A stretch of 40,842 nt of DNA. Origin: Nitrospina sp. Lineage in GTDB: Bacteria; Nitrospinota; Nitrospinia; Nitrospinales; JACRGP01. The stretch lies in assembly GCA_024648695.1 (NCBI GenBank), contig JACAVV010000009.1, positions 1 through 40,842 of the forward strand, given 5' to 3'. Below are positions 1 through 40,842 of this stretch, piece by piece. Numbering within the stretch: the stretch's first letter is position 1; the number at the start of each line of letters is the position of its first letter. The position numbers were made by a program, and so were the translations under genes. Under the pieces are notes generated by a model. It ran no database searches and was not told where the DNA came from. It was given only the letters and a program-made list of their open reading frames with translations.

Positions 1-1
1 C

Positions 2-127
2 GTCTTCAATCAGGTTTTTTCAATAGGAAGCCAAAGTTTTATAACAAATTCCCTCACCGAAATGCGCAATTTAAAATTCTCTCTCGATTTTAATAATTCT
101 GAGACTCTCATGCAATATGCGGGCTAA
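2..127 (+). CDS. C-terminal fragment of a truncated gene
   Basis: An open frame enters from the left edge and ends at a TAA at 125-127, giving about 41 residues. The composition looks protein-like (mixed hydrophobic and polar residues, few rare residues), while the neighbouring frame, which stops near 93, is rich in Arg, Lys and Phe and less convincing. The gene body lies outside the window, so no family can be named. It points the same way as the permease gene that follows about 110 nt downstream. It could also be non-coding. Confidence 0.35.
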   Translation, partial: VFNQVFSIGSQSFITNSLTEMRNLKFSLDFNNSETLMQYAG

Positions 128-235
128 CCTCTTCCAAATCACAGCGAACAGGGATTCGTACTGGTAAGGCGAACGGGTTCTGGTGTATCCTTGTAGAACT
201 TTATCCTCCTTAAAAAACGTAAGATTTTCTGTTCC

Positions 236-1537
236 ATGAAAACCATCCATCGCTACATTCTCAAAGAACTCCTGAAAGTGTTCTTTATGGCTCTGTTTTT
301 TTTGACGATGGTCATGTTCATGGAACAGATTCTTTTCATTACCGCCCTCATCGTTAACCGGCCCATCACCTTCACAGAAGGTCTGCGGATGGTGATCTAT
401 ATCATTCCCCCTTTACTTGCACTCACCATACCCGCCAGTTTGCTGATTGCCTCGGTGGTCACCTTCAATCAGTTATCTGCTGATAGCGAAATTCATGCGA
501 TGAAAGCGCAGGGCTGGAGCTTTATGTTCCTCATGCGACCGGTCATGTACCTGTCTGGGGCAACCTTTGCCGCTACCGTTTTCGTGATTTTTGTTGCCAT
601 ACCCTGGGGCAATCAATCGTTCAAGCAAATGATTTTTGATATCGTTCAGAACCGCGCATATTTCGATATCAAAACCCGCGTCTTCAACAGTGATTTCAAA
701 GACCTGATTTTCTTCGTTAACGATATGGAATCCAATAACAGCCTTAAGAATATTTTTGTTGCCAAGTCATCAGGTGATGGTCCCTCAAAAATAATCACTT
801 CGCAGTTTGGCCAAATAATTTCTGATCCCGAAGACCTGAAGATACAACTGCACTTGAAGGAAGGGGCCATCCATGAGATGGACGACAACGGGAAGGAATA
901 CCGGATCACAAAATTTGAAAAATATTTTCTGGCACTGGACCTTCCCAGTGGAAAAAAGTTGCAAAAGTTGATCCTCGACCGCAACCGCGAATTGTCCTAT
1001 ACAAAACTCAAGGAACGCATCGCCAGAAAGAGGCAGGAAGGACGCAAGGTATTTCGGGAGCAGGTCATTCTTTATAAAAAGTTTGCATTACCCTTCACCT
1101 GCCTGCTATTCGGGTTTGCAGGGGCTCCCCTGGGAATCAAAGCCACCCGCTCCGGAAAGTCCGGTGGTGCGGTGATCAGCACCTTTGTTCTGGTGAGCTA
1201 TTATGTCCTGATGATATTCACTCAAAACATGGGGGCTCATAACCTCATGCCTCCAATGATAGCGGTTTGGATTCCCAATATGATTCTTTTCGCCTTTGCT
1301 TTTTATGTTTCCTATATAGCCCAAAAGGAAAAACCGTTCACCGTGTTGAATCTGTTATTTTACTGGTGCTGGCGAATTCAAAATGCTTTCAGAAAAAAAC
1401 CAGATCAAAGTTCATCCAGAAATTCGGATAAAAACCAAAAAGAAAAGGCACGTTCCCGGAGGCAAGCAGAACTGGAAAAAACCACTCAGCAAATTTTAAA
1501 CAAAAAGATCAAGGCGATAAACTCTCCCAACGCTTAA
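236..1537 (+). CDS. LptF/LptG family LPS-export permease
   Basis: Membrane subunit of the Lpt ABC transporter (YjgP/YjgQ family), which extracts lipopolysaccharide from the inner membrane and passes it to the periplasmic bridge. The 433 residues show the family layout. Hydrophobic helices lie near residues 10-35, 55-80 and 95-122, a periplasmic beta-rich domain spans about 125-265, and three more helices lie between about 278 and 365. Near the fourth helix is a GAPLGIKATRSGKSGG stretch typical of the family. After the last helix comes an unusual tail of about 60 residues, very rich in Lys, Arg, Gln and Asn, probably cytoplasmic. LptF and LptG are usually adjacent, but no partner lies downstream, so it may lie to the left or elsewhere. 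F versus G cannot be decided here. No strong Shine-Dalgarno precedes the ATG. The stop lies 2 nt from the stop of the convergent gene. Confidence 0.9.
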   Translation: MKTIHRYILKELLKVFFMALFFLTMVMFMEQILFITALIVNRPITFTEGLRMVIYIIPPLLALTIPASLLIASVVTFNQLSADSEIHAMKAQGWSFMFLMRPVMYLSGATFAATVFVIFVAIPWGNQSFKQMIFDIVQNRAYFDIKTRVFNSDFKDLIFFVNDMESNNSLKNIFVAKSSGDGPSKIITSQFGQIISDPEDLKIQLHLKEGAIHEMDDNGKEYRITKFEKYFLALDLPSGKKLQKLILDRNRELSYTKLKERIARKRQEGRKVFREQVILYKKFALPFTCLLFGFAGAPLGIKATRSGKSGGAVISTFVLVSYYVLMIFTQNMGAHNLMPPMIAVWIPNMILFAFAFYVSYIAQKEKPFTVLNLLFYWCWRIQNAFRKKPDQSSSRNSDKNQKEKARSRRQAELEKTTQQILNKKIKAINSPNA

Positions 1538-1539
1538 AA

Positions 1540-2586
1540 TCAGGATGCTTCCACCTCGGCATTTGATGGGGCTGGATTACTCCACAACCAATACTTTTTG
1601 AAACCAACCAGGATCCTGACAAAGTTCAATAAACAAAGCCCTCCCATATAGGTACCCAAAGAGATAAAGAATCCTCGCTCTAAACCGCCCAGAAAGGGGA
1701 ACGCACAATCGGTCAATAAAATAAAAATTCCAAGGGTAGAAAGTTTATCGGGCATTTCATGGGCTGTGTTGAGAAAGTAACTTTTCATCACCTGACCCGT
1801 GTAGTTTCCGCAATAAAAAGCCAGAAACCACCAACCGGTAAATTGGGATTGAGTTCCCGTAACTAACACATAGCACAAGGCCAGGCTGGCAACTCCAAAA
1901 ACGTTGAATGGGACCGGACTTCTTTTCAATCGAATCAAAATATCAAGGACTGTAAACAGACATCCCAACGCACCCACAATCACTATGGCCCATTCCCAGG
2001 TAAAATCATTCCACATAGACGAACGCCACAACTCGCGTCCCGCAGGAAAAACCCAGGTGACAAAAAACGCCTGAATTAAAAACAATCCTTCCAGGGATCC
2101 TATGGGACCAAAATACAATTCTCCCCGTTCTTTTTGTTCAACCATGGTCGCCGCAAAGGCCAGATAGGATATCCAAAGCATCCCGTAATAGACCCACGGC
2201 GAATCGATACGAATGAACACGAAACAAGCCGCAATGAGTATGGCGCTATTGTAAATATCCAGATAGTGGTCGATGAACTCGCCCAGAGGAGAGCTGGTTC
2301 CGGTCTCCTTGGCGTGCATGCCGTCAAGGTGATCGCCGACAATATAAAAGTGGATCAACAGGGAAAACCAAAGCGCCAGGGAACCAATCGCGAATCCGCC
2401 AGGCTCCCATACCATCGCAAATAGAACCCAAAGTGCGGAGCAGGAAATCAAAGTGATCTGATTGGCTGTTATTTTTTGCGGAACCCATTTATAATAATGA
2501 GCCACATAATATTTTTTAAAAAACCCTAAGGTGATGGAGTAATCCACGCAGTTATAACTGTACTCAGGGTAACGTGCTTTAGTCAT
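1540..2586 (-). CDS. CDP-alcohol phosphatidyltransferase, choline/ethanolamine-phosphotransferase-like
   Basis: Integral membrane enzyme of the CDP-alcohol phosphotransferase family, which joins a CDP-activated head group or diacylglycerol to an alcohol. The signature is complete in spacing: D85, D88-G89, A92-K93, G102, D106 and D110, with Lys in place of the usual Arg. The surrounding words (ANQITLIS near 41-48 and SSPLGEFIDH at 98-107) resemble eukaryotic CPT/EPT enzymes more than bacterial PgsA or PssA. At 348 residues with many hydrophobic helices, it is also nearer the eukaryotic size than the roughly 200 residues of PgsA. It converges with the LptF/G gene (2-nt gap) and is divergent from the SDR gene. 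The substrate is inferred only; ethanolamine or another amino-alcohol phosphate transfer is the leading guess. Confidence 0.85.
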   Translation of the reverse strand: MTKARYPEYSYNCVDYSITLGFFKKYYVAHYYKWVPQKITANQITLISCSALWVLFAMVWEPGGFAIGSLALWFSLLIHFYIVGDHLDGMHAKETGTSSPLGEFIDHYLDIYNSAILIAACFVFIRIDSPWVYYGMLWISYLAFAATMVEQKERGELYFGPIGSLEGLFLIQAFFVTWVFPAGRELWRSSMWNDFTWEWAIVIVGALGCLFTVLDILIRLKRSPVPFNVFGVASLALCYVLVTGTQSQFTGWWFLAFYCGNYTGQVMKSYFLNTAHEMPDKLSTLGIFILLTDCAFPFLGGLERGFFISLGTYMGGLCLLNFVRILVGFKKYWLWSNPAPSNAEVEAS

Positions 2587-2624
2587 GAATGTGGAATCTT
2601 ATCTCTATTTGAAGGATCGATTGA

Positions 2625-3497
2625 TTGAAAAATGAAACTATGAAAGGTAAAGTCTGCCTGATCACCGGTGCCAATTCCGGGATTGGAAAGGAAACAGCCC
2701 AGGCACTTGCAGATTTTGGAGCCACGGTGGTCATGGTCTGCCGAAATGTCGAAAAAGGCAAAACCGCCAGAAACGAAATCATTCAACAAACAGGGAACCA
2801 AAATGTCGGGTTGATCATAGCAGATATGGGTTCACAAAAACAGGTGCATCGTTTGTCCGAATCGTTCAGAAGCCAATACAATTCCTTGCATGTGTTGATC
2901 AATAATGCCGGTTTGATTCTGGGGACCCGGTCCAGCACAGAAGACGGCCTGGAAACCACTCTGGCAGTGAATCATTTGGGTCCATTTTTACTAACCCACT
3001 TACTGTTGGACCTAATAAAAAAAAGCCAACCGGCGAGAATTATCAACGTGTCATCCACCGTCCATAAGTGGGCTCGTATTCGATTTGACGATTTAAACTG
3101 GGAAAAAGGTTACAAGCCAATGAAGGTTTACAGCCAATCGAAACTCGCCAATATTCTGTTCACCTACCAACTCGCAAAAAAACTTGAAGGAGAACAAATT
3201 ACAGTCAATGCCCTGCACCCTGGAGTCATCGGCAGTAACTTTGGCCAAAGCGGATCGCCGATTCACCGGTTCTTTATCAATCTTGGCAAGCCCTTTTTGA
3301 CTTCCTCAAAAAAGGGAGCCTCGACATCCATCTATCTTGCAAGTTCGAATGACGTGGAAGGAATCACAGGAAAATATTTTGTGGACAGGAGAGCGGTTGC
3401 CTCTTCGAAGTACTCATACGACGCAGACATTCAATCCAGGTTTTGGGAAGTCAGCCTAGCCTTGACCGGTCTCAATGGAGAAAAACAGTATGCCTAA
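2625..3497 (+). CDS. short-chain dehydrogenase/reductase (retinol-dehydrogenase-like)
   Basis: NAD(P)-dependent oxidoreductase with a classical SDR Rossmann fold. Visible motifs are TGANSGIG at residues 14-21 (dinucleotide binding), NNAG near 90-93, a conserved Ser in VSST, and the catalytic pair Y169 and K173 in YSQSK. Length (290) is typical of the retinol dehydrogenase/WW-oxidoreductase-like branch, which acts on lipophilic alcohols or aldehydes. The TTG at 2625 is favoured as start because GAAGGA (2611-2616) lies 8 nt upstream. The ATG at 2640 has no such site and would remove five residues ahead of the fold. The 3' end overlaps the next gene, so the two are probably co-transcribed. The actual substrate is unknown. 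Confidence 0.88.
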   Translation: MKNETMKGKVCLITGANSGIGKETAQALADFGATVVMVCRNVEKGKTARNEIIQQTGNQNVGLIIADMGSQKQVHRLSESFRSQYNSLHVLINNAGLILGTRSSTEDGLETTLAVNHLGPFLLTHLLLDLIKKSQPARIINVSSTVHKWARIRFDDLNWEKGYKPMKVYSQSKLANILFTYQLAKKLEGEQITVNALHPGVIGSNFGQSGSPIHRFFINLGKPFLTSSKKGASTSIYLASSNDVEGITGKYFVDRRAVASSKYSYDADIQSRFWEVSLALTGLNGEKQYA

Positions 3498-4212
3498 AAA
3501 AGTTTGCCTTTCAATCGATATGGAACCCGACTGTCCGCCCTTTTTAAATACTTTTCGCGGCATCGAAGAAGGCACGGACCCCTTTTTAAAACTTCTCGAC
3601 CAGGAAAATATCAAAGCCACCTTCTTCACTACAGGGCAAGTCGCCAGAAAGTACCCCAAAACCATCTCAGCGATAGTGGAGCAAGGTCACGAATTGGCCT
3701 GTCATGGTGATAGCCACAAACCATTCCCTTACATGAATCGTGAGGAAGCAGAACGCGAGATCACCGAATCCAGCAAAACCCTGCGGGAATTTGCCGACGT
3801 GGTTTCCTTTCGGGCACCCAACTTGATGTTTCCTGATGAATATCTGGATTTGCTGGAAAAGGCGGAATACAAAATTGATTCCTCCGAAGCTAAATACAAA
3901 CCGGCCTACTACAAACCCTCGCCCAAAACCACATTGCAGAGAATTCCCGCATCAGTCACGTCTTCAGTTTTAAGGCTTCCCGACTGGATCCGTTTTCCTT
4001 ATTTAAGGGTGCTGTCAGATCCCGTGGTGCTGTTTGTTCATCCCTGGGAATTTGTCGATTTAAGGAAAGAACATCTACGTCTCGACTGCCGCTTTAAAAC
4101 CGGACAAACGGCTTTGGAGTGCTTGTTCACAGTTATCAAATATTTCAAATCCAGGGGATCTGATTTTTTTCCGATCCGGGAATTAGCGGGCGCGAACAGG
4201 ATTTCCCGTTAA
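3490..4212 (+). CDS. polysaccharide deacetylase family protein (NodB fold)
   Basis: Carbohydrate esterase 4/NodB-type metal-dependent de-N-acetylase, expected to remove acetyl groups from an amino sugar in a glycan or glycolipid. Key residues are present: D10 and D14 in the SIDMEPD motif, the metal-binding H72-x3-H76 in CHGDSH, a Phe-Arg-Ala-Pro (SFRAP) motif, and a C-terminal FVHPWEF His motif. There is no signal peptide, so it probably acts in the cytoplasm, as enzymes working on lipid-linked intermediates do. The start is set at ATG 3490 because GGAG (3477-3480) lies about 9 nt upstream; an in-frame ATG at 3475 would add five residues. It overlaps the SDR stop by 8 nt, which implies translational coupling. 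Its 3' end overlaps the convergent sulfatase-fold gene by 30 nt. Confidence 0.87.
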   Translation: MPKKVCLSIDMEPDCPPFLNTFRGIEEGTDPFLKLLDQENIKATFFTTGQVARKYPKTISAIVEQGHELACHGDSHKPFPYMNREEAEREITESSKTLREFADVVSFRAPNLMFPDEYLDLLEKAEYKIDSSEAKYKPAYYKPSPKTTLQRIPASVTSSVLRLPDWIRFPYLRVLSDPVVLFVHPWEFVDLRKEHLRLDCRFKTGQTALECLFTVIKYFKSRGSDFFPIRELAGANRISR

Positions 4213-6225
4213 AAACCCGTCGTCCCACACCCGGTTTTTCTCCACCAGGTAAGACCAGTAATTGACGCGATCGCACCAGTCGCGCACCTCCTGGGGAGTG
4301 AAAGGCGTTCCCGCCAAAGAAGCCGTAATGGGCGCATTGGGAACAAATGTCGGCGCCACCCAGGCGGTTTCAGGATTGTTGTTTTTTACATACAAAGTAT
4401 GTCCGCCCTTATCCACCCGAAACCCCGGATTCCGGATCGCTACCGAAACACGTTCTTCGGCAGAAATCTGATTTAACAAATTGTTCCCGAAACTTGCAAC
4501 GGGACGATGATCCCCAATCAGTGCAAGCAGGGTGGGCATGATATCGACCTGGCTCGCAGTGAAGGAATCCACTCGCGGTGTTTGCCCCAAAGACCCTGGA
4601 GGACCGATCATCAATGCAGAGGTCCAAACCTTGTAATCCACGGGCATGCCTTTGAGACGGTCATCCACATTTTCGTCCGTGTTGTCTGAATGATCTCCCA
4701 GAACAAGAATGATTGTATTCTTCCATCGCTTACGTTGTTTCAAAAACTCGATCACGCGTCCAACGTGAAAATCCAGATTCTTGAGAACCATGTTGTAGCG
4801 GGTTTCAATATCTTCAATGCCACCCGTGTCCACCTTACTGGCATCCCCTGCGGCAGTGAGAGGAACGAAGAACGAATCTTCCAAGGTATAAGGCGTATGC
4901 GTTCCCGCGGGTGCGATATAAGCAAAAATGGGCTTATCCGGCTTTTCCTTGTCCTGGGCTTCGATAAGACCCATCAATTTGTCCATGATCATTTGATCGC
5001 TCATACGGCGAGTCACGATCAAATCGTTTTCAGGAAGTTCAAACACGATGTGGTCGAACCAGCGCCGCGCCCATTCCAGTTGATTATCGAAACTGGGATT
5101 CGATCCCCAAAATGCCATGTTTGTGTATCCGTAATCGCGGCGCAATCGTTTCGGCAGGGAGTCCACCTCCAGATTTGAAAAATTGGAAATAATAAACTTG
5201 TCCTTATGCGGCCAAAGTGAGGTGTTGATAGAAAAGAAACCAGCGGCACTGGGAAACCCGTTGGAAATAAACCGGGGATACACCACCCCCTCCTTACTCA
5301 GACGGTCCAGATTGGGTGTTGGCGAAGGTTTCACATTGTTCATGCCGAAACCTACATTGCGTCCCCTAAGCGATTCCACCACAAAAATTAAAATATCCGG
5401 AGGCTCCTTTAGAGGTTTTATAGGTGGAGGATTCTTAACATTATCCTGTCGTACCAAAGGAAAATCGGGATTCAACCACTGGGTGTCAGGGGAAGGATGA
5501 GATACCATACGCAGAAGTTTTATCGATTCCTCTTCATTGTCCGGAGGTGGACTGTCGTCCAGGTTCAGAAACGAATCAAGGAACAACATCTCCGCCGTCT
5601 TGAACATAGGAACCTGATGCTTGTCTGCAGAAAGCAAAGGAATCCCCATTATTGAAGCGGCCAACAGAAATGCAATGAAAATTGATTTATCCGGATGATA
5701 TTCCACCTTCCGCTTTTTATAGCGGACACTTAAAACGCCCATCACGATCCATGCCATGAACACCAATCCGAGGGACATTATTATATAGGCTAAATCATTC
5801 AGTAAGGGTTGGTACAATTCACTGGAAACCAGGCTGTTGGGCCGAACGTAAGTGACCATCATAGCTGGCGAAAAACGTTGACCGATATACCTCAACATTC
5901 CAAAATCCACCTGACCCAGTAAAATCACACTGGCAAAAAAAGCCAATGCCAGCCCCGTCACAAAGGGACGAACCGGTGTCAAAAGTTTCCAGACCCCCAA
6001 AAACAGAACACCCACGGCAAGTAATTCAGGAAGGTTAAACGCCATCGCTATGATTATTGCGTTCAAGGGCGCCGCCACTATTTTGTTACCACTGGGATCA
6101 GTTCCAAAATAATGGTGGACGATCCCTAAAAAGCGTGCGAAAACAGTGATCAGGGACGCAAACACGATAGGATGAACCAATTGCGGTTTTAGATCTTTCA
6201 ACCTTTTTAAAATCATATATCTCAA
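4183..6225 (-). CDS. membrane-anchored sulfatase / LTA-synthase-fold enzyme
   Basis: Alkaline-phosphatase-superfamily protein of 680 residues. The N-terminal part carries about five hydrophobic helices (roughly 20-36, 50-78, 88-107, 145-166 and 181-200). The extracytoplasmic catalytic domain spans about 275-620. The metal-site motif VVESLRG places E284. The nucleophile region reads NGFPSAAG, so S326 is the likely nucleophile where LtaS has Thr. A GTHTPY motif gives H443, and LGDHSDN gives D511 and H512. This layout matches LtaS/phosphoglycerol transferases and phosphoethanolamine transferases, which move a phospho-alcohol from a phospholipid to a glycan or glycolipid, as well as true sulfatases. 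No Cys or Ser in a C/S-x-P-x-R sulfatase motif is seen, which favours phospho-alcohol transfer. It is divergent from the flippase-like gene. Confidence 0.85.
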   Translation of the reverse strand: MRYMILKRLKDLKPQLVHPIVFASLITVFARFLGIVHHYFGTDPSGNKIVAAPLNAIIIAMAFNLPELLAVGVLFLGVWKLLTPVRPFVTGLALAFFASVILLGQVDFGMLRYIGQRFSPAMMVTYVRPNSLVSSELYQPLLNDLAYIIMSLGLVFMAWIVMGVLSVRYKKRKVEYHPDKSIFIAFLLAASIMGIPLLSADKHQVPMFKTAEMLFLDSFLNLDDSPPPDNEEESIKLLRMVSHPSPDTQWLNPDFPLVRQDNVKNPPPIKPLKEPPDILIFVVESLRGRNVGFGMNNVKPSPTPNLDRLSKEGVVYPRFISNGFPSAAGFFSINTSLWPHKDKFIISNFSNLEVDSLPKRLRRDYGYTNMAFWGSNPSFDNQLEWARRWFDHIVFELPENDLIVTRRMSDQMIMDKLMGLIEAQDKEKPDKPIFAYIAPAGTHTPYTLEDSFFVPLTAAGDASKVDTGGIEDIETRYNMVLKNLDFHVGRVIEFLKQRKRWKNTIILVLGDHSDNTDENVDDRLKGMPVDYKVWTSALMIGPPGSLGQTPRVDSFTASQVDIMPTLLALIGDHRPVASFGNNLLNQISAEERVSVAIRNPGFRVDKGGHTLYVKNNNPETAWVAPTFVPNAPITASLAGTPFTPQEVRDWCDRVNYWSYLVEKNRVWDDGFLTGNPVRAR

Positions 6226-6312
6226 ATCAAAGTTAAATTTTGCAGGGATTTCATTTAATATAGGGTGGATTTTGAAGAGGACAGGAAAAGTTTTTCAAGA
6301 TAACGTTGGGAT

Positions 6313-7293
6313 ATGACAAAGTTAAAATCAAATTGGAAAAAATGGGGCGGCATATTGGCCTGGCTGATCGCTTCCTTTCTATTATACCTTTGCTTTCGCG
6401 ACATCGAATGGGAACGTGCCTGGTTTGAATTGAAACAGGCACGGCCGGCTTGGCTGATGATGGCAATTATATTTAATCTGTCCATCTTCGTTTTTTGGGC
6501 CTGTCAATGGATCGTCTTTTTACCCCGCAATTACAAGGTCCATTTTTCGCGCATGATCCAGGTGAACGCCTTGATGTCCATGGCCACCAACTCAGTCCCT
6601 TTCCTCGGAGGACACGCATTGGGTGTCATCCTTTTATCGAAACGGGAAAAAGTGGGCAGTGCCGTGGCCTTGTCCATTCTGGCCCTTGACCAATTGGCCG
6701 AGGGCCTTGCAAAAATCAGCGTCCTGCTATTAATCGCATTGTTCACGCCTATTCCCTTATGGTTGAAACAGGGAATTATAGTATTGGTCAGCGGTGTGGT
6801 ATTGCTCTTGTGCATTTTGTTGGTCATGGCTCACCGGCATTCGACTTTAGCTTCTCACTCTCCGGAGGAACCACATGGCCGCCTGGAATCTATAAAGCAG
6901 TTTATCATACGTTGGGCTCACCATTTGGAAGCCATGCGCGACGCTAAAAAATTTTTCACAGGATATGTCCTGGCATTAGCCATGAAAGCAGGTGAAGGTT
7001 TGGCGATTTGGGCGGTACAAAAAAGCCTTGGACTGGATCTGCCGGCAGGCCACGTTTTACTGGTTCTCGCTACGGTTAATCTAGCCACCATGATACCCAT
7101 GGCCCCGGGTAACCTGGGAGTTTATGAAGCCGCTGTGTTCTTTGTGTACCAATTTCTCGGTGTCTCTGCGGAGGTCGCTTTAGGTCTGGCCCTGTTTCAG
7201 CACTTGCTGTTTCTTTTGCCTATGGCAGGAACGGGTTATATCCTTCTGTTTTTCCAAAACATGTTCCAGGTTCAAACCCAGGAGGCTTCTTGA
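6313..7293 (+). CDS. lysylphosphatidylglycerol-synthase-type flippase-like membrane protein (UPF0104)
   Basis: Polytopic inner-membrane protein of 326 residues, with about eight hydrophobic helices spread over the whole length. It matches the membrane domain of the lysylphosphatidylglycerol synthase/UPF0104 family. The diagnostic C-terminal motif PMAPGNLGVYEAA lies near residues 258-270, followed by FQHLLFLLP. It lacks the C-terminal aminoacyl-transferase domain of MprF, so it belongs to the stand-alone group often found in glycolipid clusters and thought to help flip or handle lipids. It is divergent from the sulfatase-fold gene (87-nt spacer) and convergent with the glycosyltransferase. A role in moving a glycolipid across the membrane is an inference from context. 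Confidence 0.82.
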   Translation: MTKLKSNWKKWGGILAWLIASFLLYLCFRDIEWERAWFELKQARPAWLMMAIIFNLSIFVFWACQWIVFLPRNYKVHFSRMIQVNALMSMATNSVPFLGGHALGVILLSKREKVGSAVALSILALDQLAEGLAKISVLLLIALFTPIPLWLKQGIIVLVSGVVLLLCILLVMAHRHSTLASHSPEEPHGRLESIKQFIIRWAHHLEAMRDAKKFFTGYVLALAMKAGEGLAIWAVQKSLGLDLPAGHVLLVLATVNLATMIPMAPGNLGVYEAAVFFVYQFLGVSAEVALGLALFQHLLFLLPMAGTGYILLFFQNMFQVQTQEAS

Positions 7294-7327
7294 CACTTGC
7301 GTTATGTTGCGATTGGCAGTAGGGAAC

Positions 7328-8509
7328 TCAAGCGACTAACAGGGAGGGTTTAACAGGTACGGTCACCCCGCGTTTTTCCAAAGCAAGGTTATAAATTTCC
7401 ATATGCTTTTTAATGACGTCGTCCCAATGGACCGGTGGGAGAGTTTCCCGATTGTGTTTTGCAATTGCGGAACGTAAATCGTGATTCTCAATCAATTGCA
7501 CAATACTGTTGGCCATTTCCGTATCGTTTCCCGCAAGGATGCCTTCCCGTCCACACTGAATGTATTCACTCACTCCGGAGCGTTGCATAGCGATTATCGG
7601 GAGTCCCGCGCAACGGGCTTCATAAGCGGCAATGCTGAAGGATTCCAAAATCGTCGGCAGGACAAAAATGTCGGAATCCGAAAACACCTTTTTAATCGTT
7701 TCTTTCGATTGATATCCCATCAGCTCAACGACATTCCGCAAGGACATGCGGTCGACCATTTTTTCCAGATCCGAACGCTGGGGACCATCGCCAATAATTT
7801 TGAATCGAACCCGTGTATCAGGCGACAACGCCTTCAATACCTCGGGAATCATACGGAGCAAAGCTTTGGCACGTTTTTTTTGGTTTAAGCGCAAAACGGT
7901 AACAATCGATACTTCCTTTTTCGACCGGCACGATTCAGGAAGCTTCCATTCCGAATGCTCTATCCCGTTAGGTAATATATGGACCGTATGCTCATTGACC
8001 AGGGATTTCACATCTTTAGCCGCCACGCCACTCACTGCAGAAAACAGAACAGGCCATTTCGACCACTTGAACGGCTTGTCCAAAGCACCCAGGACTTTTG
8101 TGAAATTCCTGAGAATCGAGTGGCAGGTCAGAACGGTTGGAAAGCCCATTTTCTGACTCACATAAGCTCCGCCATAAGAAAGTGGAGTTACCACACTGGT
8201 ATGGCAATGCACGACATCAAACTGCTCGCGGGTCAAAATCGACTGGATTTTCTTGAAAGCGGAGGGTGTCCATACCAGACCTAACCCGGGAATGCGTGGT
8301 GTATTTAAGCGGTGAACCAGTACCCCTTCGGTATTGCTTTCCCCTGGCGTGGAAGTGATGATTTGCACCTCATGGCCTTCAGACATCAATTGCAAAGCCA
8401 GATCACGTAACTGAAATTCGATCCCGCCGATTCTCGGCAGATACCAATCGCAAATCATGGCGATCTTGAGTTTGCCTTTAAGACTTGGGCTGTGGGTCAA
8501 TTTGTTCAA
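7328..8509 (-). CDS. glycosyltransferase family 4 (PIG-A-like)
   Basis: Retaining GT-B glycosyltransferase of 393 residues. The N-terminal acceptor domain has the GGIEFQL motif near residues 28-34, right after the first beta strand (MICDWYLPR), as in the PIG-A/GPI-GlcNAc transferase branch of GT4. The C-terminal nucleotide-sugar domain has the E-x7-E motif at E289 and E297 (ESFSIAAYE). No membrane helix is evident, so it probably acts on a lipid acceptor at the cytoplasmic face. The start is TTG at 8509, which forms a TTGA overlap with the stop of the upstream oxygenase gene, implying translational coupling. The donor (UDP-GlcNAc in the eukaryotic relatives) cannot be confirmed from sequence. 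Confidence 0.88.
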   Translation of the reverse strand: MNKLTHSPSLKGKLKIAMICDWYLPRIGGIEFQLRDLALQLMSEGHEVQIITSTPGESNTEGVLVHRLNTPRIPGLGLVWTPSAFKKIQSILTREQFDVVHCHTSVVTPLSYGGAYVSQKMGFPTVLTCHSILRNFTKVLGALDKPFKWSKWPVLFSAVSGVAAKDVKSLVNEHTVHILPNGIEHSEWKLPESCRSKKEVSIVTVLRLNQKKRAKALLRMIPEVLKALSPDTRVRFKIIGDGPQRSDLEKMVDRMSLRNVVELMGYQSKETIKKVFSDSDIFVLPTILESFSIAAYEARCAGLPIIAMQRSGVSEYIQCGREGILAGNDTEMANSIVQLIENHDLRSAIAKHNRETLPPVHWDDVIKKHMEIYNLALEKRGVTVPVKPSLLVA

Positions 8510-9240
8510 ATTCGTGCTTTCTTTTTAGCTTCCCAAAACACATGCTTCAATCCGAAATAAGCCAGGGAATCCTTCATATTAGATATAAAACGGCCAAACC
8601 GGCTCATTCGGTGGTCCGTCAAATACTCCATCGTCAATACCACACGCTCCTCATTTTCGCCAAGAGGTGTTACCTTATGGTGTAGGCGCCCCCCATTAAA
8701 AAAAACCAGGGTTCCTGGTTTTACAGGTACGGAACAGCGTTTGGTTTCACGCGTTTTATCATCCAGGTACAAATCATAAACTAGTTCGCAACTGGAATTA
8801 TCAATCAATCCTAAAAGTATGGTATACCGTTTTCCCCAATAATAAGACGTATCGTAATGAAACCCTATATGGTCGCCTGGCTCCGTATAAAAATACAAAG
8901 CATACGTATGAGGATCGTCCACAGGACAATCGATCAAATTTTCCTCACTCAGTTCCCGAATCATTGCGAACATATCGGGAGAATAGTACACTTGCCGGAT
9001 TGCAGAAGAAATCCGGTCAATATAGAATTTGTTTACGGCGCCCCCTTTTTTTTGCAGGGGAATATAATTTCTATGGACCTCGGTCCGGTACACCGGCAAA
9101 GGATCCAGTAAATGCTCAATCAGTTCAGAGGGTAGAAAATTTTCAATAGCTATAAACTCATTGCTATCGGAAAATTGTTCTTTCAAAAGAGAGAGATCCT
9201 GTTTTTGTATCGCTCTGGCCATTTCAGCCTGAACATCCAT
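8506..9240 (-). CDS. 2OG-Fe(II) oxygenase family protein
   Basis: Predicted iron- and 2-oxoglutarate-dependent dioxygenase or hydroxylase of about 244 residues. Counting from a TTG one codon upstream (9243), the iron ligands are H129 and D131 (FHYDTS) and H188 or H189 (GRLHHKV). R200 is positioned for 2-oxoglutarate binding in the ERVVLTMEY strand. The preceding TYALYFYTEPGDHIG segment is typical of the prolyl-hydroxylase-like double-stranded beta helix. ATG at 9240 is chosen. GGGAG lies about 12 nt upstream of the ATG and about 9 nt upstream of the TTG, so either start is possible. It is the first gene of a two-gene unit with the GT4 (4-nt overlap), which suggests hydroxylation of a lipid or sugar in the same pathway. 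The substrate is unknown. Confidence 0.85.
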   Translation of the reverse strand: MDVQAEMARAIQKQDLSLLKEQFSDSNEFIAIENFLPSELIEHLLDPLPVYRTEVHRNYIPLQKKGGAVNKFYIDRISSAIRQVYYSPDMFAMIRELSEENLIDCPVDDPHTYALYFYTEPGDHIGFHYDTSYYWGKRYTILLGLIDNSSCELVYDLYLDDKTRETKRCSVPVKPGTLVFFNGGRLHHKVTPLGENEERVVLTMEYLTDHRMSRFGRFISNMKDSLAYFGLKHVFWEAKKKARI

Positions 9241-9552
9241 CAAATTTCGATTCTCCCGATTATATGGCTGCCCCCTTTAATTTCCCATTGAAGGGTTTTT
9301 ATAAAACTCATAAAAACAATAAGTTATTTCACAAATCGCACTAAACCTGCAAATTATAGTACGAGTAGGTCCTTGATTCAATGAAAACTTTTTCAAAGGC
9401 TTTGCATTGCCGAAACCTGCCAAAGTAAAATGGTTTAGCGTGTTTTTCCTTTATCCACCAGGATTTCTTGTGTATTCTCACAACAGACTCATAGTTTGGA
9501 TTCATTTAGCATCTAAAGATCCAGTTTCATTTCAATAAATTCCAACCAAATT
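9241..9552. other. 312-bp divergent intergenic spacer
   Basis: AT-rich spacer between the minus-strand oxygenase/GT4 unit and the plus-strand GMC unit, so it should hold promoters for both directions. No tRNA, CRISPR-like repeat or strong intrinsic terminator is visible. Only weak promoter-like hexamers were found, such as TTGTGT at 9468 with CATAGT about 16 nt downstream. I would not rely on these. Confidence 0.5.
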
Positions 9553-9975
9553 TTGAAAATCCGTTTCTTTACATTCGAAAAGCAGACTTATTTAAAGTTT
9601 TGCCAAGTGGTGCTTCCTCGCAACGAGCGGTTGAATTTGGCCATTGAGGATGAAATTGTGGAAAAGATCAATCATATGCTTCCCAATTTGCCAATTTTGA
9701 TTCAGCTGGGAATCCACTTTGCGCTGGCTCTACTGGAAATTGGGTCTCTAGCAAAATACCGGTGCCGATTTAAAAACCTCGGCCAGGAAAATAGTCACAT
9801 TTACATTTACCAGTGGATCCATTCATCTTTTCCCCTGCTTCGCGACCTTTCAAAAATTTTGAACGGTCTGGTTCTTGTCCACTTTTATGATGACCCTCGC
9901 GTTATGCAACACCTCGGCTATTCCATTAACGATCATATCCAACACGTAAACTCACTACCCGAGATAAAATCTTGA
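9553..9975 (+). CDS. hypothetical protein coupled to GMC oxidoreductase
   Basis: I do not recognise this 140-residue protein. It begins at a TTG (9553) and has no signal peptide or Cys motif. It contains a hydrophobic central stretch (about 48-65, LPILIQLGIHFALALLEIG), then a basic region and a Tyr/His-rich part. Its stop overlaps the start of the GMC oxidoreductase in a TTGA arrangement, so the two are probably translationally coupled and may form a complex. Position and size recall the small non-catalytic partners that precede membrane-bound GMC dehydrogenases (for example gluconate 2-dehydrogenase subunit 3), but I see no sequence motif that proves it. No good Shine-Dalgarno precedes the TTG, so the start is uncertain. 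Confidence 0.6.
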   Translation: MKIRFFTFEKQTYLKFCQVVLPRNERLNLAIEDEIVEKINHMLPNLPILIQLGIHFALALLEIGSLAKYRCRFKNLGQENSHIYIYQWIHSSFPLLRDLSKILNGLVLVHFYDDPRVMQHLGYSINDHIQHVNSLPEIKS

Positions 9976-11501
9976 ATTCAGGAATTATCAGCGCAAAAGA
10001 AATAAAAAGCGATCAGCATCTAACGTGCGAAGTTCTCGTCATAGGCTCGGGATCCGGTGGAGGGGCCGCCGCCGCTCGATTGGCTGAAGGGGGTATGGAC
10101 ACCCTGCTGTTGGAGGAAGGCTCCTACTATGATCAAAGCGACTTCACCCGCAAACTGACGGAGATGACTCCAAAGATTTACCGCGATGCCGGGTTCAGCC
10201 TGATCTATGGCAACCCCTGCATCGTGTTTCAGGAAGGTAAATGCATCGGCGGCAGTACGGTAATGAACGGAGGCATGGCCTGGCACACGCCGGAACGTAT
10301 CATGAAAGTGTGGAGAGAGGAACACGGAATAGCATTCATGACTCCTGAAACCATGCGGCCCTACTTTGAATACATCGACCAGAGCTTACATGTGGCCCAG
10401 CAAAGTGAAGACTCGATCTCCCACGGCGAAAAGGTGTTCAAACGTTCGGCTGAATCATTGGGCTATGAGGTCACGAAAAATTTTCGAAGCCAGAACAATT
10501 GCAGAGGATCCAATGTTTGCATTCTCGGTTGCCCGGACAATCGCAAGCAAACGGTGCAAAACACTTACATCCCACGTGCTTTGCAAGCAGGCGCTAGGAT
10601 TTATACCGAGTCGAAGGTTCAAAAAATTCTTGCCGACAATAGAAGGGTCAAAGGAGTTTCGGGAATCATTAAAAACCGGGAAAGCGGGAAAAAATTTAAG
10701 CTGAGAGTAGACGCAAAAATTATCTGTGTCGCCGCCGGGGCTTTGCAAACACCTGCCCTTCTGCAACGAAGCAAGCTTGCCAACGGCAATGGCCGTGTTG
10801 GGAAAAACTTTTTGTGTCATCCCAATGTAAAAGCCGTCGGCCTTTACGATGAACCCATGAATCAATGGAAAGGCGTCCACCAAGCACACCAGATTCATCA
10901 TTTTATTGAAGAGGGATTTATCATGTCACCGGGAGGCGTTCCTCCAGCCGCAATCGCTCCGGGTTTTCCACAGTTTGGTTCCGAGCATCTGAACCTCATG
11001 GAGCAATACGACCGCATGCTTTCGACGGCAGTCATGCTGGATGACACCACCAGTGGCTGGGTCAAGGCACTGCCCTTTGATATCGTGTGGCCTTATTACC
11101 AAATCGATTCTGTCATGTTAGATCGAATTTACAAAAGCATGCGGCTCCTTGCCGGAATCCATTTAAATGCCGGAGCCCGAAAAGTGTTCCTGCCCTTTGC
11201 CCATTTGCCGGAAGTTAAAAATAGGGACGAGCTTGCCAAAATAGGGCCGGATTATGTAAAAAAAGGAGAAATTGAAATTTTTACGGTGCATGCAATGGGG
11301 ACCTGCGCTATGGGAGGAGATCCCAAACGGCATGTGGTGCAGTTGACTGGCGAGGCCTGGGAAGTTCCCGGATTATTTATCAATGACGCTTCTCTACTTC
11401 CCACCAGTATCGGGGTCAATCCGCAAGTCACCATTCAGGCTTTGTCTACGCGCATTGCGGATCATATTCTGGAAAATAGAAAACACTATTTGGACAAATG
11501 A
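9972..11501 (+). CDS. GMC family FAD-dependent oxidoreductase
   Basis: Flavoprotein of the glucose-methanol-choline family, 509 residues. The FAD-binding GSGSGGG motif is at about residues 25-31, followed by the adenosine-ribose acidic residues in LLLEEG. The second GMC signature region (EGKCIGGSTVMNGG) is near 88-101. A Cys cluster C177-x5-C183-x3-C187 precedes a KQTVQNTYIPRAL segment, as seen in long-chain alcohol oxidase and related bacterial GMC enzymes. The C-terminus has the HAMGTCAMGGD motif with its catalytic-region His, and INDASLLPTSIGVNPQ, the usual FAD/substrate loop. There is no Tat or Sec signal, so it is cytoplasmic or membrane-associated. The start is TTG 9972, coupled to the preceding gene. 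The substrate is probably a lipophilic alcohol; the electron acceptor is unknown. Confidence 0.9.
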   Translation: MNSGIISAKEIKSDQHLTCEVLVIGSGSGGGAAAARLAEGGMDTLLLEEGSYYDQSDFTRKLTEMTPKIYRDAGFSLIYGNPCIVFQEGKCIGGSTVMNGGMAWHTPERIMKVWREEHGIAFMTPETMRPYFEYIDQSLHVAQQSEDSISHGEKVFKRSAESLGYEVTKNFRSQNNCRGSNVCILGCPDNRKQTVQNTYIPRALQAGARIYTESKVQKILADNRRVKGVSGIIKNRESGKKFKLRVDAKIICVAAGALQTPALLQRSKLANGNGRVGKNFLCHPNVKAVGLYDEPMNQWKGVHQAHQIHHFIEEGFIMSPGGVPPAAIAPGFPQFGSEHLNLMEQYDRMLSTAVMLDDTTSGWVKALPFDIVWPYYQIDSVMLDRIYKSMRLLAGIHLNAGARKVFLPFAHLPEVKNRDELAKIGPDYVKKGEIEIFTVHAMGTCAMGGDPKRHVVQLTGEAWEVPGLFINDASLLPTSIGVNPQVTIQALSTRIADHILENRKHYLDK

Positions 11502-11938
11502 GAATATCTTGGATGCTGGCTTGCCAGCCAACGGAATCCGCCACGAAACAAATGGGGGTCTACAAGTTTATCTACTAAATAAGGCAAGATTGAAAAGAAA
11601 ATGGTGCTCAATATAATTCGGGAAACAGGTCCCAGGGCACCCCATTGCTGAAAGCTGTAGACGTAGGTATTCACCGATTCGTATAGCAGTCCGATAACAG
11701 CACCCGCAATGAAAGCAGTTTTGGTTCGATTGAACAAAAAGGCCGAGTATCCAACGGCACCGCCATAAAGACCGATGATCTTAACCCAGATCAACCACCC
11801 GATGGAAAAAGACCACAGGTTGAGAAAAACGGCGGACCATTCTATCAAAAATCCATAGACCCCGGCGGTGACCATCCAGGGTATGTCGCTCAACTGAATC
11901 AGGAGCCTTTGATATAATTTTTCTTTTAAGGAATCCAT
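11486..11938 (-). CDS. small multi-pass membrane protein
   Basis: Unrecognised 150-residue protein with four likely membrane helices (about 20-42, 47-68, 73-92 and 105-125), separated by short loops. GGAAAG lies about 7 nt upstream of the ATG at 11938, which supports the start. Its 3' end overlaps the end of the GMC oxidoreductase gene by 16 nt on the opposite strand. It is divergent from the Rossmann-fold gene, with a 56-nt spacer. No catalytic motif is visible. The hydrophobic pattern and start signal make it a credible gene, but no function is offered. Confidence 0.65.
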   Translation of the reverse strand: MDSLKEKLYQRLLIQLSDIPWMVTAGVYGFLIEWSAVFLNLWSFSIGWLIWVKIIGLYGGAVGYSAFLFNRTKTAFIAGAVIGLLYESVNTYVYSFQQWGALGPVSRIILSTIFFSILPYLVDKLVDPHLFRGGFRWLASQHPRYSHLSK

Positions 11939-11994
11939 TCACAAACTTTCCAAAGTTTTATTTCGAACGATACCAGATTTAAACCGAAGATAAA

Positions 11995-12681
11995 ATGAAT
12001 TCTCAATCAAAAAAAAGAAATGTAATGATCGCCGGAGCCACGGGCCTCGTGGGGGGCTTTTGTCTGAAATTCCTTTGCCATGACCCTGAAGTGGATGAAA
12101 TTTTTTGTTTATCCCGGCGCTTCCTTCCAAATCCTCCAAAATCCTCGCGTTTGAAGCAAAAGATCGTTGATTTTAATAAGCTTAACGCGTATTCTGAGCC
12201 CATTTCAGTAGACCAAGCTTTCCTTTGCCTTGGCACCACTCGAAAACAGGCAGGGAGCAAATCGGGATTGTTTGATGTAGATTATACGTATTCTTATGAA
12301 ATGGCCCATCTGTCCTTAAGAAATGGTGTGAAGCATTTGTTTCTGGTCAGTTCGCTGGGAGCCTCCACTCGATCCCCGGTTTTTTATTCCCGGGTGAAAG
12401 GACAACTGGAGGATGCGGTCTGCAAACTCCCTTTTAAATCCGTCCATATTTTCCGTCCATCTGCTCTGGTTGGTCAAAGGGAGGTACCAAGACTGGGTGA
12501 AATGATAGTTGAAAAATTAAGCATCTGGTTCCCTTTTGTGTTTTGGGGTCCTTTGAAAAATTTAAAACCTATTGAGGCAGGTCTGGTGGCAAAAGCCATG
12601 GTTCACCTTGCGAAATCACCCAAACCTGGTGTGCATATTTATGAATCCTCACAAATTTCTAAAATGGCTCAAATCGATTAG
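11995..12681 (+). CDS. NAD(P)-binding Rossmann-fold protein (TIP30/HTATIP2-like)
   Basis: Atypical or extended SDR of 228 residues. The glycine motif GATGLVG lies at residues 14-20 and the catalytic-type Y131-x3-K135 (YSRVK) follows a VSSLGAS strand. HIFRPSALVGQRE then matches the TIP30/HTATIP2 and YbjT-like NAD(P)H-binding proteins. No membrane segment is present. It is separated from the PAP2 gene by only 15 nt, so it probably starts an operon running through the glycolipid genes to about 20123. These small oxidoreductases are often annotated as nucleoside-diphosphate-sugar epimerases, but the substrate is not deducible here. Confidence 0.82.
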   Translation: MNSQSKKRNVMIAGATGLVGGFCLKFLCHDPEVDEIFCLSRRFLPNPPKSSRLKQKIVDFNKLNAYSEPISVDQAFLCLGTTRKQAGSKSGLFDVDYTYSYEMAHLSLRNGVKHLFLVSSLGASTRSPVFYSRVKGQLEDAVCKLPFKSVHIFRPSALVGQREVPRLGEMIVEKLSIWFPFVFWGPLKNLKPIEAGLVAKAMVHLAKSPKPGVHIYESSQISKMAQID

Positions 12682-12696
12682 TGCTTTATTAGCAAA

Positions 12697-13716
12697 ATGA
12701 ATCTAACAAAATATTTTTCTGAGTTTTCAGTAGGACATTGGATGGACTGGTGGAAACAAAGGTCGACAAAAGAAATCGTCCTGCCCGCCCTGCTTGCTGT
12801 TTTTTATATTGGAGCAAATGGGGTTTTAGGTGGATTGCGTATAGACCATTTTCTTACCGCTTTTCTTTTTTTAATTTTTTATTTTGGCCGGCCCTATACG
12901 CAATCGCTTTTCAATTTTTTGTTACCGCTTGGCCTCATGTTCATCATGTACGACGGTCAGGCCTATTTTGCAGATGCATTACGTCCCGACTACGTGCGCG
13001 TTCAGGAGCCTTACAATTTCGATAAAACCTTTTTTGGAATCAGCACAGAATCCGGAGTCCTCGTGCCGAGCCACTGGTTTCAGAATCATACTCATCCCGC
13101 ATTAGATCTTCTTGCCGGACTGGCTTATATCAGCTTTATTCCCGTGTTTTTATGTGTTGCCGCTTACTTTCATTTTTTTCTCTGGAAGACAGAGCCTAAC
13201 GAAAAAATCAAAAGTGAAATTAGCAACAAAGCTCCTGCTTTAATGTGGGGCATGTTTTGGCTAAACATCCTTTGTTGTACAACATATTATTTTTATCCAG
13301 CGGCTCCCCCCTGGTACGCGGAACAATACGGACTGGGTCCTGCAAGAATGGACGTGGCTCCCAGCCCAGCAGGAGGCGCACGAGTGGACGCCCTGTTGGG
13401 AATCACCTTATTTGCCGAGTTTTATTCCCGTACCCCCAATGTGTTTGGAGCCATTCCGTCCATTCATGTCGCATTCCCCTTGCTTTCGGTTTATTTTGCA
13501 TTCAAGTTCAATTCGCTCAGAGTTTTTTGTTTCAGTTACTTTTTGGTGATCGCTTTTTCTGCTGTTTATTTAAACCACCATTATATCATCGACCTTATCT
13601 GGGGAGCCATTTATGCGCTGGCGGTGGGTTGGACCATGGACCGCTTTTACAGCTGGCGTCTTCCACAAAAAGGCATCGGACAAACAAACATTTCCCAGGT
13701 TTCCTCCAACGTTTAA
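12697..13716 (+). CDS. PAP2-family membrane protein, Aur1/inositolphosphotransferase-like
   Basis: Integral membrane enzyme of 339 residues belonging to the PAP2_3/Aur1 group, which includes fungal inositol-phosphorylceramide synthase and bacterial and actinobacterial homologues. The motifs are YPAAPPWY (about 205-212), GAIPSIHVAFP with H257, and LNHHYIIDLIWG with H294/H295 and D299. These correspond to the Aur1 C2 and C3 motifs and would form the phosphotransfer site facing the periplasm. About six or seven helices are visible. It sits directly upstream of two GT-C-like proteins and a polyprenyl-phosphate-mannose-synthase-like gene. It may transfer a phospho-head group between lipids or dephosphorylate a lipid carrier; inositol use is an inference from family resemblance. 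Confidence 0.84.
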   Translation: MNLTKYFSEFSVGHWMDWWKQRSTKEIVLPALLAVFYIGANGVLGGLRIDHFLTAFLFLIFYFGRPYTQSLFNFLLPLGLMFIMYDGQAYFADALRPDYVRVQEPYNFDKTFFGISTESGVLVPSHWFQNHTHPALDLLAGLAYISFIPVFLCVAAYFHFFLWKTEPNEKIKSEISNKAPALMWGMFWLNILCCTTYYFYPAAPPWYAEQYGLGPARMDVAPSPAGGARVDALLGITLFAEFYSRTPNVFGAIPSIHVAFPLLSVYFAFKFNSLRVFCFSYFLVIAFSAVYLNHHYIIDLIWGAIYALAVGWTMDRFYSWRLPQKGIGQTNISQVSSNV

Positions 13717-13731
13717 CCTGCGCACATTCCA

Positions 13732-15237
13732 ATGAAATTTTTTGAAAATCATTGGACTTTTCGTATTTTATGGGCGTTTTTTATTCTGGCCACCTGCAAC
13801 TGGATTGCCCTTTTGCTTTGGTACTGGCCAGGGACGCTTCCGGATGGCCCCACCAGCGGAGTCTGGACTTCTTTGGCCTTTGATTTTTCCGAGGGAGTAT
13901 TCTACCGTCCTCTAATGAGTGAAGAGGGTTACGGTGGCACGCGTTACATGCCCTTGTTTTTTGTTATCCACGGTTTATTGATCAAGGTTCTCGGTAACCC
14001 GATACAAACCGGAGTTGGCTTGAGCCTGGTTTGCATTACTCTTTTCATCCTGGGAATCGCTTTCCTGTTAAAGGAATTGAAAGCACCCTGGAAAATTGCT
14101 TTGCCCTTATCGGTTTCAGTTTTAACAACCCTTTCATTGCAAATGACGTCTCTGAATATTCGTGGCGATTTCCTGGCTTCGGCTTTAAACATTTGGGCAC
14201 TCTGGTTTGCCTTTCGGGGGAATACTAATCGGCAATGGGGTCTCCTGTATTTATCCGCTATTTTGTTTGCCTTGGCCTTTTTAACAAAGTTTACTTCTCT
14301 GTTCGGTTGCTTCGCTGTCACCCTGTATCTTATTTTGAAAGGCCAAAACAACCAGGCGCTTCGTTTGGCGGGAACAACGGGAGCAATTATTTTTTTGGGT
14401 TTGGGAATGATTCACTGGGCCAGTGAGGGACGGGCTTTGCATTCCTTTCTGGAATGCTCCACCGGGGGCATGCAGTCGGACGATGTCCTGAGCGTATTTA
14501 CCCGGTTCAGCAAGGAAATGATTCATGATCCCTTTCTCGGAATTCTTCTCGCGCTTATGATCGTGGCCTGGGCCAAGGCCAAGCCCGATTGGAAAACCTT
14601 ACCCTCATTGGTTTTCTTGTCAACCCTGGGAGTCACTCTCATAATTTACACTTCTCCGGGAACGGCTACCAATCACCTGATTGATTTCCAAGGAGCCCTG
14701 ATCCTGGCTTTGGGTTTTCTGTGTTCGCAAAATTCCTGGGCGTTGAAAGTAACCACAGCAGGATTGGCTTGTGTCGGGATTTATATAGTGGCCTCATGGC
14801 ACCCCGAAGTGCCCTCGGTGCGAAACTTTTTCAAACAACACGGAAAACCGGAAACGCAAATTGTTGATGACTTCTATCGTCGTTACGGAGAAAAAGTCCG
14901 GCCGGTGCTTTCGGATTATACTTATTTTGCGCTCCATCAAGGGAACCGGGCTTATGTTGGAGACCGATTTAATTTGAACCTGTTGATGAAGAAGCATCCT
15001 GAAATCAAGCAGGACTTTGAAAAAAAAATTGAGTCCCGGTTTTTTGGATCCATTGTTAAATCCAATTGGCCGGGGATTTTCAAAAAAAACATCGACTCCA
15101 GAGACGATCCCCATTTTAAAGAACGGGTAATGAAATATCATGCTTATCAAAGAGATCCTTATTATCCTCTTATGCTAGAGCATTATGAAATCACCAGTGT
15201 CCAACGCCCCTTTGTTTTTTTCTCACCCAGACAATGA
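13732..15237 (+). CDS. GT-C-like polytopic membrane protein, paralogue A
   Basis: Membrane protein of 501 residues with about ten hydrophobic helices and a soluble C-terminal domain from about 365 onward. It is laid out like GT-C glycosyltransferases that use polyprenyl-phosphate sugars (GT39/GT83/DUF2029-like). The first extracytoplasmic loop (about residues 28-75) carries LPDGPTSGVWTSLAFDFS and YGGTRYMP, and a later loop has SPGTATNHLID. The downstream gene repeats these words, so the two are tandem paralogues. The Asp in the first loop is a candidate catalytic base by analogy with GT-C enzymes. No family name is certain. It lies 15 nt after the Aur1-like gene in what looks like one operon. 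Confidence 0.78.
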   Translation: MKFFENHWTFRILWAFFILATCNWIALLLWYWPGTLPDGPTSGVWTSLAFDFSEGVFYRPLMSEEGYGGTRYMPLFFVIHGLLIKVLGNPIQTGVGLSLVCITLFILGIAFLLKELKAPWKIALPLSVSVLTTLSLQMTSLNIRGDFLASALNIWALWFAFRGNTNRQWGLLYLSAILFALAFLTKFTSLFGCFAVTLYLILKGQNNQALRLAGTTGAIIFLGLGMIHWASEGRALHSFLECSTGGMQSDDVLSVFTRFSKEMIHDPFLGILLALMIVAWAKAKPDWKTLPSLVFLSTLGVTLIIYTSPGTATNHLIDFQGALILALGFLCSQNSWALKVTTAGLACVGIYIVASWHPEVPSVRNFFKQHGKPETQIVDDFYRRYGEKVRPVLSDYTYFALHQGNRAYVGDRFNLNLLMKKHPEIKQDFEKKIESRFFGSIVKSNWPGIFKKNIDSRDDPHFKERVMKYHAYQRDPYYPLMLEHYEITSVQRPFVFFSPRQ

Positions 15238-15267
15238 CCATTCACCCAAAGAAAATCAGGAATCCGC

Positions 15268-16785
15268 ATGAAGGATAACGCACACACTTTTTTCTGGCTT
15301 GCGGGAGTGTGCGCGTTAATAAGCCACCTGGCCTTATGGATCTGGTTTGTTCCTGGAGGATTGCCTTCCGGAAACACCAGTGGCGTATGGACCGCACTGG
15401 CTGACGATTTTTCCAGAGGCATTCTTTATCGGCCCGTTTTCAATGAATTCGGTTATGGCGGCACCCGTTACATGCCGTTGTATTTCATGCTTCACGGATG
15501 GTTGATCCAGATGTTCGGCGATCCGGTGAGCACAGGATTTATCCTCACCTTTTTTTCCATCGCAATTTTGGATCTCGGTAGTTTTCTTGTATTACGCGAG
15601 TTGCAGGTGAAACCGCAAATAACACTCCCATTGGTATTGCTAGCCCATGCCACCATCACCTTTCAGTTTACGGGACTCGAAGTACGAGGCGACTTTCTGG
15701 CATCAGCTTGCAATGTATGGGGATTTTATTTTGTCCTGCGATTTACGAAAAATAAAAACGGGAAAAATATAATTTACAGTTCGATATGTTTTCTTACCGC
15801 ATTTTTTATTAAGTTCACTACGGTGTTTGGAATTGTAAGCGCCTTCTTGCTTCTGTACTCCAGACAACAAAGCAGTGCACTCCTTCGCCTGATTGGAATA
15901 TTGACCTGTAGCGCGTGTTTCATCCTGGCAGGACTTTATTTTTGGAGCGAAGGAAAGATACTCGCCTCGTTTCAAGCCTGTGCCCTGGGGGGCTATAATT
16001 TTTCCTATGCGTTTAAAACCCCTTTCTGGTTTTTATGGACTGTGGTTCAGGACCCCTTTTTCCTTATCTTATTGCTCCTGACCCTGTTCACGTTTTTTCG
16101 AGGAATAAAATTCAGGAAACTTCAGCCAATTGAGATCTATTTCTGCATGACCTTCATTTTAAGCGTCGCCATTTTTTCTTCTCCCGGAACCGGGACCAAT
16201 CACCTGATAGATCTGATTGTCGCCTGCAGTTGGATTCTGGGTCTCCGCTTCACCCAGGGGAATGCAAATGGCTGGATAGTGAAAGGATTACTGGCCGCTT
16301 TATCTTTAGCGACGATTCTGGTCTGGCTACCGGGAATGCCCTCCATAAAGAGTCACATAGAGCGGCGGGAACGACCTCAAATACAAACAGTGGAATTAAT
16401 CCAGCAACGATTGGGATCGCATACTAAAAATCTTCTTAGCGAAAATCCTCTTCTGCCCATTTTGATGGGGCAACGCCCTATTGTTATGGATGCATTCAGT
16501 TTGAGGCTCATAGCGCACCAATCCAAAACCATTCGCAAGGACTTTGAGGAAAAGATGCGGTCTCGATTTTTTGACGCTGTTATTTTGCTGGATTGGTCCG
16601 GAGCACCTTTAAATGAATTGGAACAATCTATCCGGGAACACTCCTCGTTTGGAGTCGATTCGTTTTACGGCGGCGTCCATTTTCCGAGTGGATTTCTAGA
16701 CCTTTTGAAATCAAATTACTATCTCAGTTTTGTGAAAAGGCCCTATCTGGTATTCGAGCCCAAAAACCCCAAAAGCACAGAATAA
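15268..16785 (+). CDS. GT-C-like polytopic membrane protein, paralogue B
   Basis: A 505-residue membrane protein, clearly a paralogue of the gene just upstream. Shared elements in the same order are LPSGNTSGVWTALADDFS, YGGTRYMPL followed by HGWLI, the VRGDFLASA segment near 145-153, SPGTGTNHLID near 305-315, and the soluble C-terminal region containing RPQIQTVE. About ten helices are predicted by eye. A polyprenyl-phosphate-sugar-dependent glycosyltransferase is the best guess, with the duplicate perhaps adding a second sugar or using a second acceptor. It is separated from paralogue A by 30 nt and followed by a 120-nt spacer before the GT2 gene. Confidence 0.78.
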   Translation: MKDNAHTFFWLAGVCALISHLALWIWFVPGGLPSGNTSGVWTALADDFSRGILYRPVFNEFGYGGTRYMPLYFMLHGWLIQMFGDPVSTGFILTFFSIAILDLGSFLVLRELQVKPQITLPLVLLAHATITFQFTGLEVRGDFLASACNVWGFYFVLRFTKNKNGKNIIYSSICFLTAFFIKFTTVFGIVSAFLLLYSRQQSSALLRLIGILTCSACFILAGLYFWSEGKILASFQACALGGYNFSYAFKTPFWFLWTVVQDPFFLILLLLTLFTFFRGIKFRKLQPIEIYFCMTFILSVAIFSSPGTGTNHLIDLIVACSWILGLRFTQGNANGWIVKGLLAALSLATILVWLPGMPSIKSHIERRERPQIQTVELIQQRLGSHTKNLLSENPLLPILMGQRPIVMDAFSLRLIAHQSKTIRKDFEEKMRSRFFDAVILLDWSGAPLNELEQSIREHSSFGVDSFYGGVHFPSGFLDLLKSNYYLSFVKRPYLVFEPKNPKSTE

Positions 16786-16905
16786 ATCAAAAAAATAAGG
16801 TTTTTTTGGACTAGCCGTTTGGGAAAGGAACCGTTTTGTGGTATTTTACACTTCAAGCTATTTGACTGTCTTTCCCTTTGGACCCAACAACTTAAATAAA
16901 TCATT

Positions 16906-17757
16906 ATGACCCAAGCCGCCTCGACCCAAAGAAAAATCAACAGACCTCTCGTCGTTTTACCCACCTACAACGAAGTGGGTACCCTCGGGCTCTTGCTGGA
17001 TGCCTTGATGCAATTGGATGTGCCTTTGCATGTGCTGGTGGTGGACGACTCCTCGCCCGATGGCACTGCCGATCTGGTGCGCAATTATTCCGAGTTTAGC
17101 AAACGGGTTTTCCTGATGCAGAGACCAGGCAAAATGGGACTCGCCAGCGCTTATAAGGATGGGTTCAAGTGGGGATTGGAAAATGACTATGAAGTCTGCA
17201 TGGAGATGGACAGCGACCTGTCTCATGATCCCAGAGACGTTCCGAAATTAATTAAAGGAATTGAGGACGGTGCGGACATTGCGATTGGATCACGTTACCT
17301 GAATGGCATCAGCGTTATCAATTGGCCGCTTAGACGCTTGTTGATCAGCATGGGCGCTGGTGTTTATACGCGGTTGTTTTCACGGGTGCGCTTGACGGAT
17401 CCAACAAGTGGGTTTAAAGCAATTCATAGGGATGTCTTGGAAAAAATGGACTGGGATAAAATTACCAGCGATGGTTATGGCTTCCAAATTGAGGTTCATT
17501 TTTTCAGCCAGCGTATGGGCTTCACTCTGAAAGAAATCTCTATTGTTTTTACCGAGCGCAGAAATGGCGAATCCAAATTTTCCAATCATATTATTTTTGA
17601 AGCTGCGTTTCGAGTCATCCAGCTTGGATTTATGGCTTTGTTCAACACCAAACCTCCTATAAAAAAAGAGTATAAACAAACTGATTCAAACACATTGACA
17701 AACAAGAGTGATTCGGATGAATTCGCAATGTCCGGACCCGAAAAATCGATTCACTGA
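16906..17757 (+). CDS. polyprenyl-phosphate mannose/glycosyl synthase (DPM1-like GT2)
   Basis: GT-A fold family 2 glycosyltransferase of 283 residues. It transfers a sugar, usually mannose or glucose, from a nucleotide donor to polyprenyl phosphate at the cytoplasmic face. Motifs follow DPM1 closely: PTYNE near 19-23, DDSSPDGT at D47/D48, RPGKMGLASAY at 73-83, the metal-binding D102-S-D104 followed by LSHDP, IGSRY, DPTSGFKA, SDGYGFQIE, and the terminal RRNGESK. Like human DPM1, it lacks the C-terminal membrane domain of fungal and some bacterial forms; a polar tail of about 40 residues ends the protein. Placed between three GT-C-like membrane proteins, it would make the lipid-linked sugar donor they use. 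The sugar identity is not visible. Confidence 0.9.
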   Translation: MTQAASTQRKINRPLVVLPTYNEVGTLGLLLDALMQLDVPLHVLVVDDSSPDGTADLVRNYSEFSKRVFLMQRPGKMGLASAYKDGFKWGLENDYEVCMEMDSDLSHDPRDVPKLIKGIEDGADIAIGSRYLNGISVINWPLRRLLISMGAGVYTRLFSRVRLTDPTSGFKAIHRDVLEKMDWDKITSDGYGFQIEVHFFSQRMGFTLKEISIVFTERRNGESKFSNHIIFEAAFRVIQLGFMALFNTKPPIKKEYKQTDSNTLTNKSDSDEFAMSGPEKSIH

Positions 17758-17833
17758 TTTATCATTTCCAATACCCTGTCCTGATTTATCATCACACACT
17801 GTTTTCCCTAGATTTCCAATCCGCATTTGAAGG

Positions 17834-19345
17834 GTGAAGGCCAAGGACTTCTCTCCTTATTCAATATCTGACGCCGGAATGAACTTTACAGAACTTCAGC
17901 AAAATCCCAAGCTCAAGCGAAACTTGATCCTGGCCGTCATCCTTCATGCGATTACCCTGTTCTGGTTGTTTCAATTAAACATCAACAAGGAAGAATGGAA
18001 ACAACTGGAAGCGGGAATGGAAGAAAAATCCACCGGCGCCTACATCGAAGCGATCCGCAAGGAATATGGTTTGTTTGGTTTCTTGCGGTTTTTCTATTCC
18101 GTGCACCGCGAAACAAAACTGTATTTTCGATACGCCAAACTGACTCTCTATGGGGACGTCGATTATTGGGTGAAACGAAAAGGCCAAACGGTTACGGCCA
18201 AACGACCGCTTCCCTATCGTGACATTCTTGTGGAATACCCTCCGGGTTCCATTCTTTTTTTCATTCCCGCGGCGCTAATTTCGGACAATAAAGACGAATA
18301 CCGTTTTTGGGTGGGTGCCTGGTTCAGTTTCCTTTACCTGCTCAATTTGTTCATGGGGCTCCATCTCTTGACGGGCGGTCGCCCGACGTTTCGGCAGATG
18401 AACCGCCTGCTATGGTGGTCTCTGGCTTTCCTGCATTTATTCGGTGCCGTGGTTGTGGCCCGTTTTGACCATGCGGTTGTGACATGTATTCTTGCCTCGG
18501 CTTTGGTGTATCGCTCGGCCTGCCGGCACGAGGGGACCCGGCAAAACCTTCGGTTGCTTTTGTTTGGAATTGTCGTGTCAATGGGAGTATTGACCAAAAT
18601 CATTCCCGGATTGATCGCCCCTGCTGTGCTTTTGATTTTAGTTTTACAATATCAGAATACCTTTCCCTGGCAACGGATGTTGTCTGTGATTGCAGGACTG
18701 GGTATGGGACTGGTGGTGTTGAATTTGATCTTTTACAGCATGTTTGGTCAAGGCTACATCGATAGCTTTACTTACCATATGAAAAGAGGGGTCCAGATCG
18801 AAACCCTTTATTCTGGGCTGATTTTGTTGGCGCATTTGGTCGGCTTCCCCGTTACCGTTGAGCGGTCGTATGGATCCCATAACGTGGTTTCCAGCATGAC
18901 CGAACCGGTTAAAATGATATCTCCCTGGCTATTTATAGCTTTAAGCGCCTACCTGGCCTGGATTGTCTGGTCCCAACGCCGAAACTTTAAATACACGGAA
19001 AATACAAGCCATGTCCTTCACGGACTATTGTTATTGACCTCCATACTGGTTTTGATGTTTATGTTGACCAACAAGGTGTTTTCACCCCAATACTTTATCT
19101 GGATCGCGCCCCTGATCCTTATCCAGGTGGCCGTGCGCAAGGATTTTCACCGAATCGGTATGCTGTTTCTGGTAGCAACCTTATTAACTCAAATTTTGTT
19201 TCCGCATCTTTATGATTTCTTAAAAGATTTTCATCCCGTTATGATCGTTTTACTCAACATTCGAAATGGTTTGATGGTGTATATTTTATTCCTGTTATTA
19301 AAAAACTTGCCTCAATTATTGAACAAGGTAGAACCCCATGCTTAA
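17834..19345 (+). CDS. GT87-like (DUF2029-type) polytopic glycosyltransferase
   Basis: Membrane protein of up to 503 residues with about ten helices. After the first helix (about residues 32-50) is a long charged loop, then an EYPPG motif near residue 136. YPP motifs of this kind typify GT87/DUF2029 and related polyprenol-phosphate-mannose-dependent mannosyltransferases. Later features include VARFDHAV near 209-216 and NKVFSPQYFIW near 415-425, a pattern common in GT-C mannosyltransferases. The start is uncertain: GTG 17834 has GAAGG immediately adjacent, which is too close for a normal site, and ATG 17879 (15 codons later) has no clear site. It lies directly after the DPM1-like gene, its probable donor source. 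It is not an obvious close paralogue of the pair at 13732-16785. Confidence 0.78.
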   Translation: MKAKDFSPYSISDAGMNFTELQQNPKLKRNLILAVILHAITLFWLFQLNINKEEWKQLEAGMEEKSTGAYIEAIRKEYGLFGFLRFFYSVHRETKLYFRYAKLTLYGDVDYWVKRKGQTVTAKRPLPYRDILVEYPPGSILFFIPAALISDNKDEYRFWVGAWFSFLYLLNLFMGLHLLTGGRPTFRQMNRLLWWSLAFLHLFGAVVVARFDHAVVTCILASALVYRSACRHEGTRQNLRLLLFGIVVSMGVLTKIIPGLIAPAVLLILVLQYQNTFPWQRMLSVIAGLGMGLVVLNLIFYSMFGQGYIDSFTYHMKRGVQIETLYSGLILLAHLVGFPVTVERSYGSHNVVSSMTEPVKMISPWLFIALSAYLAWIVWSQRRNFKYTENTSHVLHGLLLLTSILVLMFMLTNKVFSPQYFIWIAPLILIQVAVRKDFHRIGMLFLVATLLTQILFPHLYDFLKDFHPVMIVLLNIRNGLMVYILFLLLKNLPQLLNKVEPHA

Positions 19346-19406
19346 GAGCCATTACTTTTCATCCAACATCAACTCCCACTCGATTGACTGAACCTCACCT
19401 GTCCTT

Positions 19407-20123
19407 ATGAACTTTTTCGATTTTGGAATCACTGAGTTTTTGATTGAATTTGGAAGGCAGTTTTCTTTTTTTGGCGTTTCAATGATCTGGCTTCACGAAG
19501 CCAACTTTTTGAAAGGCTATTTGTTCACAGCTATTTATATGACCGCCTGGTTCATGCGCCACCCGAACCGGGAAAAGCACAGGGAAACGGTGCTGGCCAT
19601 TATGATCATGTGTCCCATCGCTTTGCTTGCGGGAAGGATCCTTTCTCTCATTTCCCCATTTCGTCCGCGGCCCATGAATGTCGAGGAGCTCTATTCTGTG
19701 ATGCAGTTTTATTCCGAGCCAGGGCATTTAAAAAGCTGGAGTTCATTTCCCAGCGACAATGCGGTGATGTTTTTGACACTGGGTACGGGATTATTCTTTT
19801 TATCGAGATCATTAGGGGTGTTTGGGGTGCTGTACGGCTTTTTCGGAATCGCCCTGACCCGCGTGTATGTGGGCTTGCATTATCCCACCGACATCATCGT
19901 GGGCTCGATCATTGGTGCTGTGGCGGCCTGGACCATTCATCGTCCGGTTTTGATTGAGCGGGTTATTCGCCCCGTTTATGCTTTGAAGTTCAAATTTCCC
20001 TTTTTGTTTTATGGGGCTTTCTTTTTCATATGTTACCAGTTGGCGACCATGTACGGAATCATTCGCAAGGCCGGAAGTTTTTTGGTGGACATTCCTTATA
20101 ATTTTTTAAAAACGCTATTTTGA
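19407..20123 (+). CDS. PAP2-family phosphatase-like membrane protein with substituted active-site His
   Basis: A 238-residue PAP2 (type 2 phosphatidic acid phosphatase) membrane protein with about five or six helices. Motif C2 reads SSFPSDNAV, so the usual His of PSGH/PSDH is Asn (N118). Motif C3 is intact as TRVYVGLHYPTD, with R152, H158 and the following Asp. Motif C1 is degenerate: SPFRPRP is present, but no Lys stands at the expected spacing before RP. Relatives such as BcrC and undecaprenyl-diphosphatases recycle lipid carriers, a job that would suit this cluster. Loss of the C2 acid/base His suggests reduced or changed catalysis unless a neighbouring residue compensates. The 3' end overlaps the convergent CDP-alcohol transferase by 9 nt. 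Confidence 0.82.
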   Translation: MNFFDFGITEFLIEFGRQFSFFGVSMIWLHEANFLKGYLFTAIYMTAWFMRHPNREKHRETVLAIMIMCPIALLAGRILSLISPFRPRPMNVEELYSVMQFYSEPGHLKSWSSFPSDNAVMFLTLGTGLFFLSRSLGVFGVLYGFFGIALTRVYVGLHYPTDIIVGSIIGAVAAWTIHRPVLIERVIRPVYALKFKFPFLFYGAFFFICYQLATMYGIIRKAGSFLVDIPYNFLKTLF

Positions 20124-20912
20124 GTCCATTTGCTCCATTTGGTTTTTGACATGAACCATTCTCTGCCATGCGGTCCAATGAGTGGTCACCGCCAGAATCA
20201 ACAAGGTGACCCAGATACAGCCAGGACCCAGAACCGGTATTCCACTCAGCACAGAACCCAGGATCATCAAAACCATTCTTTCAGGACGTTGCATCAGTCC
20301 CACTTTACACTGAACGCCAAGACCTTCCGCGCGCGCTTTGGTGTAACTGACTGCCATGGAACCCGAAAGACTCAAAAGCACCAAAATCACTCCCCAGCTT
20401 CCTTTTATCAACAACGCACTTCCAAAACCAAAAGCAACCCGATCATTTTCTGCAAAAAACCAGGCCAGGCCCATGAAATAGAAAGCTTCTCCAAACCGGT
20501 CCAGTGTACTATCCAGAAAAGCGCCGAAACGGGAAGGGTTTCCTGTAAATCTTGCGACTTGTCCATCCAGCACATCACAAATTCCGGACAAAATGAGCCA
20601 GATCCCCGCAATGACGAAGGCACCCTTGGCGTAAAATATTCCGGAAAACAAACTGAAAATCAATCCCGCATAGGATATAGAATCAGGATGGATGCCCCAA
20701 ATCGACAATTTATTACATACTGGTAAGAAAAACTTTAAAAACCGTTCTTTATTTTGAGCATTAATGAAGGACAAAGCGCAAAACCCATTCATTTTCTTTG
20801 GCATGGGGCCGTTTTTTAGTATAATTCCCGTTTCGGTAAATCGGGATGGTAGAAGCAGGTAAAATACTTTATACTCCAATTCCCGCAATCTGGATAAAAA
20901 ATAATCCAACAC
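20115..20912 (-). CDS. CDP-alcohol phosphatidyltransferase, PI/PIP-synthase-like
   Basis: Integral membrane enzyme of 265 residues with the complete family signature: D113, D116-G117, A120-R121, G130, D134 and D138. The piece RFGAFLDSTLDR (129-139 plus flank) and IHPDSIS near 74-80 resemble phosphatidylinositol-phosphate and archaetidylinositol-phosphate synthases more than PgsA or PssA. The likely reaction is therefore transfer of inositol-1-phosphate, or a similar polyol phosphate, onto CDP-diacylglycerol. An N-terminal extension of about 65 residues precedes the first helix. No inositol-1-phosphate synthase gene is seen in the window. It is convergent with the PAP2 gene and divergent from the GNAT-like gene (49-nt spacer). 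Head-group identity remains an inference. Confidence 0.84.
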   Translation of the reverse strand: MLDYFLSRLRELEYKVFYLLLPSRFTETGIILKNGPMPKKMNGFCALSFINAQNKERFLKFFLPVCNKLSIWGIHPDSISYAGLIFSLFSGIFYAKGAFVIAGIWLILSGICDVLDGQVARFTGNPSRFGAFLDSTLDRFGEAFYFMGLAWFFAENDRVAFGFGSALLIKGSWGVILVLLSLSGSMAVSYTKARAEGLGVQCKVGLMQRPERMVLMILGSVLSGIPVLGPGCIWVTLLILAVTTHWTAWQRMVHVKNQMEQMDSK

Positions 20913-20961
20913 ATTTTTTTAAAGTGGCAAAACCCTGTAAATTTTGGTATGAATACGCTAA

Positions 20962-22092
20962 ATGATAACAATAAAACAAGTAAATGACGATAAGCAAGGA
21001 ATGGCGGATTTCGTCAACTTGCCCTATGATTTATACCAAAACCAACCCAACTGGTGTCCTCCCCTAAGGTTAGAAAGAAAAAGGTTTTTCAGTCCTAAAA
21101 ATCCGTTTATGAGGCATAGCGAGGTTGCCTTTTTCGTTGCTTATGAAAATGGTCGCCCCGTGGGCCGGGTCACTGCCCATATTGACCATATTTTTGACGA
21201 ATACTACAAGTTGAAACAGGGGTTTTTCGGGTTCTTCGAGTCAATTGATTCCAAAGATGTGGCCCAGGGTCTCATGGATGCATCGGAACAATGGATTCGC
21301 GCCAAGGGAATTTCATCCATCATGGGTCCTTTCAATTTTTCAACCAATCATGAGATCGGATTCCTGATCAAGGGTTTTGACCAACCTCCCGTGATCATGA
21401 TGCCATACACTCAACCTTATTACCCTGACTTGTTTTATAAAATGGGGTACCAGAAAGAAAAGGAACTGATCGCTTATTTTTTAAATGATGTTAAAACCAT
21501 CCCCGAATCGTTCACCAAACTGGCCAACAGGCTAACGAAGCGTTTTGGTGAATCGGTTAAAATACGCAATCTGGATGTAAAAAACTTCAAGTCCGAGCTC
21601 AATATAATTCTGGATATTTACAACGATGCCTGGTTGAAAAACTGGGGATTCGTTCCCATGACAGATTATGAAATTGATGCAATCGCCAGTCAGTTGAGGT
21701 TGTTCGCTGATACCAATTTTATCTATTTGTTATACAAGGAGGACGAACCGGCGGCTTTTCTTTTAGCGCTTCCGGATATCAATCAGGCTTTGATTCATGT
21801 AAAAAACGGCAAATTGTTCCCTACCGGGGTCTTTAAGTATTTGAGCGCTAAAAGGAATATCGAAACGGGCCGCATTCTTTTAATGGGAGTCAAAAGCAAA
21901 TACCGTAAACTGGGACTGGATGTCCTTCTATACCATCAAATTTTCAAAGACGGTTTATCCCAATCGACCTACAGTAATATCGAAATGTCATGGATTCTTG
22001 AAGACAACACAAACATGATCAATATCCTGGACAACCTGCAAGCGCAACCGTACAAAAGGTACGTGATCGTTAAAAAAAGCGGTCTATCCTGA
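20962..22092 (+). CDS. GNAT-like N-acetyltransferase family protein (YghO-like)
   Basis: A 376-residue soluble protein that matches the long YghO-like proteins with a GNAT fold. The N-terminal part has a VAYENGRPVGRVTAHID strand-turn-strand near residues 54-70, and a GPFNFSTNHEIG segment near 113-124 that is characteristic of this group. A second half has the MGVKSKYRKLGLDVLLY region near 312-328, resembling an acyl-CoA-binding loop and helix. The acyl group and acceptor are unknown. It starts at ATG 20962 with no strong Shine-Dalgarno. Just downstream lies a decayed methyltransferase gene, so it may once have had a partner. Confidence 0.75.
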   Translation: MITIKQVNDDKQGMADFVNLPYDLYQNQPNWCPPLRLERKRFFSPKNPFMRHSEVAFFVAYENGRPVGRVTAHIDHIFDEYYKLKQGFFGFFESIDSKDVAQGLMDASEQWIRAKGISSIMGPFNFSTNHEIGFLIKGFDQPPVIMMPYTQPYYPDLFYKMGYQKEKELIAYFLNDVKTIPESFTKLANRLTKRFGESVKIRNLDVKNFKSELNIILDIYNDAWLKNWGFVPMTDYEIDAIASQLRLFADTNFIYLLYKEDEPAAFLLALPDINQALIHVKNGKLFPTGVFKYLSAKRNIETGRILLMGVKSKYRKLGLDVLLYHQIFKDGLSQSTYSNIEMSWILEDNTNMINILDNLQAQPYKRYVIVKKSGLS

Positions 22093-22138
22093 TTCCCATA
22101 CCCAACATCCAACCCCCTTTATAAAAGTTTTGCAAACC

Positions 22139-22540
22139 CACTCCCCTGAGTGCAAATCATGGATTCCATTTCAGAAAATACCATCTTGGAAATATTCGCT
22201 GAAGGAATCCGCCGATCTCATGGAATCCCTTATAAAAAACCGGGAGACATTTGATTTGATTCTGGCGGCCGATGTGTTGGTTTACATCGGAGATTTGTAA
22301 CCCATATTCAAGGCCATCAAACGAAATCTTTTCAAGGACGGGTTGTTCCTGTTTTCAACAGAAAAAGCCGAAACGGGCAATTATATTTTAAGACCGACGG
22401 GTCGATTCGCGCACTCTTCAAGCTATATCTAGGCTCTTTCCGTTAAATATGGTTGCAACATTTTGAATCAAACCACCTCCGACCTTCGAAGGGACAATAC
22501 TTATTGGGTGGAAGGTTTCTTGTTCCTATTACAACACTAG
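22139..22540 (+). pseudogene. decayed SAM-methyltransferase fragment with internal stops
   Basis: The frame beginning at 22139 reads through the C-terminal half of a class I methyltransferase, but is broken by TAA at 22298-22300 and TAG at 22430-22432 before a final TAG at 22538-22540. Recognisable pieces are ETFDLILAADVLVYIGDL directly before the first stop, then PIFKAIKRNLFKDGLFLFS and RPTGRFAHSSSYI between the stops. These match the core of TPR-associated methyltransferases (the FDLVxAADVLVYxGDL and GRYAHxxxYL words). The SAM-binding glycine loop that should lie upstream is missing or shifted out of frame. The alternative 32-codon frame from ATG 22159 has no likeness to anything. This is a gene remnant, not a working enzyme, unless the stops are sequencing errors. 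Confidence 0.75.
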
Positions 22541-22653
22541 AATTCCCCGGTTGAATCCATAAGGCTTTCTCTATCGTTCCATTCCTGTCATCAAAGATTT
22601 AGGGATTAAAAAATTTCCTCAGCACAAAATCTGATTGCGAAAACAGGAAATTT

Positions 22654-23535
22654 ATGTACTATTATTTTTGTCCGTCTTTAAATATCTTTATTCATTTTCA
22701 ATTTTTCCTGCCTTATACCTTGAACCTAATAAACAAAAAACCTTCTTTTCCAACCCGGTTGTTAGTTCTGGTCATCGTGGTATTCCTTACCTCCTGTTCT
22801 TCCATTGACGAGAAAAAGACCTACTCAAAAAACGGGCTTTCCATCAACTACCTAAAATTGGAATATATGAATGATGCCGAGGAAGTGGAAGAGCACGAGG
22901 TGGAACACCCTGTCAAAATTTCCGAAAAATACATGCGAAACCAGCTCTATTCCTTGTGGTATCGCAATATTGAACCCAAAGGTCCCACACAACCTGTGTT
23001 CACAGACCAGGATGTGGTTCGCCTGGCACCGCTATTTCGACAGGCATTTAAGAGGTTAAAGATCGATACCTATATCCACTTTGAATATCGATCCACTCTT
23101 GGTATGACGGTGGGGGATGTTTTTTCAACGATTAAAAAATTACATTGGCGATTTTACCGAATCAATGACGTTTATTATTCCAGTGAATTAGTTGGAGGAG
23201 AACCCACCTGGCAGTTGGTACGCGATGACGGGCAAAAGTTGAAAAAGATTAAAACCGCCTTTCTTGATATTACCCGTAAAAACTGGATCGTGGCTAACAT
23301 TCACCTTGCCTACCCAAAAAACCGTAAAAAAATCCCTGCCGGACGAAGGGCTCCCCTTGCCCCCAAAAAGGTTTTAAATGCAACACCTTCCACAAACACA
23401 AAACCCGCTTCTTCATCCCAAACCTCTTCCATTCAAAAGAGATTAAGAACCCTGAAAAACTTGCTAGAGGAGGGATTGATCAATGAAAAAGAGTATCAAG
23501 ACAAAAAACGCGAAATTCTGAATGAAGGTCTTTAA
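22654..23535 (+). CDS. lipoprotein with C-terminal SHOCT domain
   Basis: Predicted lipoprotein of unknown function. A hydrophobic segment leads to a lipobox FLTSC with Cys at residue 48 when counted from ATG 22654. That makes an unusually long signal peptide. A TTG at 22720 (residue 23) would give a normal 26-residue signal starting with NLINKK, so the annotated start may be too early. The middle region (about 60-220) is mixed alpha/beta without a known motif. It is followed by a Pro/Ser/Thr-rich linker and a C-terminal SHOCT motif (LKNLLEEGLINEKEYQDKKREIL), a short helical module often involved in oligomerisation. It lies 205 nt before the porin and is not clearly in the same operon. Confidence 0.75.
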   Translation: MYYYFCPSLNIFIHFQFFLPYTLNLINKKPSFPTRLLVLVIVVFLTSCSSIDEKKTYSKNGLSINYLKLEYMNDAEEVEEHEVEHPVKISEKYMRNQLYSLWYRNIEPKGPTQPVFTDQDVVRLAPLFRQAFKRLKIDTYIHFEYRSTLGMTVGDVFSTIKKLHWRFYRINDVYYSSELVGGEPTWQLVRDDGQKLKKIKTAFLDITRKNWIVANIHLAYPKNRKKIPAGRRAPLAPKKVLNATPSTNTKPASSSQTSSIQKRLRTLKNLLEEGLINEKEYQDKKREILNEGL

Positions 23536-23684
23536 ACTCTGCCCATAGAATTACCCGCCTTTTACTTTTAATCTCCTTGTTTTCAATCACCTATTCCAAT
23601 CCTACAGCGAATTAAACCTTAACCTAATGCTTTACTAACATACGACCCTTAAGATTCCTCCAGTAACTTTTACAGATTTTCAGA

Positions 23685-23718
23685 TAGGCTTTTTTCAATA
23701 ATCTAGCCTAAATTTTTT
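23685..23718 (+). terminator. possible weak stem-loop before the porin gene
   Basis: TAGGCT (23685-23690) and AGCCTA (23705-23710) form a 6-bp inverted repeat around a 14-nt loop, and a T6 run follows at 23713-23718. It could terminate transcription from the lipoprotein gene or act as a leader structure for the porin mRNA. The stem is short, so this is only a candidate. Confidence 0.3.
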
Positions 23719-23723
23719 GCCTT

Positions 23724-23731
23724 GGAGGAGG
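23724..23731 (+). promoter_or_regulatory. strong ribosome binding site of the porin gene
   Basis: GGAGGAGG lies 9 nt before ATG 23741. It fixes the porin start at 23741 rather than at the upstream in-frame TTG (23717), which would place this site inside the coding sequence. It is the strongest Shine-Dalgarno in the window, consistent with an abundant outer-membrane protein. Confidence 0.8.
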
Positions 23732-23740
23732 ACAACAGGA

Positions 23741-25072
23741 ATGAGAAAAGTTTGGATGTTGATGGGGATTGCATCTGTATCCCTAATGCTAACGGGAACG
23801 GTACAGGCTATGTCGCAAACGGAGCTACGTTTCCGAGCTCTGGAAGAGAGAATTGATTCTTTAGCTCCAAAATCTGACAAAAAAAAGAATTACGGGCACA
23901 AAGGGGTAAAATCGACAAAAGACATCCATACAAAGTATGGGAAAAAAGGTTTCAAACTGGAAACAGGCAATGGCTTGTTTTCTACCAATTTGCAGTGGCG
24001 CGCACAAATGCGCTACTCCGGTATTCACAGAAGCGATCCGGTTCGACAACGTGACTTCACCAGAACCGCCCAGGCGGTATCGAACTTTGAGCTTCGCCGG
24101 GTTCGTATGAAGATTGGTGGACACGGATACAAAAAATGGATCAAGTATTATTTTGAGATCGACACACAGCCATCACGAAGCGTTACCAGTGGTAATGACC
24201 GGTCAAGAATCATCGACTGGAGAATCGATGTGCAACCTATTGATGAAATCGGATTCCGTGTCGGGCAATGGAAAATCAACTACAACCGGGAACGTGTAGA
24301 CTCCTCAGGACGTCAGACTTTTGTTGAGCGGTCTATTGTAAACCGCGTATTCACAATTGATCGACAAGTGGGTGCAATGCTACAAGGTCGGTTGTTTAAA
24401 GGTTCCTACGCAGACCTTCGATACTACGGCGGTATATTTAATGGAGAAGGGCGAGCGATCAACAATCCCGATGACAGCCATATGTGGATGGGACGTTTGC
24501 AATGGAACTTCCTTGGCCGTGACTTAAAATGGCGTCAATCGGACGTTAAAATCCATGAAAAACCAACCGGTAGTATTGCTTTCGCTGGAGCTACCAACCT
24601 GGGCAACTGTACTCGATGGAGTTCTTCCGGTTGCGGTGCCCTAAGAGGTTATTCTGTTGGCCGAAACGGTCAATTCCGCACCAACCAGTGGGTAGAAGAA
24701 TTTGCCTTCAAATGGATGGGGCTCGGAATCCAGCAGGAGTATCACTGGAAAGAAATCGATGACCATGATGGAATCGAAACCGATTTTGATGGTCTTTATG
24801 TTCAAGCCAGTTATCAACCCAATCCCATTTTTAAAAGTATTCCCGCAGGACTGGAGTTTGCTTTTCGATACGCTTTCGTAAATCAGCCTGATGATTCTGA
24901 TATCACTCAACTGAATAATCGGGATGAGTACACTTTTGCTATCAACTACTTTATTGCAGGTCACAATAACAAAGTGACGATGGATGTTTCCTACCTGACT
25001 CTGGATGATGCATCATCAGGAATGTTTGAAGATGATGCCCGTGTCAGACTCCAATGGGATATTTCCTTCTAG
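23741..25072 (+). CDS. outer-membrane porin, phosphate-selective porin O/P family
   Basis: Outer-membrane beta-barrel channel of 443 residues. A clear signal peptide (about 1-24, ending TGTVQA) is followed by a short heptad-like stretch (LRFRALEERIDSL) that suggests a trimerising coiled coil. The barrel has alternating polar/aromatic strands, the conserved FELRRVRMKIGG segment near 105-116, YYFEIDTQ, and the RVGQWKINYNRERVDSSGRQ region near 170-190. That last region resembles the substrate-selectivity segment of OprP/OprO-like porins. The last residue is Phe (WDISF), the usual outer-membrane assembly signal. It is monocistronic by appearance, with a strong ribosome binding site before it and a strong terminator after it. 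The solute, phosphate or another anion, is not proven. Confidence 0.88.
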   Translation: MRKVWMLMGIASVSLMLTGTVQAMSQTELRFRALEERIDSLAPKSDKKKNYGHKGVKSTKDIHTKYGKKGFKLETGNGLFSTNLQWRAQMRYSGIHRSDPVRQRDFTRTAQAVSNFELRRVRMKIGGHGYKKWIKYYFEIDTQPSRSVTSGNDRSRIIDWRIDVQPIDEIGFRVGQWKINYNRERVDSSGRQTFVERSIVNRVFTIDRQVGAMLQGRLFKGSYADLRYYGGIFNGEGRAINNPDDSHMWMGRLQWNFLGRDLKWRQSDVKIHEKPTGSIAFAGATNLGNCTRWSSSGCGALRGYSVGRNGQFRTNQWVEEFAFKWMGLGIQQEYHWKEIDDHDGIETDFDGLYVQASYQPNPIFKSIPAGLEFAFRYAFVNQPDDSDITQLNNRDEYTFAINYFIAGHNNKVTMDVSYLTLDDASSGMFEDDARVRLQWDISF

Positions 25073-25082
25073 TTTAAGTTCT

Positions 25083-25114
25083 TTCAGTTTATGGGAACAC
25101 CCCGTCAACTGAGA
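25083..25114 (+). other. stem-loop just downstream of the porin stop
   Basis: CTTTCAGTT and AACTGAGAG pair over 9 positions (one G-T) around a 17-nt loop, with no T run. It lies upstream of the T-tailed terminator and may protect the mRNA 3' end. Confidence 0.35.
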
Positions 25115-25140
25115 GTTTGGATACACTCTATTTCAGCTTA

Positions 25141-25202
25141 GCGGCCTTTAGATCCTTAATCCTCCAAGGGAGTTTTAAGGCATCTAAAGGTCGCTTTTTT
25201 TT
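25141..25202 (+). terminator. strong rho-independent terminator of the porin gene
   Basis: A 13-bp stem (25141-25153 with 25182-25194, one G-U pair) contains an inner complementary stretch (CCTTAA with TTAAGG, CTCC with GGAG), giving a long, nearly continuous hairpin. It is followed by eight T residues (25195-25202). It lies 69 nt after the porin stop and separates the porin from the ankyrin gene. Confidence 0.9.
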
Positions 25203-25326
25203 GGAATAATCCAACGTTCATTTAGTTATAATCCATTTCGTCCTTTTTGATAATATAGATGCACTATCACACAATTTTTATTACGAATTAAAAGGTATGG
25301 AACCTCAATTAAAAAGGAACGCACTC

Positions 25327-26769
25327 ATGCCACAAAGACGCTATATCACTTGGAAAGGATTCTGGGCTCTGGTTCTTGGAAGTTTCATTATGTTTTTTTC
25401 CCCTGCTGTTTCCACGGCGGGAAAACTGCATTACGCAACTGAACTTGGGGATATCATTTCGGTAAAAAAGCGTTTGGCGGAAGGTCTTGACGTCAATGCC
25501 AGGGATAGTCAAAAGAGGACGCCACTTTTAATCGCCATTCAAAAAAATCATAGAAAAATTGCCAAACTCCTCCTAGAAAAAGGAGCCGACGTGGATACTC
25601 CCGATAAATATGGTCAAACTCCCTTGTTTTACCCGGTTAGAGCAGGTGATGAAGAAATGGTCCGTTTTTTGATTGAACAGGGTGCTGACGTCAATGCCAA
25701 AAACAACAGGAAGGAAACCCCACTTCATCGTGCGGTGCATGGCAAAAACTTAAAGATAGCTGAACTCTTGATAAAAAAAGGAGCCAACGTGAATAGCAAG
25801 GACGAGAAAGGAAACCCGACATTTTTCCAACGGTCTTTAACTGTGGAGATGGCACAGCTTCTTATTCAAAATGGCGCCGATCTTAAAACCACAGATAAAA
25901 ATGGCAACTCGCCTTTGGCCCTGGCTTTGCAATGGGGAAAGGATGATCTAGCGGATTTGTACATCGAGCAAGGGGTGGACATAAAAGGCAAAGACAGTAA
26001 CGGAACACCGTTTCTTGTGCTCGCAATACGAAGAGGAGAACCGGTTGCCTTGAAACTGATCAAAAAGGGAGCCGATATTGAGGCCGAAGATAAAAATGGG
26101 GAAACACCGCTTCTTGCCGCAGTTTCCCGGGGCCGATCCAAAGTGGTCGAGGCCTTGATTGAAAAAGGCGCCAACCTTGATGGTAAAAATAAAGATGGAA
26201 AATCGGTGATCCACCTTGCTGTGATGAATGACCATTTTGAACTGGCTCAAAAACTTATCGACACAGGTGCGTCCGTGGAGGACAATGAATTTACATTGCT
26301 AACAAGTCATACAGCACGAGGGGGACATTTGCAATTAATTGAAACTCTTGTCAAAAAGGGAGCCGATCCCAAGGGTAAAGATGGCCATGGAAAAACTCCC
26401 CTGGACAGGGCGGCGCAAGGGGATCACCTGAAACTGGCCCAATGGCTGATTGATCAAGGAGTCGACCTGAACGCTCAGGATGAAGAAGGCAAAACCCCTT
26501 TGATGTCTTCACTCCATAACATGAGTACGCGAACAACCCTGCTTCTTTTGGAAAAGGGAGCCGATCCAAATGTTGAGGATAAGTATGGCAACATTTCTCT
26601 TCATGAAGCTGTTCTTGGCGACCGGAAAGAAATGGTACGATTGCTGGTGGGAAAAGGAGCAAAAGTGGGTGCAAAAAATAAAGGCGATATCACACCCAGG
26701 GAATTGGCTCTCAAAAATGGTTTTAAGGACCTGGCTGATTTACTGACCATTCTGGGTGCCACTGAATAA
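25327..26769 (+). CDS. exported ankyrin-repeat protein
   Basis: A 480-residue protein made almost entirely of about 13 ankyrin repeats of 33 residues. The recurring pattern is GxTPLxxA, a helix, then LIxKGADVxxKDxxG. A hydrophobic N-terminal segment (GFWALVLGSFIMFF followed by SPAVSTA) looks like a Sec signal peptide with cleavage after STA, so the repeats are probably periplasmic or secreted. ATG 25327 is preferred because AAGGAA lies about 7 nt upstream; ATG 25297 is possible but has only AAAGG one base away. Ankyrin repeats bind proteins, and no enzymatic domain is present. It converges on the metacaspase-SUMF1 gene with a 19-nt gap, too short for separate terminators. Confidence 0.9.
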   Translation: MPQRRYITWKGFWALVLGSFIMFFSPAVSTAGKLHYATELGDIISVKKRLAEGLDVNARDSQKRTPLLIAIQKNHRKIAKLLLEKGADVDTPDKYGQTPLFYPVRAGDEEMVRFLIEQGADVNAKNNRKETPLHRAVHGKNLKIAELLIKKGANVNSKDEKGNPTFFQRSLTVEMAQLLIQNGADLKTTDKNGNSPLALALQWGKDDLADLYIEQGVDIKGKDSNGTPFLVLAIRRGEPVALKLIKKGADIEAEDKNGETPLLAAVSRGRSKVVEALIEKGANLDGKNKDGKSVIHLAVMNDHFELAQKLIDTGASVEDNEFTLLTSHTARGGHLQLIETLVKKGADPKGKDGHGKTPLDRAAQGDHLKLAQWLIDQGVDLNAQDEEGKTPLMSSLHNMSTRTTLLLLEKGADPNVEDKYGNISLHEAVLGDRKEMVRLLVGKGAKVGAKNKGDITPRELALKNGFKDLADLLTILGATE

Positions 26770-26788
26770 ACTGAATTTAAAAAGGAAT

Positions 26789-28360
26789 TTATTCTGAAGC
26801 GGGTTTTGCGCACCGGAAGCCTACAAACTCAAATCTCCCCTCCGGTTTAAGATCGTGGCGTGAGGTGGTACGCAATTGGCCTGGACCATTGGTGAACCCA
26901 CCACCCCGAACCACTTTATTTCCACTGTTTTCTTTATCGTACTCTCCAGGACCTTGAGGATCTGTCCGGGGAGAAGTGCGGTAATAATAAAATGCGTACC
27001 AGTCGTTCACCCATTCCCACACATTGCCCGACATATCGTATAAACCAAAATGATTAGGAGGAAAACTTCCTCCCGGAGCGGTATCTTTGAACCCGTCATC
27101 AAACTTTTTATCGGAGTCGCAGTTCCGATCGCAAAAATTCCCCTGGGTTTCATCGAAGCGGTTACCCCAGGGAAATAGAAAATTTTGTCCTGCTTTTGCG
27201 GCCTTTTCCCATTCCGCTTCCGTGGGAAGGCGTTTGCCCTTTTTGTCGCAATATTGACTGGCCTCAAACCAAGTCACGCTATCCACAGGCCGATTGTCAT
27301 CTCTCAGCTTTGAAGGATTGCCTCCCATTACGTTTTCAAAATCGGCCTGTTTCACCTCATATTGGTCGATAAAAAACCCGGACACCTTAACCTCATGATT
27401 GGGCGTTTCATCCTTGGTCCACTCCCCGATACCATCTGGGTAATCTCCATATGGATCCAGACCCATATCGAAACGACCGGCAGGAATGAAAACCATTCCG
27501 GGAAAACGGGTCGAATCTTTCTTGTTTAATCCCTTGTCACCCATTGAACGGCCCAACTTGATACGGACATCCATAGAAAAATAAAAATCACCGGTCAGGG
27601 AGGATGACTCCCAGGGCACTTGTTTATCCGCCGTTTCCTTTTGCACATCCGCCCGTACCTTTTTAAGCAGTTTAGATATTTCCAAACCGGGCGTTTCAAG
27701 GTTACTCAATAAATTTTTGGTAAAAATGCCGTTTCGCCCCTCCCCATCAGCGGCGACAGATCCGGGTGCGGTGGCATAGACTATGAGAGAACCGCTAGGG
27801 GCATCCATTTGCGCCAGTCCATTGTTCACAGAACGGAAACTGCGAGCAAAGGGGTTGTCGCGGCAGGCATCGAGAAACACCATATTCATCGAATTGCCCG
27901 CATTGGCCATTTTTCTTAAAACCAGTCCGGCATCAATGGCCTCGTATTCAACCTCCTCTTCGGAAGATATTTCGGTTTTTACCGGGATCAAAAAATTGCG
28001 TCCCTTGACCTGCATGCCATGACCCGCATAATAAAATAGTCCCACGCCTCCTTCATTAAGGGCTTTCCCAAAATCCCGAATGGCAAAAAACATTTCCTTG
28101 CGGGTCATATTTTTTCCCAACGTCACTTCGAAACCCAAACGCTTCAAGGTCCTGGAAATATCTTCGGCATCGTTGACCGGGTTTTTCAGAGGAGATGACT
28201 TGTAATCCGAATTACCAATCACCAAAGCGATCCGTTTTTCCTTTAATTTCGAATCACCTTTGTCAATGACCTTAAATCCTCTATCTCCAAAAGCGGGCAG
28301 ATGAAAAATCAAAAGCAACAAAAAGATTAAACCAACGATAAAATTAAGACGCGTAATCAT
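26789..28360 (-). CDS. exported metacaspase-like protease fused to SUMF1/FGE-fold domain
   Basis: A 523-residue, two-domain exported protein. Residues 1-25 form a signal peptide (ending PAFG). Residues about 42-265 are a caspase-like (peptidase C14) domain, with strand RIALVIGN, the catalytic His H114 in YYAGHG, and the catalytic Cys C166 in FLDACRDNP. Both catalytic residues are intact, so it should be an active metacaspase-type cysteine protease. Residues about 288-520 are a formylglycine-generating-enzyme/SUMF1 fold (GMVFIPAGRFDMG, RLPTEAEWE, NVWEWVNDWY, VVRGGGF). The region where FGE enzymes carry active-site Cys residues reads GGGFTNGPGQLRTTSRHD and has none, so this half probably works as a lectin-like binding module. 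This fusion recurs in bacteria, but its role is usually unknown. It faces the exported ankyrin gene tail to tail. Confidence 0.88.
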   Translation of the reverse strand: MITRLNFIVGLIFLLLLIFHLPAFGDRGFKVIDKGDSKLKEKRIALVIGNSDYKSSPLKNPVNDAEDISRTLKRLGFEVTLGKNMTRKEMFFAIRDFGKALNEGGVGLFYYAGHGMQVKGRNFLIPVKTEISSEEEVEYEAIDAGLVLRKMANAGNSMNMVFLDACRDNPFARSFRSVNNGLAQMDAPSGSLIVYATAPGSVAADGEGRNGIFTKNLLSNLETPGLEISKLLKKVRADVQKETADKQVPWESSSLTGDFYFSMDVRIKLGRSMGDKGLNKKDSTRFPGMVFIPAGRFDMGLDPYGDYPDGIGEWTKDETPNHEVKVSGFFIDQYEVKQADFENVMGGNPSKLRDDNRPVDSVTWFEASQYCDKKGKRLPTEAEWEKAAKAGQNFLFPWGNRFDETQGNFCDRNCDSDKKFDDGFKDTAPGGSFPPNHFGLYDMSGNVWEWVNDWYAFYYYRTSPRTDPQGPGEYDKENSGNKVVRGGGFTNGPGQLRTTSRHDLKPEGRFEFVGFRCAKPASE

Positions 28361-28893
28361 TTTTAAAGGAACATTTCAGTTTGAATTTAAGAATAAAACT
28401 CTAAGCAAAAACATGGTTTTCATATTTGTTCAGGAAAAAACATTTGTTGAGGGTAACCGTGATCAAAAACCCAAAACAATGTTCTTCCAGAGATTCTTCG
28501 TCGCCCAATCCGCTCCTCAGAATGACGATCCGTTGTTTTAGGATTTTCAATATTTATATTTCGCCAATTAACTTACCCTGAAAAGCCAGTTTCTCAGGAG
28601 CAATTTATTATTTAAAAATTTTGGAGAATTCTCAAGAGAATAATTCAAGCTTTGCGCACGGTTGGGCCAATGATTTTTTTCAGCAATAACCTCTATTAAA
28701 ACCCCATAAAAAAAGGTACAATAGCCCTTATAAATCAATAACTTATAATCAAACTCACTTTAAAACGAACTTTTCCTCCAGAACGCCGGCAAAAGTGTTT
28801 GTTTAAAAATAATCGTTTCCTCTGGAAAAAGGTAATTAATTTAAAACCGCGGACTCTATATTTTTCCGCACAGAGGCAACGCTATAACTGAAT
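28361..28893. other. 533-bp AT-rich divergent spacer
   Basis: Lies between the minus-strand metacaspase gene and the plus-strand tamA-like gene, so it should contain promoters for both. It holds one recognisable dispersed-repeat copy (listed separately), a GAGAATTCTC palindrome at 28624-28633, and several A/T tracts. TACAAT at 28717-28722 resembles a -10 box, but no good -35 is at the right distance. I saw no convincing coding sequence or RNA gene. Confidence 0.6.
28487..28527 (-). repeat. copy of a dispersed GTCATTCTGAG...GAAGAATCTC-type repeat
   Basis: Read on the minus strand, the segment begins GTCATTCTGAGGAGCGG and ends CGACGAAGAATCTCTGG. This is very like a short dispersed element I recall from many unrelated bacterial genomes (consensus near TGTCATTCTGAGGAGCGAAG, then CGACGAAGAATCTC). 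The ends are partly complementary (ATTCT with AGAAT), so it can fold. The centre differs from the consensus by a short ATTGGG stretch. No transposase is nearby. Confidence 0.6.
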
Positions 28894-30750
28894 ATGATGG
28901 ATTTATTGCACCATTACGCTTTTCGTTTCAAAACCATTTTTTTCAGCCTCTTTTTTATAATTGTAATAATCTTGTTTCCATCGCCTGGCCAGCCCGCGAG
29001 CATAGATTATGAAGTAGTTTTTAATGGAATCGAGGAAAGCATACTCAAAACCATTAAAGACTCGTCCACACTGATTCAGTCTAAAGATATTCCCTTGCAA
29101 ACGGCTGGTAGCTTAATCAATCGCGCCAAAAAAGACGAAAGCCGGTTTGTTAAGGTATTGGAATCCTATGGGTATTATTCGGGAAAAACTACAATAAAGA
29201 TAGGAGGGATTCCCTTAAGTAGCATTTCTTCCATTGCCATCAGCTCTGAGGAAAAACAAACCGTCGAAATCACCATAGAAATCGGCCCTCAGTACATTTT
29301 CGATCAAATAATAATTAAAGGTTTGACTTCTGCATTTTTGGCAACGGTTGAAATGCCTTTGGTCAAGGGAGAACCAGCCATACCGTCAAAAGTACTCGAT
29401 ACGGAATCCCTTTTGCTCGACCAGTTAAAAAACAAGGCCCACCCTTATGGCTCGATTAAGAAAAGAAGAGTCGTGATCGACACAGATAAAAAGACAATGG
29501 ATGTCCATTTTAATGTATCAACGGGCCCGTGGGTACAGTTGGGTAAGCTGATGTTAAAGGGCAATAAAAAGGTTGATTCCGATTTTATTCTCAAACGGGT
29601 CAACTGGAAAGAAGGAGATCGATACAGTCCGGATATTATTTCGGATTTCAAATCCAGCTTAACCAGCTTGAAAGTGTTTTCATCCATTAAAGTCAGCATT
29701 CCTTATAACTTGCCCAAAAATGCCGGAAAAACGATTACCGTTCCAGTCCGCTTAAAAGTTAAGGAGCGAAAAAGAAAGTTTGTGGGCGTTGGGGCCAACT
29801 TCTCCAATATCAATGGAGGACAAGCTCAAGTTTTCTGGGGCCACCGAAATATATTTGGAGAAGCGGAGCGTTTAAAGGTAACCGCCGATGTTTCTCGTTT
29901 GGGTATCAATGAATTCTCAGAAATAAACAAAAATCTGGAGTTCGATTTTCTAAAGCCCCATTTTATGAGATCGCAACAGGACCTGCTGGCCAATTCTATA
30001 GTTACCGTTGAAAAGTTCGACGCATTCGAACGGGAAGCGATTTCGGGATCAGCTGGCATCAAACGTCAAATCACTCCTGCTTTAAGCGTTACAGGAAGTC
30101 TGGCTGGTGAAATTTCTAAAATTGAGGACAGCGACGGAAAGGAGGAATTTGGGCTTTTAAGCGTTCCCATAATCCTGGCTTATGACACTCGAAAGGATTT
30201 ATTAAATCCCAGAAAGGGAGTCCGGCACGAAATTCAGTTAGACCCCTATTTAACTGTTTTGGGTCCGGGCGACGGATTCACGGTCACAGCACTAAGGAGC
30301 CGCGCTTATTGGGATATTTTGAATTCGGGTATCGCTGTTTTGGCCGGGCGTTTTGTAATTGGAAGTATTTTTGCGGAAGAAGATATTAATGTACCTTCAG
30401 ACAAACGGTTTTACGCAGGTGGGGGGGGATCCATTCGGGGGTATGAATTTCAGAAAGTGGGACCTTTGGACGATGATAACGATCCTACCGGAGGAAGAAG
30501 CCTGATCGAGATGAGCCTCGAGATCAGGCTTCGATACAAAAACTTTGGAATCGTTCCTTTTATCGACGGGGGAAATGCATTCGAAACCGAAACTCCGGAT
30601 TTCGATCAGGAGTTTCAATGGGGCGGCGGATTAGGCCTGCGCTATTACACAAACTTTGGTCCGCTCCGTTTAGACCTGGGATTTCCAATCAATAAAAGAG
30701 ATATTGATGAACCCTGGTCGTTTTACGTGAGCATTGGCCAATCGTTTTAG
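28894..30750 (+). CDS. tamA: TamA-like Omp85 outer-membrane assembly protein
   Basis: Outer-membrane partner of TamB in the translocation and assembly module, which helps assemble outer-membrane proteins and carry phospholipid to the outer membrane. The 618 residues show an N-terminal signal segment (about 12-35). About three POTRA domains (about 38-300) follow, then a C-terminal 16-strand Omp85 barrel (about 310-618). The Omp85 loop-6 motif is present as IRGY at residues 514-517, preceded by a Gly-rich AGGGGS run. The protein ends in Phe (SIGQSF), as barrels recognised by BAM do. Size is close to E. coli TamA (about 577). Two ATG codons open the frame and no strong ribosome binding site is visible. 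tamB follows after 5 nt, which supports the assignment over BamA. Confidence 0.88.
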   Translation: MMDLLHHYAFRFKTIFFSLFFIIVIILFPSPGQPASIDYEVVFNGIEESILKTIKDSSTLIQSKDIPLQTAGSLINRAKKDESRFVKVLESYGYYSGKTTIKIGGIPLSSISSIAISSEEKQTVEITIEIGPQYIFDQIIIKGLTSAFLATVEMPLVKGEPAIPSKVLDTESLLLDQLKNKAHPYGSIKKRRVVIDTDKKTMDVHFNVSTGPWVQLGKLMLKGNKKVDSDFILKRVNWKEGDRYSPDIISDFKSSLTSLKVFSSIKVSIPYNLPKNAGKTITVPVRLKVKERKRKFVGVGANFSNINGGQAQVFWGHRNIFGEAERLKVTADVSRLGINEFSEINKNLEFDFLKPHFMRSQQDLLANSIVTVEKFDAFEREAISGSAGIKRQITPALSVTGSLAGEISKIEDSDGKEEFGLLSVPIILAYDTRKDLLNPRKGVRHEIQLDPYLTVLGPGDGFTVTALRSRAYWDILNSGIAVLAGRFVIGSIFAEEDINVPSDKRFYAGGGGSIRGYEFQKVGPLDDDNDPTGGRSLIEMSLEIRLRYKNFGIVPFIDGGNAFETETPDFDQEFQWGGGLGLRYYTNFGPLRLDLGFPINKRDIDEPWSFYVSIGQSF

Positions 30751-30755
30751 ACACT

Positions 30756-33700
30756 ATGAAAAAATTCAGCAAAATTCTGCTCCGCACCCTGGTTTATGGA
30801 AGCCTGTTTCTGCTGGCTCTGATCATCTTTTCGTTTGCCGCAATTCAAACGGAACCCGCCAGGCAATTCATGATCGATGAGATTCAAAAACAGGCGGCTT
30901 TGGCAGGACATAATATTGAATTGGAAAAACTGGAGGGTCACCTTCCTTTCACCCTGAAAATCGCTTCATTAAAGATAACAGACACCAAGGGGGAATGGTT
31001 AATTTTAAAAGACCTGAGTTTTAGCTGGAACCCCTGGAGTTTGGTTGGTGGAGAGTTGTTTATTGATCATATTACGACTAAACATTTATCTGTAGTTCGC
31101 CAGCCGGAAATTCCACCGTCTTCTTCGGTTTCAAAAGAGAGTGGCCCGGTTTCCATTCCGACAAGTCTACCCATAAAATTATTCTTGCAACAATTCGATA
31201 TAGAAAAAATATCTCTGGGGAAAACGCTATTAGGCGAACCGGTGGAGTTGAGTTTAAACAGTTCAGTTCAGTTGAGGGACCTCGATAAAGGACTGCTCCT
31301 CAAGCTGGCATTGAACAGAACCGATGGCGTTCCCGGATTTGTCGATGCCCATTTACATTTCAGTCCATCATCCAATAATTTAAAATTGACCCTGGATGCA
31401 CGCGAACCCAAAGGAGGTTTGGTCGGTGGGCTGATCGGATTACCACAGGAAGAAAACATCATCGCGAAAATCTCTGGTAATGGACCGCTTAAGCATTGGA
31501 AAGGCTCACTTAATTTTGAAGCGGGAAACAACCTTTGGCTTAGAGGTCAGTTGGCCGTTCAGCCTGCCAAGGATAATTCCCTTATGTTGCAATCCCAAAT
31601 TAAAGGCAACTTTAAAACTTTTTTACCAACAAATTTATATCCCTTGCAGGGTGAAGCTATTCTTTTTGAAAACTCCTTTACCAGGAACAACTCAGGCACA
31701 ATAAATATTGACGACTTTCAAATCAACGGCAACTTCGGAAAATTTTCACTTCGAGGCCAATTCGATCCTGCGGATCCCCTTTTGAATTTAACCTATGGCT
31801 TCAACCTAGCTCCAGGAAGAGAGTTGTTCGCCTTAGCCGGGAATGTCAAATGGGAAGCACTTACGGTATCGGGAAATTTAAAGGGGAACGCTTTATCTCC
31901 AAAGGTATCAGCAAATCTGAAAATCGTGCGCCCTGCCCTCGAAGAGCTTTCAGTGGATACGTTTAGCGCTTCCCTTAATTTAAATCCCAGACCCTCTAAA
32001 TCCCAAATTCCTGAACTTATAGACCTCGTTGCCCAGGCAAGTATTCAGGGAGCAAAAGGAATTCCTCCCGAAATATTAAATTTGCTGGGTCACAAACCCA
32101 ATATGAGCTTGTCACTAACGGCGAATACCAAATCGCAGGAAGTAACTCTTCATAAGGCCCAAATGAAAGCGGCCTCTTTCAATCTTTTGGCAAACGGTAA
32201 AGCCAGGAATTGGGGAAAACAATTAACCCTGAATTCTACCTTGAATGTTCCTGATTTGAACCATTTCAGCGAAATGGCGAAGAATCCGCTAACTGGCTCC
32301 TTTGTCGTAAAAACCTCAAGCGAACTATTGGATTACGCATCCAGAATCGACACGACCCTGAATGGTGGCACGAATCAGTTTTCAACTGGGATCGATGTGG
32401 TGGATTCAGTATTCAATCAGGATATATCATTTTCTGGAAAGGTTAACCGTGATTCGACCGGGACAATAAATTTTCCTGATTTCAGCCTGACTGCCCAACC
32501 GATAAACCTCATCCTGCAAGGCACTCTGGATTCCAATCAATCTTTAAATGCGAACTGGAACCTGGATATTCCCAACCTGTCTTCCTTTGCTAAAGCGATT
32601 CAGCAAAACATTTCTGGGGGACTGCATTCCACCGGCCAGGTATCGGGAAGTATCGAAAATCCACAAGTAAACGCCCAGGTGGAAAGCCGAGAAATCAATC
32701 TGGATAAAAACCGATTGGAAAATTTAAATGTTAGGGTAACAGGCCAGGATCTTCTGAAACATCCCAATGGCGGAATGGAGCTTTCCGCTAAGGCCAATGG
32801 AATTCATGCTGAAATGCTCAGTCATTATAAATTGGCGGACAATAAATTCCTGCATATTTATGGTTTAAAAGCAAGTTTACCGGGTGTGCTGGTGACCGGA
32901 GATTTGGCTCAGGCACCTCCTTCGGCTTTGTGGGGCGGTTCCATCAAAGGTATGGTAACAGACATGAACGCCCTGGGCCGCCTCGTTAACCAGGATATTT
33001 CGGGAACATTGAATTTCAAAACCGAATTATTAAGAACCAAGGGCCAGGGATTAATATTCGAGGTCACGGGTTCGAACCTGTCAATACAAAACCCTCAATT
33101 GGTATCGATCAATGATTTACGCCTGAATGGACAGGTTAAAAACTTACTGGAAAACCTTAACCTAATTGCAAAAGTTAAGGTATCCGACATCCAATCCGGA
33201 GTGGGTTCAATTGATTCTTTCAATATGAGTCTCGATGGTTTTCTCGAACAACTAAACTGGGCGATTCAAACAAATGGCAAACTAAAAGAAACCATTAAAG
33301 CCGATCTAAACGGGACTCTAGAAAAGCAGAAAACCTCCATCAACCTCAAAGTCAGCAACCTGAATGCTGAATTTGCCCATATTCCCTTAAAAAGTACTCG
33401 CCCTCTGAAGATTAGCGTAATGGATAATTCCATCCAGGTTTCAGACCTGGATTGGGACCTGAAAGGAGGACACATTCATGGGAACGCATCTCTTCAAAAC
33501 CAGGAAATTTCGCTCAACACCAAAATCACGCAATTGCCCTTAGCCCTGGCGGACCTGTTCGCTCCCGAACTGCAAATCCGGGGGTTTATGGATGGGGATA
33601 TTGATTTTAACGGCGGCCCGGCTAATCCGAATGCGGACCTGAATCTCTCCTTTAAAAAAGTCCAGGCTCTGGATTTAAAAACGCCCAAACCTTACTATGG

Positions 33701-35147
33701 AACGGGAAGTGTCACGATTCACCTGGATCCAGGTTCGGCAAACGCGCAAGCGTCTTTTAAGCAAACGCAATTTGGTCACCTCGATTTAAACGGTTCCCTG
33801 CCTGTAACTCCAGCCGCCGAATGGGCTAAATTGGTCAATGACAACTCCCCCATCCAGGGAAGAATCGACGGGGCAATCGACCTGGCAAGCCTCAACCCCT
33901 TTCTGGCTTCGACTGGGGACAAGGTTCAAGGCAAATTAAAAATCAATGGCGCCATGAAAGGAAACTTAAAGGCTCCTGATATTGCCGGAGAGGTTCTTCT
34001 AAAAGATGGCATTGTCGACGTTCTCATGACCGGAACTCATTTGGAGAAAATCCATCTAAATATATCCGCAACTCCCGACCTCGTGTTGTTAAAGGAATTC
34101 TCCGCAGAAACCCTGAGAAACGGATCCATGATAGCTAAAGGATCGGTGCAAAAAACCCCTGACAATGATTTTCTGACCGACGTCTCATTTAAAATGAAGC
34201 AGGCCCAGTTGGCGGCCATAGATGATCTGCAACTTTATGCGAGTAGCGATATACTTTTCAAAGGACCTTTATCGAAAAGTAAGCTTTCCGGAACCTTACA
34301 AATCGATAAAGCGGAAATACGAATTCCCAGCAAGCTCCCTCCCAATGTGGTTGTGGTGGATGTAGAAAGAAAATCGAACGCAACCCAAATCCAAAAAGAA
34401 AAATCCGAAAAGACTTCCTCTTCAAAAATAAAAATGGAAACCGAACTGGACTTAAAAATTGTCGCTCCTAACCAAATATATATTAAAGGAAGAGGCCTCA
34501 ACGCAGAGTTGGAAGGAAAGGTAGCTGTCACGGGTACTGTAAAAGATCCGCGGGCCAACGGCTCATTTACCATGCGCCGTGGATTATGGAACATTCTGGG
34601 CAAAAAATTAAAATTCAAGCGCGGCGTGGTCCAATTACAAGATGCCCCAAAGAATGATCCGGAAATAGATTTTGAAACGGAGATTAAAAGCTCTCAGGGA
34701 AAGATTATATTTGCGCTTCAAGGCTCTGCCTTCAAGCCCACCATCAATTATTGGTCTGAGCCCGAACTCCCGAAAGATGAAGTTTTGTCGCGTTTTCTTT
34801 TCAACAAAGACGTCGGTGAAATTTCTGCCGTCGAAGCCGTAAAACTGGCAAGTTCCGCCGCTGAGTTGGCAGGGTTGATGAGTGGACCTTCCATTACCGA
34901 AAGAATCAGCAATCGTTTGGGTCTCGATTCAGTTGATGTGAGTGGAGATGGAGACGGAGGTGCCAATGTAGAGGCAGGAAAATATGTCTCAGATAAAGTT
35001 TATGTGGGGGTCATTCAGGGGACTAAACCGGGTTCCACCGGAGCGAAAGTGGACGTAGAATTGACGCCCAATATTACAGTTCAAGGGCAAATGAAAAATA
35101 ATTCCGACTCCAATTTTGGAATCACCTGGGGATTCGACTATGATTGA
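30756..35147 (+). CDS. tamB: TamB-like translocation/assembly module protein
   Basis: Very long AsmA/TamB-family protein (1463 residues) that spans the periplasm as a beta-taco groove for lipid transport between the membranes. A single N-terminal membrane anchor lies near residues 10-32 (LVYGSLFLLALIIFSF), followed by an AsmA-like start (LEGHLPFTLKIASLKI). Over a thousand residues of repetitive amphipathic beta strands follow, then the TamB C-terminal (DUF490) domain from about 1100. Characteristic words in that domain are GSFTMRRGLWNILGKKLKFKRG near 1268-1290, LSRFLFNKDVGEISAVEA near 1344, and the final ITWGFDYD, which ends in the outer-membrane-facing strand. Length exceeds E. coli TamB (1259). 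Five bases separate it from tamA, so both are one operon. Confidence 0.9.
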   Translation: MKKFSKILLRTLVYGSLFLLALIIFSFAAIQTEPARQFMIDEIQKQAALAGHNIELEKLEGHLPFTLKIASLKITDTKGEWLILKDLSFSWNPWSLVGGELFIDHITTKHLSVVRQPEIPPSSSVSKESGPVSIPTSLPIKLFLQQFDIEKISLGKTLLGEPVELSLNSSVQLRDLDKGLLLKLALNRTDGVPGFVDAHLHFSPSSNNLKLTLDAREPKGGLVGGLIGLPQEENIIAKISGNGPLKHWKGSLNFEAGNNLWLRGQLAVQPAKDNSLMLQSQIKGNFKTFLPTNLYPLQGEAILFENSFTRNNSGTINIDDFQINGNFGKFSLRGQFDPADPLLNLTYGFNLAPGRELFALAGNVKWEALTVSGNLKGNALSPKVSANLKIVRPALEELSVDTFSASLNLNPRPSKSQIPELIDLVAQASIQGAKGIPPEILNLLGHKPNMSLSLTANTKSQEVTLHKAQMKAASFNLLANGKARNWGKQLTLNSTLNVPDLNHFSEMAKNPLTGSFVVKTSSELLDYASRIDTTLNGGTNQFSTGIDVVDSVFNQDISFSGKVNRDSTGTINFPDFSLTAQPINLILQGTLDSNQSLNANWNLDIPNLSSFAKAIQQNISGGLHSTGQVSGSIENPQVNAQVESREINLDKNRLENLNVRVTGQDLLKHPNGGMELSAKANGIHAEMLSHYKLADNKFLHIYGLKASLPGVLVTGDLAQAPPSALWGGSIKGMVTDMNALGRLVNQDISGTLNFKTELLRTKGQGLIFEVTGSNLSIQNPQLVSINDLRLNGQVKNLLENLNLIAKVKVSDIQSGVGSIDSFNMSLDGFLEQLNWAIQTNGKLKETIKADLNGTLEKQKTSINLKVSNLNAEFAHIPLKSTRPLKISVMDNSIQVSDLDWDLKGGHIHGNASLQNQEISLNTKITQLPLALADLFAPELQIRGFMDGDIDFNGGPANPNADLNLSFKKVQALDLKTPKPYYGTGSVTIHLDPGSANAQASFKQTQFGHLDLNGSLPVTPAAEWAKLVNDNSPIQGRIDGAIDLASLNPFLASTGDKVQGKLKINGAMKGNLKAPDIAGEVLLKDGIVDVLMTGTHLEKIHLNISATPDLVLLKEFSAETLRNGSMIAKGSVQKTPDNDFLTDVSFKMKQAQLAAIDDLQLYASSDILFKGPLSKSKLSGTLQIDKAEIRIPSKLPPNVVVVDVERKSNATQIQKEKSEKTSSSKIKMETELDLKIVAPNQIYIKGRGLNAELEGKVAVTGTVKDPRANGSFTMRRGLWNILGKKLKFKRGVVQLQDAPKNDPEIDFETEIKSSQGKIIFALQGSAFKPTINYWSEPELPKDEVLSRFLFNKDVGEISAVEAVKLASSAAELAGLMSGPSITERISNRLGLDSVDVSGDGDGGANVEAGKYVSDKVYVGVIQGTKPGSTGAKVDVELTPNITVQGQMKNNSDSNFGITWGFDYD

Positions 35148-35211
35148 CCTAAGGTTTGGTAATGGTACCATTTATGCTTTTTATTTTGGTCCCAACTATC
35201 TAAAGTTTTTA

Positions 35212-35613
35212 CTAATGAAGCCTAACGGGCCGATCTTCCTGAACCCCCAATACGGCTGGATGGGATTTCAGCTTCTCAAGTGAAGTGTGGGCAACAGTAA
35301 GTCCCACAAAGGGAATGTACTTAAAAAACTTGACGTCCTCTACTACAATTCCGTCCCTTTTCAAAGAATCCAGAAACGAGCTTTGTGCCTGTTTAATCTT
35401 CTCCGCCTTGGTCGTCAAGTCATCCGAATCCATGATGGGAGATGAAATAAGAACTTTCAAATTCAATTCAATGATCACGGGGCTTACATTATTTGAATCG
35501 GCGAGAACCATGGCAGGTGAATGGTTTATAGAAGTCGTTTCACAAGCAGACAAAATAATCCCTGAAGAAATCAAAACAAACACGGCGAGAACCAAACCCA
35601 TAAAGCGAAGCAT
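35212..35613 (-). CDS. small lipoprotein resembling a peptidase-inhibitor I9/propeptide domain
   Basis: About 133 residues. A signal peptide ends in a lipobox (LSAC), with Cys at about residue 24 from the ATG, so the mature protein is lipid-anchored. The C-terminal half looks like the subtilisin-propeptide/inhibitor I9 fold: a helix (KAQSSFLDSLKRDG), then VKFFKYIPFVGLTVAHTSLEKLKSHPAVLGVQED, which follows the I9 strand-helix-strand pattern ending in V-x-x-V-x-x-D. No protease follows it. The upstream ParA stop and the ATG at 35613 overlap as TGATG; a GTG at 35616 would give one extra residue. The pair is therefore translationally coupled. The I9 likeness comes from pattern reading, not an alignment. 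Confidence 0.72.
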   Translation of the reverse strand: MLRFMGLVLAVFVLISSGIILSACETTSINHSPAMVLADSNNVSPVIIELNLKVLISSPIMDSDDLTTKAEKIKQAQSSFLDSLKRDGIVVEDVKFFKYIPFVGLTVAHTSLEKLKSHPAVLGVQEDRPVRLH

Positions 35614-36407
35614 CACATATACTGTTCCAAATCAGAGACCTTCATGGAAGTTTTTTTCCGCTTATCTTTAATAACTTCTTTAGCCAGGCTAAGGAAATCC
35701 TGCGCGACGAGACATTGTGGTTTGTGCTCAAAAATGGTGATCCCTTTTTTAGAAGCCTGAGCTAAATCGGCACTTTTTCGAGTACAGGTTTTTAACAGGC
35801 GGTCGCCAAAATACCATCTTATCTTTTGCAAAATTTCGTGGTTTTGTTTTTTCTTATCGTTGAAATGGGTCCCAATGATTCCCGTAATTTCCAAATTTTT
35901 ATTCAATCGGCTTTGGACCAAATTCACCGTTTCCAGCAACTGATCCATTCCCTGCATGATTATGGACTCAATATCCAAAGGAATAAAAACCTCATCGGCG
36001 GCTGTGAGTCCGTTTATGGTTAAAAGTCCCAGGGAAGGTGGGCAATCAATGAGAATAAAGTCGAAACCCTTCTGGCCTTCCAGAGCTTCTTTTAAAAGAA
36101 AATCCCGTCCTGTGATTCCGGAAAATTCCAAATCGGCTCCAGATAATTTTAGTGAAGATGGAATGACGGTCATACTGCCATGTTCTTTCAGAACCTGGCT
36201 GGCGGCAATATCCCGTTTCAATAAATGGTAAATCGTTTGTTCCAGGTCGTAGGCAGGCAAGCCAAGACTGTAGGTCAATTTGGCCTGCGGATCAAGGTCG
36301 ACAAGCAAAACCTTTTTTTTCAACTTGGCGAACGCGGCTCCTAAATTCAGTACAGTCGTGGTTTTACCGACTCCCCCTTTTTGATTGATTAGCGCAATGG
36401 TTCTCAT
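35613..36407 (-). CDS. ParA/Soj-family ATPase
   Basis: Deviant Walker-A ATPase of 264 residues. The P-loop KGGVGKTT lies at residues 10-17, the switch region VDLDPQAKLT near 37-46, and Walker B in FILIDCPPSLG near 115-125. These proteins form ATP-dependent dimers and bind DNA or membrane to position chromosomes, plasmids or protein complexes. No ParB gene or parS-like site is seen next to it; the downstream coupled gene encodes a small lipoprotein instead. It may therefore be an orphan ParA with a positioning role, or the ParB may be elsewhere. Start at ATG 36407, facing the ferredoxin-like gene across a 223-nt spacer. The basic C-terminal end (KEVIKDKRKKTSMKVSD) could contact DNA. Confidence 0.9.
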   Translation of the reverse strand: MRTIALINQKGGVGKTTTVLNLGAAFAKLKKKVLLVDLDPQAKLTYSLGLPAYDLEQTIYHLLKRDIAASQVLKEHGSMTVIPSSLKLSGADLEFSGITGRDFLLKEALEGQKGFDFILIDCPPSLGLLTINGLTAADEVFIPLDIESIIMQGMDQLLETVNLVQSRLNKNLEITGIIGTHFNDKKKQNHEILQKIRWYFGDRLLKTCTRKSADLAQASKKGITIFEHKPQCLVAQDFLSLAKEVIKDKRKKTSMKVSDLEQYM

Positions 36408-36630
36408 AACCGCGGCTCCACTCGATGAGTTTCTTCCTGAATCAACTTTAATTCAATGACCCCAACAAATTTACTATTATTATAAATGACTGGTCTCAAA
36501 CATCTATTGTTTATTTAGACTTTTTTGACCTACCAACTTTCTTGTGTTGGGCCTATAGATTCATTAGAAAAATAAAAATCCACCGTGCTACCATAATTCT
36601 TATCAAACATTCTCTTTCAAAAGGAATTCA

Positions 36631-37605
36631 ATGTCATCGAGTTATAAAGAAGAAACCAGCCTGAGTCTTGAAGAATTGGCCCTCGGCTTTGTGCTTCGAA
36701 TGCAGGGTTATTGGACCGAAGAGTCATTGGATCCGATGATTGAGTACTTGAATAAGAAAAAAATTCCTTTTCACCGGGACCAGTTAGTTGAGAAGCTTGG
36801 CCAGGCGAAACGGTTTTTTAATAAGGATCCCAACCATTTATTCGTCTGTAAAGGCAGGCCTTGCCTGAAAAGGCAGTTCGAGGGGTTTCCTAAAGCGGTG
36901 CTCCAGGAGTTTGGGCCTGATAAGGCTTGTCCAGTCACCTTCACCCAATGTCAGGGACCCTGCAAGCAAGCGCCGTTTGCAACTTTAAGAATCGGAACAG
37001 AAACCCGTCAGTTTTCACAGTTTTCGAATCCTTCCGATTGGACTTTGATATCAAAGCAAATTCAAAACGCGGTTGTCCAAAATACGCTGGTCATTGATTG
37101 GGGTTCCGCTTCCCCTTTTGTATTCAACTTTACTGATCCCACGGCTTCGCAAGACGTACATTTAAAGTCGCTACAGTTCCTGGTAGGCCATTTTAAAGGG
37201 CAAGGCCGGTTTATTGATTTCGACAAAACCTTCGATAAAGAAATCATCGGTGCCTGGGAACTGGGCGGATTCTTATCTATAAGAATGACAGCAACCTATC
37301 CAATGCAAAACGGCAGGCAGGACACCCATAGGGTGATGGTCATCCTTGGAAAAGATCCAGCGGAAGCGCATATTTCGGCCCGTGCTTATACCGACCATGG
37401 CATGACGATAGATTTCACAATCCAACAAAACGGCTCTGAATTAGAGTTTGAAGACACGCCACCGGGTCGATTCGGTAAAAAAGCCCGTGCACGAAAGCGA
37501 ATTTATCCTGTAAATGACGGTTTGAAAGAAGTGCTGGAGATAGATAGGGGAGATGGCGAATTCAAGCCTTATTACGAGGTTATTTTTGCAAAAACCAAAC
37601 TTTAA
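36631..37605 (+). CDS. thioredoxin-fold [2Fe-2S] ferredoxin-like / lipocalin-like fusion
   Basis: Unusual 324-residue protein. Residues about 65-135 carry a Cys pattern C73-x4-C78, then C100, C107-x3-C111 (QCQGPCKQAP), which fits the NuoE/thioredoxin-like [2Fe-2S] ferredoxin layout C-x4-C and C-x3-C. The first 60 residues are helical and may be a binding segment. From about 150 the protein changes to a beta-rich domain (LVGHFKGQGRFIDF, GAWELGGFLSIRMTATYPM, HRVMVILGKD) that recalls DUF1579/lipocalin-like barrels. The fusion is not one I can name, and the cluster is predicted only. There is no signal peptide. AAAAGGAA lies about 6 nt before ATG 36631, a good ribosome binding site. Confidence 0.72.
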   Translation: MSSSYKEETSLSLEELALGFVLRMQGYWTEESLDPMIEYLNKKKIPFHRDQLVEKLGQAKRFFNKDPNHLFVCKGRPCLKRQFEGFPKAVLQEFGPDKACPVTFTQCQGPCKQAPFATLRIGTETRQFSQFSNPSDWTLISKQIQNAVVQNTLVIDWGSASPFVFNFTDPTASQDVHLKSLQFLVGHFKGQGRFIDFDKTFDKEIIGAWELGGFLSIRMTATYPMQNGRQDTHRVMVILGKDPAEAHISARAYTDHGMTIDFTIQQNGSELEFEDTPPGRFGKKARARKRIYPVNDGLKEVLEIDRGDGEFKPYYEVIFAKTKL

Positions 37606-37624
37606 TTTTTGTGCGAAATTTCCC

Positions 37625-38470
37625 CTACCCTGTAAATTCTGATTCCAGATAATCCAGCACTCCTCCCTCGTCATTGCTTGCAATGATGCCATCCGCACAA
37701 TTTTTTAATTCTGGTCTGGCATTGGAAACAGCAAAGGCCTGGTCCGCGACTTCAAACATCTCGAGGTCATTGACATTGTCTCCAAAAACGGTAATTTGAG
37801 CGCCTGAAAATTGGAGCTTGGAAGACATCTTTTTCAACATGCTCCCCTTGGACGTGCTTTTAGGAAACAGAAACATCCAGGCCAGATCCGGGTTCCATGC
37901 GTCTGGCGAAAATGAAACCTTCAATTCCAAATGATTCTTTAACCTTAAAATTTTCATAATGGGATACAGCGTTTCCATCTTATCTATCAACACCATTCCA
38001 CAATGCGTTTCATCATCCAAAGCCTGCAATGAGTCCTGCAGGTCCCACGAAAATTCACCCATATGGTCTTTAAAAGCTTTCATACCTGGGTGACCAGGTG
38101 ATGGAATCAACAATTTGGGAGTGGGTCCATAGGTCGCGGCAAAAGGCTCCACCTGGTTTTCAAACAAGTATTGAAAAAATTCCTGAATTATTTCCTTTGA
38201 AATGAAGTCCGAATACGCTAAATTTTTGCGGGTCTCAATATCCGTTAAAAATACGCCGTCGAAGAGGATTAAGGGTAGCTTAAACCGAATCCCTTTTAAA
38301 ACCGGCAGGGCGGAGGCCAGGGTTCTCGCCGTCGCTACCGTAAACATCAAACCCTGATCCAACAGGGCGTTCAACCGTGTGACACTACTTTCCGGAAGCT
38401 TGCCCTGGGAATCTAATAGAGTGCCATCCAGATCCGATACGTACAAGCGTGAGCCAGAAACATTATTCAC
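37625..38470 (-). CDS. Cof-type HAD superfamily phosphatase
   Basis: HAD hydrolase of about 281 residues with a C2B cap (Cof/YidA type), likely a phosphatase of small phosphorylated metabolites. Motif I is DLDGT with D13 and D15, motif II the TVATAR threonine region near 40-46, motif III a Lys near the KST segment, and motif IV GDNVNDLEMF near 233. The GTG at 38470 is chosen as start because AAAAAAGGAA lies about 10 nt upstream. An earlier ATG at 38548 would overlap the divergent tex gene and add 26 residues of poor quality. The cap sequence does not reveal the substrate. Confidence 0.85.
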   Translation of the reverse strand: MNNVSGSRLYVSDLDGTLLDSQGKLPESSVTRLNALLDQGLMFTVATARTLASALPVLKGIRFKLPLILFDGVFLTDIETRKNLAYSDFISKEIIQEFFQYLFENQVEPFAATYGPTPKLLIPSPGHPGMKAFKDHMGEFSWDLQDSLQALDDETHCGMVLIDKMETLYPIMKILRLKNHLELKVSFSPDAWNPDLAWMFLFPKSTSKGSMLKKMSSKLQFSGAQITVFGDNVNDLEMFEVADQAFAVSNARPELKNCADGIIASNDEGGVLDYLESEFTG

Positions 38471-38512
38471 TGAATACGATTCCTTTTTTAAATAATTCAG
38501 GAGCCACCTCGA

Positions 38513-40798
38513 ATGTCCTATGAAAATTCTGCAATTCCTTTTGTTCAAGAGAAAACTTCATTACCCGAGCTACCCATACAGACCGTCTTGGGATTGACCT
38601 ACGATGAACAATGTACCTTGCCTTTCATCGCCCGCTACCGCAAGGATCGTACCGGAGGACTCGATGAAGTGCAAATTCAATCCATTCTGGATACTTATGA
38701 AGAATACGTTGAAATAGAAAATCGCAGAAAATTCATTCTTGAATCTTTGACCAAACAGGAAAAACTGACTCCCCAATTGGAACAATCGGTGGCAAGCGCA
38801 AAGACCCAGAATCAGTTGGAAGATATCTACGCACCCTTCAAATCCAAGCGCAAAACCAAAGCCCAAACGGCAAAAGAAAAAGGACTCGAACCTTTGGCTG
38901 ATATCCTGTTACAAACCCCTCTCAACCCGGAACGGGTCGAAGAAAAACTCACCGCCCAGTTTGTCACCGATACAGATGACACGCCTGAAAACTTTGCTGA
39001 GGCGTTGGAGGGAGCTTGCGATATTCTGGTGGAAAAGTTTTCGCATGACCCAAGAATCAAGGAAACCCTGCGCAACAAGTTTTGGGAACAAGGGGTCATG
39101 ACATCGTCTCTCCGCCCCAAGGCACAGGAGATAAAAGATCACGAAAAGTTCAAAGACTTTTTTGATTATGAGGAACCGGTTAAAAATCTGAAAAAGGAAA
39201 GTGCCGGTCACCGTTTTCTCGCTATTAAAAGGGGCGAGTCGCTCAAGGTATTGAAACTGGAAATTCGAATCGATGCCGAAATTGCGTCAAGACTGATCGA
39301 AAAAGCTTTTTTTGAGAACCAAACCGAAAGTGGCGCATATCCTTTACTCATCAAATGCGCCCAGCAAGCGTTTAAGCATTATATCCACCCTTCCCTCGAC
39401 AAGGAGATCCAATCGGAATTGAAACAATTGGCTGACCAGGCTTCCATTCAAGTGTTTAGCAACAATATAAAAAATCTCCTGCTGTCTCCATACCTGGGAT
39501 CACAACCGGTAATGGGAGTCGATCCCGGCGTACGAACCGGATGCAAAGTGGTCGTCATCGATTCAACCGGAAAATATCTGGAAGACTGTGTCATTTTTCC
39601 GCATCAACCACGCAAGGACATTCAAGGCTCGAAAGCGAAAATAGAAACCTTGATCGAGCGCCATTCTATTGGGCACATTGCCATCGGAAACGGGACCTTC
39701 GGACGCGAAACACTTAAGTTTCTGGAAGAAAACATTCAACCCATCGTCAATAAAAAAGTCCACGCCACATTGATCTCCGAATCAGGTGCCTCCATTTACT
39801 CCACATCGCCCCAGGGCCGTTCAGAGTTTCCGGATATGGACCCGACAGTGCGAGGGGCTATTTCCATAGCCCGCCGCTTTCAGGATCCTTTGGCTGAGCT
39901 TGTCAAGATCGATCCCAAATCCATTGGTGTGGGGCAATATCAGCACGATGTCAATCAGGTAAAGCTCAAAAAAGAGCTCGATCAGGTTGTGGAATCCTGT
40001 GTCAACTATGTAGGCGTCGATGCCAACACTGCCTCCGCTCCATTACTGGCATACGTTTCCGGAATCACCCCTTCCGCCGCGGCTAATCTGGTTAAATTCA
40101 GGGAAAGCCAGGGTAGAATTGACAACCGCGAACAACTTCTCAAAGTGCCCCGTTTCACGGCCAAGGTGTTTGAACAAGCCGCAGGTTTCTTGAGAATTTA
40201 TAATGGAACCCAGGCTCTGGACTCAACTTTCATTCACCCGGAGCAATATGGCTCCCTGATTGACTGGACCCAGCAAAGGAACATGAGTCTGAAAGATTTG
40301 ATTGGCCAACCGCAATCGGCGGATCAACTTCTTCAGGACAAGGAGTTCGGGGATAGTATCGGGACCTTAACTTTAAAAGATATCGTTGCCAGTCTGAAGG
40401 CGCCTTCCCAGGATCCTCGAACGACATTCCAGACCATGGAGTTCAGTAAATCCCTGAGTACCTTCGAAGATGTTGCAGAGGGGCAAACCTATCCTGGTGT
40501 AGTGACCAACCTCACAAGGTTCGGGGCTTTTGTCGATATAGGTATCAAGGAAAACGGACTGGTCCACGTTTCCGAGTTTGCCGATAAATTCGTGTCCAAT
40601 CCCCTGGACCATTTTAAAGTTGGACAGGAAATCAAAGTGCGAGTGATATCAAAAGATTCAGAAAGGAGAAGGATTGCCCTGTCCTGTAAAAGCCAAACAT
40701 CGGTTAAAAAACCGAATACAAAGATAACCTCGCCTAAAAAAGGTGAAAAGGACCGGGACAATCCTTTTTCTGTTTTGAGAAATATGAAATTAGGTTAA
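38513..40798 (+). CDS. tex: Tex-family S1 RNA-binding transcription accessory protein
   Basis: Conserved nucleic-acid-binding protein of 761 residues, the normal length for Tex. In order it shows an N-terminal helix-turn-helix-like domain (ARYRKDRTGGLDEVQIQ near 40-56, typical of Tex), a YqgF/RNase H-like domain (VMGVDPGVRTGCKV near 333-346), a double helix-hairpin-helix region (about 495-560, YVSGITPSAAANLVKFRE and KVPRFTAKVFEQAAGFL), and a C-terminal S1 domain (about 655-725, PGVVTNLTRFGAFVDIGI). AGGAG at 38499-38503 lies 9 nt upstream of the ATG and supports the start. Tex binds RNA and DNA and is linked to transcription and stress tolerance. It is divergent from the HAD gene, with a 42-nt spacer. 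Confidence 0.93.
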   Translation: MSYENSAIPFVQEKTSLPELPIQTVLGLTYDEQCTLPFIARYRKDRTGGLDEVQIQSILDTYEEYVEIENRRKFILESLTKQEKLTPQLEQSVASAKTQNQLEDIYAPFKSKRKTKAQTAKEKGLEPLADILLQTPLNPERVEEKLTAQFVTDTDDTPENFAEALEGACDILVEKFSHDPRIKETLRNKFWEQGVMTSSLRPKAQEIKDHEKFKDFFDYEEPVKNLKKESAGHRFLAIKRGESLKVLKLEIRIDAEIASRLIEKAFFENQTESGAYPLLIKCAQQAFKHYIHPSLDKEIQSELKQLADQASIQVFSNNIKNLLLSPYLGSQPVMGVDPGVRTGCKVVVIDSTGKYLEDCVIFPHQPRKDIQGSKAKIETLIERHSIGHIAIGNGTFGRETLKFLEENIQPIVNKKVHATLISESGASIYSTSPQGRSEFPDMDPTVRGAISIARRFQDPLAELVKIDPKSIGVGQYQHDVNQVKLKKELDQVVESCVNYVGVDANTASAPLLAYVSGITPSAAANLVKFRESQGRIDNREQLLKVPRFTAKVFEQAAGFLRIYNGTQALDSTFIHPEQYGSLIDWTQQRNMSLKDLIGQPQSADQLLQDKEFGDSIGTLTLKDIVASLKAPSQDPRTTFQTMEFSKSLSTFEDVAEGQTYPGVVTNLTRFGAFVDIGIKENGLVHVSEFADKFVSNPLDHFKVGQEIKVRVISKDSERRRIALSCKSQTSVKKPNTKITSPKKGEKDRDNPFSVLRNMKLG

Positions 40799-40842
40799 AA
40801 TTGACGCCATCCTAATAAGAAAAATTTGAGAACCCAGTTTCG

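Follow-up and report, generated by a model that had tools for sequence, protein, structure and literature searches.

A conserved gene cluster in Nitrospinales that probably directs synthesis of a glycosylated inositol sphingolipid

Within a window of 40,842 nucleotides from Nitrospina sp. (Nitrospinota, Nitrospinales; assembly GCA_024648695.1, contig JACAVV010000009.1, positions 1-40,842 of the forward strand) we find an inositol sphingolipid cluster at 236-22092 that is likely to make glycosylated inositol phosphorylceramide, as a bacterial analogue of GIPC/MIPC. From homologies, diagnostic residues, two GT-C folds, a conserved neighbourhood and co-occurrence, all obtained directly, we infer the following reactions, sugars, order, sidedness and export. 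MIPS would make inositol-1-phosphate, and CDP2 would form PI-phosphate from CDP-diacylglycerol, which a phosphatase (candidate PAP2b) would convert to PI. SPT, together with a bCerS-family protein and a CerR-like protein, would generate (dihydro)ceramide, to which the AUR1-like protein would move phosphoinositol from PI. The GT4 enzyme would add the first sugar, with NodB acting as a deacetylase in some strains, the GT2 enzyme would charge polyprenyl phosphate with sugar, and the GT-C enzymes would act once the lipid has been flipped, adding sugars on the outer face. Export of the lipid would fall to a permease of the LptF/G type.

The neighbourhood is conserved

A preliminary description of this DNA had proposed a glycolipid pathway with GPI-like logic in the interval 1540-20912. 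A domain and ORF check of the window places every gene named there where it was described, including two CDP-alcohol transferases, a GT4, a NodB protein, a GT2 and three GT-C-like proteins. The description had taken conservation in relatives as the test of the idea, and the interval indeed has at its core a neighbourhood conserved in seven Nitrospinales genomes, that of the window and six others. The gene association is not due to chance, since the core gene set and much of the gene order recur in those six. As was also recognized, the genes lie on both strands and are not one operon, and non-conserved genes interrupt them; within the window, the run PAP2_3-GTC-GT2-GTC3 lies on one strand with spacings of 15-120 bp. 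The interval starts one gene late and ends one gene early, and both of the added edge genes (an LptF/G gene at 236-1537 and a ceramide-synthase-like gene at 20962-22092) are conserved with the cluster. For co-occurrence, the seven cluster genomes were compared with 54 genomes lacking the cluster; the counts are not independent, because five of the seven belong to one genus.

An AUR1-like transferase and a candidate phosphatidylinositol-phosphate synthase

The PAP2_3 gene at 12697-13716 (+ strand) encodes a candidate inositol phosphorylceramide synthase. AUR1 was the only PDB match of the protein in a profile search (3.9e-21), and the two have in common the blocks PAAPPWY, FGAxPSxH and YLxHHYxxD. 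The sole NCBIfam match is NF052609, phosphoinositol dihydroceramide synthase, at 152.8 bits, which misses the cut-off of 480; by sequence the protein is related to BT_1522 without being its equivalog. It is 54-59% identical in six relatives. Two PAP2 proteins had been described previously and both are present, but given the profile match and the motifs this one is now read as an AUR1-like transferase in place of a plain PAP2 phosphatase. A short NAD(P)-binding epimerase-like protein is encoded 15 bp upstream (11995-12681, + strand) and is not conserved.

The second, PAP2b (19407-20123, + strand; Pfam PAP2, 47 bits), is a candidate PI-phosphate or polyprenyl-PP phosphatase. A homologue was found in one relative only, G047, at the same position, and no dedicated PI-phosphate phosphatase was identified in most of the cluster relatives.

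CDP2 (20115-20912, - strand), with the motif DVLDGQVARFTGNPSRFGAFLDSTLD, is a candidate phosphatidylinositol-phosphate synthase. It scores 160 bits against NF040950 (cut-off 180) and 132 bits against NF045883 (cut-off 170), and its PDB matches are the PIP synthases 5d92 and 6h53. In the alignment S189, K192, R212 and R251 correspond to S132, K135, R155 and R195 of MtPIPS, positions that bind inositol phosphate in RsPIPS and MtPIPS (PMC4634129). Both arginines diagnostic of phosphatidylinositol-phosphate synthase are kept. The route to PI probably runs through PI-phosphate, as it does in mycobacteria and in Bacteroides, rather than by the eukaryotic type of PI synthesis envisaged earlier.

Predicted supply of ceramide and inositol

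The gene at 20962-22092 (+ strand) might be labelled simply GNAT, and we have recast its product as an N-acyltransferase of the bacterial ceramide synthase (bCerS) family, from relatives that lie beside SPT genes. Paralogues of this family sit directly after SPT in most Nitrospinales, and Sphingomonas and Rahnella carry homologues in their sphingolipid loci. In the tree the cluster-type proteins form a separate clade with support of 100/100. In each of the six cluster relatives the sole bCerS copy belongs to this clade, with direct linkage to the cluster in four and contig breaks intervening in the other two; where the SPT locus is complete, as it is in five of these relatives, it reads SPT-CerR without bCerS. 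The assignment as bCerS rests on synteny and should be read as putative.

The window genome has the bacterial sphingolipid gene set (SPT, bCerS-family and CerR-like). Its SPT operon lies 3 kb beyond the window (G000:C45:43.6-50.4 kb), with adjacent bCerS-like and CerR-like genes; SPT scores 463 bits against NF047600, missing the cut-off of 640. In relative G020 a protein with a sphingolipid delta4-desaturase domain is encoded inside the cluster. With an AUR1-like candidate synthase, a GNAT of the ceramide synthase family and an SPT operon nearby, ceramide, and not diacylglycerol, is the most likely lipid anchor.

MIPS, the inositol-phosphate synthase, is encoded elsewhere in the genome (G000:C54:132960; 129.7 bits). 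It was found in six of the seven cluster genomes and not found in G047, a 90% complete draft, and the same type is present in 7 of the 54 genomes without the cluster. The AUR1 fold alone does not fix the headgroup, and the homologues in Bdellovibrionota are accompanied by an aminotransferase and a Gfo/Idh dehydrogenase, so that a glycosylated ceramide lipid carrying another polyol phosphate or an aminocyclitol phosphate in place of myo-inositol might be considered. We regard this as very improbable, given that CDP2 retains the inositol-phosphate residues missing in the Bdellovibrionota homologues and that MIPS accompanies the cluster in nearly all of its genomes.

Glycosyltransferases and the proposed sugar headgroup

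The GT4 enzyme (7328-8509, - strand) is the candidate for transfer of the first sugar to inositol. It matches Pfam PIGA at 29.7 bits (cut-off 27), its best NCBIfam and PDB match is BshA, and it is conserved in four relatives with 47-49% identity. The NodB-type polysaccharide deacetylase (3475-4212, + strand; PF01522, 73.7 bits), a candidate GlcNAc de-N-acetylase, is present in three of the seven clusters (the window, G020 and G022; 54-56% identity). It had been matched to the deacetylation step of GPI synthesis, but by domain it is no homologue of PIG-L: a Pfam search of the cluster proteins found no LmbE (PIG-L type) domain, and the deacetylase is PF01522. The same search found no GT8 (IPUT1) or GT32 (Sur1) domain.

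The DPM1-like GT2 (16906-17757, + strand), a candidate polyprenyl-phosphate sugar synthase, is 60-64% identical in relatives. Three GT-C-like proteins had been described. GTC1 (13732-15237, + strand; Pfam PMT_2, 34.5 bits) is assigned by its 36% identity to GTC2, and AlphaFold models searched with Foldseek confirm the predicted fold for GTC2 and GTC3. GTC2 (15268-16785, + strand; pLDDT 80) matches OST, ArnT and PglB, with 5f15 at 5e-6. GTC3 (17834-19345, + strand; pLDDT 71) matches GPI mannosyltransferase I (8.9e-5), ALG3 (3.4e-4) and PimE (1.2e-3), and because the model is moderate, with a TM-score of about 0.5, it supports the GT-C fold and not a substrate. These nearest folds are all of enzymes that use polyprenyl-P-mannose. 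The combination of Dol-P-Man synthase and GT-C typical of GPI assembly is matched here in homology, with dolichol-phosphate-mannose synthase 5mlz the only PDB match of the GT2 below 1e-8 (2.7e-31), and in fold through GTC3, in a comparison that concerns the proteins and not the sugar.

Of the cluster genomes 7/7 have GTC2 and 6/7 have GTC3, against 1/54 and 0/54 of the others. Both track the AUR1-like gene across genomes and occur almost only with it, and it is this co-occurrence that suggests sugar transfer to inositol phosphorylceramide. The glycosyltransferases might instead serve a separate pathway of surface-glycan synthesis or LPS modification, leaving the cluster to make an unglycosylated inositol phosphorylceramide in the style of Bacteroides. 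The PAP2_3 and CDP2 pair occurs without these genes in Bdellovibrionota, GTC2 resembles ArnT, a lipid A modifier, and the presence of LpxC indicates that there is LPS to modify. We nevertheless consider such a division of labour unlikely, in view of the near restriction of GTC2 and GTC3 to genomes with the AUR1-like gene and of their tight spacing with it on the same strand of the window.

A glycolipid like GPI or PIM built on phosphatidylinositol, with diacylglycerol as anchor, PAP2_3 a phosphatase and the bCerS-like protein in another role, would accommodate the PIP synthase, the PIGA score of the GT4, the Dol-P-Man synthase match of the GT2 and the GPI-MT-I and PimE folds nearest to GTC3. 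Such a product appears improbable, as it leaves unexplained that PAP2_3 matches AUR1 only and that a bCerS-family gene sits in the cluster and is missing from the SPT operon of relatives; moreover the phosphoethanolamine-type genes are not conserved and NodB is not PIG-L. Of the GPI-like logic, the inositol lipid route, polyprenyl-P sugars and GT-C enzymes are supported, strengthened by the GTC3 fold and the GT2 match, and the anchor differs, being probably ceramide. The closest eukaryotic parallel would be GIPC/MIPC and not GPI, because the AUR1-like protein, the bCerS-family protein and the SPT operon point to ceramide.

Comparison with known systems

Eukaryotic GIPCs receive their first sugars from sugar nucleotides through GT32 (Sur1/Csh1) or GT8 (IPUT1) enzymes. 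The Nitrospina cluster resembles the fungal and plant GIPC/MIPC pathways in its AUR1-type IPC synthase and in the sugars presumed on inositol phosphorylceramide, but has a GT4 with polyprenyl-phosphate-dependent GT-C enzymes, and a bacterial-type SPT with bCerS. With eukaryotic GPI it has in common a predicted inositol lipid, a GT4 with some likeness to PIG-A, a Dol-P-Man-synthase-like GT2, a GPI-MT-I-like GT-C fold and, in some clusters, a deacetylase; it differs in the predicted ceramide anchor and PI-phosphate route to PI, in NodB in place of PIG-L and in the lack of a conserved phosphoethanolamine transferase. Mycobacterial PIM synthesis likewise uses the PIP synthase route, a GT4 (PimA-type) and polyprenyl-P-sugar GT-C enzymes, with PimE among the nearest folds, whereas the Nitrospina anchor would be ceramide rather than diacylglycerol. 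PIM synthesis is not known to include an AUR1-like step.

Among bacteria, BT_1522-BT_1526 of Bacteroides thetaiotaomicron (PMC9246714, PMC8791184) offers a PIP synthase (BT_1523), an AUR1-like synthase (BT_1522), MIPS, SPT-derived ceramide and an LPG_synthase_TM neighbour, BT_1521. In contrast to Nitrospina, that pathway has no reported GT-C, DPM1-like GT2, GT4 or NodB and its product is unglycosylated; in Nitrospina MIPS is not adjacent and PAP2_3 is far under the NF052609 cut-off. The sphingolipid loci of Caulobacter and Sphingomonas (PMC11324152) are similar in SPT, the bCerS-family acyltransferase, the CerR-like protein and a nearby LptF/G; no AUR1-like enzyme or PIP synthase is reported there, and the Caulobacter headgroups are phosphoglycerate or glycosyl on ceramide.

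GIPCs have been described for plants and fungi (PMC11907402), and bacterial inositol sphingolipids so far mainly for gut Bacteroidetes, where they are unglycosylated. Our proposal, if true, would widen the range of bacterial outer-membrane lipids in a phylum with marine nitrite oxidisers, suggest where orphan sphingolipids seen in surveys of ocean lipids might come from, and provide AUR1, which is a target of antifungals, and GPI mannosyltransferase I with relatives among prokaryotes, along with a bacterial system for dissecting GPI-like glycolipid assembly from polyprenyl-phosphate sugars. More tentatively, the product could be a GlcN- or mannose-bearing inositol phosphorylceramide, made by GPI/PIM-style GT-C enzymes that use polyprenyl-phosphate sugars, with a dedicated LptF/G-type permease exporting it to the outer membrane; for this lipid class the literature that we searched holds no prior bacterial assignment.

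Accessory and transport genes

Five genes are probably outside the core, as they are not conserved. CDP1 (1540-2586, - strand; Pfam CDP-OH_P_transf, 33 bits) is a CPT/EPT-like CDP-alcohol phosphotransferase of the lipid-acceptor type, with the full signature motif DHLDGMHAKETGTSSPLGEFIDHYLD and at least seven hydrophobic segments; the clusters of relatives contain no homologue, and we grade it as accessory. The LTA-synthase/sulfatase-fold membrane protein (4183-6225, - strand; Pfam Sulfatase, 98 bits; PDB matches to LtaS) also has no counterpart in those clusters, and the phosphoethanolamine branch of the earlier description is not sustained by these two genes. The short-chain dehydrogenase (SDR; 2625-3497, + strand) and the HalD-like 2OG-Fe(II) oxygenase (8506-9243, - strand), a possible lipid hydroxylase, are similarly absent from relatives' clusters; the last is a GMC oxidoreductase (9972-11501, + strand) with a small upstream partner at 9553-9975.

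The AglD/LPG_synthase_TM flippase-like protein (6313-7293, + strand; Pfam, 119.8 bits) is kept in the five relatives with that side sequenced, at 49-54% identity. BT_1521, of the same family, neighbours the Bacteroides inositol-lipid cluster (PMC9246714). At the other end, the LptF/LptG-family permease (236-1537, + strand; Pfam LptF_LptG, 277 bits) is a candidate lipid exporter towards the outer membrane and adjoins the cluster in the five relatives with that side sequenced (43-47% identity). It is the third LptF/G gene of the window genome; three copies occur in four of the seven cluster genomes, and two or fewer in 53 of the 54 others. LptF/G genes also adjoin the sphingolipid loci in Caulobacter and Sphingomonas. 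The window genome encodes LpxC, and LPS is made.

A gene cluster conserved in six relatives

The window occupies positions 1-40842 of contig C45 in a draft genome of 4.2 Mb (G000), and it contains all the enzyme classes listed in a preliminary description of the interval 1540-20912. That interval is flanked by genes for an LptF/G permease (236-1537) and a GNAT-type N-acyltransferase (20962-22092). Rfam and tRNA scans gave no match. On searching 60 relatives we find homologues of the PAP2 protein PAP2_3 (12697-13716, +) with 54-59% identity in six genomes, G020, G022, G033, G044, G047 and G050; other matches were short and weak. The named relatives with the cluster are metagenome-assembled genomes of the Nitrospinaceae/Nitrospinota, which makes the window organism a member of the Nitrospinales. 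The neighborhoods of the six are similar in order, with LptF/G, the flippase-like LPG_synthase_TM, the glycosyltransferase GT4 (7328-8509, -), PAP2_3, one or two genes of the GTC1/2 type (13732-15237 and 15268-16785 in the window), GT2 (16906-17757), GTC3 (17834-19345) and the CDP-alcohol transferase CDP2 (20115-20912, -), and with the GNAT gene farther along, beyond CDP2. A homologue search did not detect GTC3 in G033, GT4 was likewise not detected in G047, and the G044 cluster is interrupted by contig ends.

GTC3 is present in six of the seven cluster genomes and in none of the 54 others (Fisher 1.3e-7), and GTC2 in all seven versus one of the 54 (Fisher 1.8e-8), values that call for caution, since five of the seven cluster genomes belong to a single genus. 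The CPT/EPT-like transferase, SDR, LTA-synthase-like protein, 2OG oxygenase, GMC oxidoreductase and short epimerase have no counterpart in the clusters of the six relatives. The core set recurs in six other genomes, but the CPT/EPT-like and LTA-synthase-like genes do not, and these were dropped as core members. The phosphoethanolamine branch that had been proposed is thereby left without comparative support.

The lipid anchor

The anchor of the lipid is probably a ceramide. The sole NCBIfam match of PAP2_3 is to phosphoinositol dihydroceramide synthase, at 152.8 bits and so under the cut-off of 480. A profile of seven PAP2_3 homologues run against the PDB matched only AUR1 (3.9e-21), the fungal inositol phosphorylceramide synthase, and the two proteins have in common the blocks PAAPPWY, FGAxPSxH and YLxHHYxxD.

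In most Nitrospinales genomes members of the GNAT family lie directly 3' of the gene for serine palmitoyltransferase (SPT), as in G013:C35 (SPT 19101-20243, GNAT 20279-21382). Homologues are found in the sphingolipid loci of Sphingomonas (NAD(P)H-binding protein, ACP, SPT-like, LptF, LptG, GNAT) and Rahnella (SPT-like, ACP, epimerase, fatty acyl-AMP ligase, GNAT), and adjoin LptF/G pairs in Roseomonas and Diaphorobacter. Because the Caulobacter ceramide synthase gene CC_1154 adjoins the LptF2/LptG2 genes (PMC11324152), the GNAT family is taken, from synteny, to be bacterial ceramide synthase (bCerS).

The window genome has an SPT operon at G000:C45:43.6-50.4 kb, comprising SPT (463 bits to NF047600), GNAT, a CerR-like gene, a CDP-alcohol transferase and an HpnN-like RND protein. 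It carries two GNAT copies, one in this operon and one in the cluster, that are 38% identical. Each of the six cluster-bearing relatives has a single copy, of the cluster type. This is directly linked to the cluster in G022, G033, G047 and G050, and lies on a different contig in G020 and G044, where the cluster contig stops. In the five relatives with a complete SPT locus (that of G044 is broken by a contig end) SPT and the CerR-like gene are adjacent, with no GNAT between them. In a tree the cluster copies form one clade with 100/100 support, separate from the SPT-operon copies. The simplest reading is that the ceramide synthase now belongs to the cluster. Co-occurrence of SPT alone with the cluster carries no information, because SPT is common throughout the Nitrospinales.

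Two fatty-acid desaturases, one of them with the sphingolipid delta4-desaturase (Lipid_DES) domain, lie inside the cluster at L042:7071-9006 of G020. At L035:7433-15172 (G022) CDP2 and the ceramide-synthase-like gene are separated by a single reducing type I polyketide synthase of ~2,570 aa, with the domain order KS-AT-DH-MT-ER-KR-ACP at this locus. A single synthase occupies the same position in other relatives of genus g10 (L039:804-8504, L041, L043, L045 and L046), and may be the source of an unusual, perhaps methyl-branched, ceramide acyl chain. In 12 of 12 cases (L029:6248-7105 and 11 other Nitrospinales SPT operons) the fourth catalytic aspartate is missing from its usual signature position in the CDP-alcohol transferase 3' of CerR, which on this account may be inactive or have other chemistry.

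The headgroup

The headgroup is probably inositol phosphate. The best NCBIfam matches of CDP2 are PI-phosphate synthases (160 bits against a cut-off of 180, and 132 bits against 170), as are its best PDB matches. In the mycobacterial PI-phosphate synthase R155 and R195, named alongside S132 and K135, hold the phosphate group of the inositol phosphate substrate, and eukaryotic PI synthases do not conserve these two arginines (PMC4634129). All four aligned residues are identical in CDP2, where S189, K192, R212 and R251 correspond to S132, K135, R155 and R195. Inositol-phosphate synthase (MIPS) is encoded in the window genome, and in six of the seven cluster genomes. In the window genome it is not next to the cluster, its neighbors being an FAD oxidoreductase and an ATC_hydrolase protein. 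Adjacency of MIPS was seen at one Bdellovibrionota locus; the inositol-phosphate motif is missing from the CDP2 homologues of Bdellovibrionota, which are for this reason not taken as proof of inositol.

The window cluster has the same logic as the inositol-lipid pathway of Bacteroides, in which a PIP synthase is followed by a phosphatase and then an AUR1-like synthase (PMC9246714). BT_1521, annotated as LPG_synthase, adjoins the Bacteroides cluster, as LPG_synthase_TM does in the window.

At the Bdellovibrionota loci L049 and L051 the AUR1-like and CDP2 homologues are accompanied by a class III aminotransferase (scanned in L051) and a Gfo/Idh dehydrogenase, together with a MIPS split over two reading frames in L049 and an APH-type kinase in L051, possibly making up an aminocyclitol phosphoceramide pathway. 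At L081, L082 and L084 (several Nitrospinales) MIPS is fused to a MobA-like nucleotidyltransferase (~634 aa; domains shown for L082), which suggests a parallel CDP-inositol route.

Proposed glycosylation of the lipid

GT2 has one strong PDB match, the archaeal dolichol-phosphate-mannose synthase (2.7e-31). Sequence profiles of the GT-C proteins matched nothing in the PDB, and fold prediction was therefore used. The model of GTC3 (pLDDT 71) has structural matches to GPI mannosyltransferase I bound to Dol-P-Man, to ALG3 and to PimE, and that of GTC2 (pLDDT 80) to ArnT and oligosaccharyltransferases; these folds use polyprenyl-phosphate or -pyrophosphate donors. TM-scores of ~0.5 for the predicted models establish GTC2 and GTC3 as members of the GT-C fold class, but not their acceptor or sugar. 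GT4 scores above the Pfam PIGA threshold, and its closest curated family is BshA. By analogy with GPI and some glycosyl-inositol-phosphoceramides (GIPCs), GT4 paired with the NodB protein could generate GlcN-inositol, although NodB is not PIG-L, and it is found in only three of the seven clusters.

On inositol, polyprenyl-phosphate sugars and GT-C enzymes the preliminary description holds up. Its GPI-like glycerolipid should be recast as a GIPC-like sphingolipid, given an AUR1-like PAP2_3 and a bCerS-family gene in the cluster. We consider it highly probable that the lipid contains ceramide and phosphoinositol, and the joint claim that such a lipid is also glycosylated by the cluster enzymes is a likely one. 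Bacterial inositol phosphoceramide synthesis, which is known, would then be coupled with a glycosylation module. The literature searched yielded no bacterial precedent for this module, and nothing of relevance to sphingolipids of Nitrospina or to GIPCs in bacteria.

Possible export of the lipid

Genomes with the cluster tend to have a third LptF/G-family gene. There are three in G000, G020, G022 and G047 and two in G033, G044 and G050, and no more than two in 53 of the 54 genomes without the cluster. Like the window cluster, the sphingolipid loci of Caulobacter and Sphingomonas include LptF/G genes too. Both observations make it plausible, by analogy, that the finished lipid is exported through an Lpt-like route. 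Replacement of LPS by the lipid was considered and rejected, since LpxC occurs in the window genome and in most of the relatives. In G022, a genome with the lipid cluster that is assembled in about 10 contigs and 96% complete, no LpxC match was found, and LPS may have been lost there.

Elsewhere in the window, 25297-26769 (+) encodes a 490-aa protein consisting almost entirely of ankyrin repeats, and 26789-28360 (-) a caspase-domain protein fused to an FGE-sulfatase (formylglycine-generating-enzyme) domain.
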